Below, piece after piece: positions 1-64,000 of a stretch of 64,000 nucleotides of DNA. The stretch lies in assembly GCA_947561715.1 (NCBI GenBank), contig OX387199.1, positions 19,287,001 to 19,351,000 on the forward strand, in the 5' to 3' direction. The notes beneath the pieces were generated by a model. The model saw only the letters and a program-made list of their open reading frames with translations. It was not told where the DNA came from and searched no databases. The DNA is from Ascidia mentula. Taxonomy: Eukaryota > Chordata > Ascidiacea > Phlebobranchia > Ascidiidae. Both the position numbers and the translations under genes were made by a program. Position 1 is the first letter of the stretch, and each line of letters starts with the position of its first letter.

Positions 1-164
1 ATATACAACAACGTTGTTATGAGTGTAAAAATTTAACTTTCTTGACCTTCCGTTTAGTGATTTCAATAATGTTATTGTTTTGCTCACTGTCTGTAGCCAA
101 ATATTTCATGTTTTATCAAAACAATTTATTCAATAGTCACTTTATCCAATACGTTCTTTCACAG

Positions 165-1644
165 ATATCAACGAGTGCTCATCAGGTACTCACATTTGCA
201 ACGAAAACGCCACATGCACAAATCGTATAGGTTCGTTTTCCTGTTCATGCAAGACTGGCTTCAGTGGGGACGGTGTCGCTTGTGTTGGTAAGTCCCTGCA
301 TAGATTTGCATATCACTGTATATCAACGTGTTGGTTTTCTATAGACATTAACGAGTGCCAAAACTCACCAAGCATTTGTCAATTGCATGCGACATGCTCC
401 AACACCGTCGGGAGTTATTCTTGCCAGTGTCAAACTGGTTTCACTAAAATGGGATCTCAGTGCACAGGTACAAACTATTTATATTAAGGCCGCAGCGATA
501 TTTTATATATTTTACCTTTGCGTAATTATAACGTTTTCTGACTATTATGTTTCATGGGTTTTAAATGTAGTTTAGTATGCGTTGAAACTCTTTCTCTGTG
601 CTTATGTAAACGGAAATGCTTACTATGCCTTCATGCCCAAATTTACTAAAAAAATTGAAATTGTATGATTTTAGTGGGTAAAATGGTATCGATGCGACAC
701 ACTACTGGTTTCGCGCTGCGGTAACGTTATGCGATAACGCAAATAATTACTGCTTTGCCTGCAATTCAAGATGAAAACTTAAATTTTGACCTTATTTTGT
801 ATTGCCTAAAAAAAACGTTGACAATTCATTTAATTGTTTTCAAGGTTTAGTCCTCACCAAAAATGGTGAAAGGTGTCTGTATTGACAGGGGACCAGTTGC
901 AAAACGAAAAAATAATCGTATCATTGTAAATTTTGTACAATCAGTCTTATACGTTTCAGATATTGACGAATGCTCAGATGGATCGCACAACTGTCATCAA
1001 CACGCTGCGTGTACCAATGAACTCGGTACATACTCCTGTTATTGCAAGTCCGGCTTTACAGGAAATGGTCGCGACTGCAGTGGTAAGACATTACAAAATA
1101 TCCCGATAAGGCTTGAACTAAAGCAAGCAAATTTGCGTTTATCCAAAAAAATTTACTTGACTATTCAATGTATAGGTATAGATGTAAGGTGCCTAAACGA
1201 TTTTTAAAAAATGCACTTGCATGGCTGTGTACTCTTTTCACGATAAATTAACTTCCACGCTGTAAAATTATATCATAATTTAAATGGGACCATGCAATAC
1301 GATACCCCTCCTCGATTGCCCTGACTTTAATAGAGACTTATTAACACCATGTGGTGTTATCCGTTGAATTGAAATTGCAATAACATTTGAAGCGAAATGA
1401 GGCTATTAGCAAATGTCATCGATTGATTGAAATGGGGTTGTTATTAAGTCAAGCGCGGACATAGCATGTAAACCCTGATATTGCGTGTCTTTCAGACTTA
1501 AACGAATGCATAATGAACAACCACGGTTGTCACGATAACGCCACATGCGTCAACACACAAGGAAACTACACTTGCGTCTGCCTTGACGGCTTTGCAGGAA
1601 ATGGAACATACTGTGAAGGTGGGAAGGGTTTTGCAACTAACTGA
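165..1644 (+). CDS. H-lectin/EGF gene A, 3' part: four calcium-binding EGF repeats and stop
   Basis: Only the last four exons are in the window: 165-287, 345-467, 960-1082 and 1496-1644. The first three are exactly 123 bp, phase 1-1, and each encodes one calcium-binding EGF domain starting D-I/L-N/D-E-C with six cysteines and an Asn-Ala-Thr-Cys type third cysteine. The last exon also encodes one such EGF, then reads without splicing through Gly-Gly-Lys-Gly-Phe to TGA at 1642-1644; AATAAA follows near 1683. All four copies of the gene keep this terminal reading frame. Exons encoding the signal peptide, lectin-like domain and first EGF would lie left of the window. Repeat 2 has Lys where the other copies have Glu. 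Likely secreted; ligand unknown. Confidence 0.72.
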
Positions 1645-2041
1645 GGAATTTGGGCGAAGTTTTTCATTAAATTGAACTAACGAAATAAAAAGTGGTCCTT
1701 GTGAGGTTGGTGTGGGCATTGGTATATGTGGTGACGCCATTTTGCCACAAATATTATACCGGATACACCACGGATGCCAAGGGGACTTTTGTTTATCCTT
1801 CATGCAGTTAAATTTGTCACTGTCTTTAATTTGTCACTGTGATTCAATGAATCTGAATCCTGGTACACTCTTCTGAGTCCTGGATCAGGAATTGATGGTG
1901 TCCATATGCATCAAACACATTTAAAATTATAAAAATAAATTATATGAGTTGGCAAATATACACCAAACTTATCAGACTTTGCACACAAATTCCATACAAC
2001 TAACCGAATATTTTACCAACGTGTGCAATAACTTGTGCTAT

Positions 2042-2349
2042 GGACGTGAATGGAATTTGACTGACAATCGCACACTTGCCATGCTAACGCAACTTGCCTG
2101 AACCTATAAGGAAGATTCCGATTCTCCTGCTACCAAGGACAGCTTGGAGACGGGCATAACTGCTACGGTGAGACGACAGATATCAACCACCAAAAACCTC
2201 TCTATGACGAACGCGAGACTGATGATGTGACGCCACCGTTTCATGTGATAATTTTCTTAACAACCACATTTACTGGCAATCTTTATCACAAAAAGACTGG
2301 TACTGGTGTTGCCAATTCGCCTACAGGTGTTGTTTGTATAGTTGACTGA
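2042..2349 (+). pseudogene. Relic of a fifth EGF exon with an open tail, unit 1
   Basis: A stretch reading C-HANATC-LN...G-x-F and ending GDGHNC resembles another EGF domain. It has a frame break and a TGA in its first part, a TAA in the middle in this copy, and Phe where the CxC motif needs Cys. No usable AG acceptor precedes it. The frame then stays open for about 60 codons to TGA at 2347-2349. Equivalent relics lie at 19,786-20,089, 37,965-38,259 and 51,374-51,681. Most likely a former exon left behind after the gene began to terminate in the preceding EGF exon. Confidence 0.5.
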
Positions 2350-2835
2350 ATCAACAGCAAACGGGCAAAATAGCAGTTTGACATTTGCGAAAAAGTACAA
2401 GCACAAAATTACAGAGACTTTTGAATCAAAGTGGTCGTCTGCGTGGCTACTGTCAACGTCGGTCAAGAGCTTCGACCAAAATGTCAAAATGCCAAAAGAG
2501 AAAAGATGACAACCTCATATAACAGTATTACGAAAGATTTTTTGCAATCAACAAGATACTATAGCAATATGTAGAGGGTATTTGATTAAGTTTTATGGTC
2601 TTTAATTGTAACCTATGTGCAGTTAGGCTCTGGTTAGAGCCACACATAAGCCTTGATGTTTTCCTACTATGAATTTTTGCATTGGTGACATTTTTCATTA
2701 CGTTACAATGCTATGAGCTTTGCGCATTGTATTCGTGACTCTATGTCCATGATCAGAAATAATGATAATAATCGCAAACTTCCCAACAAAGTACGGAAAA
2801 ACTAGGTTGTCGAACATGCCGGGAAAATACTACTT
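2350..2835. other. Non-coding spacer
   Basis: No supported exon seen. The sequence is conserved in units 2, 3 and, in shortened form, 4, where homology to the array ends at about 52,070. Confidence 0.5.
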
Positions 2836-3063
2836 CACCGGGTCACAAAGTTTTTCTAAACTTGACCCACATATAAGTCTGTGTAAAACAGAAATATGTG
2901 AGAATTTTAATGATTAGGCGTAAACAGAGCCACCACCTGTTACTTTTGTTTATAAATTTGAGTTGAAATACTACACGAAATCGTAGCGTTAATATTCGCA
3001 CAGATTTCTATGTTACATAGGCTTATGTGTGGATCAAGTTTGGAAAAACTTTGTGACCCGGTG
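2836..3063. mobile_element. MITE type 1 (terminal inverted repeats start CACCGGGTCACAAAG), unit 1
   Basis: About 228 bp with ~42-bp imperfect terminal inverted repeats: the left end begins CACCGGGTCACAAAGTTTTT and the right end is its reverse complement ending GTGACCCGGTG. No coding capacity. Same position in units 2 and 3, so it predates the duplications. Target duplication unclear. Confidence 0.75.
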
Positions 3064-3095
3064 TAAAAGTATCTTCCGCTGAAAGTACGGTCCTT

Positions 3096-4014
3096 CTAAA
3101 ATGTGCTCGTGCAACTATGTGTCGCTATGTGTAAGCATGTGAAGTTATGTGTCGCTATGTACAACTATGTGGAGCTATGTGTCGCTATGTGCAAGCATGT
3201 GAAGTTATGTGTCGCTATGTGCAACTATGTGGAGCTATGTGTCGCTATGTGTAAGCATGTGAAGTTATGTGTCGCTATGTGCAACTATGTGGAGCTATGT
3301 GTCGCTATGTGTAAGCGTGTGAAGTTATGTGTCGCTATGTGCAACTATGTGGAGCTATGTGTCGCTATGTGTAAGCATGTTAAGTTATGTGTCGCTATGT
3401 GCAACTATGTGGAGCTATGTGTCGCTATGTGTCGCTATGTGCAACAATGTGGAGCTATGTGCAACTATGTGAAGCTATGTGTCGCTATGTGCAACTATGT
3501 GAAGCTATGTGTCGCTACGTGAAGCTATGTGTCGCTACGTGAAGCTACGTGGAGCTATGTGCAAGTATGTGGAGCTATGTACTCGTTGCCTCCAACCCTA
3601 CTTTACATCAACTGCTGAAGTACAGCCTGAAGCGAAAGTAATTTTCTTATCCAATATAATCAAATAATTAGCAGTTGATGTAAAGTAGGGTTGGAGGCAA
3701 CGAGTACATAGCTCCACATAGTTGCACATAGCTCCACATAGCTCCACATAGTTGCACATAGCTCCACATAGCTCCACATAGTTGCACATAGCTCCACATA
3801 CTTGCACATAGCGACACATAGCTCCACATAGTTGCACATAGCGACACATAGTTACACATAGCTCCACATAGCTTCACATAGTTGCACATAGCTCCACATA
3901 GTTGCACATAGCTCCACTTGCACATAGCTCCACATAGTTGCACATATCGACACATAGTTCCACATAGTTGCACATAGCTCCACATAGCGGCACATAGTTG
4001 CACGAGCATTTAAA
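3096..4014. mobile_element. Foldback element with 10-bp-repeat arms, unit 1
   Basis: Left arm 3096-3580 (485 bp) is built of 10-bp units around CTATGTGNNN; right arm 3706-4014 (309 bp) is the same in inverse orientation. The outer ends carry matching inverted copies of GCTCGTGCAAC. The arms flank a 36-bp perfect inverted repeat (3581-3616 and 3670-3705) around a 53-bp spacer. This is the organisation of Drosophila Foldback elements, whose long inverted repeats are also tandem short repeats. The Cys/Met/Tyr-rich ORFs here are by-products of the repeat. Confidence 0.8.
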
Positions 4015-4321
4015 AACCGATCACGCAATGAAATAGCTCTCGTGCAATGTTTGAATAATTAAAAGCATCAGTTTGTTTGAAAATTTATGTGTTACTCAAT
4101 GTTTGATGGTCAAAATAAATTTTGAATTAATTTAACTGAAAAAAATCAATTATTACTTTCTGATCACTCAAGCGTGGTATTGGGTGGTTCCCCTCCGGTG
4201 TGACATTAGTTTCGTTCTCGGAAATGCTGCAAAAAAATAAAAGAAGTTGTGTGCAAAAAGTTAGCATTGTACACTAGACCCGGTATTTCATTGACTGTCA
4301 GTTTAACTTTTTGTCTTCATA

Positions 4322-7300
4322 ATGAAGCGAACACAAGAAGAAATAAACTTGCATCACCAGAAAGTGATGAATTTTTTAAACAAGTAAGTTTAATTAATGG
4401 AGATTTACTGAAGTTAAAATATTCATGTTTCAGTGACAGAAAAGAAACGAAACGATTTTGCAACAGAACACTTTGTTCCCAAGGAGAAAACTATTCAATA
4501 CATGATGCTGTTGTTTGTTCTATGTCAGATTATTTTAATGCTTTACTTGGTGTTGAGGTAAGTGTTTGTTATGTAGAAATAATATGAAACCTGAATGTTT
4601 GTCTTTAGTTGTCCCCTGTCCATAAATACATTGCTGCAATCAAGCAAACAATGTCATTTAGACAACAACAACAACAACTCTTTACTTTTTAAAATTAATT
4701 TAGTTTGGTGACAAAACTCATAGGTTATGTGGTATAATATATCAACAATTGAGGAACATACCATAATATTTTATACCTGTCTTTTATGAACATACGTACC
4801 CAGAGTTGTTCATCCCTTTAGTTTACAGCAGGCCTCCATAACATATGGCTCGATACCGACATCCAGCTCATGTTTTGACACAATTGGCTCAGTTGCAATA
4901 GCTTAGTCTAGTGTTTGTATATCTGATAAGCATTGGTTTAAGTTGTTACAATATTAAGGTTTAAATTTTTAAGATGTTAAGGTGTTTTTTGTTATTACTT
5001 TAATTACATTGGCTTAACTTTTGCAACTGTGCTAGAATGAAACCTATTAGATTGATTTATTTTTTGCTATGGCCCATGTGATATTTTGTATTTGAACAGG
5101 TCTGATGTATGTTATTTTTTGTAAATCACATACCATATTCCTTTACCAGCAAAGTTGTAATTTTTGTCAGTTCTTTAGACCAGATTGTATTTGTTGTTGT
5201 GATTGGTTAACTTTGTTTTCTTTCAGATGCGCGAGAAATATTCAGATTTCATCAAGGTTGACAATATTCCACCAAAAAGACTGGAAAGTGTATTGGATTA
5301 TATTTACACTGGTGATATTGAAGTAACAGAGAAAAATGTGTTGGAAGTGTTGGAAGATGCTGATTATACACAGATGAAAGGTATGTAAACGTTGCAAGTT
5401 TTGAGCTTCAGTGGTGTTAATGTGTTAAGAATGATCAAACCAACACATGTGTTCTACATGTATATCATTTTATTTGTCAACTACAACATTTTTTATATTT
5501 TAGGTTAATATTTTTGTGTTTGACTATTGTTAGTTTGATGTGATATATATTGATATGTTTGTACTGTGTAAAATGTGTTACAAAACAAATTATTTGTGAT
5601 TAATGGAGAAGTGAGCACAGATATTACTTCTGAATTAGGTGTGGCTGAACTTTGTTTTGTTCACACTTTCAGAGTTGAAGTCATTTTGTTGTCGAGTCAT
5701 CCTTAAAATGATTTCAACCGACAACTGTTTGAAGCTAAGAGCTTATGCTACTCGATACAATCTTGCTGATGTGGAAAAGAAAACAAACCAAATGATTGTT
5801 GATAACATTGCAACAGTTGTACAACATGATGATTTCATGCAACTTGATGTTGGTGATATGTCTGCAATCATCAAACAGAATAACAAAGGGGTTATTATGA
5901 TTAATTTAAATTTTGCTGCATACCTGCATTTAATGTTGTTTTATAAATATTTTAAACTTTTTGTTTTTCAGTAAAAAAATAATAATACCAAATTTTTTCA
6001 AAAAAATTATTATTTCTATATTTAAACAAGCTTAAATAGTGATTTAAACTCTGTGATGTTTCACCTTTCGATTCATGCTCTTGGTGTAAATTTAGTATTT
6101 GATGTAGTCACCGGTGACATTGAACACTTCACCGTTTGTTTAAACTGTTACTTGTTATTACATATCGATTGTTGAATGTAGATGGAAGAATCTGTTTTTA
6201 TTGGAATGGTTCGATGGGTCAATTTTAATCCTTCCCATCGAGAGGATTTGTTTGTGAATCTTTTCTCACAACTTGATCTTTCATCTATTTCCAACCACTT
6301 TATAACAACTACAGTTAGAAATGAAGTAAATTGTTTACAGTTAGTATAAATATAATGGGTTAGAGATTTTATTCCTTTTAGCCTCTTGTGAGAAGTAATA
6401 TGGATTGTGCCATTGCAGTTTTGGATGCTTTATCAACAAACATTGAAAAGCCAGGAGCAAGTGGAAAAGCAACTTCTGTAAAAAAAGGTAATATTGCAAA
6501 GCTGCAGACAGGGTGTGTACACGCACTGTTTCGACCTGTAAGGTCTCATCAGTGCAGCTGTTGAGTGGCACTGTGCTAGCTTTTACACTAGCAGGCACAC
6601 TAGTCTCCACTTTGTGGTACCTTTCGGTCAACTGCAGGGTACCCTATACTAGGTACCGAACAACAGAGACGACGAACCACTGTGGAGCGCACTATGGCCA
6701 AACGGATCTGTTTGGTAACCGATAGTGCAAAAGGCAAAAACACCAATACCACAAAGTGGAGACGAAAGGTACCACAAAGTGGAGACTAGTGTGCCTGCTA
6801 GTGTAAAAGCTAGCACAGTGCCACTCAACAGCTGCACTGATGAGACCTTACAGGTCAAAACAGTGCGTGTACACACCCTGTCTGCAGCTTTGGAATAATA
6901 TGGCTTTTTTTGCACATAAAGGTAATATTATTTATGAAATAATCCACCTTATTTATACAACCCTTGTAGTATTTGTTCTCCCAAAGCTTTAGGTTCCACT
7001 TAATTTCCCACTTCACAATTACTAATATTGCAAACATGTGGTCAGAATCCAGAGACAGTCAACTACCAACAAGTTAAGGATACAATTCTGTGGCCTGAGA
7101 TTAAACAAAAGTCCTAAAATAAAACTACTCCAAATGCAGAAAGATGTGCTTCATCATAACTTACAAAATGTGTTAGTTTCATAGCTGAATTTAAAAACTT
7201 AACTGAAGGTTGTTTAACGCAAATACAAACTCCAATGAATTTGGTTGATTCACGAAGCAACAACTTCCCCTAAATGGAAAATATGTTTCCATTGTTATCA

Positions 7301-9975
7301 CAATAATTATTTAATTTATACATACAAAAACCATAACAAGCAATGTTTATGTTGCAGATTTGTCAGGATTTCTTCTCATTGGTGGAGATAATTCAAAACG
7401 AGATTGTGTGAAATGGAATGTTACCACAAAACAACATGAACATTACCCAGTATGTACATTGCTTGCTGTCATATGGTTTTGCTTATTTAACATATTTTCC
7501 CATAAATGTACATGCGTTTTGTATGTGCAAGTAAATGTAAATTTGAAGTAAAGTTAGCAAGACAGCAAATGTCCAGTAGCATTCAGGATTAATGCAATAT
7601 TTGGCCACTGATAATTTTGTCTTAAATTTAATTGCACAAGAAAATGTAACAAACATGCCCTGGTTTAGTGTAACCTGTCAATGACTTAACAAAATATGCT
7701 CCAGAGTGAATCATGTTTTCTGTTATATGTTTTGAGATAGAGACTTTCTTTTATTTAGAGAAACATGTAAATCACTTTGTCTTAATGTTTAGTTTCATTG
7801 TCATCAAATTTTGTTAAGAAAATGATCACGGACAGAGTGAACTCAACTTCAGCCAAATTTGGTGAAAATGTTTATGTAATGGGTGGACATGGTCCAACAC
7901 AAAGTTGTGAGATGTTGAATTTGGAGGAAAGGAAAAACTGGATAAAAATTGCTGATTTATCGGAAGGTCGACGTTTCGCTGCATCTGCTGTTGTTGGAGG
8001 TTGGTGTGGTTATTTCTGAAATTGTTGTTTACTAAATCAGGGGCTGTTCCAGGAATAAAGGATTGGGGAAGCCCCCCTCACATATTGTCATAGCAATAAA
8101 AATTAACGCGGTGGCAGACAAAAGGTTTTGTTAATATTTATTTCCGTTAGTTACTAGTGTGTTTTGTGTGGTTTATGACTATCTTCTCATCTCTCAACCA
8201 ACTCATTCTTGTTGCTCACCATAACTTTTGTGAGTAATACCTCAGAGAAATTTTGTGAATTCTGCCATGACTGCATTTGCGAATTTTTTTTGTACTTTTA
8301 ACAGTATTACTGACACTTTACTGACAAGTTACCAATTCTTGAACAGAAAATTGTTCAACTATGTTTTTGGAAACTTATAGTAAATATTTGGAAAATATTT
8401 AGATGTTGATCAACAATTATAACTTTTGTAGACAACCTTGTTTTTACTAATTACAAACTAATTTAGATGACTTGTATCTCACGGGTGGTCTTGGAAACCA
8501 AGGAGCATTCTCATCAACTTTGTGTTATTCTGTACAAAAAGACAGATGGAGAAATAATTTCAACATGTTACAGCCAAGATATGGACATGGAATGGCTTCA
8601 ATTGACAGTAAGAATACACCTGAGTTCATTTTTGTATAGGATTAGCCTCATTACTGGGCCCAGGCCTAAATAGTTGGCATGCATCTGAAACAACAACATT
8701 ATTAACCAGAAACCATAAATTAAAGTAATCAGTAAATCCACGGTATTTACCCCAACAATATTCACTTTTGGACATGAAAATGTTGCGAAACGCCGACCTC
8801 AAACTTACCAGAAATGCAGGAAATATTCCATCTTTATTTTGTAGTTCTTTATGACATGAATTTTAACTTTAATATTGATTAATTTTAATTAAAACCTTGA
8901 TTTAAAGCTGATCGCTTACTGGTACGTGAAAAAACGCAGAGCTTACCTCAATGATTGTTACGTAACATTACAACATAATCGTGATATGACGTCACAACAA
9001 ATATTAACACAAGCGATTTTTCTTCAGATGTTTTGTTTTCTGTGGGCGGACGTGATGGCAGACAATTCTTACAATCATGTGAATTCCGCGATGTTCGTGT
9101 TGGAACCTCCACAAGAATCGCTTCTCTCAATGAAGCAAGATATCATATAGCATGTGAAGAAATTAAAGGGAAGATCTATGCAATTGGTTAGTGATGAAAA
9201 GTTAAGTTATAAAATTAACAGGAAGTGATTTTTTGAGAAATTTTATAAAATACAAATTCATATTCGTCACCGGTAAATGTATCACGTGATAAATATAATG
9301 GAGTTTCCTGAAAAGAATCCTAAACATAAAAACTGGTAGATATAACTATAAAGTATTAACCTAAAAACAATAAAAAGTTTTTCTTTAAATCTGACAGGAG
9401 GTTGGAATGGTCGTGCCTCCCTGCAAACGGTTAATGAATACGAACCTAGAGTCAACAAATGGAAATATGTTTCTCCTCTCCTAAAACCTCGTTGCCTTCA
9501 CTCTGCTTGTGTTATTGATGGGAGGATTTATGTTGTGGGTGGATTGGGGTAATAATTGATATTATGACGTCACTATAGTACACTGTTTCCCGTTTTATGT
9601 GAAAATGTAAATGTTGAGTAACTGGGACAAGTGGGATATACGATGTTATACTTGATCAACAACATGCAGAAAATGTTTGTTAAATTTAAACTTAAAACAC
9701 TTTGTATTATACAAGGTTGTATGTATGGTTTGGTTTAGTGGTGCAGGGGTCTGCGGGTGTACGTTGGTTTGTTTTTGTTAACTTATAATTTTTACTTAAA
9801 AAAAAATGTTGTAGAAAACTTGCCTGTGTTTGTTGTGTGTCTGATTCATAAAACTGTATCATGTTTGTTTTAAAGAATCACATCAGTTGAAGTTTACGAT
9901 CCAACCTCATATGTTTGGAAACATGCTTTTGATCTTGACAAACCAGTTGATTGGGCGACTGTTGTTGCTGTTTAA
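4322..9975 (+). CDS. BTB-BACK-Kelch protein (KLHL-like), copy 1
   Basis: Putative substrate adaptor of a cullin-3 ubiquitin ligase, a role known for the family. Twelve exons join in phase to 543 aa: 4322-4383, 4434-4557, 5227-5380, 5673-5890, 6182-6325, 6382-6487, 7358-7449, 7819-7999, 8467-8607, 9028-9186, 9398-9548, 9876-9975; AATAAA at 10,023. The BTB fold spans residues ~20-113 (IHDAVVCSMSDYFNALLGVE, then LESVLDYIYTGDIE), BACK ~114-235 (NCLKLRAYATRYNL, FIGMVRWVNF), followed by six Kelch blades with GG doublets (YVMGG, YLTGG, FSVGG, YAIGG, YVVGG). The N-terminus is shorter than usual before BTB. The start is the only Met giving the BTB frame. No lesion seen. The MITE in intron 6 sits at the donor. 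Kelch loop residues differ between copies. Confidence 0.88.
6497..6893. mobile_element. MITE type 2, ~130-bp terminal inverted repeats, in KLHL intron 6 (unit 1)
   Basis: Begins CAAAGCTGCAGACAGGGTGT and ends with the reverse complement; the arms match for about 130 bp, around a ~140-bp centre. The host sequence AAAGGTAATATT, including the splice donor of KLHL exon 6, occurs at 6484-6495 and again near 6917, which looks like a duplicated target. Present in all three units. Shorter, older relatives lie at ~11,613-11,720 and ~13,980-14,095. Confidence 0.8.
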
Positions 9976-12203
9976 TATGTTTCCATATTTGGGTGTAATA
10001 TTTAACTGAGATTGATCATCGGAATAAATGTTTTTATCCAAAATATCGTCTTTACCAATTGTTTCTCCTTTAACATCACTTTCTGAGTGATAGATTTTTT
10101 AATAAACGTCACTATAAATTTGTATATCAGTGTCTTCCATTTGTTGTGATATGGAAATAGTAATTATCCACGAAATAATTCCAATATTCCATTTGTTGTT
10201 TTCCAATTCAATCCTTACTTGATTCCTTGCAACCATAAAATTATGACATTGTTCAAACACTGGATGATAGAATTGTTTTTTCCTCAATACTCATGTTATA
10301 ATTTTATTTTTTAATTACTTTATCTTCATATTATAAGTGACGAATAATTTACTGTGAGTCATTTCTGCGCCTGCCTTGTCACGTGTGTGTGTGCTTGTTT
10401 GTTTCTTACTGAATGCATTCTGGCTCTGCTGCCAATTCATCTTTCAGAAACATCGTTTGAGTCGTGTTTCGCGCAGTTTATATGAAGAAGACTGGAGCGA
10501 TTTTCACGTTAAACGGAATTCTTCTGAAGCGCAATGTGCACTTTTGCCTAAATACAAAATCACACGCACCGTTTGTAATTTCGCTGTAGCGACTTAATTC
10601 TATTCTAATGCCGTTATTTGGGAAATAAATTTCCCAATGTTTGTTTCGTACAATTCAAGTTTCGTGCATATATCCTCATGGCAATGTTCAATTCCAAGTG
10701 CACTTGTTAAAAGTTTGGTGAAACAAATTTAATGTAGGATTCGGTTCGATTCCGAATAAATAATAACCTCGTTTTCTGGCTGATTACCTCAGGTTTGAAC
10801 TAAGTTGGCTGCATTTACTATTATCATTTACACCAACACTCAAACATAGCCAAGGTATCTTTTCCTATATTGCTATAATTTATACATTATTAAGTCGTGT
10901 TATTCAAATCGCTGGTCCGACATATGAAAAGACACCTATTATAGAGTCGTGTCGGCGATGCCTTTAAACTTTTTATCGTACAGTAAGCAACTAGTTACCC
11001 TTCCTTGGGATTTGTCATTAGACTGCATCAGGTGCTTTCCTATAAACCGTAGACTTTTCCACAAACTTACTCTCATATTTCAACATGCTTCTATTGGATG
11101 AGAAGCGTTAAAGGCACATGTTTAGGTTTCGACCAGAAGGCTTCGCTTTTTAAGTTACTGATCTGAAAGTCCAGTGGACAATTTAACAAACACAATGGAG
11201 AAAACCACTCCATTAAAATTTACTTTATCGAAAAACGCTAACCGGTTTTGGGAATCTTTAATATGAACAATATTGCCCATATAGGCTAGCTGATGTAAAA
11301 TTTGCATGGTGGAAGTTTCGATCCTCAATAATTCTCAATCCACAATAAACGAATATAGGCGTGGTTGTATAAAAATTAATACATTGTTGTGTTACCATAT
11401 AACCTCAGTATTGTCTCTCCAGGCCAGGGAATAATGTGGTCCTCGGCGTTTGGCGACAATGGTACGCGGGTAAAATATTCCTGTGTATTGCTTTGTTCGC
11501 AATGTACACAAGGTGTTTCCAAGTCTACCTCGTGTTCAAATACTTCGGGCCCAAGGTGTACATGATGAGGAAAATGGTGAGTCGGAACGGATATTTTTAT
11601 CTTGTGTTAGCTGCAGACATATGGCCACTGTTTCGACCTGTCAGGTCACATCAGTGCAGCTTGGTTTAAAGTTTTGACGGCAAGATCGTCCATAATCACA
11701 TCAAGGTCGAAAGCGTGGCCTTCTGACGGCCGCTCACATAATTCATATCATTTTCATGTTTATATATTTTTAACTTCGAACAGACGTTGTTAAGGAGCAC
11801 GTGTGTCTTGCGCAAGTTTGTTACTTAGCATTTGTCAACAGTCGTTAAAAACACGGGTCTCCTATGCATAGACCACGACGAAGACACCGCACAAACCAGT
11901 CGAACAATAACAGGATGCGCAGAATCTACATTTCCGATTGACAAATTCGTGCGATGTTTTCTGCACCTAGGGCGTGAAACAAAAACATTCCAGACCTACT
12001 TGGGCGAAACAAGAAAAACTTTGTAAACAACGGAAGACTAAAAGCAATTGAAAAAAATGATAGCCAGAGAACTTAGCATTTTGTCAACAGCAATAATTTT
12101 TTAGGCTTTTATCGCTTCTTCGACATCTGCTTAAACTTCCTCATCGTTTGTGCCACACCGAAAAAACGTTTCGCATAGCGAAGCAGGATCGCCCCACTGT
12201 GCT
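9976..12203. other. Long spacer between KLHL and SLC1 remnants
   Basis: I see the KLHL 3' end and AATAAA (10,023), a partial relative of MITE type 2 at ~11,613-11,720, and no exon I can support. Open frames at 10,376-10,597 and 11,436-11,677 lack an ATG in good context or any recognisable domain. SLC1 exons for transmembrane segments 1-3 would be expected in or before this stretch and were not found. Confidence 0.5.
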
Positions 12204-12400
12204 GGCCACAATATACCCCGTAAAGCCACTGAGCTCCTGTATAGCTCTCAGTTGGTAGAGCGTTGGGCCTGGTTAGCCCAGGGTCGTGAGTTCAAACCTC
12301 ATCGGGAGCTTGATTTTTCAGATCTCGCTCTGACTTGTCGGGAAAAGTGGCTGATCCAGCTTGGCTGCAATGCCTTGGCTGCGAAGCCTTGTGAACCATA
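12204..12400 (+). mobile_element. tRNA-derived SINE, unit 1
   Basis: A tRNA-like head (acceptor AGCTCCT / GGGAGCT, D-arm GCTCTCAGTTGGTAGAGC, a TGGGC...GCCCA anticodon stem with loop CTGGTTA, T-arm GTTCAAAC) is followed by a conserved tail with ACTTGTCGGGAAAAGTGGCT and paired GCTTGGCTG/CCTTGGCTG motifs. The same head plus tail occurs at 30,047-30,243, 32,957-33,141 (minus strand) and 63,508-63,700. The shared non-tRNA tail marks a SINE and not a tRNA gene. The D-arm here has an insertion. Confidence 0.8.
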
Positions 12401-12436
12401 TAACATAATAATATATCCGAAATTCTTTCTATTCAG

Positions 12437-14492
12437 GAACTTGTTTCCGAAAAACTTGGTGGAAGCGTGGTTTCGAGTTGTAAGTAATTCCAAGCTAAGT
12501 TTTTGCCTAGAAAAGACAAAATAGAATATTTTCAGGACACGACAAAAGTAATCTTGGTCAAACAACCTTCCAACAGTTCTTTCAATTCCTCATCAAATTT
12601 CACCACAAAAACGATTAAAACGTTAGAAACTATAAACGGATCAAATGCTTTGGGTATTTCCACAACAAAAACTATGAAATTATGAAACATATTCACTCAT
12701 GTTTTTGAAGGTTTGATAACATTTTGCGTCATGTTGGGAATCGCTCTTGGAAAACGAAAGAAACCTGAAGGGGAAATTTTGAATCGTTTCTTTAACGAAT
12801 TTTTCAACGTTTTCATGGTCATTATGATGAATATTATGTGGTAAGATAAATATTCTGTTTCATCATTGCTCATCGGCTGTTGCTACACTAAAAGCAACAA
12901 CCAAGTTTTGCCTTATGATAGAAAAACAGTAATTGAAGTAAAGTGGTAGCAAACAGTCTGCTGAAGTCGATGAAAAGTAATATCTAAATATAACTTAGGT
13001 ATTCACCGATTGGAATTTGCAGCCTGATAGCTGGAAACTTACTCCAAGTTGGTGACATGCTTTTCACAATGAGGACCCTTGGTCTTTACTTGGTGAGGAT
13101 GCCAACCTCTGTTGAACGCACCCCTCAACTTTTTGCTTTTCAGACCACTGTTATCATCGGCCTTTTGATACAATCCATGTTGGTTTATTCCGCTGTATAC
13201 TGGATTGCTACCAGAAAAAATCCCCTTAGATTGTATATACGAGCTCTCTTCAAGCAATTCTAACCATGATCGGGACAACTTCAAGGTGAGAATGCGATCA
13301 TAGAAATCAAAAACATAAAATGTCGTGAAACCTTGCTGTGATTGAATTAACTTGAAGACATTTTGATATTATTGTTGAGATGTCGATATTACTTGTGTTG
13401 ATATTATAACCGTTTGTCGGCAAATTTTTCCTTCACCATCTCTTAAAATAATTGGAATGCAACTGTTACCTTACATTCAGGAAGCGATTTTTTATGGCAC
13501 CCGTTCTTTCGTGTACTGTTGCAAACCCCCCTTATACTAAGTTTTCTTGTAACCACAGTGCCGCAACCTTACCTGTCACCATGCATTGCGCGGAAATAAA
13601 CTTGAAGATCGACAAACGATTCACTCGTCTTTTTCTTCCTCTCGGAGCCACAATTAACATGGACGGGACAGCTCTGTTCCAAAGCGTTGTGGCAGTTACC
13701 GTAGCTCAACTTAACGGGATTTCACTATCAGTGGGTCAAATCCTCACCGTCTGGTAAGTGTGTTTACACGCGAAATACATGCTTCACTTTGATTATTTTC
13801 CCGACATTAACTGGGAAAAACGGCACATGAAACAAACAATTAATGCGAGCAGAAATTCGGTCGTTTGATTTAAATGCGTGGTGCTGATTAACTGACAATA
13901 TTGATTAAAGTGCACGTCTTACTCGTTTACGTCCATAATACTGATGACGGTGATTGTATAGTCACCACAAAGTTGAAGTCTTTGCTTGGTCGTTTGGTCA
14001 GCAAAGTCGTCTGAAAGTCACACCAGCAGCACTGATGATACCTTTTAGGTCGAAACATTGGCCATCTGTTTGCAGCTTACACAGAGTCCGTAATACTGGT
14101 GTTAATGTTTCCGCGGCGAAATCCTCACTCAGTTGTCCTATCTTTAAGCATCACAGGTTCATTGGCGTCGGTTGGTGCAGCAGCCATTCCAGGTAGCGGT
14201 ATTGTGGTCGTGCTTTTCGTCCTTCAATCAGTCGGGTTACCGGTGGAAACCATTGGGTTACTTTATACAATCGACTGGTTTTTGTAAGTATTTACTCGTT
14301 AAAGTGTTAGTATGCAATTCTATACGTTTTTTCGTAATTATTATAAGAGAACGGATTCGTGGCATTGTAAACATTCTTGGTGACGTCACTGGAGTTTGCG
14401 TCATTTCTCATCTAAATCGGGACATTGCTGACGTCAACAATGAGCTGCTTGAAGCATTGGGTGAAGATGAGGATCGAGAGAGTGGCTTGTGA
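12437..14492 (+). pseudogene. SLC1-family amino acid transporter, C-terminal half, copy 1 (frameshifted)
   Basis: Exons 12,437-12,479, 12,536-12,653, 12,711-12,840, 12,999-13,092, 13,144-13,285, 13,559-13,753, 14,149-14,283 and 14,348-14,492 encode, in order, RNLFPKNLVEAW, an Asn/Thr-rich extracellular loop, a helix ending [33 protein letters not shown], the transporter signature [11 protein letters not shown], the SVGAAAIPGSG hairpin, DWFLERIRGIVNILGD and a TGA. This matches the region of EAAT/ASCT proteins from the second extracellular loop to the C-terminus, which forms the substrate and sodium site. Compared with copy 2, a 2-bp insertion in exon 13,144-13,285 (after LRLY) shifts the frame to a TAA. 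Exons for the first three membrane helices were not found. Probably dead. Confidence 0.8.
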
Positions 14493-16171
14493 CCAAAAAC
14501 CTGTTCAAGGAAGAATGGTCTCTGTTTTAACGTATGGTGAAATTCCACAGCCAACATAAATGTATTTTGTTCTCCATATCTAAATTACTGTGTATCGGAA
14601 AAAATGTCATAAACCTACAGGAATCTGTCATTTCGCTTTTGTGGCGACCGATCGTATTTGCGCTTACTTGTCGGATATCCAAATGTACCTAAAAAATGTG
14701 GCAGACGATCAGCGTCATGGAGATCTTTCAACAGAAGTGTTTATTTCGCCTTAATGACACTCATACCTCACTTTAATACCCTGCATACTGTTTTTTATCG
14801 CGCTAGTGGTTTTATTGTTAATCCCAGAGTTTGCTTCAGAACTGACTTGTACATTAGGCCCTGTTTGAAATATATACGTGATGAAGTGTTTCCTGGCATC
14901 ATTCATCTGGTGACACAACACAAACAATGTAACAAAAATGCGTAAAAGGCGATCTTGCATCAACACTGGCAGCCAACAAGATTGTTTTAGCGTTTGGTGA
15001 CAAATCGGCCTGTGTAAAGTTATAGTTTTAAGTTTTGCTAAGACACCGGAACTTTATCTCGCACAGCATATTCGATATCAAGATCAGGAGGAAGTTTGAG
15101 TGATTCGTTTTTTTTCTGAAAGCTTAACCTTAATGAAGTGACAAATGTAGATGCTTTAAATGCCGTGTGATCGCTTAAGCACAAAATGTAATAGGCCGAA
15201 ACCGTCGTTGGGATACCGCTACACATGAAGTACTTGTGAATGAAACTCGTCCTTTTTTTTGAAAAAACGGAGGTGAAACAAAACGTTTTACAAAATATGG
15301 GTTTAAAAACAAAACGATTTCGTTTCTGAAAATTTCAGTGATTAAGTACCGGATGATCGCTAGCGTGCAAAGTGTAATATCCCGAAACCAGCGTGAACAT
15401 CAGATCCTAAAATATCGGCATGTCACGTTACGGATGTATTTGCACTACACGTATATACGTCACGTACGGTATTGAACGTGCATCCGAGACGCAGCCAACT
15501 TTATGAAAAGCGAACCCACCAGCTTATGTCTTCTAAATTCGCGTATGTCACACTTATACGCGGTAGCCACGAGCTTTCTCCTAAGAAACAAGAAACTTAT
15601 TTATAGTTGCGTAAAACGCTGGTCAGAATGGTTAATATGGGTCTTACCAAGCAAGGAACGCAGTTAGACCGGAGCGGTTGCCGATCGAAGTGAAAGGTAG
15701 TAATATTCACCAAAACGTGAAATGCAGCGGCAGCAACAACTTTTAAAAAGAAGCGCATCATTATAATTAACAGAAAAAGGGCGGCCATTGGCCAGGTGTA
15801 GTTACTAATGTCTTGGCTCCATACAGCACTGCATGTGACCTGCTTGCGTACTTAAATAGATCGATAGATCACCACAAACCGCTGCTTTGCATATCTCGTG
15901 TAAATAACAACGATCATAATGTAAGTAAACCTTTTCCAACAGAAGAAAACATTGTTATATTTGTCCGTTAATACAGCAACCGACTCAAGATTGTTTTGTA
16001 CTTGTGGCAATTGGATTGAAAAGTTGAGAAGCATGCGTTTAATGGGCAACTTACTTGTTGATAGATGTTTTATATTACGAAGAAAATTTTGTTTCCCGTT
16101 ACATTTTTGATTTTTTTGAATGTCAGCACAGGTACAACGTTAACTTAAAGTCGATTGATTGTTGCCGAGTC
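14493..16171. other. Spacer between SLC1 remnant and EGF gene B
   Basis: No exon I can support. In unit 2 the matching stretch contains an ORF (32,474-32,710) ending in a hydrophobic segment IPCILFFIALVVLLLIPEF; here a 1-bp insertion at the same place breaks that frame, so I do not call a gene. Confidence 0.45.
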
Positions 16172-19100
16172 ATGAAAATCTTGTGTTTTTTTGTCGTGTA
16201 TTTCCTGCTGGACAACCGCAATTTTGCTCTAGGTAAGTTGCACTTAATCCCACAATGGCGCCAATTATTGTGTCTCAAAGCTGTGCACCGCAAACTGTGT
16301 TCAAATTATTTCGCGGGACTGCAAATTTGTGCGATTGAATTTAAATGATTTTTTTTTATCATTTCAATTATATGTTATGGTAACCGCAATGTGGGGGATA
16401 CCGCTATACACAGGAAGTACTTGTGATAAAAATTCGTTCCTTACGACTATTACAGAGAAATCTTGAGTACAAAATAACCGAAATGAAATGAAATGTTTTT
16501 ATGAACTGTGGGTATTAAAACAAAACGATTTGAGGCGAAAACGGTTTCGTTTCGTTCGTCTTTTTTTTGTGGATTCCAAGACGTTTACTTTTTTGCCGCT
16601 TTGAATAATTGCACAAATAAATATTTTACTTTTAGCAGGGACATGCAGCGGCAGCGTAAACGTGGGCGACAACAAAATCAGCGATTCCAAATACATCACG
16701 GTCATTTTCGAGAAAGGGTTCTGTCAAATTCCCTCGCTTATCGAGACGGCAGTTTTTGGGGAACCTATGTTTTCAGACACTTTTCAAGCTGAAGTAAACG
16801 CCACTGGCAAATGCGGCTTTACTGCAGTGGTGACCAAAGGCGAACGTCCGCCGACCTAGTGGCAAACAGGGGTGGTTCTTAACTGGACTGCTAGGTTTGG
16901 TGATTTAATTATGCGTTGAATGGACGGTTTGGTTTTAAGAGTTTACGTTTTTACAGAGTTGCCTGCTGGGGTAGCCGGGTGCGGCCAAGCTAACTCAACA
17001 TGTTTTGGTAAGATTTCTGGGAAGAATGCGTTACTGCAAATTTAGCTATACGTAGTCATAACTTAACTTCTTCCGCCTTATTGTTATAGCATTAGATAGT
17101 TTCGGCAACAATTGACATCATAGATGACAATTCCACTTTTTAATCGTGTGCTTTGCCCGCGGCAGACGAAATAGCGATGATTTGTAATGGTTTGAACTAA
17201 TTTTAGACGGTCTAGTTTGCGAGGCAAAGCAACGTGGATGTCCCGAGAACTCGTCGTGGAACAGTTCAGCCTGTGTTTGTCTTTCAGGATTTGCCATGAA
17301 CGGTTCAACGTGCCAAGGTAACATTTAAAACAGCAGAAAACAAATGTCCAGCCTTAGAGGTTTTGTGCTTGCTGAATTAACATCAATTTTGTCTTAATCC
17401 TTTAAAATATGTATGGGTTAATATTTGGACTCGACAATCCTGACATAGGAGATAATTGGGGTTCTTAATCCCGCCAATTCTAATAAACCAACAAGAGGAA
17501 ATAAGGAATATGTACATGCTCATAGGTCTTCAGTGCTTGTAATTTGTTTTGTGTTCTGTTGTCAACCTTATGGAAAACAATGATAAAGTTGTAAGGAATT
17601 ACGTAGAGTGACAACTCCATAATTTCGTCAGGCCCACATATAAGATTCATCCCCTACATCAAGTGACAGTCGCCATTACTTCATACGAAGGAATGTGAAA
17701 CTGCACAGTTGCGGTTGAGACCATATAATAGGGGCAATCATCATAATGCAGTAGCGTTACGCCATGACGTTGGTGCAATGGCCTAATCACACATATATAG
17801 ACAACAACGTTGTTATGAGTGTGAAAATTTAACTTTCTTGACCTTCCGTTTAGTGGGTTCAAAAATGTTATTGTTTCGCTCGCTGTCTGTAGCCAAATAT
17901 TTCATGTTTTATCAAAACAATTTATTCAACAGTCACTTTATCCAATACGTTCTTTCACAGATATCAACGAGTGCTCATCAGGTACTCACATTTGCAACGA
18001 AAACGCCACATGCACAAATCGCAAAGGTTCGTTTTCCTGTTCATGCAAGACTGGCTTCAGTGGGGACGGTGTCGCTTGTGCTGGTAAGTCCCTGCATAGA
18101 TTTGCATATCACTGTATATTAACGTGTTGGTTTTCTACAGACATTAACGAGTGCCAAAACTCACCAAGCATTTGTCAATTGCATGCGACATGCTCCAACA
18201 CCGTTGGGAGTTATTCTTGCCAGTGTCAAACTGGTTTCACTGAAATGGGATCTCAGTGCACAGGTACAAACTGTTTATATTAAGGCCGCAGCGATATTTT
18301 ATATATTTTTTTGCCTTTGCGTAATTATAACGTTTTCTGACTATTAAGTTCATGGGTTTTAAGTGTAATTTAGTATGCGTTGAAACTCTTTCTCTGTGCT
18401 TATGTAAACGGAAATGCTTACTATGTCTTCATGCCCAAATTTACTAAAAAATTTAAATTGTATGATTTTAGTGGGTAAAATGGTATCGATGCGACACACT
18501 ACTAGTTTCGCGTTGCGGTAACGTTATGCGATAACGCAAACAATTACTGCTTTGGCTGCAAGTTCAAGATGAAAACTTACATTTTGTTCTGTTACCTTGT
18601 TTTGTAGTGCAAAAGTTGATTTAAAGGTTTAGTCCTTACCAAAAAAGGTGTCTGTATTGACAGGGGACCAGTTACAAGACGAAAAAATAATCGTATCATT
18701 GTAAATTTTGTACAATGAGTCTTATACGTTTCAGATGTTGACGAATGCTCAGATGGATCGCACAACTGTCATCAACACGCTGCGTGTACCAATGAACTCG
18801 GTACATACTCTTGTTATTGCAAGTCCGGCTTTACAGGAAATGGTCGCGACTGCAGTGGTAAGACATTACAAAATATTCCGATGAGGCTTGTGAACTAGAG
18901 CAAACAAATTTGCGTTTATCCAAAAAAATCTACTTGCCTATTCAACGTATAGGTAGAGATGTAAGGTGCCTAAATGATTTTTAAAAATGCACTTGCATGG
19001 CTGTGTAGTCTTTTCACGATAAATTAACTTCCACGCTGTAAAATTATATCATAACTTAAATGGGACCATGCAATACGATACCCCTCCTCGATTGCCCTGA

Positions 19101-19414
19101 CTTTAATAAAGACATATTAACACCATGTGGTGTTATAGGTTGAATTGAAATTGCAATAACATTTGAAGCGAAATGAGGCTATTAGGAAATGTCATCGATT
19201 GATTGAAATATTATTAAGACAAGCGCGGACATAGCATGTAAACCCTGATATTGCGTGTCTTTCAGACTTAAACGAATGCATAATGAACAACCACGGTTGT
19301 CACGATAACGCCACATGCGTCAACACACAAGGAAACTACACTTGCGTCTGCCTTGATGGCTTTGCAGGAAATGGAACACACTGTGAAGGTGGGAAGTGTT
19401 TTGTAACGAACTGA
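16172..19414 (+). pseudogene. H-lectin/EGF gene B (nonsense codon in lectin-like exon)
   Basis: Exons: 16,172-16,232 (signal peptide MKILCFFVVYFLL), 16,639-16,899 (H-type-lectin-like domain), 16,957-17,007, 17,207-17,317 (EGF-like), 17,961-18,083, 18,141-18,263, 18,735-18,857 and 19,266-19,414 (four calcium-binding EGFs, stop 19,412-19,414). TAG at 16,857-16,859 replaces the first Trp of the WWQTG motif and would stop the protein after 93 residues. The donor after this exon is GTGATT, weaker than GTGAGT in copies C and D. Exon 3 has a 33-bp in-frame deletion relative to C. All EGF cysteines remain, so inactivation looks recent, or the stop is an allele. Confidence 0.78.
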
Positions 19415-19785
19415 GGAATTTGGACAAAGTTTTTCATTAAATTGAACTAACGAAATAAAAAGTGGTCCTTGTGAGGTTGGTGTGGGCATTGGTATATGTG
19501 GTGACGCTATTTTACCACAAATATTATACCGGATACACCACGGATGCCAAGGGGACTCTTGTTTATCTTCCATGCAGATAAATTTATTGATTAATTTACT
19601 GTTATTGATTCAATGCATCTGAATCCTGATACACTCTTCTGAGTCCTGGATCAGGAATTATGGTGTCCATATGCATCAAACACATTTAAAATTATAAAAA
19701 TAAATTATGAGTTGGCAAATATATACCAAACTTATCAGACTGTGCACACAAGTTCCATACAACTACCCGAATATTCCACCAACGT

Positions 19786-20089
19786 GTGAATGGAATTTGA
19801 CTGACAATCGCACACTTGCCATGCTAACGCAACTTGCCTGAACCTACAAGGAAGATTCCGATTCTCCTGCTGCCAAGGACAGCTTGGAGACGGGCATAAC
19901 TGCTACGGTGAGACGACAGATATCAACCACCAAAAACCTCTCTATGACGAACGCGAGACTGATGATGTGACGTCACCGTTTCATGTGATAATTTTGTTAA
20001 CAACCACATTTACTGGCAATCTTTATCACAAAAAGACTGGTACTGGTGTTGCCAATTTGCCTACAGGTGTTGTTTGTATAGTTGACTAA
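19786..20089 (+). pseudogene. Relic fifth EGF exon, unit 2
   Basis: Same relic as at 2042-2349. The start region is partly deleted (the ACTTGTGCTATGGACGTG stretch of unit 1 is missing). The frame is open from CHANATC through to TAA at 20,087-20,089, but the CxC cysteine is Phe and a TGA lies upstream. Confidence 0.45.
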
Positions 20090-20575
20090 ATCCACAGCAA
20101 ACGGGCAAAATAGCAGTTTGACATTTGCGAAAAAGTACAAGGACAAAATTACAGAGACTTTTGAATCAAAGTGGTCGTCTGCGTGGCAATTGTCAACGTC
20201 GGTCAAAAGCTTCGACCAAAATGCCAAAATGCCAAAAGAGAAAAGATGACAACCTCATATAACAGTATTACGAAAGATTTTTTGCAATCAACAAGATGCT
20301 ATAGCAATATGTAGAGGGTATTTGATTAAGTTTTATGGTCTTTAATTGTAACCTATGTGCAGTTAGGCTCTGGTTAGAGCCACACATAAGCCTTGATGTT
20401 TTCCTACTATGAATTTTTGCATTGGTGACATTTTTCATTACGTTACAATGCTATGAGCTTTGCGCATTGTATTCGTGACTCTATGTCCATGACCAGAAAT
20501 AATGATAATAATCGCAAACTTCCCAACAAAGTACGGAAAAACTAGGTTGTCGAACATGCCGGGAAAATACTACTT

Positions 20576-20803
20576 CACCGGGTCACAAAGTTTTTCTAAA
20601 CTTGACCCACATATAAGTCTGTGTAAAACAGAAATATGTAAGAATTTTAATGATTAGGCGTAAACAGAGCCACCACCTGTTACTTTTGTTTATAAATTTG
20701 AGTTGAAATACTACACGAAATCGTAGCGTTAATATTCGCACAGATTTCTATGTTACATAGGCTTATGTGTGGATCAAGTTTGGAAAAACTTTGTGACCCG
20801 GTG
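20576..20803. mobile_element. MITE type 1, unit 2
   Basis: Same element and flanks as at 2836-3063, with only point differences. Confidence 0.75.
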
Positions 20804-20835
20804 TAAAAGTATCTTCCGCTGAAAGTACGGTCCTT

Positions 20836-21834
20836 CTAAAATGTGCTCGTGCAACTATGTGTCGCTATGTGTAAGCATGTGAAGTTATGTGTCGCTATGT
20901 GCAACTATGTGGAGCTATGTGTCGCTATGTGTAAGCATGTGAAGTTATGTGTCGCTATGTGCAACTATGTGGAGCTATGTGTCGCTATGTGTAAGCATGT
21001 GAAGTTATGTGTCGCTATGTGCAACTATGTGGAGCTATGTGTCGCTATGTGTAAGCATGTGAAGTTATGTGTCGCTATGTGCAACTATGTGGAGCTATGT
21101 GTCGCTATGTGTCGCTATGTGCAACAATGTGGAGCTATGTGCAACTATGTGAAGCTATGTGTCGCTATGTGCAACTATGTGGAGCTATGTGCAACCATGT
21201 GGAGCTATGTGCAACTATATGAAACTATGTGTAACTGTGTGAAGCTATTTGGAGCTATGTGCAACTATGTGAAGCTATGTGTCGCTACGTGAAGCTACGT
21301 GGAGCTATGTGCAAGTATGTGGAGCTATGTACTCGTTGCCTCCAACCCTACTTTACATCAACTGCTGAAGTACAGCCTGAAGCGAAAGTAATTTTCTTAT
21401 CCAATATAATCAAATAATTAGCAGTTGATGTAAAGTAGGGTTGGAGGCAACGAGTACATAGCTCCACATAGTTGCACATAGCTCCACATAGCTCCACATA
21501 GTTGCACATAGCTCCACATAGCTCCACATAATTGCACATAGCGACACATAACTTCACATGCTTACACATAGCGACACATAGCTCCACATAGTTGCACATA
21601 GCGACACATAGTTACACATAGCTCCACATAGTTACACATAGCTCCACATAGCTTCACATAGTTGCACATAGCTCCACATAGTTGCACATAGCTCCACATA
21701 GTTACACATAGTTGCACATAGCTCCACATAGTTGCACATAGCTCCACTTGCACATAGCTCCACATAGTTGCACATATCGACACATAGTTGCACATAGCTC
21801 CACATAGCGGCACATAGTTGCACGAGCATTTAAA
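20836..21834. mobile_element. Foldback element with 10-bp-repeat arms, unit 2
   Basis: Left arm 20,836-21,330 (495 bp), central 36-bp inverted repeats, right arm 21,456-21,834 (379 bp). Orthologous to the unit 1 element. A block carrying the ACTTCACATGCTTACACATA motif, typical of left-arm repeats, now sits inverted in the right arm at ~21,541-21,570. Confidence 0.8.
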
Positions 21835-22140
21835 AACCGATCACACAATGAAATAGCTCTCGTGCAATGTTTGAATAATTAAAAGCATCAGTTTGTTTGA
21901 AAATTTATGTGTTACTCAATATTTGATGGTCAAAACAAATTTTGAATTAATTTAACTGAAAAAATCAATTATTACTTTCTGATCACTCAAGCGTGGTATT
22001 GGGTGGTTCCCCTCCGGTGTGACATTAGTTTCGTTCTCGGAAATGCTGCAAAAAAATAAAAGAAGTTGTTTGCAAAAATTTAGGATTGTACACTAGACCC
22101 GGTATTTCATTGACTGTCAGTTTAACTTTTTGTCTTCATA

Positions 22141-25100
22141 ATGAAGCGAACACAAGAAGAAATAAACTTGCATCACCAGAAAGTGATGAATTTTTTAAAC
22201 AAGTAAGTTTAATTAATGGAGATTTACTGAAGTTAAAATATTGATGTTTCAGTGACAGAAAAGAAACGAAACGATTTTGCAACAGAACACTTTGTTCCCA
22301 AGGAGAAAACTATTCAATACATGATGCTGTTGTTTGTTCTATGTCAGATTATTTTAATGCTTTACTTGGTGTTGAGGTAAGTGTTTGTTATGTAGAAATA
22401 ATATGAAACCTGAATGTTTGTCTTTAGTTGTCCCCTGTCCGTAAATACATTGCTGCAATCAAGCAAACAATGTCATTTAGACAACAACAACAACAACTCT
22501 TTACTTTTTAAAATTAATTTAGTTTGGTGACAAAACTCATAGGTCATGTGGTATAATATATCAACAATTGAGGAACATACCATAATATTTTATACCTGTC
22601 TTTTATGAACATACGTACCCAGAGTTGTTCATCCCTTTAGTTTACACCAGGCCTCCATAACATATGGCTCGATACCGACATCCAGCTCATGTTTTGACAC
22701 AATTGGCTCAGTTGCAACAGCTTAGTCTAGTGTTTGCAAATCTGATAATCATTTGTTTAAGTTGTTGCAATGTTAAGGTTTAAATTTTTAAGATGGTAAG
22801 GTGTTTTTTTGTTATTACTTTAATTACATTGGCTTAACTTTTGCAACTGTGCTAGAATGAAACCTTTTAGATTGATTTATTTTTTGCTATGGCCCATGTG
22901 ATATTTTGTATTTGAACAGGTCTGATGTATGTTATTTTTTGTAAATTACATACCATATTCCTTTACCAGCAAAGTTGTAATTTTTTTCAGTTCTTTAGAC
23001 CAGATTGTATTTGTTGTTGTGATTGGTTAACTTTGTTTTCTTTCAGATGCGCGAGAAATATTCAGATTTCATCAAGGTTGACAATATTCCACCAAAAAGA
23101 CTGGAAAGTGTATTGGATTATATTTACACTGGTGATATTGAAGTAACAGAGAAAAATGTGTTGGAAGTGTTGGAAGATGCTGATTATACACAGATGAAAG
23201 GTATGTAAACGTTGCAAGTTTTGAGCTTCAGTGGTGTTAATGTGTTAAGAATGATCAAACCAACACATGTGTTCTACATGTATATCATTTTATTTGTCAA
23301 CTACGACATTTTTTATATTTTAGGTTAATATTTTTGTGTTTGACTATTGTTAGTTTGCTGTGATGTATATTGATATGTTTGTACTGTGTAAAATGTGTTA
23401 CAAAACAAATTATTTGTGATTAATGGAGAAGTGAGCACAGATATTACTTCTGAATTAGGTGTGGCTGAACTTTGTTTTGTTCACACTTTCAGAGTTGAAG
23501 TCATTTTGTTGTCGAGTCATCCTTAAAATGATTTCAACCGACAACTGTTTGAAGCTAAGAGCTTATGCTACTCGATACAATCTTGCTGATGTGGAAAAGA
23601 AAACAAACCAAATGATTGTTGATAACATTGCAACAGTTGTACAACATGATGATTTCATGCAACTTGATGTTGGTGATATGTCTGCAATCATCAAACAGAA
23701 TAACAAAGGGGTTATTATGATTAATTTAAATTTTGCTGCATACCTGCATTTAATGTTGTTTTATAAATATTTTAAACTTTTTGTTTTTCAGTAAAAAAAT
23801 AATAATACCAAATTTTTTCAAAAAAATTATTATTTCTATATTTAAACAAGCTTAAATAGTGATTTAAACTCTGTGATGTTTCACCTTTCGATTCATGCTC
23901 TTGGTGTAAATTTAGTATTTGATGTAGTCACCGGTGACATTGAACACTTCACCGTTTGTTTAAACTGTTACTTGTTATTACATATCGATTGTTGAATGTA
24001 GATGGAAGAATCTGTTTTTATTGGAATGGTTCGATGGGTCAATTTTAATCCTTCCCATCGAGAGAATTTGTTTGTGAATCTTTTCTCACAACTTGATCTT
24101 TCATCTATTTCCAACCACTTTATAAGAACTACAGTTAGAAATGAAGTAAATTGTTTACAGTTAGTATAAATATAATGGGTTTAGACATTTTATTCCTTTC
24201 AGCCTCTTGTGAGAAGTAATATGGATTGTGCCATTGCAGTTTTGGATGCTTTATCAACAAACATTGAAAAGCCAGGAGCAAGTGAAAAAGCAACTTCTGT
24301 AAAAAAAGGTAATATTGCAAAGCTGCAGACAGGGTGTGTACACGCACTGTTTCGACCTGTAAGGTCTCATCAGTGCAGCTGTTGAGTGGCACTGTGCTAG
24401 CTTTTACACTAGCAGGCACACTAGTCTCCACTTTGTGGTACCTTTCGGTCAACATCGATCTGCAGGGTACCCTATACTAGGTACCGAACAACAGAGACGA
24501 CGAACCACTGTGGAGCGCACTATGGCCAAACGGATCTGTTTGGTAACCGATAGTGCAAAGGGCAAAAACACCAATACCACAAAGTGGAGACGAAAGGTAC
24601 CACAAAGTGGAGACTAGTGTGCCTGCTAGTGTAAAAGCTAGCACAGTGCCACTCAACAGCTACACTGATGAGACCTTACAGGTCAAAACAGTGCGTGTAC
24701 ACACCCTGTCTGCAGCTTTGGAATAATATGGCTTTTTTTGCACATAAAGGTAATATTATTTATGAAATAATCCACCTTATTTATACAACCCTTGTAGTAT
24801 TTGTTCTCCCAAAGCTTTAGGTTCCACTTAATTTCCCACTTCACAATTACTAATATTGCAAACATGTGGTCAGAATCCAGAGACAGTCAACTACCAACAA
24901 GTTAAGGATACAATTCTGTGGCCTGAGATTAAACAAAAGTCCTAAAATAAAACTACTCCAAATGCAGAAAGATGTGCTTCATCATAACTTACAAAATGTG
25001 TTAGTTTCATAGCTGAATTTAAAAACTTAACTGAAGGTTGTTTAACGCAAATACAAACTCCAATGAATTTGGTTGATTCACGAAGCAACAACTTCCCCTA

Positions 25101-27794
25101 AATGGAAAATATGTTTCCATTGTTATCACAATAATTATTTAATTTATACATACAAAAACCATAACAAGCAATGTTTATGTTGCAGATTTGTCAGGATTTC
25201 TTCTCATTGGTGGCAATAATTCAAAACGAGATTGTGTAAAATGGAATGTTACCACAAAACAACATGAACATTACCCAGTATGTACATTGCTTGCTGTCAT
25301 ATGGTTTTGCTTATTTAACATATTTTCCCATAAATGTACATGCGTTTTGTATGTGCAAATTTGAAGTAAAGTTAGCAAGACAGCAAATGTCCAGTAGCAT
25401 TCAGGATTAATGCAATATTTGGCCACTGATAATTTTGTCTTAAATTTAATTGCACAAGAAAATGTAACAAACATGCCCTGGTTTAGTGTAACCTGTCAAT
25501 GACTTAACAAAATATGCTCCAGAGTGAATCATGTTTTCTGTTATATGTTTTGAGATAGAGACTTTCTTTTATTTAGAGAAACATGTAAATCACTTTGTCT
25601 TAATGTTTAGTTTCATTGTCATCAAATTTTGTTAAGAAAATGATCACAGACAGATTGAACTCCACTTCAGCCAAATTTGGTGAAAATGTTTATGTAATGG
25701 GTGGAAATGGTCCAACACAAAGTTGTGAGATGTTGAATTTGGAGGAAAGGAAAAACTGGATAAAAATTGCTGATTTATCGGAAGGTCGAAGTTGGGCTGC
25801 ATCTGCTGTTGTTGGAGGTTGGTGTGGTTATTTCTGAAATTGTTGTTTACTAAATCAGGGGCTGTTCCAGGAATAAAGGATTGGGGAAGCCCCCCTCACA
25901 TATTGTCATAGCAATAAAAATTAACGCGGTGGCAGACAAAAGGTTTTGTTAATATTTATTTCCGTTAGTTACTAGTGTGTTTTGTGTGGTGTATGACTAT
26001 CTTCTCATCTCTAAACCAACTCATTCTTGTTGCTCACCATAACTTTTGTGAGTAATACCTCAGAGAAATTTTGTGAATTCTGCCATGACTGCATTTGCGA
26101 ATTTTTTTTGTACTTCTAACAGTATTACTGACACTTTACTGACAAGTTACCAATTCATAAACAGAAAATTGTTCAACTATGTTTTTGGAAACTTGTAGTA
26201 AATATTTGGTAAATATTTAGATGTTGATCAACAATTATAACTTTTATAGACAACCTTGTTTTTACTAATTACAAACAAATTTAGATGACTTGTATCTCAC
26301 GGGTGGTCTTGGAAAGCAAGGAGCATTCTCATCAACTTTGTGTTATTCTGTACAAGAAGACAGATGGAGAAATAATTTCAACATGTTACAGCCAAGATAT
26401 GGACATGGAATGGCTTCAATTGACAGTAAAAATACATCTGAGTTCATTTTTGTATAGGACTAGCCTTATTACTGGGCCCAGTCCCAAATAGTTGGCATGC
26501 ATCTGAAACAACAACATAATTAACCAGAAACCATAAAATAAAGTTATCAGTAAATCCACGGTATTTACCCCAACAATATTCACTTTTGGACATGAAAATG
26601 TTGTGAAACGCCGACCTCAAACTTACCAGAAATGCAGGAAATATTCCATCTTTATTTTGTAGTTCTTTATGACATGAATTTTAACTTTAATATTGATTAA
26701 TTTCAATTAAAACCTTGATTTAAAGCTGATCACTTACTGGTACGTGAAAAAACGCAGACCTTACCTCAATGATTGTTACGTAACATTACAACATAATCGT
26801 GATATGACGTCACAACAAATATTAACACAAGCGATTTTTCTTCAGATGTTTTGTTTTCTGTGGGCGGAGGTGATGGCAGACAATCCTTACAATCATGTGA
26901 ATTCCGCGATGTTCGTGTTGGAACCTCCACAAGAATCGCTTCTCTCAATGAAGCAAGAGAGGGTTTAGCATGTGAAGAAATTAAAGGGAAGATCTATGCA
27001 ATTGGTTAGTGATGAAAAGTTAAGTTATAAAATTAACAGTAAGTGATTTTTTAAGAAATTTTATAAAATACAAATTCATATTCGTCACCGGTAAATGTAT
27101 CACGTGATAAATATAATGGAGTTTCCTGAAAAGAATCCTAAACATAAAAACTGGTAGATATAACTATTAAGTATTAACCTAAAAACAATAAAAAGTTTTA
27201 CTTTAAATCTGACAGGAGGTTGGAATGGTGGTGCCCTGCAAACAGTTGAAGAATACGAACCTAGAGTCAACAAATGGAAATATGTTTCTCCTCTCCTAAA
27301 ACCTCGTTGCGATCACTCTGCTTGTGTTATTGATGGGAGGATTTATGTTGTGGGTGGATCGGGGTAATAATTGATATTATGACGTCACTATAGTACACTG
27401 TTTCCCGTTTTATGTGAAAATGTAAATGTTGAGTACCGTAACTGGGACAAGTGGGATATACGATGTTATACTTGATCAACAACATGCAGAAAATGTTTGT
27501 TAAATTTAAACTTAAAACACTTTGTGTTATACAAGGTTGTATGTGTGGTTTGGTTTAGTGGTGCAGGGGTCTGCGGGTGTACGTTGGTTTGTTTTTGTTA
27601 ACTTATAATTTTTACTTAAAAAAAATGTTGTAGAAAACTTGCCTGTGTTTGTTGTGTGTCTGATTCATGAAACTGTATCATGTTTGTTTCAAAGAATCAC
27701 ATCAGTTGAAGTTTACGATCCAACCTCAGATGTTTGGAAACATGCTTTTGATCTTGACAAACCAGTTGATTATGCGACTGTTGTTGCTGTTTAA
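22141..27794 (+). CDS. BTB-BACK-Kelch protein (KLHL-like), copy 2
   Basis: Twelve exons, 542 aa: 22,141-22,202, 22,253-22,376, 23,047-23,200, 23,493-23,710, 24,002-24,145, 24,203-24,308, 25,186-25,277, 25,637-25,817, 26,285-26,425, 26,846-27,004, 27,216-27,363, 27,695-27,794. All junctions are in phase with GT-AG borders and no lesion. BTB and BACK residues match copy 1 except three (Asp/Asn, Thr/Arg, Gly/Glu). Kelch loops carry private residues: GGN after blade strand d of the second Kelch exon, GRSWA, GGLGK, GGGDG, AREGLA, GGWNGGAL (one codon shorter), PRCDH, PVDYA. Expected to bind cullin-3 through BTB/BACK; target unknown. Confidence 0.88.
24318..24721. mobile_element. MITE type 2 in KLHL intron 6, unit 2
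   Basis: Orthologous to 6497-6893; the centre is a few bases longer (ACATCGATCTGCAG where unit 1 has ACTGCAG). Confidence 0.78.
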
Positions 27795-30046
27795 TATGTT
27801 TCCATATTTGGGTGTAATATTTAACTGAGATTGATCATCGGAATAAATGTTTTTATCCAAAATATCGTCTTTACCAATTGTTTCTCCTTTAACATCACTT
27901 TCTGAGTGATATATTTTTTAATAAACGTCACTATAAATTTGTGTATCAGTGTCTTCCATTTGTTGTGATATGGAAATAGTAATTATCCACGAAATAATTC
28001 CAATATTCCATTTGTTGTTTTCCAATTCAATCCTTACTTGATTCCTTGCAACCATAAAATTATGACATTGTTCAAACACTGGATGATAGAATTGTTTTTT
28101 CCTCAATACTCGTGTTATAATTTTATTTTTTAATTACTTCATCTTCATATTATAAGTGACAAATAATTTACTGTGAGTTAACGACGACTCGTGAATTTGT
28201 GTCATTTCTGCGCCTGCCTTGTCACGTGTGTGTGTGCTTGTTTGTTTCTTACTGAATGCATTCTGGCTCTGCTGCCAATTCATCTTTCAGAAACATCGTT
28301 TGAGTCGTGTTTCGCGCAGTTTATATGAAGAAGACTGGAGCGATTTTCACGTTAAACGGAATTCTTCTAAAGCGCAATGTGCACTTTTGCCTAAATACAA
28401 AATCACACGCACCGTTTGTAATTTCGCTGTAGCGACTTAATTCTATTCTAATGCCGTTATTTGTGAAATAAATTTCCCAATGTTTGTTTCGTACAATTCA
28501 AGTTTCGTGCATATATCCTCATGGCAATGTTCAATTCCAAGTGCACTTGTTAAAAGTTTGGTGAAACAAATTTAATGTAGGATTCGGTTCGATTCCGAAT
28601 AAATAATAACCTCGTTTTCTGGCTGATTACCTCAGGTTTGAACTAAGTTGGCTGCATTTACTATTAACATTTACCCCAACACTCAAACATAGCCAAGGTA
28701 TCTTTTCCTATATTGCTATAATGTATACATTATTAAGTCGTGTTATTCAAATCGCTAGTCCGACATATAAAAAGACACCTATTATAGAGTCGTGTCGGCG
28801 ATGCCTTTAAACTTTTTATCGTACAGTGAGCAACTAGATAACCTTCCTTGGGATTTGTCATTAGACTGCATCAGGTGCTTTCCTATAAACCGTAGACTTT
28901 TCCACAAACTTACTCTCATATTTCAACATGCTTCTATTGGATGGGAAGCGTTAAATACACATGTTTAGGTTTCGACCAAAAGGCTTTGCTTTTTAAGTTA
29001 CTGATCTGAAAGTCCAGTGGACAATTTAACAAACACAATGGAGAAAACCACTCCATTAAAATTTACTTTATCGAAAAACGTCAACCGGTTTTGGGAATCT
29101 TTAATATGAACAATATTGCCCATATAGGCTAGCTGATGTAAAATTTGCATGGTGGAAGTTTCGATCCTCAATAATTCTCAATCCACAATAAACGAATATA
29201 GGCGTGGTTGTATAAAAATTAATACATTGTTGTGTTACCATATAACCTCAGTATTGTCTCTCCAGGCCAGGGAATAATGTGGTCCTCGGCGTTTGGCGAC
29301 AATGGTACGCGGGTAAAATATTCCTGTGTATTGCTTTGTTCGCAATGTACATAAGGTGTTTCCAAGTCTACCTCGTGTTCAAATACTTCGGGCCCAAGGT
29401 GTACATGATGAGGAGAATGGTGAGTTGGAACGGATATTTTTATCTTGTGTTAGCTGCAGACATATGGCCACTGTTTCGACCTGTCAGGTCACATCAGTGC
29501 AGCTTGGTTTAAAGTTTTGACGGCAAGATCGTCCATAATCACATCAAGGTCGAAAGCGTGGCCTTCTGACGGCCGCTCACATAATTCATATCATTTTCAT
29601 GTTTATATATTTTTAACTTCGAACAGACGTTGTTAAGGAGCACGTGTGTCTTGCGCAAGTTTGTTACTTAGCATTCGTCAACAGTCGTTAAAAACACGGG
29701 TCTCCTATGCATAGACCACGACGAAGACACCGCACAAACCAGTCGAACAATAACAGGATGCGCAGAATCTACATTTCCGATTGACAAATTCGTGCGATGT
29801 TTTCTGCACATAGGGCGTGAAACAAAAACATTCCGGACCTGCTAGGGCGAAACAAGAAAAACGTTGTAAACAACGGAAGACTAAAAGCAATTGAAAAAAA
29901 TGATAGCCAGAGAACTTAGCATTTTGTCAACAGCAATAATTTTTTAGGCTTTTATCGCTTCTTCGACATCTGCTTAAACTTCCTCATCGTTTGTGCCACA
30001 CGCAAAAAACGTTTCGCATAGCAAAGCAGGATCGCCCTACTGCGCT
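27795..30046. other. Spacer between KLHL and SLC1, unit 2
   Basis: Homologous to 9976-12,203. KLHL AATAAA near 27,842 and the partial MITE type 2 relative near 29,456. No exon supported. Confidence 0.5.
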
Positions 30047-30243
30047 GGCCACAATATACCCCGTAAAGCCACTGAGCTCCTGTATAGCTCTCAGTTGGTA
30101 GAGCGTTGGGCCTGGTTAGCCCAGGGTCCAGAGTTCAAACCTCATCGGGAGCTTGATTTTTCAGATCTCGCTCTGACTTGTCGGGAAAAGTGGCTGATCC
30201 AGCTTGGCTGCAATGCCTTGGCTGCGAAGCCTTGTGAACCATA
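30047..30243 (+). mobile_element. tRNA-derived SINE, unit 2
   Basis: Orthologue of the SINE at 12,204-12,400, including the same insertion in the D-arm, so it was inserted before the unit duplicated. Confidence 0.8.
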
Positions 30244-30279
30244 TAACATAATAATATATCCGAAATTCTTTCTATTCAG

Positions 30280-32325
30280 GAACTTGTTTCCGATAAAACT
30301 TGGTGGAAGCGTGGTTTCGAGTTGTAAGTAATTCCAAGCTAAGTTTTTGCTTAGAAAAGACAAAATACAATATTTTCAGGACACGACAAAAGTAATCTTG
30401 GTCAAACAACCTTCCAACAGTTCTTTCAATTCCTTATCAAATTTCACCACAAAAACGATCAAAACGTTAGAAACTACAAACGGATCAAATGCTTTGGGTA
30501 TTTCCACAAAAAAAACTATGAAATTATGAAACATATTCACTCATGTTTTTGAAGGTTTGATAACATTTTGCGTCATGTTGGGAATCGCACTTGGAAAACG
30601 AAAGAAACCTGAAGAGGAAATTTTAAATCGTTTCTTTAACGAACTTTTCAATGTTTTCATGGTCATTATGATGAACATTATGTGGTAAAAGAAATATTCT
30701 GTTTCATCATTGCTCATCGGCTGTTGTTACACAAAAAGCAACAACCAAGTTTTGCCTTATGATAGAAAAACAGTAATTGAAGTAAAGTGGTAACAAACAG
30801 TCTGCTGATGTCGATGAAAAATAATATCTAAATACAACTTAGGTATTCACCGATTGGAATTTGCAGTCTGATAGCCGGAAACTTACTCCAAGTTGGTGAC
30901 ATGCTTTTCACAATGAGGACCCTCGGTCTTTACTAGGTGAGGATGCCGACCTCTGTAGAACGCACTCCTCAACTTTTTTGTTTTCCAGACCACTGTTATC
31001 ATCGGCCTTTTGATACAATCCATGTTGGTTTATTCCGCTATATACTGGATTGCTACCAGAAAAAATCCGCTTAGATTGTACACAAGCTCTCTTCAAGCAA
31101 TTCTAACCATGATCGGGACAACTTCAAGGTGAGAATGCGATCATAGATATTAGAAACATAAAATGTCGTGAAATCTTGCTGTGATTGAATTGACTTGAAG
31201 ACATTTTGATATTATTGTTGAGATGTCGATATTATTTGTGTTGATATTATAACCGTTTGTCGGCAAATTTTTCCTTCATGAACTCTTAAAATAATTGGAA
31301 TGTATCAATGCATTACTGTTAACCTTACATTCATGAAGCGATTTTTTATGGCACCAGTTTCTTTCGTGTACAGTTGCAAACCCCCCTTATACTAGGTTTT
31401 CTTGTAACCACAGTGCCGCAACCTTACCTGTCACCATGCATTGCACGGAAGAAAACCTGAAGATCGACAAGCGATTCACTCGTCTTGTTCTTCCTCTCGG
31501 AGCCACAATTAACATGGACGGGACAGCTCTGTTCCAAAGCGTTGTGGCAGTTACCGTAGCTCAACTTAACGGGATTTCACTATCAGTGGGTCAAATCCTC
31601 ACCGTCTGGTACGTGTGTTTACACGCGAAATACATGCTTCATTATGATTATTTTCCCGACATTAACTGTGAAAACGGCACATGAAACAAACAATTAATGC
31701 AAGCAGAAATTCGGTCGTTTGATTTAAATACGTGGTGCTGGTTTAACTGACAATATTGACTAAAGTGCACGTCTTACTCATTTACGTCCATAATACTGAT
31801 GACGGTGATTGTATAGTCACCACAAAGTGGAAGTCTTTGCTTGGCCGTTTGTTTCGGCAAAGTCGTCTGAAAACCTTTTAGGTCGAAACATTGGCCATCT
31901 GTTTGCAGCATACACAGAGTCCGTAATACTGGTGTTAATGTTTCCGCGGCGAAATCCTCACTCAGTTGTCCTATCTTTAAGCATCACAGGTTCATTGGCG
32001 TCGGTTGGTGCAGCAGCCATTCCAGGTAGCGGTATTGTGGTCGTGCTTTTCGTCCTTCAATCAGTCGGGTTACCGGTGGAAACCATTGGGTTACTTTATA
32101 CAATCGACTGGTTTTTGTAAGTATTTACTCGTTAAAGTGTTAGTATGCAATTCTATACGTTTTTTCGTAATTATTATAAGAGAACGGATTCGTGGCATTG
32201 TAAACATTCTTGGTGACGTCACTGGAGTTTTCGTCATTTCTAATCTAAATCGGGACATTGCTGACGTCAACAATGAGCTGCTTGTAGCATTGGGTGAAGA
32301 TGAGGATCGAGAGAGTGGCTTGTGA
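30280..32325 (+). pseudogene. SLC1-family amino acid transporter, C-terminal half, copy 2 (nonsense and frameshift)
   Basis: Exons 30,280-30,323, 30,380-30,497, 30,555-30,684, 30,843-30,936, 30,989-31,128, 31,414-31,608, 31,982-32,116, 32,181-32,325. Same domain content as copy 1, ending at a TGA. Lesions differ: a 1-bp insertion in the first exon (CCGATAAAACTTGG against CCGAAAAACTTGG) and TAG at 30,934-30,936 where copy 1 has TTG. The exon that is frameshifted in copy 1 is intact here (RKNPLRLYTSSLQAILTMIG). Signature [11 protein letters not shown] is kept. N-terminal exons not found. Confidence 0.8.
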
Positions 32326-32956
32326 CCAAAAACCTGATCAAGGAAGAATGGGTGTTTGGTTATTTTGTCTCTGATTCAACGTGTGGTGAAATTCCACAGC
32401 CAACATAAATGTATTTTGTTCTTCATATCTAAATTACTGCGTATCGGAAAAAATGTCATAAACCTACAGGAATATGTCAGTTCCGCTTTTGTGGCGACCG
32501 ATCGTATATATGCTTACTTGTCGGATATACAAAAATACTTGTGGCAGACGATCAGCGTCATGGAGATCTTTCAACAGAAATGTTAATTTCGCCTTAATGA
32601 CACTCACACCTCACTTTATACCCTGTATACTGTTTTTTATCGCGCTAGTGGTTTTATTGTTAATCCCAGAGTTTCCTTCAGAACTGACTTTTACATTAGG
32701 CCCTGTTTGAAATATATACGTGATGAAGTGTTTCCTGGCTTCATTCATCTGGTGACATAACACAAACAATGTAACAAAAATGCGTAAAAGGCGATCTTGC
32801 ATTAACACTGGCAGCCAACAAGATTGTTTTAGCGTTTGGTGACAAATCGGCCTATGTTAAGTCATAGTTCTTTTGCCTTGAATTGAATAACTCTAACGTC
32901 GTTCATGTCAGAAGTGCAAAAAAGCATGAAACAGTGTGAATACAAAACAACTGAGG

Positions 32957-33141
32957 TTTCAGGCTTGGCAGCCCAGCCAATGGAGCCCAGCTGGATCAGC
33001 CACTTTTTCCTGACAAGTCGATGCAAGATTTGAAAAATCAAGTTCTCGGTGAGGTTTGAACTCTCGACCCTGGGCTAACCAGGCCCAACGCTCTACCAAC
33101 TGAGCTACAGGAGCTCAGGGGTTTCACGGGGTATATTGCAA
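32957..33141 (-). mobile_element. tRNA-derived SINE, minus strand, private to unit 2
   Basis: Reverse complement shows the head CTGTAGCTCAGTTGGTAGAG, the CCTGGTTAGCCCAGG anticodon arm, GTTCAAACCTC and the ACTTGTCAGGAAAAAGTGGC tail. The tRNA-like D-arm is intact here. Unit 1 has no copy at the matching place, so it was inserted after the units separated. Confidence 0.82.
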
Positions 33142-33312
33142 TGGCGTATGATCGCTTACGTACAAAATGTAATAGGCCGAAACCGGCGTTTGGATACCGC
33201 TACACACATGAAGTACTTGTGAATGAAACTCGTCCTTTTTTGTATGAAAAAACGGAGGTGAAATAAAACGTTTTACAAAATATAGGTTTAAAAACAAAAC
33301 GAATTTCTGAGT

Positions 33313-33405
33313 ATAAACAGACTGGCCCATATTGTTATTAACACTGTCATGTTAAAATAAGACGTTTCGACAAAAACTTATGTCATCATCAGTTTCAAAA
33401 CGAAT
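33313..33405. mobile_element. Short transposon-end fragment
   Basis: Absent from unit 1. Contains CTGGCCCATATTG, then TAAGACGTTTCGACAAAAACTT and a CATCATCAGT motif. A related stretch lies at 59,608-59,690 (CTGGCCCATATTG ... TAGACGTTTCGGCAAAAAATT ... CATCGTCAGT), so this is a dispersed repeat. Confidence 0.55.
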
Positions 33406-34267
33406 TTGTTTCAGAAAATTTGTGTGATTAAGTACCGGATGATCGCTAGCGTGCAAAGTGTAATATCCCGAAACCAGCGTGAACAGCAGAACCGAAAATT
33501 TGTCATGTCACGTTACGGATGTATTTGCACTATACGTATATACGTCACGTACGGTATTGAACGTGCATCCGAGACGCAGCCAACTTTATGAAAAGCGAAC
33601 CCACCAGCTTATGTCTTCTAAATTCGCGTATGTCACCCTTATCCGAGGCAACCACGAGCTTTCTCCTAAGAAACAAGAAAGTTATTGATGGTTGCGTAAA
33701 ACGCTGGTCAGAATGGTTAATATGGGACTTACCATAGGAACGCAGTTAGACCAGAGCGGTTGCCGATCGAAGTGAAAGGTAGTAATATTCACCGAAACGT
33801 GAGATGCAGCGGCAGCAACAACTTTTTAAAAAGAAGTGCATCATTATAATTAACGGAAAAAGGGCGGTCATTGGCCAGGTGTAGTTACTAATTTCTTGGC
33901 TTCATACAGCATTGCGTGTGACCTGCTTGCGTACTTAACAAGACCACAAACCGCTGTTTTGCATATCTCGTGTAAATAACAACGATCATGGTGTAAGTAA
34001 ACCTTTTCCAACAGAAAAAAACATTGTTATACTTGTCCGTTATTACAGCAACCGACTCAAGATTGTTTTGTACTTGTGGCAATTTGGATTGAACAATTGA
34101 GAAGCATGCGTTGAAACGGGCAAACTCACTTGTTGATAGATCGACTTACTTGTTGATAGATGTTTTATATTACGAAGAAAATTTTGTTTCTCGTTACATT
34201 TTTTGATTTTCTTGAATGTCAGCACAGGTACAACGTTAACTTAAAGTCGATTGATTGTTGCCGAGAC

Positions 34268-37200
34268 ATGAAAATCTTGTGTTTTTTTGTCGTGTATTTC
34301 CTGCTAGACAACCGCAATTTTGCTCTAGGTAAGTTGCACTTAATCCCACAATGGCGCCAATTATTGTGTCTCAAAGCTGTGCACCGCAAACTGTGTTCAA
34401 ATTATTTCGCGGGACTGCGAATTTGTGCGATTGAATTTAAATGATTTTTTTTTATCATTTCAATTATATGGCAACCGCAATGTGAGGGATACATCTCCAC
34501 TTAGGATGTACCTGTGTTTAAAATTCGTTCTCAATATTTGATGGGCTATTACAGAGAAATCTTGAGTATAGAAAACCGAAATAAATCAAATGTTTTTGTG
34601 AACTGTGGGTTTTTGAAACAAAACGCTTTGGTGCGTAAACGGTTTCGTTTCGTTCGTCTTTTTTAGTGGATTCCAAGATATAAGGATGCTTATTTTTTGC
34701 CTCTTTGAATAGTTGCACAAATAAATATTTTACTTTTAGCAGGGACATGCAGCGGCAGCGTAAATGTGGGCGACAACAAACGGAGCGATTCAAAATACAT
34801 CACGGTCATTTTCGAGAAAGCGTTCTGTCAAATTCCGTCGCTTATCGAGACGGCAGTTTTTGGGGAATCTGTGTATACAGACACTTTTCAAGCTGAAGTA
34901 AACGCCACTGGCAAATGCGGCTTTGCTGCAGTGGTGACCAAAGGCGAACTTCCGCCGACCTGGTGGCAAACAGGGGTGGTTCTTAACTGGACTGCTAGGT
35001 TTGGTGAGTAACTTATGCGTTAAATGGACGGTTTGGTTTTAAGAGTTTACTTTTCTACAGAGTTGCCTTCGGGTAAAAACGGGTCGACGACGACTCCACA
35101 ATTTAAGGTAGCCGGGTGCGGCCAAGCTAACTCAACATGTTCTGGTAAGATTTCTGGGAAGAATGCGTTACTGCAAATTTAGCTATACATAGTCATAACT
35201 TAACTTCTTCCGCCTTATTGTCATAGCATTAGATAGTTTCGACAACAGTTGACATCATAGACGACAAATCCACTTTTTAGTCGGGTGCTTTGCCCGCGGC
35301 AGACGAAATAGCGATGATTTGTAATTGTTTGAACTAATTTTAGACGGTCTGGTTTGCGAGGCAAAGCAACGTGGATGTCCCGAGAACTCGTCGTGGAACA
35401 GTTCAGCCTGTGTTTGTCTTTCAGGATTTGCCATGAACGGTTCAACGTGCCAAGGTAACATTTAAAACAGCAGAAAACAAATGTTCAGCCTTAGAGGTTT
35501 TGTGCTTGCTGAATTAACATCAATTTTGTCTTAATCCTTTTAAAATATTTATGGGTTAATATTCGGACTCGACAATCCTGACATAGGAGAGAATTGGGGT
35601 TCTTAATCCCGCCAATTCTAATAAACCCACAAGGGGAAATAAGGAATATGTACATGCGCATATAGGTCTTCAATGCCTGTAATTTGTTTTGTGTTCTGTT
35701 GCCAACCTTATGGAAAACAATGATAAAGTTGTAAGGAATTACGTATAGAGACAACTCCATAATTTCGTCAGGCCCACATATTCATCCCCCACAGCAAGTC
35801 ACAGCCGCCATTCCTTCACACGAAGGAATGTGAAACTGCACAGTTGCGGTTGAGACCATAATAGGGAAATCATCATGATGTAGTAGCGTTACGCCCTGAC
35901 GTTGGTGCGATGGCCTAATCACACATATTTAGACAACAACGTTGTTATGAGTGTGAAAATTTAACTTTCTTGACCTTCCGTTTAGTGGGTTCTAAAATTT
36001 TATTGTTTCGTTCGCTGTCTGTAGCCAAATATTTCATGTTTTATTCAATAGTCACTTTATCCAATACGTTCTTTCACAGATATCAACGAGTGCTCATCGG
36101 GTACTCACATTTGCAACGAAAACGCCACATGCACAAATCGTAAAGGTTCGTTTTCCTGTTCATGCAAGACTGGCTTCAGTGGAGACGGTGTCGCTTGTGT
36201 TGGTAAGTCCCTGCATAGATTTGCATATCACTGTATATTCACGTGTTGGGTTTTCTACAGACATTAACGAGTGCCAAAACTCACCAAGCATTTGTCAATT
36301 GCATGCGACATGCTCCAACACCGTCGGGAGTTATTCTTGCCAGTGTCAAACTGGTTTCACTGAAATGGGATCTCAGTGCACAGGTACAAACTGTTTATAT
36401 TATAAGGCCGCAGCGATATTTTACCTTTGCGTAATTATAACGTTCTCTGACTATTATGTTTCATGGGTTTTAAATGTAGTTTAGTATGCGTTGAAACTCT
36501 TTCTCTGTGCTAAGGTAAACGGAAACGCTTACTATGTTTTCATGCCCAAATTTGATAAAAAGTTTAAAATTGTATGATTTTAGTGGGTAAAATGGTATCG
36601 ATGCGACACACTACTGGTTTCGCGTTAAGGTAACGTTATGCGATAACGCAATTTACTGCTTTGGCTGCAAGTTCAAGATAAAAACTTACATTTTGTTCTG
36701 TTACCTTGTTTTGTAGTGCCAAAAAAAAGTTGACAATTCATTTGATTGATTTAAAGGTTTAGTCCTTACCAAAAAAAGGTGTTTGTATTGACAGGGGACC
36801 AGTTGCAAGACGAAAAAATAATCGTATCATTGTAAATTTTGTACAATGAGTCTTATACGTTTCAGATGTTGACGAATGCTCAGATGGATCGCACAACTGT
36901 CATCAACACGCTTCGTGTACCAATGGACTCGGTACATACTCTTGCTATTGCAAGTCCGGCTTTACAGGAAATGGTCGCGACTGCAGTGGTAAGACTAACA
37001 TTACAAAATATCACGATGCTATTTGTGAACTAGAGCAAACAAATTTGCGTTTATCCATAAAAATCTACTTCCCTATTCAATGTATAGTTATGGATGTAAG
37101 TTGCTTAAATGATTTTGAATAATGCACTTCCATGGACGTACAGTCTTTGTACAATAAATTGACTACCACGCTGTGAAATTATATCATAATTTAGAGGAGA

Positions 37201-37558
37201 CCAGCATACAATACGTTTCTCTTCCTCGAATGCCCTGACATTAATAGAGACGTATTAACACCATGTGGTTGAATTGAAATGGCAATAACATTTGAAGCGA
37301 AATGAGGATATTAGAAAAGGAAATGTCACCGTCTACGATTGAGTGAAATGGGGTTGTTGTTGGGTCAAGCGCGGACATAGCATGTGAACCCTGATATTGT
37401 GTCTTTCAGACTTAAACGAATGCATGATGAACAACCACGGTTGTCACGATAACGCCACATGCGTCAACACACAAGGAAACTACACTTGCGTCTGCCTTGA
37501 CGGCTTTGCAGGAAATGGAACATACTGTGAAGGTGGGAAGGGTTTTGTAGCTAACTGA
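34268..37558 (+). CDS. H-lectin/EGF gene C: secreted H-type-lectin-like plus EGF protein (intact copy)
   Basis: Eight exons give 344 aa: 34,268-34,328, 34,743-35,003, 35,061-35,144, 35,344-35,454, 36,080-36,202, 36,261-36,383, 36,866-36,988, 37,410-37,558; stop 37,556-37,558, AATAAA 37,598. Residues 1-20 are a signal peptide (MKILCFFVVYFLL). Residues ~21-107 resemble the H-type lectin fold of snail agglutinins: SGSVNVGD start, Cys-Gln-Ile-Pro before a strand, EVNATGKCGFAAVV, and the last strand VVLNWTARFG. A short linker, one EGF-like module with Asn-Ser-Ser sites and four calcium-binding EGFs (DINEC, DINEC, DVDEC, DLNEC) follow. All internal introns are phase 1. H-type lectins of known function bind GalNAc; the ligand here is unknown. 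No lesion seen; this is the only complete copy in the window. Confidence 0.75.
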
Positions 37559-37964
37559 GGAATTTGGGCGAAGTTTTTCATTAAATTGAACTAACGAAAT
37601 AAAAAGTGGTCCTTGTGAGGTTGGTGTGGCCATTGGTATATGTGGTGACGCTATTTTACCACAAATATTATACCGGATACACCACGGGATGCCAAGGGGA
37701 TTGTTTATCCTCCATGCAGTTAAATTTGTCACTGTCTTTAATTTGTCACTGTGATTCAATGCATCTGAATCCTGGTACACTCTTCTGAGTCCTGGATCAG
37801 GAATTGGTGTCCATATGCATCAAACACATTCAAAATTATAAAAATTTATTAGATGAGTCGGCAAATATATGCCAAACTTATCAGACTGTGCACACAAATT
37901 CCATACAACTAACCGAATATTTTACCAACGTGTGCAATAACTTGTGCTTATGGACGTAAATTAA

Positions 37965-38259
37965 TTTGACCGACAATCGCACACTTGCCATGCTAACGCA
38001 ACTTGCCTGAACCTGCATGGAAGATTCCGATTCTCCTGCTGCCAAAGACAGCTTGGAGACGGGCATAACTGCTACGGTGAGACGACAGATATCAACCACC
38101 AAAAAACCTCTCTATGACGAACGCGAGACTGATGATGCGACGTCACCGTTTCATGTGATAATTTTGTTAACAACCACATTTACTGGCAATCTTTATCACA
38201 AAAAGACTGGTACTGGTGTTGCCAATTTGCCTTCAGGTGTTGTTTGTATAATTTACTAA
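37965..38259 (+). pseudogene. Relic fifth EGF exon, unit 3
   Basis: Same relic as in the other units. An extra A in the run at 38,101-38,106 shifts the frame relative to units 1 and 2. Confidence 0.45.
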
Positions 38260-38734
38260 ATCCACAGCAAGCGGTTAAAATAGCAGTTTGACAGTTGCGA
38301 AAAAGTAAGGACAAAATTACAGAGACTTTTGAATCAAAGTGGTCGGCTCCGTGGCAACCGTCAACGTCAGTCAAGAGCTTCGACAAAATGCCAAAAGAGA
38401 AAACATGACAACCTCATATAACAGTATTACGAAAGATTTTTTGCAATCAACAAAATACTATAGCAATATGTAGAGGGTATTTGATTAAGTTTAGGGTCTT
38501 TAATTGTAACCTATGTACAGTTAGGGCCTGGTTAGAGCCACACATAAGCCTTGATGTTTTCCTACTGTGAATTTTTGCATTGGTGACATTTTTCATTACG
38601 TTACAATGCTATGAGCTTTGCGCATTGTATTTCGTGACTCTATGTCCATGATCAGAAATAATGATAATAATCGCAAACTTCCCAACAAAGTACGGAAAAA
38701 CTAGGTTGTCGAACATGCCAGGAAAATACTACTT

Positions 38735-38962
38735 CACCGGGTCACAAAGTTTTTCTAAACTTGACCCACATATAAGTCTGTGTAAAACAGAAATCTGTGA
38801 GAATTTTAATGATTAGGCGTAAACAGGGCCACCACCTGTTACTTTTGTTTATAAATTTGAGTTGAAATACTACACGAAATCGTAGCGTTAATATTCGCAC
38901 AGATTTCTATGTTACATAGGCTTATGTGTGGATCAAGTTTAGAAAAACTTTGTGACCCGGTG
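38735..38962. mobile_element. MITE type 1, unit 3
   Basis: Orthologue of 2836-3063. Followed here by a type 3 MITE and a second, partial type 1 copy. Confidence 0.72.
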
Positions 38963-38972
38963 TAAAAAGTAT

Positions 38973-39189
38973 ACGCAATCTACACAATCTATACCCAGAC
39001 TGACTTTTTACCTGAACTATATCTTTTCATAGGCCCATAGGAAATAAATTAAATATCTATAAACCATGGATCTAGCGCCATCTTTCGTCCAACACACGCA
39101 ATGTACGTTGCTCAGAACCAACGCAATCTGTTCGAAAATGGCGGGGGCATTAATTCAAAGATTGCGTAGATTGCGTAGATTGATTGCGT
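38973..39189. mobile_element. MITE type 3 (ends ACGCAATCTAC), private to unit 3
   Basis: Left end ACGCAATCTACACAATCTA, right end AGATTGCGTAGATTGCGTAG with a final GATTGCGT: imperfect terminal inverted repeats around a ~160-bp centre without coding potential. Not present in units 1 and 2. Confidence 0.6.
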
Positions 39190-39331
39190 GATCAGGCGTG
39201 AACAGGGCCACAGCCTGTTATTTTTGTGTATAAATTTGACTTGAAATACCACACGAAAACATTTGCACAGATTTCTATGTTACATAGGCTTATATGTGGA
39301 TCAAGTTTGGAAAAAACTTTGTGACCCGGTG
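39190..39331. mobile_element. Partial MITE type 1 (right part), private to unit 3
   Basis: Repeats the right ~140 bp of MITE type 1 (AACAGGGCCAC...CCTGTTA to GTGACCCGGTG) with more divergence than the full copy just upstream. The left part is replaced by MITE type 3, so MITE 3 and the second type 1 copy probably arrived as a block. Confidence 0.6.
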
Positions 39332-39364
39332 TAAAAGTATCTTCCACTGAAAGTACGGTCCTTC

Positions 39365-40452
39365 TAAAATGTGCTCGTGCAACCATGTGTCGCTATGTGT
39401 AAGCATTTGAAGTTATGTGTCGCTATGTGCAACTATGTGGAGCTATGTGTCGCTATGTGCAACTATGTGGAGCTTTGTGCAACTATGTGAAGCTATGTGT
39501 CTCTATGTGCAAATATGTGGAGCTATGTGCAACCATGTGGAGCTATGTGCAACTATATGAAGCTATGTGTAACTGTGTGAAGCTATTTGGAGCTATGTGC
39601 AACTATGTGAAGCTATGTGTCGCTACGTGAAGCTATTTGTCGCTACGTGAAGGTACGTGGAGCTATGTGCAAGTATGTGGAGCTATGTACTCGTTGCCTC
39701 CAACCCTACTTTACATCAACTGCTGAAGTACAGCCTGAAGCGAAAGTAATTTTCTTATCCAATATAATCAAATAATTAGCAGTTGATGTAAAGTAGGGTT
39801 GGAGGCAACGAGTACATAGCTCCACATCCTTGCACATAGCTCCACGTAGCTTCACGTAGCGACACATAGCTTTACGTAGCGACACATAGCTTCACATAGT
39901 TGCACATAGCTCCAAATAGCTTCACACAGTTACACATAGCTTCATATAGTTGCACATACCTCCACATAGTTGCACATACCTCCACATAGTTGCACATAGC
40001 TCCACGTAGCTCCACATAGTTGCACATAGCTCCACATAGCTCCACATAGTTGCACATAGCTCCACAGAGTTGCACATAGTTGCACATAGTTGCACATAGC
40101 TCCACATAGCTCCACATAGCTCCACATAGCTCCACATAGTTGCACATAGCGACACATAGTTCCACATAGCTCCACATAGCTTCACATAGTTGCACATAGC
40201 TCCACGTAGCTCCACATAGTTGCACATAGCTCCACATAGTTGCACATAGCGACACATAGCTCCACATAGCTCCACATAGTTGCACATAGCGACACATAGT
40301 TACACATAGCTCCACATAGCTTTACATAGTTGCACATAGCTCCACATAGTTGCACATAGCTCCACTTGCACATAGCTCCACATAGTTGCACATATCGACA
40401 CATAGTTGCACATAGCTCCACATAGCGGCACATAGTTGCACGAGCATTTAAA
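39365..40452. mobile_element. Foldback element with 10-bp-repeat arms, unit 3
   Basis: Left arm 39,365-39,688 (324 bp), right arm 39,814-40,452 (639 bp). Same centre and ends as in units 1 and 2, but the arm lengths are reversed: the right arm is now twice the left. Confidence 0.8.
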
Positions 40453-40758
40453 AACCGATCACACAATGAAATAGCTCTCGTGCAATGTTTGAATAATTAA
40501 AAGCATCAGTTTGTTTGAAAATTTATGTGTTACTCAATATTTGATGGTCAAAACAAATTTTGAATTAATTTAACTGAAAAAATCAATTATTACTTTCTGA
40601 TCACTCAAGCGTGGTATTGGGTGGTTCCCCTCCGGTGTGACATTAGTTTCGTTCTCGGAAATGCTGCAAAAAAATAAAAGAAGTTGTGTGCAAAACTTTA
40701 GGATTGTACACTAGACCCGGTATTTCATTGACTGTCAGTTTAACTTTTTGTCTTCATA

Positions 40759-43700
40759 ATGAAGCGAACACAAGAAGAAATAAACTTGCATCACCAGAAA
40801 GTGATGAATTTTTTAAACAAGTAAGTTTAATTAATGGAGATTTACTGAAGTTAAAATATTGATGTTTCAGTGACAGAAAAGAAACGAAACGATTTTGCAA
40901 CAGAACACTTTGTTCCCAAGGAGAAAACTATTCAATACATGATGCTGTTGTTTGTTCTATGTCAGATTATTTTAATGCTTTACTTGGTGTTGAGGTAAGT
41001 GTTTGTTATGTAGAAATAATATGAAACCTGAATGTTTGTCTTTAGTTGTCCCCTGTCCGTAAATACATTGCTGCAATCAAGCAAACAATGTCATTTAGAC
41101 AACAACAACAACAACTCTTTACTTTTTAAAATTAATTTAGTTTGGTGACAAAACTCATAGGTCATGTGGTATAATATATCAACAATTGAGGAACATACCA
41201 TAATATTTTATACCTGTCTTTTATGAACATACGTACCCAGAGTTGTTCATCCCTTTAGTTTACACCAGGCCTCCATAACATATGGCTCGATACCGACATC
41301 CAGCTCATGTTTTGACACAATTGGCTCAGTTGCAACAGTTTAGTCTAGTGTTTGCAAATCTGATAGACATTTGTTTAAGTTGTTGCAATGTTAAGGTTTA
41401 AATTTTTAAGATGGTAAGGTGTTTTTTTGTTATTACTTTAATTACATTGGCTTAACTTTTGCAACTGTGCTAGAATGAAACCTTTTAGATTGATTTATTT
41501 TTTGCTATGGCCCATGTGATATTTTGTATTTGAACAGGTCTGATGTATGTTATTTTTTGTAAATTACATACCATATTCCTGCACCAGCAAAGTTAAATTT
41601 TTCTCAGTTCTTTAGACCAGATTGTATTTGTTGTTGTGATTGGTTAACTTTGTTTTCTTTCAGATGCGCGAGAAATATTCAGATTTCATCAAGGTTGACA
41701 ATATTCCACCAAAAAGACTGGAAAGTGTATTGGATTATATTTACACTGGTGATATTGAAGTAACAGAGAAAAATGTGTTGGAAGTGTTGGAAGATGCTGA
41801 TTATACACAGATGAAAGGTATGTAAGTGTTGCAAGTTTTGAGCTTCAGTGGTGTTAATGTGTTAAGAATGATCAAACCAACACATGTGTTCTACATGTAT
41901 ATCATTTTATTTGTCAACTACGACATTTTTTATATTTTAGGTTAATATTTTTGTGTTTGACTATTGTTAGTTTGCTGTGATATATATTGATATGTTTGTA
42001 ATGTGTAAAATGTGTTACAAAACAAATTATTTGTGATTAATGGAGAAGTGAGCACAGATATTACTTCTGAATTAGGTGTGGCTGAACTTTGTTTTGTTCA
42101 CACTTTCAGAGTTGAAGTCATTTTGTTGTCGAGTCATCCTTAAAATGATTTCAACCGACAACTGTTTGAAGCTAAGAGCTTATGCTACTCGATACAATCT
42201 TGCTGATGTGGAAAAGAAAACAAACCAAATGATTGTTGATAACATTGCAACAGTTGTACAACATGATGACTTCATGCAACTTGATGTTGGTGATATGTCT
42301 GCAATCATCAAACAGAATAACAAAGGGGTTATTATGATTAATTTAAATTTTGCTGCATACCTGCATTTAATGTTGTTTTATAAATATTTTAAACTTTTTG
42401 TTTTTCAGTAAAAAAATAATAATACCAAATTTTTTCAAAAAAATTATTATTTCTATATTTAAACAAGCTTAAATAGTGATTTAAACTCTGTGATGTTTCA
42501 CCTTTCGATTCATTCTCTTGGTGTAAATTTAGTATTTGATGTAGTCACCGGTGACATTGAACACTTCACCGTTTGTTTAAACTGTTACTTGTTATTACAT
42601 ATCGATTGTTGAATGTAGATGGAAGAATCTGTTTTTATTGGAATGGTTCGATGGGTCAATTTTAATCCTTCCCATCGAGAGGATTTGTTTGTGAATCTTT
42701 TCTCACAACTTGATCTTTCATCTATTTCCAACCACTTTATAAGAACTACAGTTAGAAATGAAGTAAATTGTTTACAGTTAGTATAAATATAATGGGTTTA
42801 GAGATTTTATTCCTTTCAGCCTCTTGTGAGAAGTAATATGGATTGTGCCATTGCAGTTTTGGATGCTTTATCAACAAACATTGAAAAGCCAGGAGCAAGT
42901 GGAAAAGCAACTTCTGTAAAAAAAGGTAATATTGCAAAGCTGCAGACAGGGTGTGTACATGCACTGTTTCGACCTGTAAGGTCTCATCAGTGCAGCTGTT
43001 GAGTGGCACTGTGCTAGCTTTTACACTAGCAGGCACACTAGTCTCCACTTTGTGGTACCTTTCGGTCAACATCGATCTGCAGGGTACCCTATACTAGGTA
43101 CCGAACAACAGAGACGACGAACCACTGTGGAGCGCACTATGGCCAAACGGATCTGTTTGGTAACCGATAGTGCAAAAGGCAAAAACACCAATACCACAAA
43201 GTGGAGACGAAAGGTACCACAAAGTGGAGACTAGTGTGCCTGCTAGTGTAAAAGCTAGCACAGTGCCACTCAACAGCTGCACTGATGAGACCTTACAGGT
43301 CAAAAAAGTGCGTGTACACACCCTGTCTGCAGCTTTGGAATAATATGGCTTTTTTTGCACATAAAGGTAATATTATTTATGAAATAATCCACCTTATTTA
43401 TACAACCCTTGTAGTATTTGTTCTCCCAAAGCTTTAGGTTCCACTTAATTTCCCACTTCACAATTACTAATATTGCAAACATGTGGTCAGAATCCAGAGA
43501 CAGTCAACTACCAACAAGTTAAGGATACAATTCTGTGGCCTGAGATTAAACAAAAGTCCTAAAATAAAACTACTCCAAATGCAGAAAGATGTGCTTCATC
43601 ATAACTTACAAAATGTGTTAGTTTCATAGCTGAATTTAAAAACTTAACTGAAGGTTGTTTAACGCAAATACAAACTCCAATGAATTTGGTTGATTCACGA

Positions 43701-46420
43701 AGCAACAACTTCCCCTAAATGGAAAATATGTTTCCATTGTTATCACAATAATTATTTAATTTATACATACAAAAACCGTAACAAGCAATGTTTATGTTGC
43801 AGATTTGTCAGGATTTCTTCTCATTGGTGGCAATAATTCAAAACGAGATTGTGTAAAATGGAATGTTACCACAAAACAACATGAACATTACCCAGTATGT
43901 ACATTGCTTGCTGTCATATGGTTTTGCTTATTTAACATATTTTCCCATAAATGTACATGCGTTTTGTATGTGCAAGTAAATGTAAATTTGAAGTAAAGTT
44001 AGCAAGACAGCAAATGTCCAGTAGCATTCAGGATTAATGCAATATTTGGCCACTGATAATTTTGTCTTAAATTTAATTGCACAAGAAAATGTAACAAACA
44101 TGCCCTGGTTTAGTGTAACCTGTCAATGACTTAACTAAATATTCTCCAGAGTAAATCATGTTTTCTGTTATATGTTTTGAGATAGAGACTTTCTTTTATT
44201 TAGAGAAACATGTAAATCACTTTGTCTTAATGTTTAGTTTCATTGTCATCAAATTTTGTTAAGAAAATGATCACAGACAGAGTGAACTCCACTTCAGCCA
44301 AATTTGGTGAAAATGTTTATGTAATGGGTGGAGATGGTCCAACACAAAGTTGTGAGATGTTGAATTTGGAGGAAAGGAAAAACTGGATAAAAATTGCTGA
44401 TTTATCGGAAGGTCGAAGTTATGCTGCATCTGCTGTTGTTGGAGGTTGGTGTGGTTATTTCTGAAATTGTTGTTTACTAAATCAGGGGCTGTTCCAGGAA
44501 TAAAGGATTGGGGAAGCCCCCCTCACATATTGTCATAGCAATAAAAATTAACGCGGTGGCAGACAAAAGGTTTTGTTAATATTTATTTCCGTTAGTTACT
44601 AGTGTGTTTTGTGTGGTGTATAACTATCTTCTCATCTCTCAACCAACTCATTCTTGTTGCTCACCATAACTTTTGTGAGTAATACCTCAGAGAAATTTTG
44701 TGAATTCTGCCATGACTGCATTTGCGAATTTTTTTTGTACTTTTAACAGTATTACTGACACTTTACTGACAAGTTACCAATTCTTAAACAGAAAATTGTT
44801 CAACTATGTTTTTGGAAACTTGTAAATATTTGGAAAATATTTAGATGTTGATCAACAATTATAACTTTTGTAGACAACCTTGTTTTTACTAATTACAAAC
44901 AAATTTAGATGACTTGTATCTCACGGGCGGTGATGGAAACCAAGGAGCATTCTCATCAACTTTGTGTTATTCTGTACAAGAAGACAGATGGAGAAATAAT
45001 TTCAACATGTTACAGCCAAGATATGGACATGGAATGGCTTCAATTGACAGTAAGAATACATCTGAGTTCATTTTTGTATAGGATTAGCCTCATTACTGGG
45101 CCCAGTCCCAAATAGTTGGCATGCATCTGAAACAACAACATAATTAACCAGAAACCATAAATTAAAGTAATCAGTAAATCCACGGTATTTACCCCAACAA
45201 TATTCACTTTTGGACATGAAAATGTTGTGAAACGCCGACCTCAAACTTACCAGAAATGCAGGAAATATTCCATCTTTATTTTGTAGTTCTTTATGACATG
45301 AATTTTAACTTTAATATTGATTAATTTCAATTAAAACCTTGATTTAAAGCTGATCACTTACTGGTACGTGAAAAAACGCAGAGCTTACCTCAATGATTGT
45401 TACGTAACATTACAACATAATCGTGATATGACGTCACAACAAATATTAACACAAGCGATTTTTCTTCAGATGTTTTGTTTTCTGTGGGCGGACGTGATGG
45501 CAGACAATTCTTACAATCATGTGAATTCCGCGATATTCGTGTTGGAACCTCCACAAGAATCGCTTCTCTCAATGAAGCAAGATATGGTTTAGCATGTGAA
45601 GAAATTAAAGGGAAGATCTATGCAATTGGTTAGTGATGAAAAGTTAAGTTATAAAATTAACAGGAAGTGATTTTTTAAGAAATTTTATAAAATACAAATT
45701 CATATTCGTCACCGGTAAATGTATCACGTGATAAATATAATGGAGTTTCCTGAAAAGAATCCTAAACATAAAAACTGGTAGATATAACTATAAAGTATTA
45801 ACCTAAAAACAATAAAAAGTTTTACTTTAAATCTGACAGGAGGTTGGAATGGTGGTCGTGACCTGCAAACAGTTAATGAATACGAACCTAGAGTCAACAA
45901 ATGGAAATATGTTTCTCCTCTCCTAAAACCTCGTTGCCTTCACTCTGCTTGTGTTATTGATGGGAGGATTTATGTTGTGGGTGGATCGAGGTAATAATTG
46001 ATATTATGACGTCACTATAGTACACTGTTTCCCGTTTTATGTGAAAATGTAAATGTTGAGTACCGTAACTGGGACAAGTGAGATATACGATGTTATACTT
46101 GATCAACAACATGCAGAAAATGTTTGTTAAATTTAAACTTAAAACTCTTTGTGTTATACAAGGTTGTATGTATGGTTTGGTTTAGTGGTGTAGGGGTCTG
46201 CGGGTGTACGTTGGTTTGTTTTTGTTAACTTATAATTTTTCTTAAAAAAAATGTTGTAGAAAACTTGCCTGTGTTTGTTGTGTGTCTGATTCATAAAACT
46301 GTATCATGTTTGTTTCAAAGAATCACATCAGTTGAAGTTTACGATCCAACCTCAGATGTTTGGAAACATGCTTTTGATCTTGACAAACCAGTTTATAATG
46401 CGACTGTTGTTGCTGTTTAA
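40759..46420 (+). CDS. BTB-BACK-Kelch protein (KLHL-like), copy 3
   Basis: Twelve exons, 543 aa: 40,759-40,820, 40,871-40,994, 41,664-41,817, 42,110-42,327, 42,619-42,762, 42,820-42,925, 43,803-43,894, 44,264-44,444, 44,909-45,049, 45,470-45,628, 45,840-45,990, 46,321-46,420. All junctions in phase, no lesion. BTB/BACK are nearly identical to copies 1 and 2. Private Kelch residues: GGDGP, GRSYA, GGDGN, ARYGLA, GGWNGGRDL, GGSR, PVYNA. The first Kelch exon (GGNN) matches copy 2. Same MITE in intron 6. Expected to act as a cullin-3 adaptor; target unknown. Confidence 0.88.
42935..43337. mobile_element. MITE type 2 in KLHL intron 6, unit 3
   Basis: Orthologous to 6497-6893 and 24,318-24,721. Confidence 0.78.
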
Positions 46421-47756
46421 TATGTTTCCATATTTGGGTGTAATATTTAACTGAGATTGATCATCGGAATAAATGTTTTTATCCCAAATATCGTCTTTAC
46501 CAATTGTTTCTCCTTTAACAGCACTTTCTGAGTGATATATTTTTTAATAAACGTCATTATAAATTTGTATATCAGTGTCTTCCATTTGTTGTGATATGGA
46601 AATAGTAATTATCCACGAAATAATTCCAATATTCCATTTGTTGTTTTCCAATTCAATCCTTACTTGATTCCTTGCAACCATAAAATTATGACATTGTTCA
46701 AACACTGGATGATAGAATTGTTTTTTCCTCAATACTCATGTTATAATTTTATTTTTTAATTACTTCATCTTCATATTATAAGTGAAGAATAATTTACTGT
46801 GAGTTAACGACGACTCGTGAATTTGTGTCATTTCTGCGCCTGCCTTGTCACGTGTGTGTGTGCTTGTTTGTTTCTTACTGAATGCATTCTGGCTCTGCTG
46901 CCAATTCATCTTTCAGAAACATCGTTTGAGTCGTGTTTCGCGCAGTTTATATGAAGAAGACTGGAGCGATTTTCACGTTAAACGGAATTCTTCTAAAGCG
47001 CAATGTGCACTTTTGCCTAAATACAAAATCACACGCACCGTTTGTAATTTCGCTGTAGCGACTTAATTCTATTCTAATGCCGTTATTTGTGAAATAAATT
47101 TCCCAATGTTTGTTTCGTACAATTCAAGTTTCGTGCATATATCCTCATGGCAATGTTCAATTCCAAGTGCACTTGTTAAAAGTTTGGTGAAACAAATTTA
47201 ATGTAGGATTCGGTTCGATTCCAAATAAATAATAACTTCGTTTTCTGGTTGATTACCTGAGGTTTGAACTAAGTTGGCTGCATTTACTATTAACATTTAC
47301 ACCAACACTCAAACATATAGCTAAGGTATCTTTTCCTATATTGCTATAATTTATACATTATTAAGTCGTGTTATTCAAATCGCTAGTCCGACATATAAAA
47401 AGACACCTATTATAGAGTCGTGTCGGCGATGCCTTTAAACTTTTTGTCGTACAGTGAGCAACTAGTTACCCTTCCTTGGGATTTGTCATTAGACTGCATC
47501 AGGTGCTTTCCTATAAACCGTAGACTTTTCCACAAACTTACTCTCATATTTCAACATGCTTCTATTGGATGGGAAGCGTTAAATACACATGTTTAGGTTT
47601 CGACCAAAAGGCTTTGCTTTTTAAGTTACTGATTTGAAAGTCCAGTGGACAATTTAACAAACACAATGGAGAAAACCACTCCATTAAAATTTACTTTATC
47701 GAAAAACGTTAACCGGTTTTGGGAATCTTTAATATGAACAATATTGCCCATATAGG
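46421..47756. other. Spacer downstream of KLHL copy 3
   Basis: Homologous to 27,795-29,127; AATAAA near 46,470. No exon supported. Homology to unit 2 stops at CCCATATAGG, about 1.1 kb before the SLC1 segment would begin. Confidence 0.5.
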
Positions 47757-48270
47757 GGAGACCGGGGATAGCTCTGACGGTTTTGGGAAAATTGCTCATA
47801 TCTTTTTTAAATTATGAACCTCATTTTTAAATTTTATTTTGTTGTAAGTAGTAAAGTAATTTTGTTGTAAGTAACTCAAAAAACAAAAGGTTTTTCGTTC
47901 GTTTTAGCTCAATAAAAATGTTTATTCAGCCCATTTTTTAAACAGGTCTCAAATGTCCGAAGTCATCCCGGTACCGGGGTAACATCGGACGTGACTGGGG
48001 ATATCTCGGACAGCAAGTTTTAACAGACGTTTTGTTTGTTTATTTAACAAATAACTGAAATCAAACTTGGCGCAATATCAGCATTGGGGCATTAGCGCAT
48101 AAAATATCATTCAAGCTTTCAGGAATCGGGGCGTGGCCACTTATCGTTTCGACCCTTACACACGTTCATGCTTTGGGTAAATCGTGTACGTTTAACGGCA
48201 GCATGGATATCATAGATTTTAGAGTCAACAAACGATTTTTTATCTTTGGGGCTTTTTCTTAAAAAACGAT
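47757..48270. other. Unit 3 replacement segment at the 5.5-kb deletion
   Basis: About 510 bp not found in units 1 or 2. It joins sequence equivalent to 29,127 (before SLC1) to sequence equivalent to ~34,625 (just before EGF exon 2). It contains a GGGGAGACCGGGGATAGCTC motif and a second GTGACTGGGGATATCTCGGA motif, which suggests an inserted repeat or filler DNA. The SINE, the SLC1 remnant and EGF exon 1 are lost. Confidence 0.6.
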
Positions 48271-48384
48271 TTGGTGCGAAAACGGTTTCGTTTCGTTCGT
48301 CTTTTTTTGTGGATTCCAAGACATAAGGATGCTTTTTTTTGCCGCTTTGAATAGTTGCACAAATAAATATTTTACTTCTAGCAG

Positions 48385-50915
48385 GGTCATGCAGCGGCAG
48401 CGTAATTGTGGGCGACAACAAACGGAGCGATTCAAAATACATCACGGTCATTTTCGAGAAAGCGTTCTGTCAAATTCCGTCGCTTATCAAGACGGCAGTT
48501 TTTGGGGAATCTGTGTATACGGACACTTTTCAAGCCGAAGTAAACGCCACTGGCAAATGCGGCTTTACTGCAGTGGTGACCAGAGGCGGACTTCCGACCT
48601 GGTGGCAAACAGGGGTGTTTCTTAACTGGACTGCTAGGTTTGGTGAGTTAATTATGCGTTAAATAGACGGTTTGGTTTTAAGAGTTTACGTTTTTACAGA
48701 GTTGCCTTCGGGTAAAAACGGGACAACGACTATTCCACAATTTAAGGTAGCTGGATGCGACAAAGCTAACTCAACATGTCTTGGTAAGATTTCCGTGCGT
48801 TACTGCAGCTTTAGCTATACATAGTCATAACTTAACTTCTTCCGCCTTATTGTTATAGCATTAGATAGTTTCGACAACAATTGACATCATAGACGACACT
48901 TTTTAGTCGTGAGCTTTGATTTGTAATGGTTTGAACTAATTTTAGACGGTCTGGTTTGCGAGGCAAAGCAACGAGGATGTCCCGAGAACTCGTCGTGGAA
49001 CAGTTCAGCCTGTGTTTGTCTTTCAGGATTTGCCATGAACGGTTCAACGTGCCAAGGAAACATTTAAAACAGAAGAAAACAAATGTTCAGCCTTAGAGGT
49101 TTTGTGCTGACCGTCGCAGTCGCCATTACTTCAAACAGGAAAAATGTGAAACTACACTTTTGCGGTTGACCATAATAGGGGCAATCATCATAATGTAGTA
49201 TAGCGTTACGTCCAGACGTTGCTGCGATGGCCTAATTATGAGTGTTTTACCAAACTGAAAAAAGGATGCACACGGGAAAACTTAATTATTTCCATTATAC
49301 AGGATAGAAAACTTAACTTTCTTGATAACAAACTACTTTCCGCTTAGTGGGTTCAAAATGTTATTGTTTTGCTCGCTGCTTGTAGCCAAATATTTCATGT
49401 TTCGCAAAAACAATTTATTCAAAGTCACTTTATCCAATACTTTCTTTCACAGATATCAACGAGTGCTCATCGGGTACTCACATATGCAACGAAAACGCCA
49501 CATGCACAAATCGTATAGGTTCGTTTTCCTGTTCATGCAAGACTGGCTTCAGTGGGGACGGTGTCGCTTGTGTGGGTAAGTCCCTGCATATATTTGCATA
49601 TCACTGCATATTAACGTGTTGGTTTTCTACAGACATTAACGAGTGCCAAAACTCACCAAGCATTTGTCAATTGCATGCGACATGCTCCAACACAATCGGG
49701 AGTTATTCTTGCCAGTGTCAAACTGGTTTCACTGAAATGGGATCTCAGTGCACAGGTACAAAATGTTTATATTAAGGCCGCAGCGATATTTTATATATTT
49801 TACCTTTGCGTAATTATAACGTTTTCTGACTATTAAGTTCATGGGTTTTAAGTGTAGTTTAGTATGCGTTGAAACTCTTTCTCTGTGCTTATGTAAACGG
49901 AAATGCTTACTATGTTTTCATGCCCAAATTTACTAAAAAAATTAAAATTGTATGATTTTAGTGGGTAAAATGGTATCGATGCGACAAACTACTAGTTTCG
50001 CGTTGCGGTAACGTTATGCGATAACGCAAACAATTACTGCTTTAGCTGCAAGTTCAAAATAAAAACTTAAATTTTGTTCTGTTACCTTGTTTTGTGTTGC
50101 AAAAAAAAGTTGACAACTCATTTAATTGATTTAAAGGTTTAGTCCTTACCAAAAAAGGTGTCTGTATTGACAGGGGACCAGTTACAAGACGAAAAAATAA
50201 TCGTATCATTGTAAATTTTGTACAATGAGTCTTATACGTTTTAGATGTTGACGAATGCTCAGATGGATCGCACAACTGTCATCAACACGCTGCGTGTACC
50301 AATGAACTCGGTACATACTCTTGTTATTGCAAGTCCGGCTTTACAGGAAATGGTCGCGACTGCAGTGGTAAGACATTACAAAATATCCCGATGAGGCTTG
50401 TGAACTAGAGCAAACAAATTTGCGTTTTTCCAAAAAAATCTACTTGCCTATTCAACGTATAGGTAGAGATGTAAGGTGCCTAAACGATTTTTAAAAAATG
50501 CACTTGCATGGCTGTGTAGTCTTTTCACGATAAATTAACTTCCACATAATTTAAATGGGACCATGCAATACGATACCCCTCCTCGATTGCCCTGGCATTA
50601 ATAAAGACATATTAACACCATGTGGTGTTATCCCTTGAATTGAAATTGCAATAACATTTGAAGCGAAATAAGGCTATTAGGAAATGTCATCGATTGATTG
50701 AAATGGGGTTGTTTTTGAGTGAAGCGCGGACATAGCATGTAAACCCTGATATTGCGTGTCTTTCAGACTTAAACGAATGCATAATGAACACCCACGGTTG
50801 TCACGATAACGCCACATGCGTCAACACACAAGGAAACTACACTTGCGTCTGCCTTGACGGTTTTGCAGGAAATGGAACATACTGTGAAGGTGGGAAGGGT
50901 TTTGTAGCTAACTGA
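48385..50915 (+). pseudogene. H-lectin/EGF gene D (no signal-peptide exon, broken donor)
   Basis: Exons 48,385-48,642 (H-lectin-like, one codon shorter), 48,700-48,783, 48,946-49,056 (EGF-like), 49,453-49,575, 49,633-49,755, 50,245-50,367, 50,767-50,915. Exon 1 was removed with the unit 3 deletion, and the donor after 49,056 is GA instead of GT, so the chain from EGF-like to EGF 1 cannot be spliced normally. The coding frames themselves remain open, including WWQTG, so decay is at the level of gene structure. A new first exon in the replacement segment cannot be excluded. Confidence 0.75.
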
Positions 50916-50964
50916 GGAATTTGGGCGAATTTTTCCATTGAATTGAACTAACGGAATAAAAAGT

Positions 50965-51040
50965 TCAATTTTTTTTAATTTGTCGTGTCAGTCTTGCTGG
51001 TGCACTGTTTTTGTAGGAGACTGACTGGTAAATAAAAAGT
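50965..51040. mobile_element. Short insertion with 10-bp duplication, private to unit 4
   Basis: About 66 bp inserted after EGF exon 8, flanked by AATAAAAAGT on both sides (50,955-50,964 and 51,031-51,040). It contains TGGTGCACTGTTTTTGTAGG and an inner GTCAGTC/GACTGAC pair, resembling an end of the MITE at 60,951-61,035. The duplicated flank also duplicates the poly(A) signal of the EGF gene. Confidence 0.55.
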
Positions 51041-51373
51041 GGTATTTGTGAGGTTGGTGTGGGCATTGGTATATGTGGTGACGCCATTTTACCTCAAATA
51101 TTATACCGGATACACCACGGCATGCCAAGGGGACTTTTGTTTATCCCCCATGCAGTTAAATTTGTCACTGTTATTGATTCAATGCATCTGAATCCTGATA
51201 CACTCTTCTGAGTCCTGGATCAGGAATTGGTGTCCATATGCATCAAACACATTTAAAATTATAAAAATAAATTATATGAGTTGGCAAATATACACCAAAC
51301 TTATCAGACTTTGCACACAAATTCCATACAACTAACCGAATATTTTACCAACGTGTGCAATAACTTGTGCTAT

Positions 51374-51681
51374 GGACGTGAATGGAATTTGACTGACAAT
51401 CGCACACTTGCCATGCTAACGCAACTTGCCTGAACCTGCAAGGAGTATTCCGATGCTCCTGCTGCCAAGGACAGCTTGGAGACGGGCATAACTGCTACGG
51501 TGAGACGACAGATATCAACCACCAAAAACCTCTCTATGACGAACGCGAGACTGATGATGTGACGCCACCGTTTCATGTGATAATTTTGTTAGCAACCACA
51601 TTTACTGGCAATCTTTATCACAAAAAGACTGGTACTGGTGTTGCCAATTCGCCTACAGGTGTTGTTTGTATAGTTGACTGA
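51374..51681 (+). pseudogene. Relic fifth EGF exon, unit 4 (CxC cysteine still present)
   Basis: Unlike the other units, this copy reads GVFRCSCCQGQLGDGHNCY, so the CxC pair is intact, and the tail stays open to TGA at 51,679-51,681. The upstream frame break and TGA are shared with the other units. It is the closest to the ancestral exon. Confidence 0.5.
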
Positions 51682-52297
51682 ATCAACAGCAAGCGGGTAA
51701 AATAGCAGTTTGACAGTAGCGAAAAAGTAGAAGGACAAAATTACTGAGACTTTTGAATCAAAGTGGTCGGCTGCGTGGCAACTGTCAACGGCGGTCAGGA
51801 ACTTGAAACGTGATATAACCTCACATAACAGAAAAGCGAAAGAGTTTTTGCAATCAACAAGACACGGAATTTTTGACTCATAATATAAGCAATACGTAGA
51901 GGGTATTTAATAAGGCTTGATTTTTGCATTGGTGACATGTTTCATTACGTTACAATGCTATGAGCTTTGCACATTATATTCCGTGACTCTATTTCCATGA
52001 TTAGAAATTAGGATAATAACCAAAAACACCCCAACAGTACGGAAAAACTATAGGTTGTCGAACATGCCCATCATGCTTTGTGTAAGGTCGGTGTTGACCT
52101 ATTTAATAAACTGTCATAACTTTTGCGAATCAAACCAGCTTGCACACTCAAGTGTAAAAACGATTAGAATCTCATAACAAAATAGTCTAACCATGGCATA
52201 CATAAAATCCAAGTAACATGGTCCACTGAAGGTAAATAACATTTTTATGTTTAGGTTATTCCCCTAAAGTCATATTATATTTTGTTATTTTGTAAAC

Positions 52298-52299
52298 AG
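52298..52299 (+). promoter_or_regulatory. Possible spliced-leader acceptor upstream of LDHD
   Basis: A T-rich run (ATTTTGTTATTTTGTAAACAG) ends in AG 15 bases before the LDHD start codon. Tunicates such as Ciona trans-splice a leader to many mRNAs at such unpaired acceptors. It could equally be the acceptor of a conventional 5' UTR intron. Confidence 0.35.
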
Positions 52300-52313
52300 T
52301 TCTGTTTGTTGCC

Positions 52314-53774
52314 ATGTTGCCTTCATTTTTCAACTCGAGCATGTCTTTAAAATTTCCCATTCGCAATGTCCTGCGTTACAGTTCCAATAGGGCAGCCGTC
52401 CTAAAGGTCGCCAATGAGATTAAAGGCATTGTCGGTGAAAAATGTGTGGCCACGTCGAATGCTGCTTGTGAACAATATAACCACGACGAATCCTACCACA
52501 GATACATGTCCCCTATTGCTGTAGTTTGGCCAAATTCAGTTCAGGAGGTCAGTGAAATTGCTAAACTGTGCTTCAAACACAAAATATGCATGACACCCTA
52601 CGGAACTGGCACTGGTTTGGAAGGAGGGGTCGCTCCCCTACAGGACTCAATATGTGTTAACCTCACCAACATGGACAAAATCAACCAGTGCAATTTAGAG
52701 GACTTTGATGTAAAAGTCCAACCTGGAGTTACCAGAAAGCAGCTTAACAATGAACTTCGAAGCACTGGACTGTGGTTCCCAGTTGATCCTGGTGCAGATG
52801 CTTCTTTATGTGGCATGGCTGCCACTTCGGCATCTGGCACAAACGCAGTGCGATACGGCACAATGAAAGAAAATGTTTTAAACTTAGAGGTTGTCTTGGC
52901 AGATGGTACAATTACAAACACAGGCGGTGCTGGCCGAAGATGCAGAAAATCTTCTGCTGGATATAACTTAACTGAACTGTTTGTTGGCTCAGAGGGAACC
53001 TTGGGATTTATCACAGAAGCCACCTTAAGGCTTCATGCACTTCCTGAATGCACCTTATCTGCCGTATGCTCTTTTCCATCAGTTTTGGATGCAGTTAACA
53101 GTGCAACTCAGGTTTTGCAATCTGGCATACCTATTGCCAGGATTGAGTTGCTGGATGAAATAACCATAGATGCTGCGAATAAGTTTAGTAAGCTTGACAA
53201 AGCTGTCAAACCGACTTTGTTCTTAGAATTTCATGGGTCTGAAAATGGGACAAAAGAACAGGTGAATTTAACTGCAGAAATAGCAACAGAGAACGGTGGG
53301 TCTAATTTCGAATGGGCAGACACTCAGGAAAAACAAAATCATTTATGGAAGGCAAGGCATGACCTCTTGTATGCACTTATTGCTCTAAGGCCTGGAACTA
53401 AGGCTTTATCAACAGATGTGTGTGTACCATTGTCTGCACTGCCACAAGCTGTTTCCCATGCGCAAGCAGCAATGAAAAAGTCTGGTCTTTTGGGTGGCAT
53501 TTTAGGACATGTTGGTGATGGTAATTTTCACTGTGTGCTAGGTATGGATATTGACAGTAATGAAGAAGTTATAAAAGCCAAGCAGCTGTCAAACGCCATT
53601 GCTAATCATGCCCTGAAGCTTGGTGGCACCTGTACAGGTGAACATGGTATAGGTGTTGGAAAGCGCAATCTTTTGTTGGATGAAGTGGGTGTGACTGGTG
53701 TTAAACTGATGAAGTCGATAAAAAACAGCATTGATCCATGCAATCTTATGAACCCTGGGAAAGTGTTTGAATGA
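52314..53774 (+). CDS. LDHD: D-lactate dehydrogenase, mitochondrial FAD-dependent, intronless
   Basis: 486 aa in one exon, close to the ~485-507 aa of animal LDHD. It oxidises D-lactate (and related D-2-hydroxy acids) to the keto acid using FAD, passing electrons to cytochrome c in the mitochondrion. Seen: basic, Ser/Asn-rich N-terminus (residues 1-30) fitting a mitochondrial presequence; FAD-binding PCMH domain with GTGTGLEGG (97-105), WFPVDPGADASLCGMAATSA (154-173), SGTNAVRYGT (174-183) and GSEGTLGFITEATLRL (225-240); C-terminal oxidase domain with GHVGDGNFH (398-406), TGEHGIG (441-447) and the terminal NPGKVF. Met-10 is an alternative start. Every other gene in the window has introns, so retroposition is possible, although no poly(A) tract or target duplication is evident. 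AATAAA at 54,249-54,254. Confidence 0.95.
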   Translation: MLPSFFNSSMSLKFPIRNVLRYSSNRAAVLKVANEIKGIVGEKCVATSNAACEQYNHDESYHRYMSPIAVVWPNSVQEVSEIAKLCFKHKICMTPYGTGTGLEGGVAPLQDSICVNLTNMDKINQCNLEDFDVKVQPGVTRKQLNNELRSTGLWFPVDPGADASLCGMAATSASGTNAVRYGTMKENVLNLEVVLADGTITNTGGAGRRCRKSSAGYNLTELFVGSEGTLGFITEATLRLHALPECTLSAVCSFPSVLDAVNSATQVLQSGIPIARIELLDEITIDAANKFSKLDKAVKPTLFLEFHGSENGTKEQVNLTAEIATENGGSNFEWADTQEKQNHLWKARHDLLYALIALRPGTKALSTDVCVPLSALPQAVSHAQAAMKKSGLLGGILGHVGDGNFHCVLGMDIDSNEEVIKAKQLSNAIANHALKLGGTCTGEHGIGVGKRNLLLDEVGVTGVKLMKSIKNSIDPCNLMNPGKVFE

Positions 53775-54557
53775 CTTCATATTTTTGAATGAAAATTCTT
53801 CCTTCTGCACTATGTTTTTCTAAAGTTCATGCAAAATGCAATGTTTTCTATAATTGTCATTTTTGTATTTTAACCAAACATAACAGCTTCATATTTTGGT
53901 GGTATATATTTTGATTGCAATTTTTTAATGTTTGGTTTTCTTGCTGTTACCCACAATGTTGGTTTAATGCTATAATTATGTTTTTAAAAACCTTCTAATC
54001 AGTTATTGCTAACCAGGGATATTGAATTGCTGCAGGCTATATTACATGTATAGGATTTTATGTGAGCTTTGCAAATACTAGTAGATTAATATTTACATTT
54101 TATTAGTAGCAACAGGACACTAATTTGTATTATCAAGTTATAACATCATAATAATATCACATACTTTTTGATAGTCGGTAAAAATTTAGATCTATATTCA
54201 TAATGCAATTCTTTCTGCAAATTGTTTTTAATATAGCGTCTGTTATGCAATAAATGTGAAATTTGTCAATGCTTCCTTAAACAAATTTGCTCGTGGTGAT
54301 GATGTTTTTTTTTAATGTTTGGGACAAAATATAACGGCGGACATGAGTTAATTGAATGAGCTAAACACATTGACTAACATATGCAATTAGTCACGTTCAT
54401 ATCCCAACAAGCAAATACAAATGGGTTTAAGTGCGCTGCGCAACGCAGACACGTAACCACCACGTGTAAGGGTTCTATTTGCACAAGTCAAATTGCAAGT
54501 GAGGCGCACTACTATATTCAACAAGGTTAGCTATAGCAGGAGGACCTGTTATCGACG
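53775..54557. other. LDHD 3' UTR and intergenic spacer
   Basis: AT-rich; AATAAA at 54,249 probably ends the LDHD transcript. The last ~250 bp should hold the promoter of the LCCL gene; an ACTATATTCAAC stretch ~45 bp before its ATG is the only TATA-like element seen. Confidence 0.5.
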
Positions 54558-56623
54558 ATGGGTTGGTTTCATTCTTTAATGATGGTGACGTTTGTTTTTG
54601 CATGCTTAACATTTGCAGGTAAGCTTTGTGATGGTTGTTTGCAAAGCAACAATCGAACTCTGCTTTTTAACTTGTAGCCTAATGGTATAAAGCCTGTTTG
54701 GCACTTTTCAACAACTTTTACGGTCGTGCGATTAACAACAAAGCTATGACAAAAAATGAACAGGTTCGCGAACCGGCGGCAGAGAAAACTGCCTTTAAGT
54801 ACGACCGATTCAAAATGACAGCAAATATATCATATTCTGCTTGTCAAATTAGTCTGATGAAATAATTAGACTGTACTTTTCTCATATACGTAAGACCCCG
54901 TGAGCTGTTGTTGCAATGGTTGCCGATACTATGTTTTGGTCATATATTTTTTACGCTTTTAAATGGTTTCGTTTAAAATGTTACTAAATTTAAAGGTGGA
55001 CAAAAATGTACCGACTCCATGCCACGAAATTTGTGTCTTGAGAAAAAAATGATGGGATTTTGTCGTTTGCGGCCTTACATGACGGATTGCTGTGGAACTT
55101 GCTTGGAGAAACGTAAGTTGAGGAACGAGCAAATTTGTTACCAAACTTAAGCAGACAAACCGCGGTTCTTTAGTTTGCGCACCTCGTGAAATATGAATAT
55201 ATTTCTGTTGTGGCGGAAAATATAGTGTAAGTTTCTTCGTGACCAAGTAGGCCTATATATTTTTCTGTAAGGCAGAATAAATATTGTAAATAAAGACAGG
55301 ACACGCATGCAAAACTAGTAGACGCTTTTTTGTAAAATATGTGAAAGGCCACAATATGCCATTTTACGCAGTCTTACTGACTGAGTACATTGAACTCGAA
55401 TGAAAAGAAACTACAAAATACGTTATTGCAAACAATTAATTGATTGTGTTTTGAAGCACCATCACCACTAACGGAGACCGAGAAACAATTGAAAACTGCA
55501 TTGGCAGAGATGCAAACATTGAAAGGTAAAATTTTCAATATAAACCGAGGCGTTTTTGACTGTGACATATTTGAATATTACAGGCAGATTGTTGCGCGTT
55601 ATTTCTGTAATTCAACCCCAGTTACAAGGTAAGTAGCGGTTTTCTTGGCTTGATGGTGTTGCTATTTAGTGCATGTACATAGCACGATATGGTATTAAAT
55701 TACGATATTATCGTTTAGATCTGACTATTCATAACAACTGCAAGCATACAATCAACACATTTATTTGCCTGTCCGTATAGTAGGCCTACGATAATATTTC
55801 GACTTTTGTGCGGAAACAGAGGAAGTTAACATACTTTTACGTGAATGCAGCAAATTGTTATTCAACTTTCGGCGAGTTTTGGACCCCAAGTTTTACTGCT
55901 ATTTGCCCTCCCAACTGTCACATCCTGCATGAAATTACGATATGGGGGACGATCGTTTACACAACCGAGTCAAGTATATGCAGAGCGGCAATACACGACG
56001 GAAAGATCACAGGTATGAAAATGTAATGAAAGCACAATGAATTGAAGATGTATGAACGACCGAGTAGAGGATATTAAGCGGTAAAAATTCTGCATAACAC
56101 TCGATTTGAATCAATTGGCTGCAAAACATTTAAAAATCGAGATCAAAAATGCAAGGCTGGCCGACAAACTGCATGGAATCAACTGTTCCTTACGTTCAAA
56201 ATTTTATAAAGTTTTTACGCGTGTTTTTATCTGATTTACTTTTGCAAAACCTGAATTCTCGTTATAAGTTACGTTCACTGTTATTGCAAGTTTCGAAATC
56301 ATTTATCACTTTTACTAAGTCAATGAAAAATATTTGGAACTTCAGTCAAACGGCTTATTCTTATAACTGTATATTCCAGGTGCGGCTGGAGGTCCTGTGA
56401 CCGTTTACAAACGAGGATTGCAAAATTATTTTCCTGGTTCCTTTCACAATGGCGTGGTGTCCGCTTCGCAGCGAGGCGGTCAATACAGTTTCTATTTTGG
56501 AAGTAAGTATTCATGTTTACCTTTTTAGAGAGGCTTGGTAACCATGGATTTCAACACATTATAGTCCAAACACAAATTACATTTTCAGGTAAACAATTAT
56601 TTTGTTTTGCAGAACGCATTTGA
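54558..56623 (+). CDS. Small secreted protein: six-Cys (ShKT/PLAC-like) module, helical linker, LCCL domain
   Basis: Seven exons in continuous phase give 195 aa: 54,558-54,618 (signal peptide MGWFHSLMMVTFVFACLTFA), 54,996-55,112, 55,457-55,525, 55,584-55,628, 55,851-56,012, 56,380-56,502, 56,613-56,623. Exon 2 has six cysteines ending DCCGTC, like ShKT or PLAC modules. Exons 3-4 (TETEKQLKTALAEMQTLK) look helical. Exons 5-6 encode an LCCL domain: AICPPNC, IWGTIVYTTESSICRAAIHD, GGPVTVYKRG, FHNGVVSASQRGG, YSFYFG. The protein stops three residues later. LCCL domains occur in cochlin and CRISPLD proteins and act extracellularly, with roles in matrix or lipid binding. AATAAA at 57,069. The combination with an N-terminal six-Cys module is not one I recognise. 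Internal introns are phase 1. Confidence 0.8.
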
Positions 56624-57394
56624 CTTACGATGGAGAATGTTACTGTCGTATATGCAAGGAATTTCGAAACATTTTCATGTGTTGTAGATCTTGTATGGTA
56701 TAGCGCGTATAGCCTACATCGGTAATATAATTTCAGAAAACGTTTTGTGCCCTAAAAATGAATATATTGCAATTAACGACATTCGTCAGTACACAATAAG
56801 TTACTTCATATGCTACCTGTTGCCTGTAGTAAAAAGGTAAAACCCCTGCAAGAATTCTCAAAAACTTCTCAATAAATTTGCACAAGACACTTTTATTAGT
56901 GGTGTTTTGGGAAAAGTACAATAAAGTGGACTTTCGTTCTGGTAATATATATTACAGTTACTTGTTTTACTTTGCGTAATTGTTATGTACAATATTTATA
57001 CATTCAGAATAGATTCTTGGTTGTTATTCTCTGTTGTTGGCTTGTATGTTAAAATATACATTGATTTGAATAAAGCTTCAGCCTCTTGGCCATGTTTTTG
57101 ACGTGACTGTTTAAAATCGACTTACGTATTTCTGGTGAACAGCTTGTCACAGTAGCATATATGATAAAAGTTGCTTTTTCGTCCAAAAATCAACACCGGC
57201 CTTCTGTGCCAACTTTTACTGGCATTTTCATGGTGAAGACAAATACTGCGGTTTTAAAACAATTGCAATGGAAAGAATAGCGTAAAAAAATAAGGAGCAC
57301 GCAGTCTGGAAAATACCGAAAAAATCTCCCAGGACATAATTAAGCTAGCCAGAATTTGTTTATAAACGTATTATTTTGTTTGGCGTTGGGCATG

Positions 57395-57495
57395 TAACAT
57401 ACGTCACAGAAAGCAGTGCTTGTATTGCGTAATGTTTTGCGTGTGTAACATACGTCACAGAAACCAGTGCTTGTATTGCGTAATGTTTTGCGCGC
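57395..57495 (+). repeat. 51-bp direct repeat, two copies
   Basis: TAACATACGTCACAGAAA followed by CAGTGCTTGTATTGCGTAAT occurs at 57,395 and 57,446 with one or two differences. Confidence 0.85.
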
Positions 57496-57741
57496 AGCTT
57501 TGCACATGTACTGCATAATCCCACAATGTGACCCAAATGATTGAGCCATCGAATATTCTCGAGTAAAGTGATTCATTCAACATCCTGTTTACCACATAAA
57601 ATGTTCTCCTATGCTTATGTCACATCACACCTATGTTCTTGTATTATATTACTTCAAGCGCCTCATGATATCACGTGACATTATTGACCAATCAGCTCTC
57701 ATAATGGAGAGCGTTAAAAAGTCCAGGTTAGACCGGTAAAT

Positions 57742-57795
57742 TCATTCTAATTCATTCTATTTGATTCCATTCTATTTGCTGCCATTCTATTTGCT
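57742..57795 (+). repeat. 15-bp degenerate tandem repeat containing ATTCTATTTG
   Basis: Three consecutive copies of CATTCTATTTG plus 4 variable bases (GATTC, CTGC, CTGG types), preceded by a degenerate copy (CATTCTAATT). Lies 30 bp before the 81-aa ORF. Confidence 0.7.
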
Positions 57796-57827
57796 GGCAT
57801 CCTATCAACGTTGTATTGAAAGTTGTA

Positions 57828-58073
57828 ATGTACCGTCGTAATGAAGAAGATAACAGAAATGAATACAATTATTCGGGAAGATATCTTGGTTCTGGGTGCT
57901 TTATAGAACGGGGCAGAAGCAGGTTTAACCATCAAAGAGACTCAATAACCGCTCAGGCCATCGAGACACTGTTAAATATCTCTGAGACCCTTAGAGTTAT
58001 TTACAGGCAAAATAAAGCAGCCAGAAAGGTCATAAACTACTGCGAGCCCCTTTTGCCAACGGGCACAGTTTGA
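57828..58073 (+). CDS. Possible small single-exon gene, 81 aa, no recognised domain
   Basis: ATG at 57,828 opens an 81-codon frame to TGA at 58,071-58,073. The N-terminal half is polar (Arg/Asn/Tyr-rich, MYRRNEEDNRNEYNYSGRYL); the second half (TAQAIETLLNISETLRVIYR) looks like an amphipathic helix. A CCAAT box and E-box lie ~140-155 bp upstream, and a run of ten A follows ~45 bp after the stop. Function unknown; may be a retrocopy or a chance ORF. Confidence 0.4.
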   Translation: MYRRNEEDNRNEYNYSGRYLGSGCFIERGRSRFNHQRDSITAQAIETLLNISETLRVIYRQNKAARKVINYCEPLLPTGTV

Positions 58074-58937
58074 TGACGTAGTCAACTATTGAAATAATGG
58101 CAGGCCCTGACTGAAATATATAAAAAAAAAATTTCCACAAAATTAACGGCCACGCACATCCATAAAGTTATGGATGCGAATGTGAATAAACCAGTGCTGA
58201 AAGTAAGGTAAAATGGTCAAATACGACGTACCGGTAAGAATTCGACGGCTGGTGTGTGTCCCAAAATGTTACCAGAAAAACATAGATAGTAAATTTTTTC
58301 ACTTATTTAAAAAATCTCACCTATACGAAAACACGGTGATTACTTTTTTTGTCATAAATTTCCCGTTAGAAGTCAATAATTTGAAACTTTCGGAAGTTTC
58401 AGATTGTTATAGCCAGCAGGTTTATTATAAATAAGTTATTGACTTCCTATCGGAATAAATTATTGTCGCTGGTATAGAATGACAATGCTCATTAGAGGAA
58501 TAGATTCTGACAGAAAAGTCTTTTCGGAAAGAATGTTTTTTTTTACTTTTAACCCTGGAATGAGCATTTTAATTTATACTCCCGTCCCCGCTTGATGTGT
58601 ATCCACATGTGACTCGTCAAAACGCGTAAGTGACTCTTAAAACTCGAAACCCGAGGATGTGAATGATGCAAGGAAGTGCCTACCTACGTTCGAAGGGCCC
58701 TTAACAAATTTGTTTCGTCGCAACAGAGTCCACTTCGTGCCTTTGTCTTTCCCCAATCTCGAGGAAAAAATTTTCTTATGACAATCATATTGCTGACGTA
58801 CATTGCACTGAAAATACTTCCAATTTAAATGTTAGATCATATTGACATGCGAACGTATTGACATGCGAACGTTTTATTCCAATGCGTTGCACTTGATGCT
58901 GTGGTAAGAGTGTAATGGGAGTATAATTTATTGCATC
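58074..58937. other. Intergenic spacer before the LRR-Ig gene
   Basis: No exon or repeat family recognised. A short palindrome around GCACATCCATAAAGTTATGGATGCG (58,155-58,181) could form a hairpin. The ORF at 58,213-58,434 has no domain and is not supported. Confidence 0.45.
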
Positions 58938-61900
58938 ATGAAAGCGTTACTTTTGTATTGTGGATTATGTCTCTTTCTATGTGCGTTCGCTCAACAAGGT
59001 CGGGTAAGTCAACATAATTTGCTGTGTAAGTTTGTGAAGGTAAACAGTTTTATATTTTTTGTATCGCGGCTTTTGGAAAAGATTGGACTAAGTTTGCGTA
59101 ACGCTGTGGAAAAAATTCTAAGATATAGGAAAAAATGTAGTAGCATTTAGAAACTTTTAGACACGGCTATCTCAGGTCTTTAAAGCGAAATTTATGTCAC
59201 TTTCACCGCCAAACTTTGTAAATGTTAGTTGAACAAAAGACATTTGAAAGGAAATGTCTCTCCTAAATCCGTCATTCAGAAACAATTTCTTTTCAAACAA
59301 TTCTAATAACTCGGTTTGATCCAATGCATAACTAAAGCGACGTAAAGTTAAAAACATTAACATAACAAAGTTGCTTCTTCAGGGACCTCAAAATAACCCG
59401 CGTGGTCAACAACAGAATAGGCAGCCCCAGCAGCCCCAGCAGCCCCAGCAACCCCAGCAACCCCAGCAACCTCGGCAGCCCCAACAACCCCAGCAGCCCC
59501 GCCAGCGCCAACCCCAGCAGCCCCAATATCCACAGAACCGGGGGCAGCAAGGTCGTGGACGACAACAACCTCAGCGTAAAAGTTTCAAAACATTTCTGAC
59601 AGCAAACTTTCTGGCCCATATTGCAGAAAACTTTGCCATGTATTATTTATTTAGACGTTTCGGCAAAAAATTAAACCATCGTCAGTGTTATAAATGGCTT
59701 TGCTGGTCGAGCCCAACGTAGTTATACTTTTTGACAAACTAGCAGATCTACTTGACTTAAATTTCATTGATGGGAGAGGACGTTTCACGTAACCCCTCTA
59801 CATACATTTCAGGCCCTCAAGAACGAACTATTTGCAACACTGTTTGTTATTGCCAACAATCTCAAGCCTACTGCGCCCAGAAAGGTTTAAGGTAAGTTTT
59901 GCGTGCAACCTCGGAGGCAACTGCTAAAAAAAGATGCTGCTCCTTTTGTTTTTTTTCTTTAACGTAGCATGATGTGGCAAATTTAGTCGAAACAGTGGCC
60001 TGGCCCTGTCTGCAGCTTCCTACAAAGCACTACAGGCTCCATTGCTTTGTACCGCATACGCGTTTCAAAAATACTTTCTCGCTTTGCCGTGAAGCAAATC
60101 GCATTTTTATGTCATTCACCAGTTCATTACCCGATGAGAAATGGCCGTACGGAATACAGAGAATCAGCTTCGAGCAGAACCGCTTCACCTCTTTGCCGAA
60201 GAACGGATTTAAAGTGGAGGAATTACGGAGCGTGTCGGCTCTCACTTTCTCATACAACGCAATTAAAACGATAAAGGTGCTTGAATTCCAAATGTGGACT
60301 CTCTTAACCCAAACATTCGCGTTAATCCATGAGTGGTAAATTCCTCACAGATTTTACGCGGGTCTTAGAAAACGCCAAGGTTTGAAAGACCTTTTCGTCT
60401 CCCATATTGGCATAGAAATTACAATAGTTTGTTTGTTGTCTACGGAGCCGTGAGCGACCATTTCCGGGCCATGCGGGCCATGCGGGCCATGCGGGCCACA
60501 AGGACAAATGGGACCTATTTATTTCGCGGGCCGCCAGTTCGACATCCCTGTGTTAATCCGTCATATCGAAAATTAACATTTATGACAATTTGGTGATTTT
60601 GATGAGTAAACCCGAAAATTGTGTTAAAGTGTTTTTTGCGGAAGTAGTTGAAGCTGATTTATTGATGTCCCCTTTTCCTATTTAAACACGTTTGGCGGCG
60701 TTCAAGTTGCTTTATTTCCCCAAATTTTTTGTTCCTGGAACACTGCAAGGCTTTATAGGTTAATAAGGAACCCCCATAGTTGTCCATCGGTTCAACTAAT
60801 ATATTTACCAATTTATACATAAAACTATAGTAATTGCAACCTGCTGTAGTAGTACTGATGATGAACCAAGTATAGGTTCGAAACGTTTACTATAAAATGA
60901 TTAACAGCATCTTAGCTTTGGCTTTTTTATTCAAAACTATTGTAATTGCTGGTGCACTGTTTTAAACAGACTGACTTAAAAAACTTTATTCGCACGAGCT
61001 TTTTTTTTAAGTCAGTCTATCCAAAATAGTGCACCAGGAATTTCTAAGTTACAGACCTGAGACTGACACGGTGTATTGAAGAAATTGCATAAACTAGTTT
61101 GTGGCTTCATGTTTTGTGATTGAACCCTAGGATACATAACTTCAACACGAAAACTATTTTTTTCCAAAGAACGACGCTTTCAACGGCCTTACCGGATTAC
61201 GGGAACTTACAATCAACTCCAACCAGCTTTCCTCGTTCGAGAAAGGAGCTTTTAACGGTTTGCAGTCACTGGAAGTGATAAACTTAAAAGACAACAGAAT
61301 CGAAAAATTGGAACCGGTTAGGACAGTACTGATTAATCTGATACTTGCTTTGTTTAACTTGGTAACAACAGCAAAAATGACAAACTGACATAACCCGACC
61401 TTGATGTCTAACAAACTTCCAAAGTCGTTTTTGCCCTTGCTTACTTACAGAGCTTCATTTGGATTTCATACGTTTTTGCAGGCTCGTGGTTTACATACGT
61501 TTTTGCAGGCTCGTGGTTTATACACGTTTTTGCAGGCTCGTGGTTTACATACGTTTTTGCAGGCTCGTGGTTTATACACGTTTTTGCAGGCTCGTGGATT
61601 ATATACGTTTTTGCAGGCTCGTGGTTTACATACGTTTTTGCAGGCTCGTGGTTTATACACGTTTTTGCAGGCTCGTGGATTATATACGTTTTTGCAGGCT
61701 GCTTTCACAAAGATACCGCGTCTGAATTCCCTCAACTTGGATGGAAATAACCTCGAGACGATTTCAAGCAACTTTTTCGATCAAGTTCATCGTCTTAACT
61801 CTCTCACGTTGTCCAACAACCCGTGGAAATGTAATTGCGAGTAAGAATGAAATAACTTGATTCAAAACTGTTTTAGACGATTTTCTTTTTCTTTGACTTG

Positions 61901-63853
61901 GGATCAACCCAAACAATCAATATCAGGGAACCCCCAAAACGCCAAGTCAAGCTAAACGTTTTTCATCCAAACTGATTCACGTTTATCTTTTTGGCTTAGT
62001 TGCCTAAATGAACAGGTTCAGCAGTTTTTGCTGCAAACCACATGGCAGCTTTTGAGATCCACATTGGCTATCGCTGATATAATTGTTTTCACCAATAAAA
62101 TCACGGTTTATGCAATTTCCAGTGGCAAAATATACTAGTGTACATGAAAAATAATAAACAAATTAAAACTTGAACTGCAGGTTACTTGGACTGTTTGTTT
62201 GGATAAAATCGGGAAAAACCATACAAGGGAAAGCCCCCACTTGCTCTAAACCAGCCAAGATGTCGGGGCGAAATATACAAGGTTTCACATTTAAAGGCAA
62301 GTAACCGTGAAACCGTGTTCGTAATTAATAATTATGTGGATATTCAGTTTGTAAAGAAAGTTGTCTTGTGAAAAATGATATTTTAAAACAAATATTCCCT
62401 TCATTTAAACATTTATCCCCCAAAAAATATTTGTAATCTTTGCCCCAAATCAGACAATTCTTCTCTTGTCGGTTCCTACCCATCAGCTCAAATTTGTGCC
62501 ACGAAACTATGCCCAGTTTTTGCATTTTAATAATCTGTCGAAAGAAATCTTCCTCAGGAAAAGCCTAACTGAATAGCTGAAACGTAGGTCAATAATAGTT
62601 TAATTGTGCCAGCAGGGCAGATTATTATATTATAACAAGCCTGGCAGCAACAGCAATATAATAATTGTGGACAGACTTTCAGCAACTTTGTGCCGAAGAC
62701 TGGAAAGCTGAAAATACGCCTGAACCAACTCAGTCACCAGAAATCATTGAGAATTACAACGAAATGAATGAGAGCTGTGCAGATTTCCGGAGCTCGTTGC
62801 CCGTGGATATTTGCTTCATCTCATCCGACGTTTCCGTTAATCCCGGCGATTACGTACGTTTGGTTTTGCATTGACACTATTACTCACATTATAACTTTTT
62901 GTTTTTCCAAACTAATAAAGGGCAAATGTCGCATGTACAAGCTTTTTATTGTCTGGCTGCGACCTCAATATATTGCAACATAAAATAACTTGTTTGAAAC
63001 AAGACCTGGTTTATTGCAATAAAATATCGATACTAAACCTGCATAATTTTGTTTACAGATTTGTATTCATTGCATCGCCAAACGGAACGACACGTACTTC
63101 ACAATCAACGGTTCAGGACTAGAAGGTTTACATAATCTAAATATAATAAAATTCACGATAATACAAATAATTAGTTAGAGGAAATCACTCCCCATTAACT
63201 TGCCTGAATATTTAACACAATTGATATGATATAAACTACTCCAGAGAGCTGTATACAGAGGGCACTCTTTTCACCTATAAGCTCTCCCTTTTCATCAGTT
63301 CAGCTGACTGCTGCTTTAAACTAGGTACAGATTTTGCCAATTAGTGGTTACTTGGTAATAAATGTCGATCCGTATAGGCAACCTACCTAAATACGTACAA
63401 GACAATTTGGATATTTACGAATAAAAGTGTTTAAAACGCAGTAATGTTCATGCAATTGCATGATTGGTATGTGTGTAGGTTTCACGTGCGCACAAGTGTA
63501 CCTTGGCCACAATATAAACCGTGAAACCGCCGAACTTCTGTAGCTCAGTTAGTTTGGAACGTTGGGCCCGGTTAGCCCAGGGTCGCGAGATCAAACCTCA
63601 CCGGGAGCTTGATTTTTAAATCTTGCTACGACTTGTCAGGAAAAAGTGGCTGATCTAGCTAGGCTGCAATGCCTGGGCTGCTAAGCCTGTAAAACTAAAT
63701 AACTGTTTATAACTTTTAAAATTGTTTGTAGATTACGACATTGACGAAAACCCAGAACAACCCAATGTGACTTGGGAAATCCCCTCCCATTCCCACAATG
63801 TTGACAGGTTGTTTCGTCATGACAACGGGAGCCTCTGCTTAGCGGACTTGGAG
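58938..63853 (+). CDS. Secreted or membrane LRR-Ig protein, 3' end beyond the window
   Basis: Ten exons join in phase to 422 aa: 58,938-59,003 (signal peptide MKALLLYCGLCLFLCAFA), 59,383-59,575 (Pro/Gln-rich tract), 59,813-59,891 (LRR N-cap CNTVCYCQQSQAYC), 60,123-60,276, 61,170-61,316 and 61,698-61,840 (about five LRRs such as LRELTINSNQLSSFEKGAF and LNSLNLDGNNLETIS), LRR C-cap NPWKCNCE into 62,181-62,296 (CELLGLFVWIKSGK, PTCSKPAKMSG), then 62,675-62,853, 63,059-63,125 and 63,732-63,853, which carry Ig-like strands (NPGDYICIHCIA, DNGSLCLADLE). The intron after 62,296 has a GC donor. This order resembles LRR-Ig adhesion receptors. The gene continues past 63,853, so any membrane anchor is unseen. 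An intronic SINE lies at 63,508-63,700. Confidence 0.8.
59419..59533 (+). repeat. CAG/CCC-rich coding tract (Pro-Gln-Gln repeats)
   Basis: About 115 bp of CAGCCCCAG-type units encoding QPQQPQQP-like repeats inside exon 2 of the LRR-Ig gene. Likely a flexible, length-variable linker. Confidence 0.85.
60462..60496 (+). repeat. 9-bp microsatellite (ATGCGGGCC)n
   Basis: About 3.5 copies of CATGCGGGC in the 0.9-kb intron of the LRR-Ig gene. Confidence 0.85.
60951..61035. mobile_element. MITE type 4, 85 bp, nearly a perfect hairpin
   Basis: Left end GGTGCACTGTTTTAAACAGA, then CTGACTTAAAAAA; the right end is the imperfect reverse complement finishing AATAGTGCACC. Only ~20 bp separate the arms. Sits in an LRR-Ig intron. 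A related end occurs at ~51,000. Confidence 0.75.
61474..61697 (+). repeat. 27-bp minisatellite that multiplies a 3' splice site
   Basis: Eight tandem 27-bp units (GCTCGTGG then a T/A-rich stretch then CGTTTTTGCAG) from 61,482, preceded by one more CGTTTTTGCAG. Each unit ends in TTTTTGCAG, the acceptor of LRR exon 61,698-61,840. All units are open in the exon's frame, encoding A-R-G-L-H/Y-T-F-L-Q. Confidence 0.92.
63508..63700 (+). mobile_element. tRNA-derived SINE in LRR-Ig intron
   Basis: Head CTGTAGCTCAGTTAGTTTGG, CCCGGTTAGCCCAGGGTCGC, then CAAACCTCACCGGGAGCTTG and the ACTTGTCAGGAAAAAGTGGC tail. Same family as 12,204-12,400 but without the D-arm insertion seen there. Confidence 0.82.
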
Positions 63854-64000
63854 GTGTGAAAGTGTTTCTCAACCTTCTCAATACCGTGACGTAAATGTTA
63901 ATTGAACAAAAGCTAACGGTGTCAGTAATTGTGGTTAAGCACTAATTTTAAAATACAGCACAACGAATAAAATAGTTAAATAACACTCGTAGTTTTTAAA

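Follow-up and report, generated by a model that had tools for sequence, protein, structure and literature searches.

In the genome of the ascidian Ascidia mentula, three tandem genes of the KLHL type, which carry a BTB-BACK head and a Kelch propeller, form a small outlier of a family of roughly 100 copies. The explanation favoured here, to which we give a probability of about 0.6, is that this family is a diversifying, exon-exchanging Kelch recognition repertoire with BTB-BACK and RIPK-like outputs, most likely acting in innate immunity. The immune role, argued by analogy, is its least certain part. The family offers a concrete candidate for such recognition: its binding surface can be tested, two outputs are predicted, and there are signs of exchange between the two. 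If the reading holds, it would be a case of CUL3 adaptors forming a recognition repertoire and of a Kelch propeller serving as the receptor part for a RIPK-like kinase. No account of this Kelch family was found in a literature search that covered titles and abstract openings, with few subscription papers or preprints.

Three tandem KLHL genes

The window, a stretch of 64,000 nucleotides of contig OX387199.1, contains three genes, here called copies A, B and C (Table 1), running from the start codon of copy A at 4322 to a copy C stop codon that ends at 46420. All introns of the three 12-exon models are bounded by GT/AG. The Pfam matches of copy A come in the order BTB (7e-19), BACK (4e-16) and Kelch_1 (3e-35), and MATH, F-box and B30.2 are not among its Pfam hits. 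The BTB-BACK part aligns with KLHL3 and KLHL11 over its full length, and the propeller aligns with KEAP1 over the full propeller length; six GG motifs and six blade arginine or equivalent positions per propeller indicate six Kelch blades.

Table 1. Gene models and duplicated segment in the window (positions counted from its first nucleotide)
Feature	Position	Strand	Remarks
Segmental tandem duplication	1..47756	.	spacing ~17.8 and 18-18.6 kb; basis: self-comparison
KLHL copy A	4322..9975	+	12 exons, 543 aa, BTB-BACK-Kelch; splice-consistent model
Copy A exons 1-6	4322..6487	+	constant head (BTB, BACK, linker)
Copy A exons 7-12	7358..9975	+	six-blade Kelch propeller with hypervariable pocket
KLHL copy B	22141..27794	+	12 exons, 542 aa
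Copy B exons 1-6	22141..24308	+	BTB-BACK and linker
Copy B exons 7-12	25186..27794	+	Kelch propeller
KLHL copy C	40759..46420	+	12 exons, 543 aa
Copy C exons 1-6	40759..42925	+	BTB-BACK and linker
Copy C exons 7-12	43803..46420	+	Kelch propeller

Comparison of the window with itself matches positions 1-15027 to 17797-32869 at 95.7%, with a third unit spanning ~35.9 to 47.8 kb. Each unit holds a KLHL gene and EGF-like exons (Pfam EGF_CA), and the first two also contain an SLC1-type transporter (Pfam SDF). An assembly artefact or collapsed haplotypes is disfavoured as the source of the copies, which are intact, differ in their pockets and lie on one contig at ~18-kb spacing. The assembly is described as built from HiFi reads, with a QV of 64.9 (PMC11109543).

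The wider family and its two heads

The copy counts given here are lower bounds, with 150 of 175 candidates scored, and come from one haplotype of one individual. Among the 109 strongest copies of Kelch exon 10, 70 lie behind a BACK exon, 34 behind a RIPK1-like kinase, 5 have neither head and none has both within 12 kb, as assigned from 134 of 135 exon-10 rows, 44 of 136 kinase rows and 94 of 117 BACK rows. The preliminary description had proposed that the copies share one ligase interface and are under selection for different targets; this is supported as far as it goes, but it is too narrow, since about a third of the strong copies stand behind the kinase.

All 12 exons were matched in order in 19 of 24 loci (the exceptions being L013, L016, L027, L030 and L031). 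The gene rows used contain no stops, the stop codon is where expected in 21 of 21, and 430 of 446 checkable splice sites are in place; the other 16, which lack AG at the expected place, are all exon 11 or exon 12 acceptors, in a region of variable loop length. For the genes read, a pseudogene array is therefore disfavoured. The set of 22 BTB-class genes counted below was drawn from 27 gene rows by omitting L016 (no credible match to Kelch exons 8-12 within 10 kb), L027 (incomplete in the retrieved segment), L030 (no match to exons 1-3), L031 (divergent, its first exons undetected) and L032 (exon 8 partial); L013, which ends before exon 12, was retained, as were rows with loop gaps. L035, which lies on another chromosome, was omitted from the counts for the seven kinase-class loci.

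At L034, the one kinase locus modelled, the kinase, linker exons and Kelch exon 7 join in one open frame. This model is fitted rather than independent, its splice sites having been picked to suit the kinase and the reading frame; it requires two GC donors, and the first exon of the kinase gene was not found in it. In some loci, the kinase and the Kelch exons could belong to different genes. On the joined frame, Pfam recognizes Pkinase (8e-42) only, with no death, CARD or ankyrin domain. The best PDB match of the kinase head is RIPK1 (3e-23), and the first 13 PDB rows are RIPK1, followed mostly by RIPK2. By eye, the frame has a glycine loop GQGSYGRV, an AVK with the catalytic lysine, and GDFG, and its HRD motif reads HLD.

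Diversifying selection on the propeller pocket

Copies A, B and C differ at 24 of 274 Kelch residues (270-543) and at only 3 of the 269 before them (208, 228 and 262; Fisher p=3e-5). Sorted by hand, 20 of the 24 Kelch sites fall in pocket loops, one to six residues after a GG or one to three after the blade arginine or its equivalent, the others being 385, 430, 473 and 523. Among the differences are one deletion of a whole codon (468 in B) and several multi-base swaps. Three-way variable sites amount to 2.1% in intron sequence from exon 1 to exon 6, 1.5% in that from exon 6 to exon 12, 2.5% in the 3′ flank, 0.5% in the N-terminal coding sequence and 4.6% in the Kelch coding sequence. In all these respects, from the concentration of changes in the loops to the near-identity of the introns, the preliminary description was borne out.

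Its further point, that replacements should cluster where silent and intronic changes do not, also holds. Intronic changes are not clustered along with the replacements, and the 28 pocket codons of A, B and C hold 16 of the 24 Kelch replacements and none of the six synonymous Kelch changes (Fisher p=5e-13, a purely descriptive value, as the pocket rule was fixed after the finding and with the entropy ranking known). This absence of silent change at pocket codons disfavours a mutation hotspot without selection. Synonymous changes are, however, denser in Kelch than before it (six to one), and in the larger gene set they are mildly raised near the pocket, with a diversity of 0.06-0.08 within 3 codons of it and 0.02-0.045 beyond; part of the pocket signal may consequently reflect linked exchange.

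The ratio dN/dS exceeds 1 at the loops, as had been predicted: it is 13 at the pocket codons of A, B and C (bootstrap range of pN/pS 3.4-16), 5.0 in a wider loop set, 3.1 in the 22 BTB-class genes and 3.6 in seven kinase-class genes. The framework gives 0.37, 0.72 and 0.88 in the triplet, BTB-class and kinase-class sets, respectively, and BTB-BACK 0.5 among A, B and C, where the bootstrap ranges of both framework (0.11-1.17) and BTB-BACK (0-1.26) cross 1; the values of 0.7-0.9 in the larger sets mean moderate constraint. These pairwise counts are tree-free, but their pairs are not independent. In codon models of the 22 BTB-class genes, each tested against omega=1, omega is 3.59 for the pocket (lnL -1084.13 vs -1099.41 at omega=1), 0.67 for the framework and 0.27 for BTB-BACK, and a site scan places 12 of the 15 Kelch sites with PP>0.95 in the pocket, in addition to 113 and 127 in BTB-BACK; both results depend on a tree, an assumption that recombination breaks. 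Diversifying selection is shown to be concentrated in the substrate-facing domain, as in fast-evolving E3-adaptor repertoires. A rival account, in which constraint was relaxed or drift was neutral once the genes had duplicated and gene conversion kept the remainder similar, would be compatible with the modest shortfall of framework dN/dS from 1 in the larger sets, with exchange that seems extensive and with the denser synonymous change of Kelch relative to BTB-BACK in the triplet. This account is nevertheless highly improbable: pocket pN among A, B and C (0.24) is more than tenfold the pairwise intron divergence (0.9-2.0%), omega=1 is worse for the pocket by 15.3 log units, and the genes keep their reading frames and most of their splice sites.

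Where do these residues lie on the propeller? Sequence mapping placed 8 of 13 ligand-site residues of KEAP1 in the alignment, each of them on a variable column; mean entropy is 2.12 bits at these columns vs 0.28 bits. Eight of the 13 are given in the source paper as contacts of Nrf2 peptide motifs and the remaining five as belonging to the ligand or docking site, while Val369 and Gly371, which that paper places on the bottom side, were omitted. Some 20 residues that correspond to the ligand side of propellers of the KEAP1 type are hypervariable. No two of the 30 genes compared have the same pocket string (22/22 BTB-class and 8/8 kinase-class). BTB residues 63-65 (M63-R64-E65), aligned to M-S-E of KLHL3, are invariant in 22 of 22 genes and of the phi-X-E type, the motif of CUL3 substrate adaptors.

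Exon exchange, possible roles and known systems

For exons 10-12, though not for exons 7-9, framework identity is as high between the BTB and kinase classes as among BTB-class genes, and similarity between copies continues through the intron around exons 10-11. These sequence comparisons give good support for an exchange of exons 10-12 from copy to copy and across the two classes. No correlation in shared history was detected between exons 10, 11 and 12, which may partly be due to few informative sites per exon. Such exchange would also suit a directed diversification of pocket codons, in which mutation is targeted or exchange templated and selection acts as a filter only. Two further observations would fit it: the third base is frozen at several very variable sites (always T at 447 and 494, always C at 421), and 39 of the 51 pocket codons of A, B and C recur at the corresponding site among 27 further genes. 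We consider such directed diversification very unlikely, since low synonymous divergence by itself predicts frozen third bases, the third base does vary at other sites (280, 324 and 371), and 12 of the 51 codons have no match in those genes. As to the adenine-templated codons of diversity-generating retroelement targets, some pocket sites read NNT or NNC and others do not.

In the recognition repertoire favoured here, the recognition module would be the six-blade propeller encoded by exons 7-12, with a hypervariable pocket on a conserved framework and conserved heads. As their co-occurrence shows, roughly two in three of the strong propeller copies lie behind BTB-BACK exons (the KLHL type, expected to be a CUL3 adaptor) and roughly one in three behind the RIPK1-like kinase. 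Each would bind a different peptide or protein; BTB-BACK members would send the bound target to CUL3-dependent ubiquitination, and kinase members would convert binding into a RIPK-like signal. We infer both the CUL3 binding and the differing targets. A bolder version, tentative and somewhat doubtful, makes of these proteins intracellular combinatorial receptors, in which one pool of hypervariable Kelch exons swapped between loci feeds both ligase adaptors and RIPK-like kinases. A pocket selected in either class could thereby pass to the other, the adaptors destroying the target and the kinases raising an alarm or bringing about cell death.

On the favoured reading, selection would come from pathogens or parasites and not from reproduction or conflict within the genome. 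A conflict with mobile elements or endogenous viruses, in which the adaptors would target proteins of intragenomic parasites, is quite unlikely; a general analogy speaks for it, and nothing specific came from the analysis. Gamete, sperm-competition or allorecognition conflict as the driver, making this a system of reproductive or self/non-self recognition, is unlikely. Such pocket diversity would suit self-labels too, but BTB-BACK and RIPK1-like heads probably suit intracellular signalling better than surface recognition. Precedent for a reproductive role comes from the termite Zootermopsis, in which a KLHL10-type expansion (37 genes vs 10 in another termite) is tied to male fertility (PMC4348803). 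This expansion, like the Ascidia family, is a lineage-specific one of BTB-BACK-Kelch genes; unlike it, it is linked to spermatogenesis, and the sections consulted make no mention of pocket-directed selection (PMC4348803).

In domain order, six Kelch repeats and a phi-X-E type motif, the BTB class resembles KLHL3, KLHL11, KLHL12 and KEAP1, which are KLHL adaptors of CUL3. Vertebrate KLHL genes are mostly conserved single genes, unlike the ~70 Ascidia copies with very similar heads and different pockets. Closer in this respect are the nematode MATH-BTB and F-box adaptors, large clustered E3-adaptor families with a conserved ligase-binding head and positive selection in a diversifying substrate domain; in Ascidia this domain is instead Kelch, and we know of no nematode case in which it is shared with a kinase head. 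In teleosts, finTRIM and NLR-B30.2 proteins carry the B30.2 domain on an E3 ligase family and on an innate signalling family. One fast-evolving recognition domain would likewise be carried here by E3-type and signalling-type families, with a Kelch propeller in place of B30.2 and a RIPK-like kinase in place of the NLR. Finally, the kinase head is closest to RIPK1 and RIPK2 by its best PDB sequence matches and, unlike them, is followed by Kelch exons.

Three tandem genes and their variable positions

The three KLHL copies A, B and C sit in an approximately 18-kb tandem duplication, whose units also contain EGF-like exons (self-comparison, Pfam); the first two units carry an SLC1-type transporter. 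In copy A, BTB, BACK and Kelch all exceed the Pfam cut-off, and the BTB-BACK part aligns along its length with KLHL3 and KLHL11. Judged from predicted domain content, the BTB-BACK genes are members of the KLHL family. The minisatellites directly upstream of each copy are long, with 10-base spacing steps; they are open in several frames and match one another in both orientations. Further downstream lies an FAD-linked oxidase frame, which we take to be D-lactate dehydrogenase-like.

Features of the window (nt)
Feature	Position	Description
Minisatellite upstream of A	about 3009-4035	
KLHL copy A	4322-9975	12 exons
Minisatellite upstream of B	about 20841-21828	
KLHL copy B	22141-27794	12 exons
Minisatellite upstream of C	about 39372-40446	
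KLHL copy C	40759-46420	12 exons
FAD-linked oxidase open frame	52296-53774	single exon; Pfam FAD-oxidase_C 8e-63
Short tandem repeat	61389-61844	translation RGLYTFLQA; leads into leucine-rich-repeat frame

The preliminary description held that the copies differ almost only in the Kelch part, just after GG doublets or the blade Arg, and both points stand. Replacements among A, B and C affect 24 of 274 Kelch residues versus 3 of 269 N-terminal residues, and 20 of the 24, sorted by hand, fall one to six residues after a GG or one to three after the blade Arg; introns have 1.5-2.1% variable sites. A putative pocket of 28 positions (second G +1, +3 and +6; Arg +1 and +2; in the final repeat +1 alone), following what we take to be the KEAP1 contact pattern, holds 16 of the 24 replacements and none of the six synonymous Kelch changes; its p-values are descriptive, since both the finding and the entropy ranking were already known when the rule was set. 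As a more independent check, we took 13 KEAP1 residues listed in PMC12266349, with the KEAP1 sequence verified against deposited chains. Eight are alignable (Tyr334, Arg380, Asn382, Tyr572 and Phe577 fall in alignment gaps), and all eight lie on the family's variable columns (mean entropy 2.12 vs 0.28 bits), six of which vary in A/B/C.

Constant heads and a diversifying pocket

The genome searched comprised 195.8 Mb in 79 contigs, slightly less than the 196,975,169 bases in 95 scaffolds given for the published assembly in PMC11109543. The window is C52:19287001-19351000, and contig C52 fits chromosome 3 of A. mentula kaAscMent1.1 (OX387199.1). COX1 reads sensibly under the ascidian mitochondrial code, with AGA and AGG as glycine at many sites.

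The BACK exon search gave 117 matches (148/148 candidates scored). Each of the top 72 (at least 77% identity) has a Kelch exon 10 downstream, these loci lying mainly at 0.65-0.97, 1.19-1.79 and 26.8-27.1 Mb of contig C1. More KLHL tiers occur at C1:1.00-1.09, 2.25-2.27 and 3.01-3.06 Mb, their BACK exons sharing about 35-78% identity with those of the window copies. All 12 exons matched in order in 19 of the 24 BTB-class loci fetched. The set of 22 genes analysed combines A, B and C with 19 fetched genes. The stop codon is at the expected place in 21 of 21 genes and splice sites are in place at 430 of 446 checkable positions (another 37 were not checkable); the 16 exceptions are all acceptors of exons 11 or 12, with edges in length-variable loops.

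Pocket strings are distinct in all 22 genes, and mean entropy is 1.39 bits in the pocket, 0.21 in other Kelch positions and 0.10 in residues 1-234. Fourteen of the 19 Kelch columns above 1.5 bits belong to the pocket, and the other five (281, 419, 464, 466 and 467) lie within GG loops. The expected excess of dN/dS over 1 at the loops was borne out by pairwise counts, which for A/B/C give 13.2 in the pocket (pN/pS bootstrap range 3.4-16), 0.37 in the framework (0.11-1.17) and 0.50 in BTB-BACK (0-1.26). For the 22 genes, the corresponding values are 3.13, 0.72 and 0.25, with bootstraps drawn on 8 of the 22. Codon-model omega is 3.59, 0.67 and 0.27, and fixing it at 1 costs 15.3, 4.9 and 31.5 log units, respectively; a custom-designed site scan finds PP>0.95 at 15 Kelch sites (12 in the pocket) and at 2 BTB-BACK sites, tree-based selection results being approximate since exons recombine. 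The family combines constant heads with a diversifying pocket.

Two kinds of head accompanying one propeller

Searching with Kelch exon 10 gave at least 135 matches (150 of 175 candidates scored). Upstream of the best 109 copies, on the same strand and within 12 kb, lies BACK in 70, a kinase in 34, neither in 5 and both in none; a Kelch exon 10 lies downstream of 40 of the 44 kinase matches compared. By co-occurrence, the propeller goes with two kinds of head. At two fetched loci, L034 and L035, the order is kinase, Ser/Pro-rich frames, then Kelch exons 7-12. In the predicted L034 model, splicing joins the glycine-loop exon, five linker exons and Kelch exon 7 in one open frame, the linker exons being phase-1 symmetrical, as the corresponding BTB-class junction requires, with GC donors at two junctions. 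Pfam detects the kinase alone in the joined frame, and the closest PDB match of this kinase type is RIPK1. Kinase-class entropy at the same positions is 1.26 bits in the pocket vs 0.22 (seven loci on C1), pairwise dN/dS is 3.64 in the pocket and 0.88 in the framework (seven genes), and pocket strings are distinct in 8/8.

Many relatives of the RIPK-like kinase, at about 40% identity, occur elsewhere, at C2:0.8-3.3 Mb, C69:19.28-19.62 Mb and C70:6.77-6.93 Mb (136 of 363 candidates scored). In the one C69 copy examined, a TPR-like open frame comes after the kinase (L042:2902-3702; weak Pfam TPR), so this kinase may bear other C-terminal modules. On the L042 minus strand, retroelement polymerase/integrase-like open frames, recognized by eye, lie between the two.

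Proposed function and probable exchange among copies

Different pockets would bind different ligands, with the BTB-BACK class recruiting CUL3 and the kinase class signaling like RIPK; infection as the selecting force is the least certain element. The system would work similarly to fast-evolving E3-adaptor families and to the fish TRIM and NLR families, which have one common recognition domain. It belongs to neither group, since Pfam finds no MATH, F-box or B30.2 in copy A, and no account of this family turned up among the titles and abstract openings listed in the literature searches.

With pocket codons removed, the two classes share 90-92% identity in exons 10, 11 and 12, as do copies within the BTB class, whereas exons 7-9 reach 64-81% between classes vs 91-95% within it. 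Around exons 10 and 11, similarity extends through the intron. Among the 22 genes, distances of exons 10, 11 and 12 show no correlation with those of exons 1-5 or with one another (all p>0.2), and those of exons 7-8 show none with exon 9, while exons 6, 7-8 and 9 follow exons 1-5 (p 0.002-0.006); a weak correlation between exon 6 and exon 10 (r=0.22, p=0.02) departs from this pattern. The small number of informative sites in each exon may contribute to the missing correlations. As read from the sequences, the similarity pattern is that of exchange among copies. The BACK-Kelch linker in exon 6 (residues 235-269) is also variable (pS 0.31, dN/dS 0.38; 22 genes), and its synonymous divergence is several times that of adjacent exons; this linker may be older or separately exchanged.
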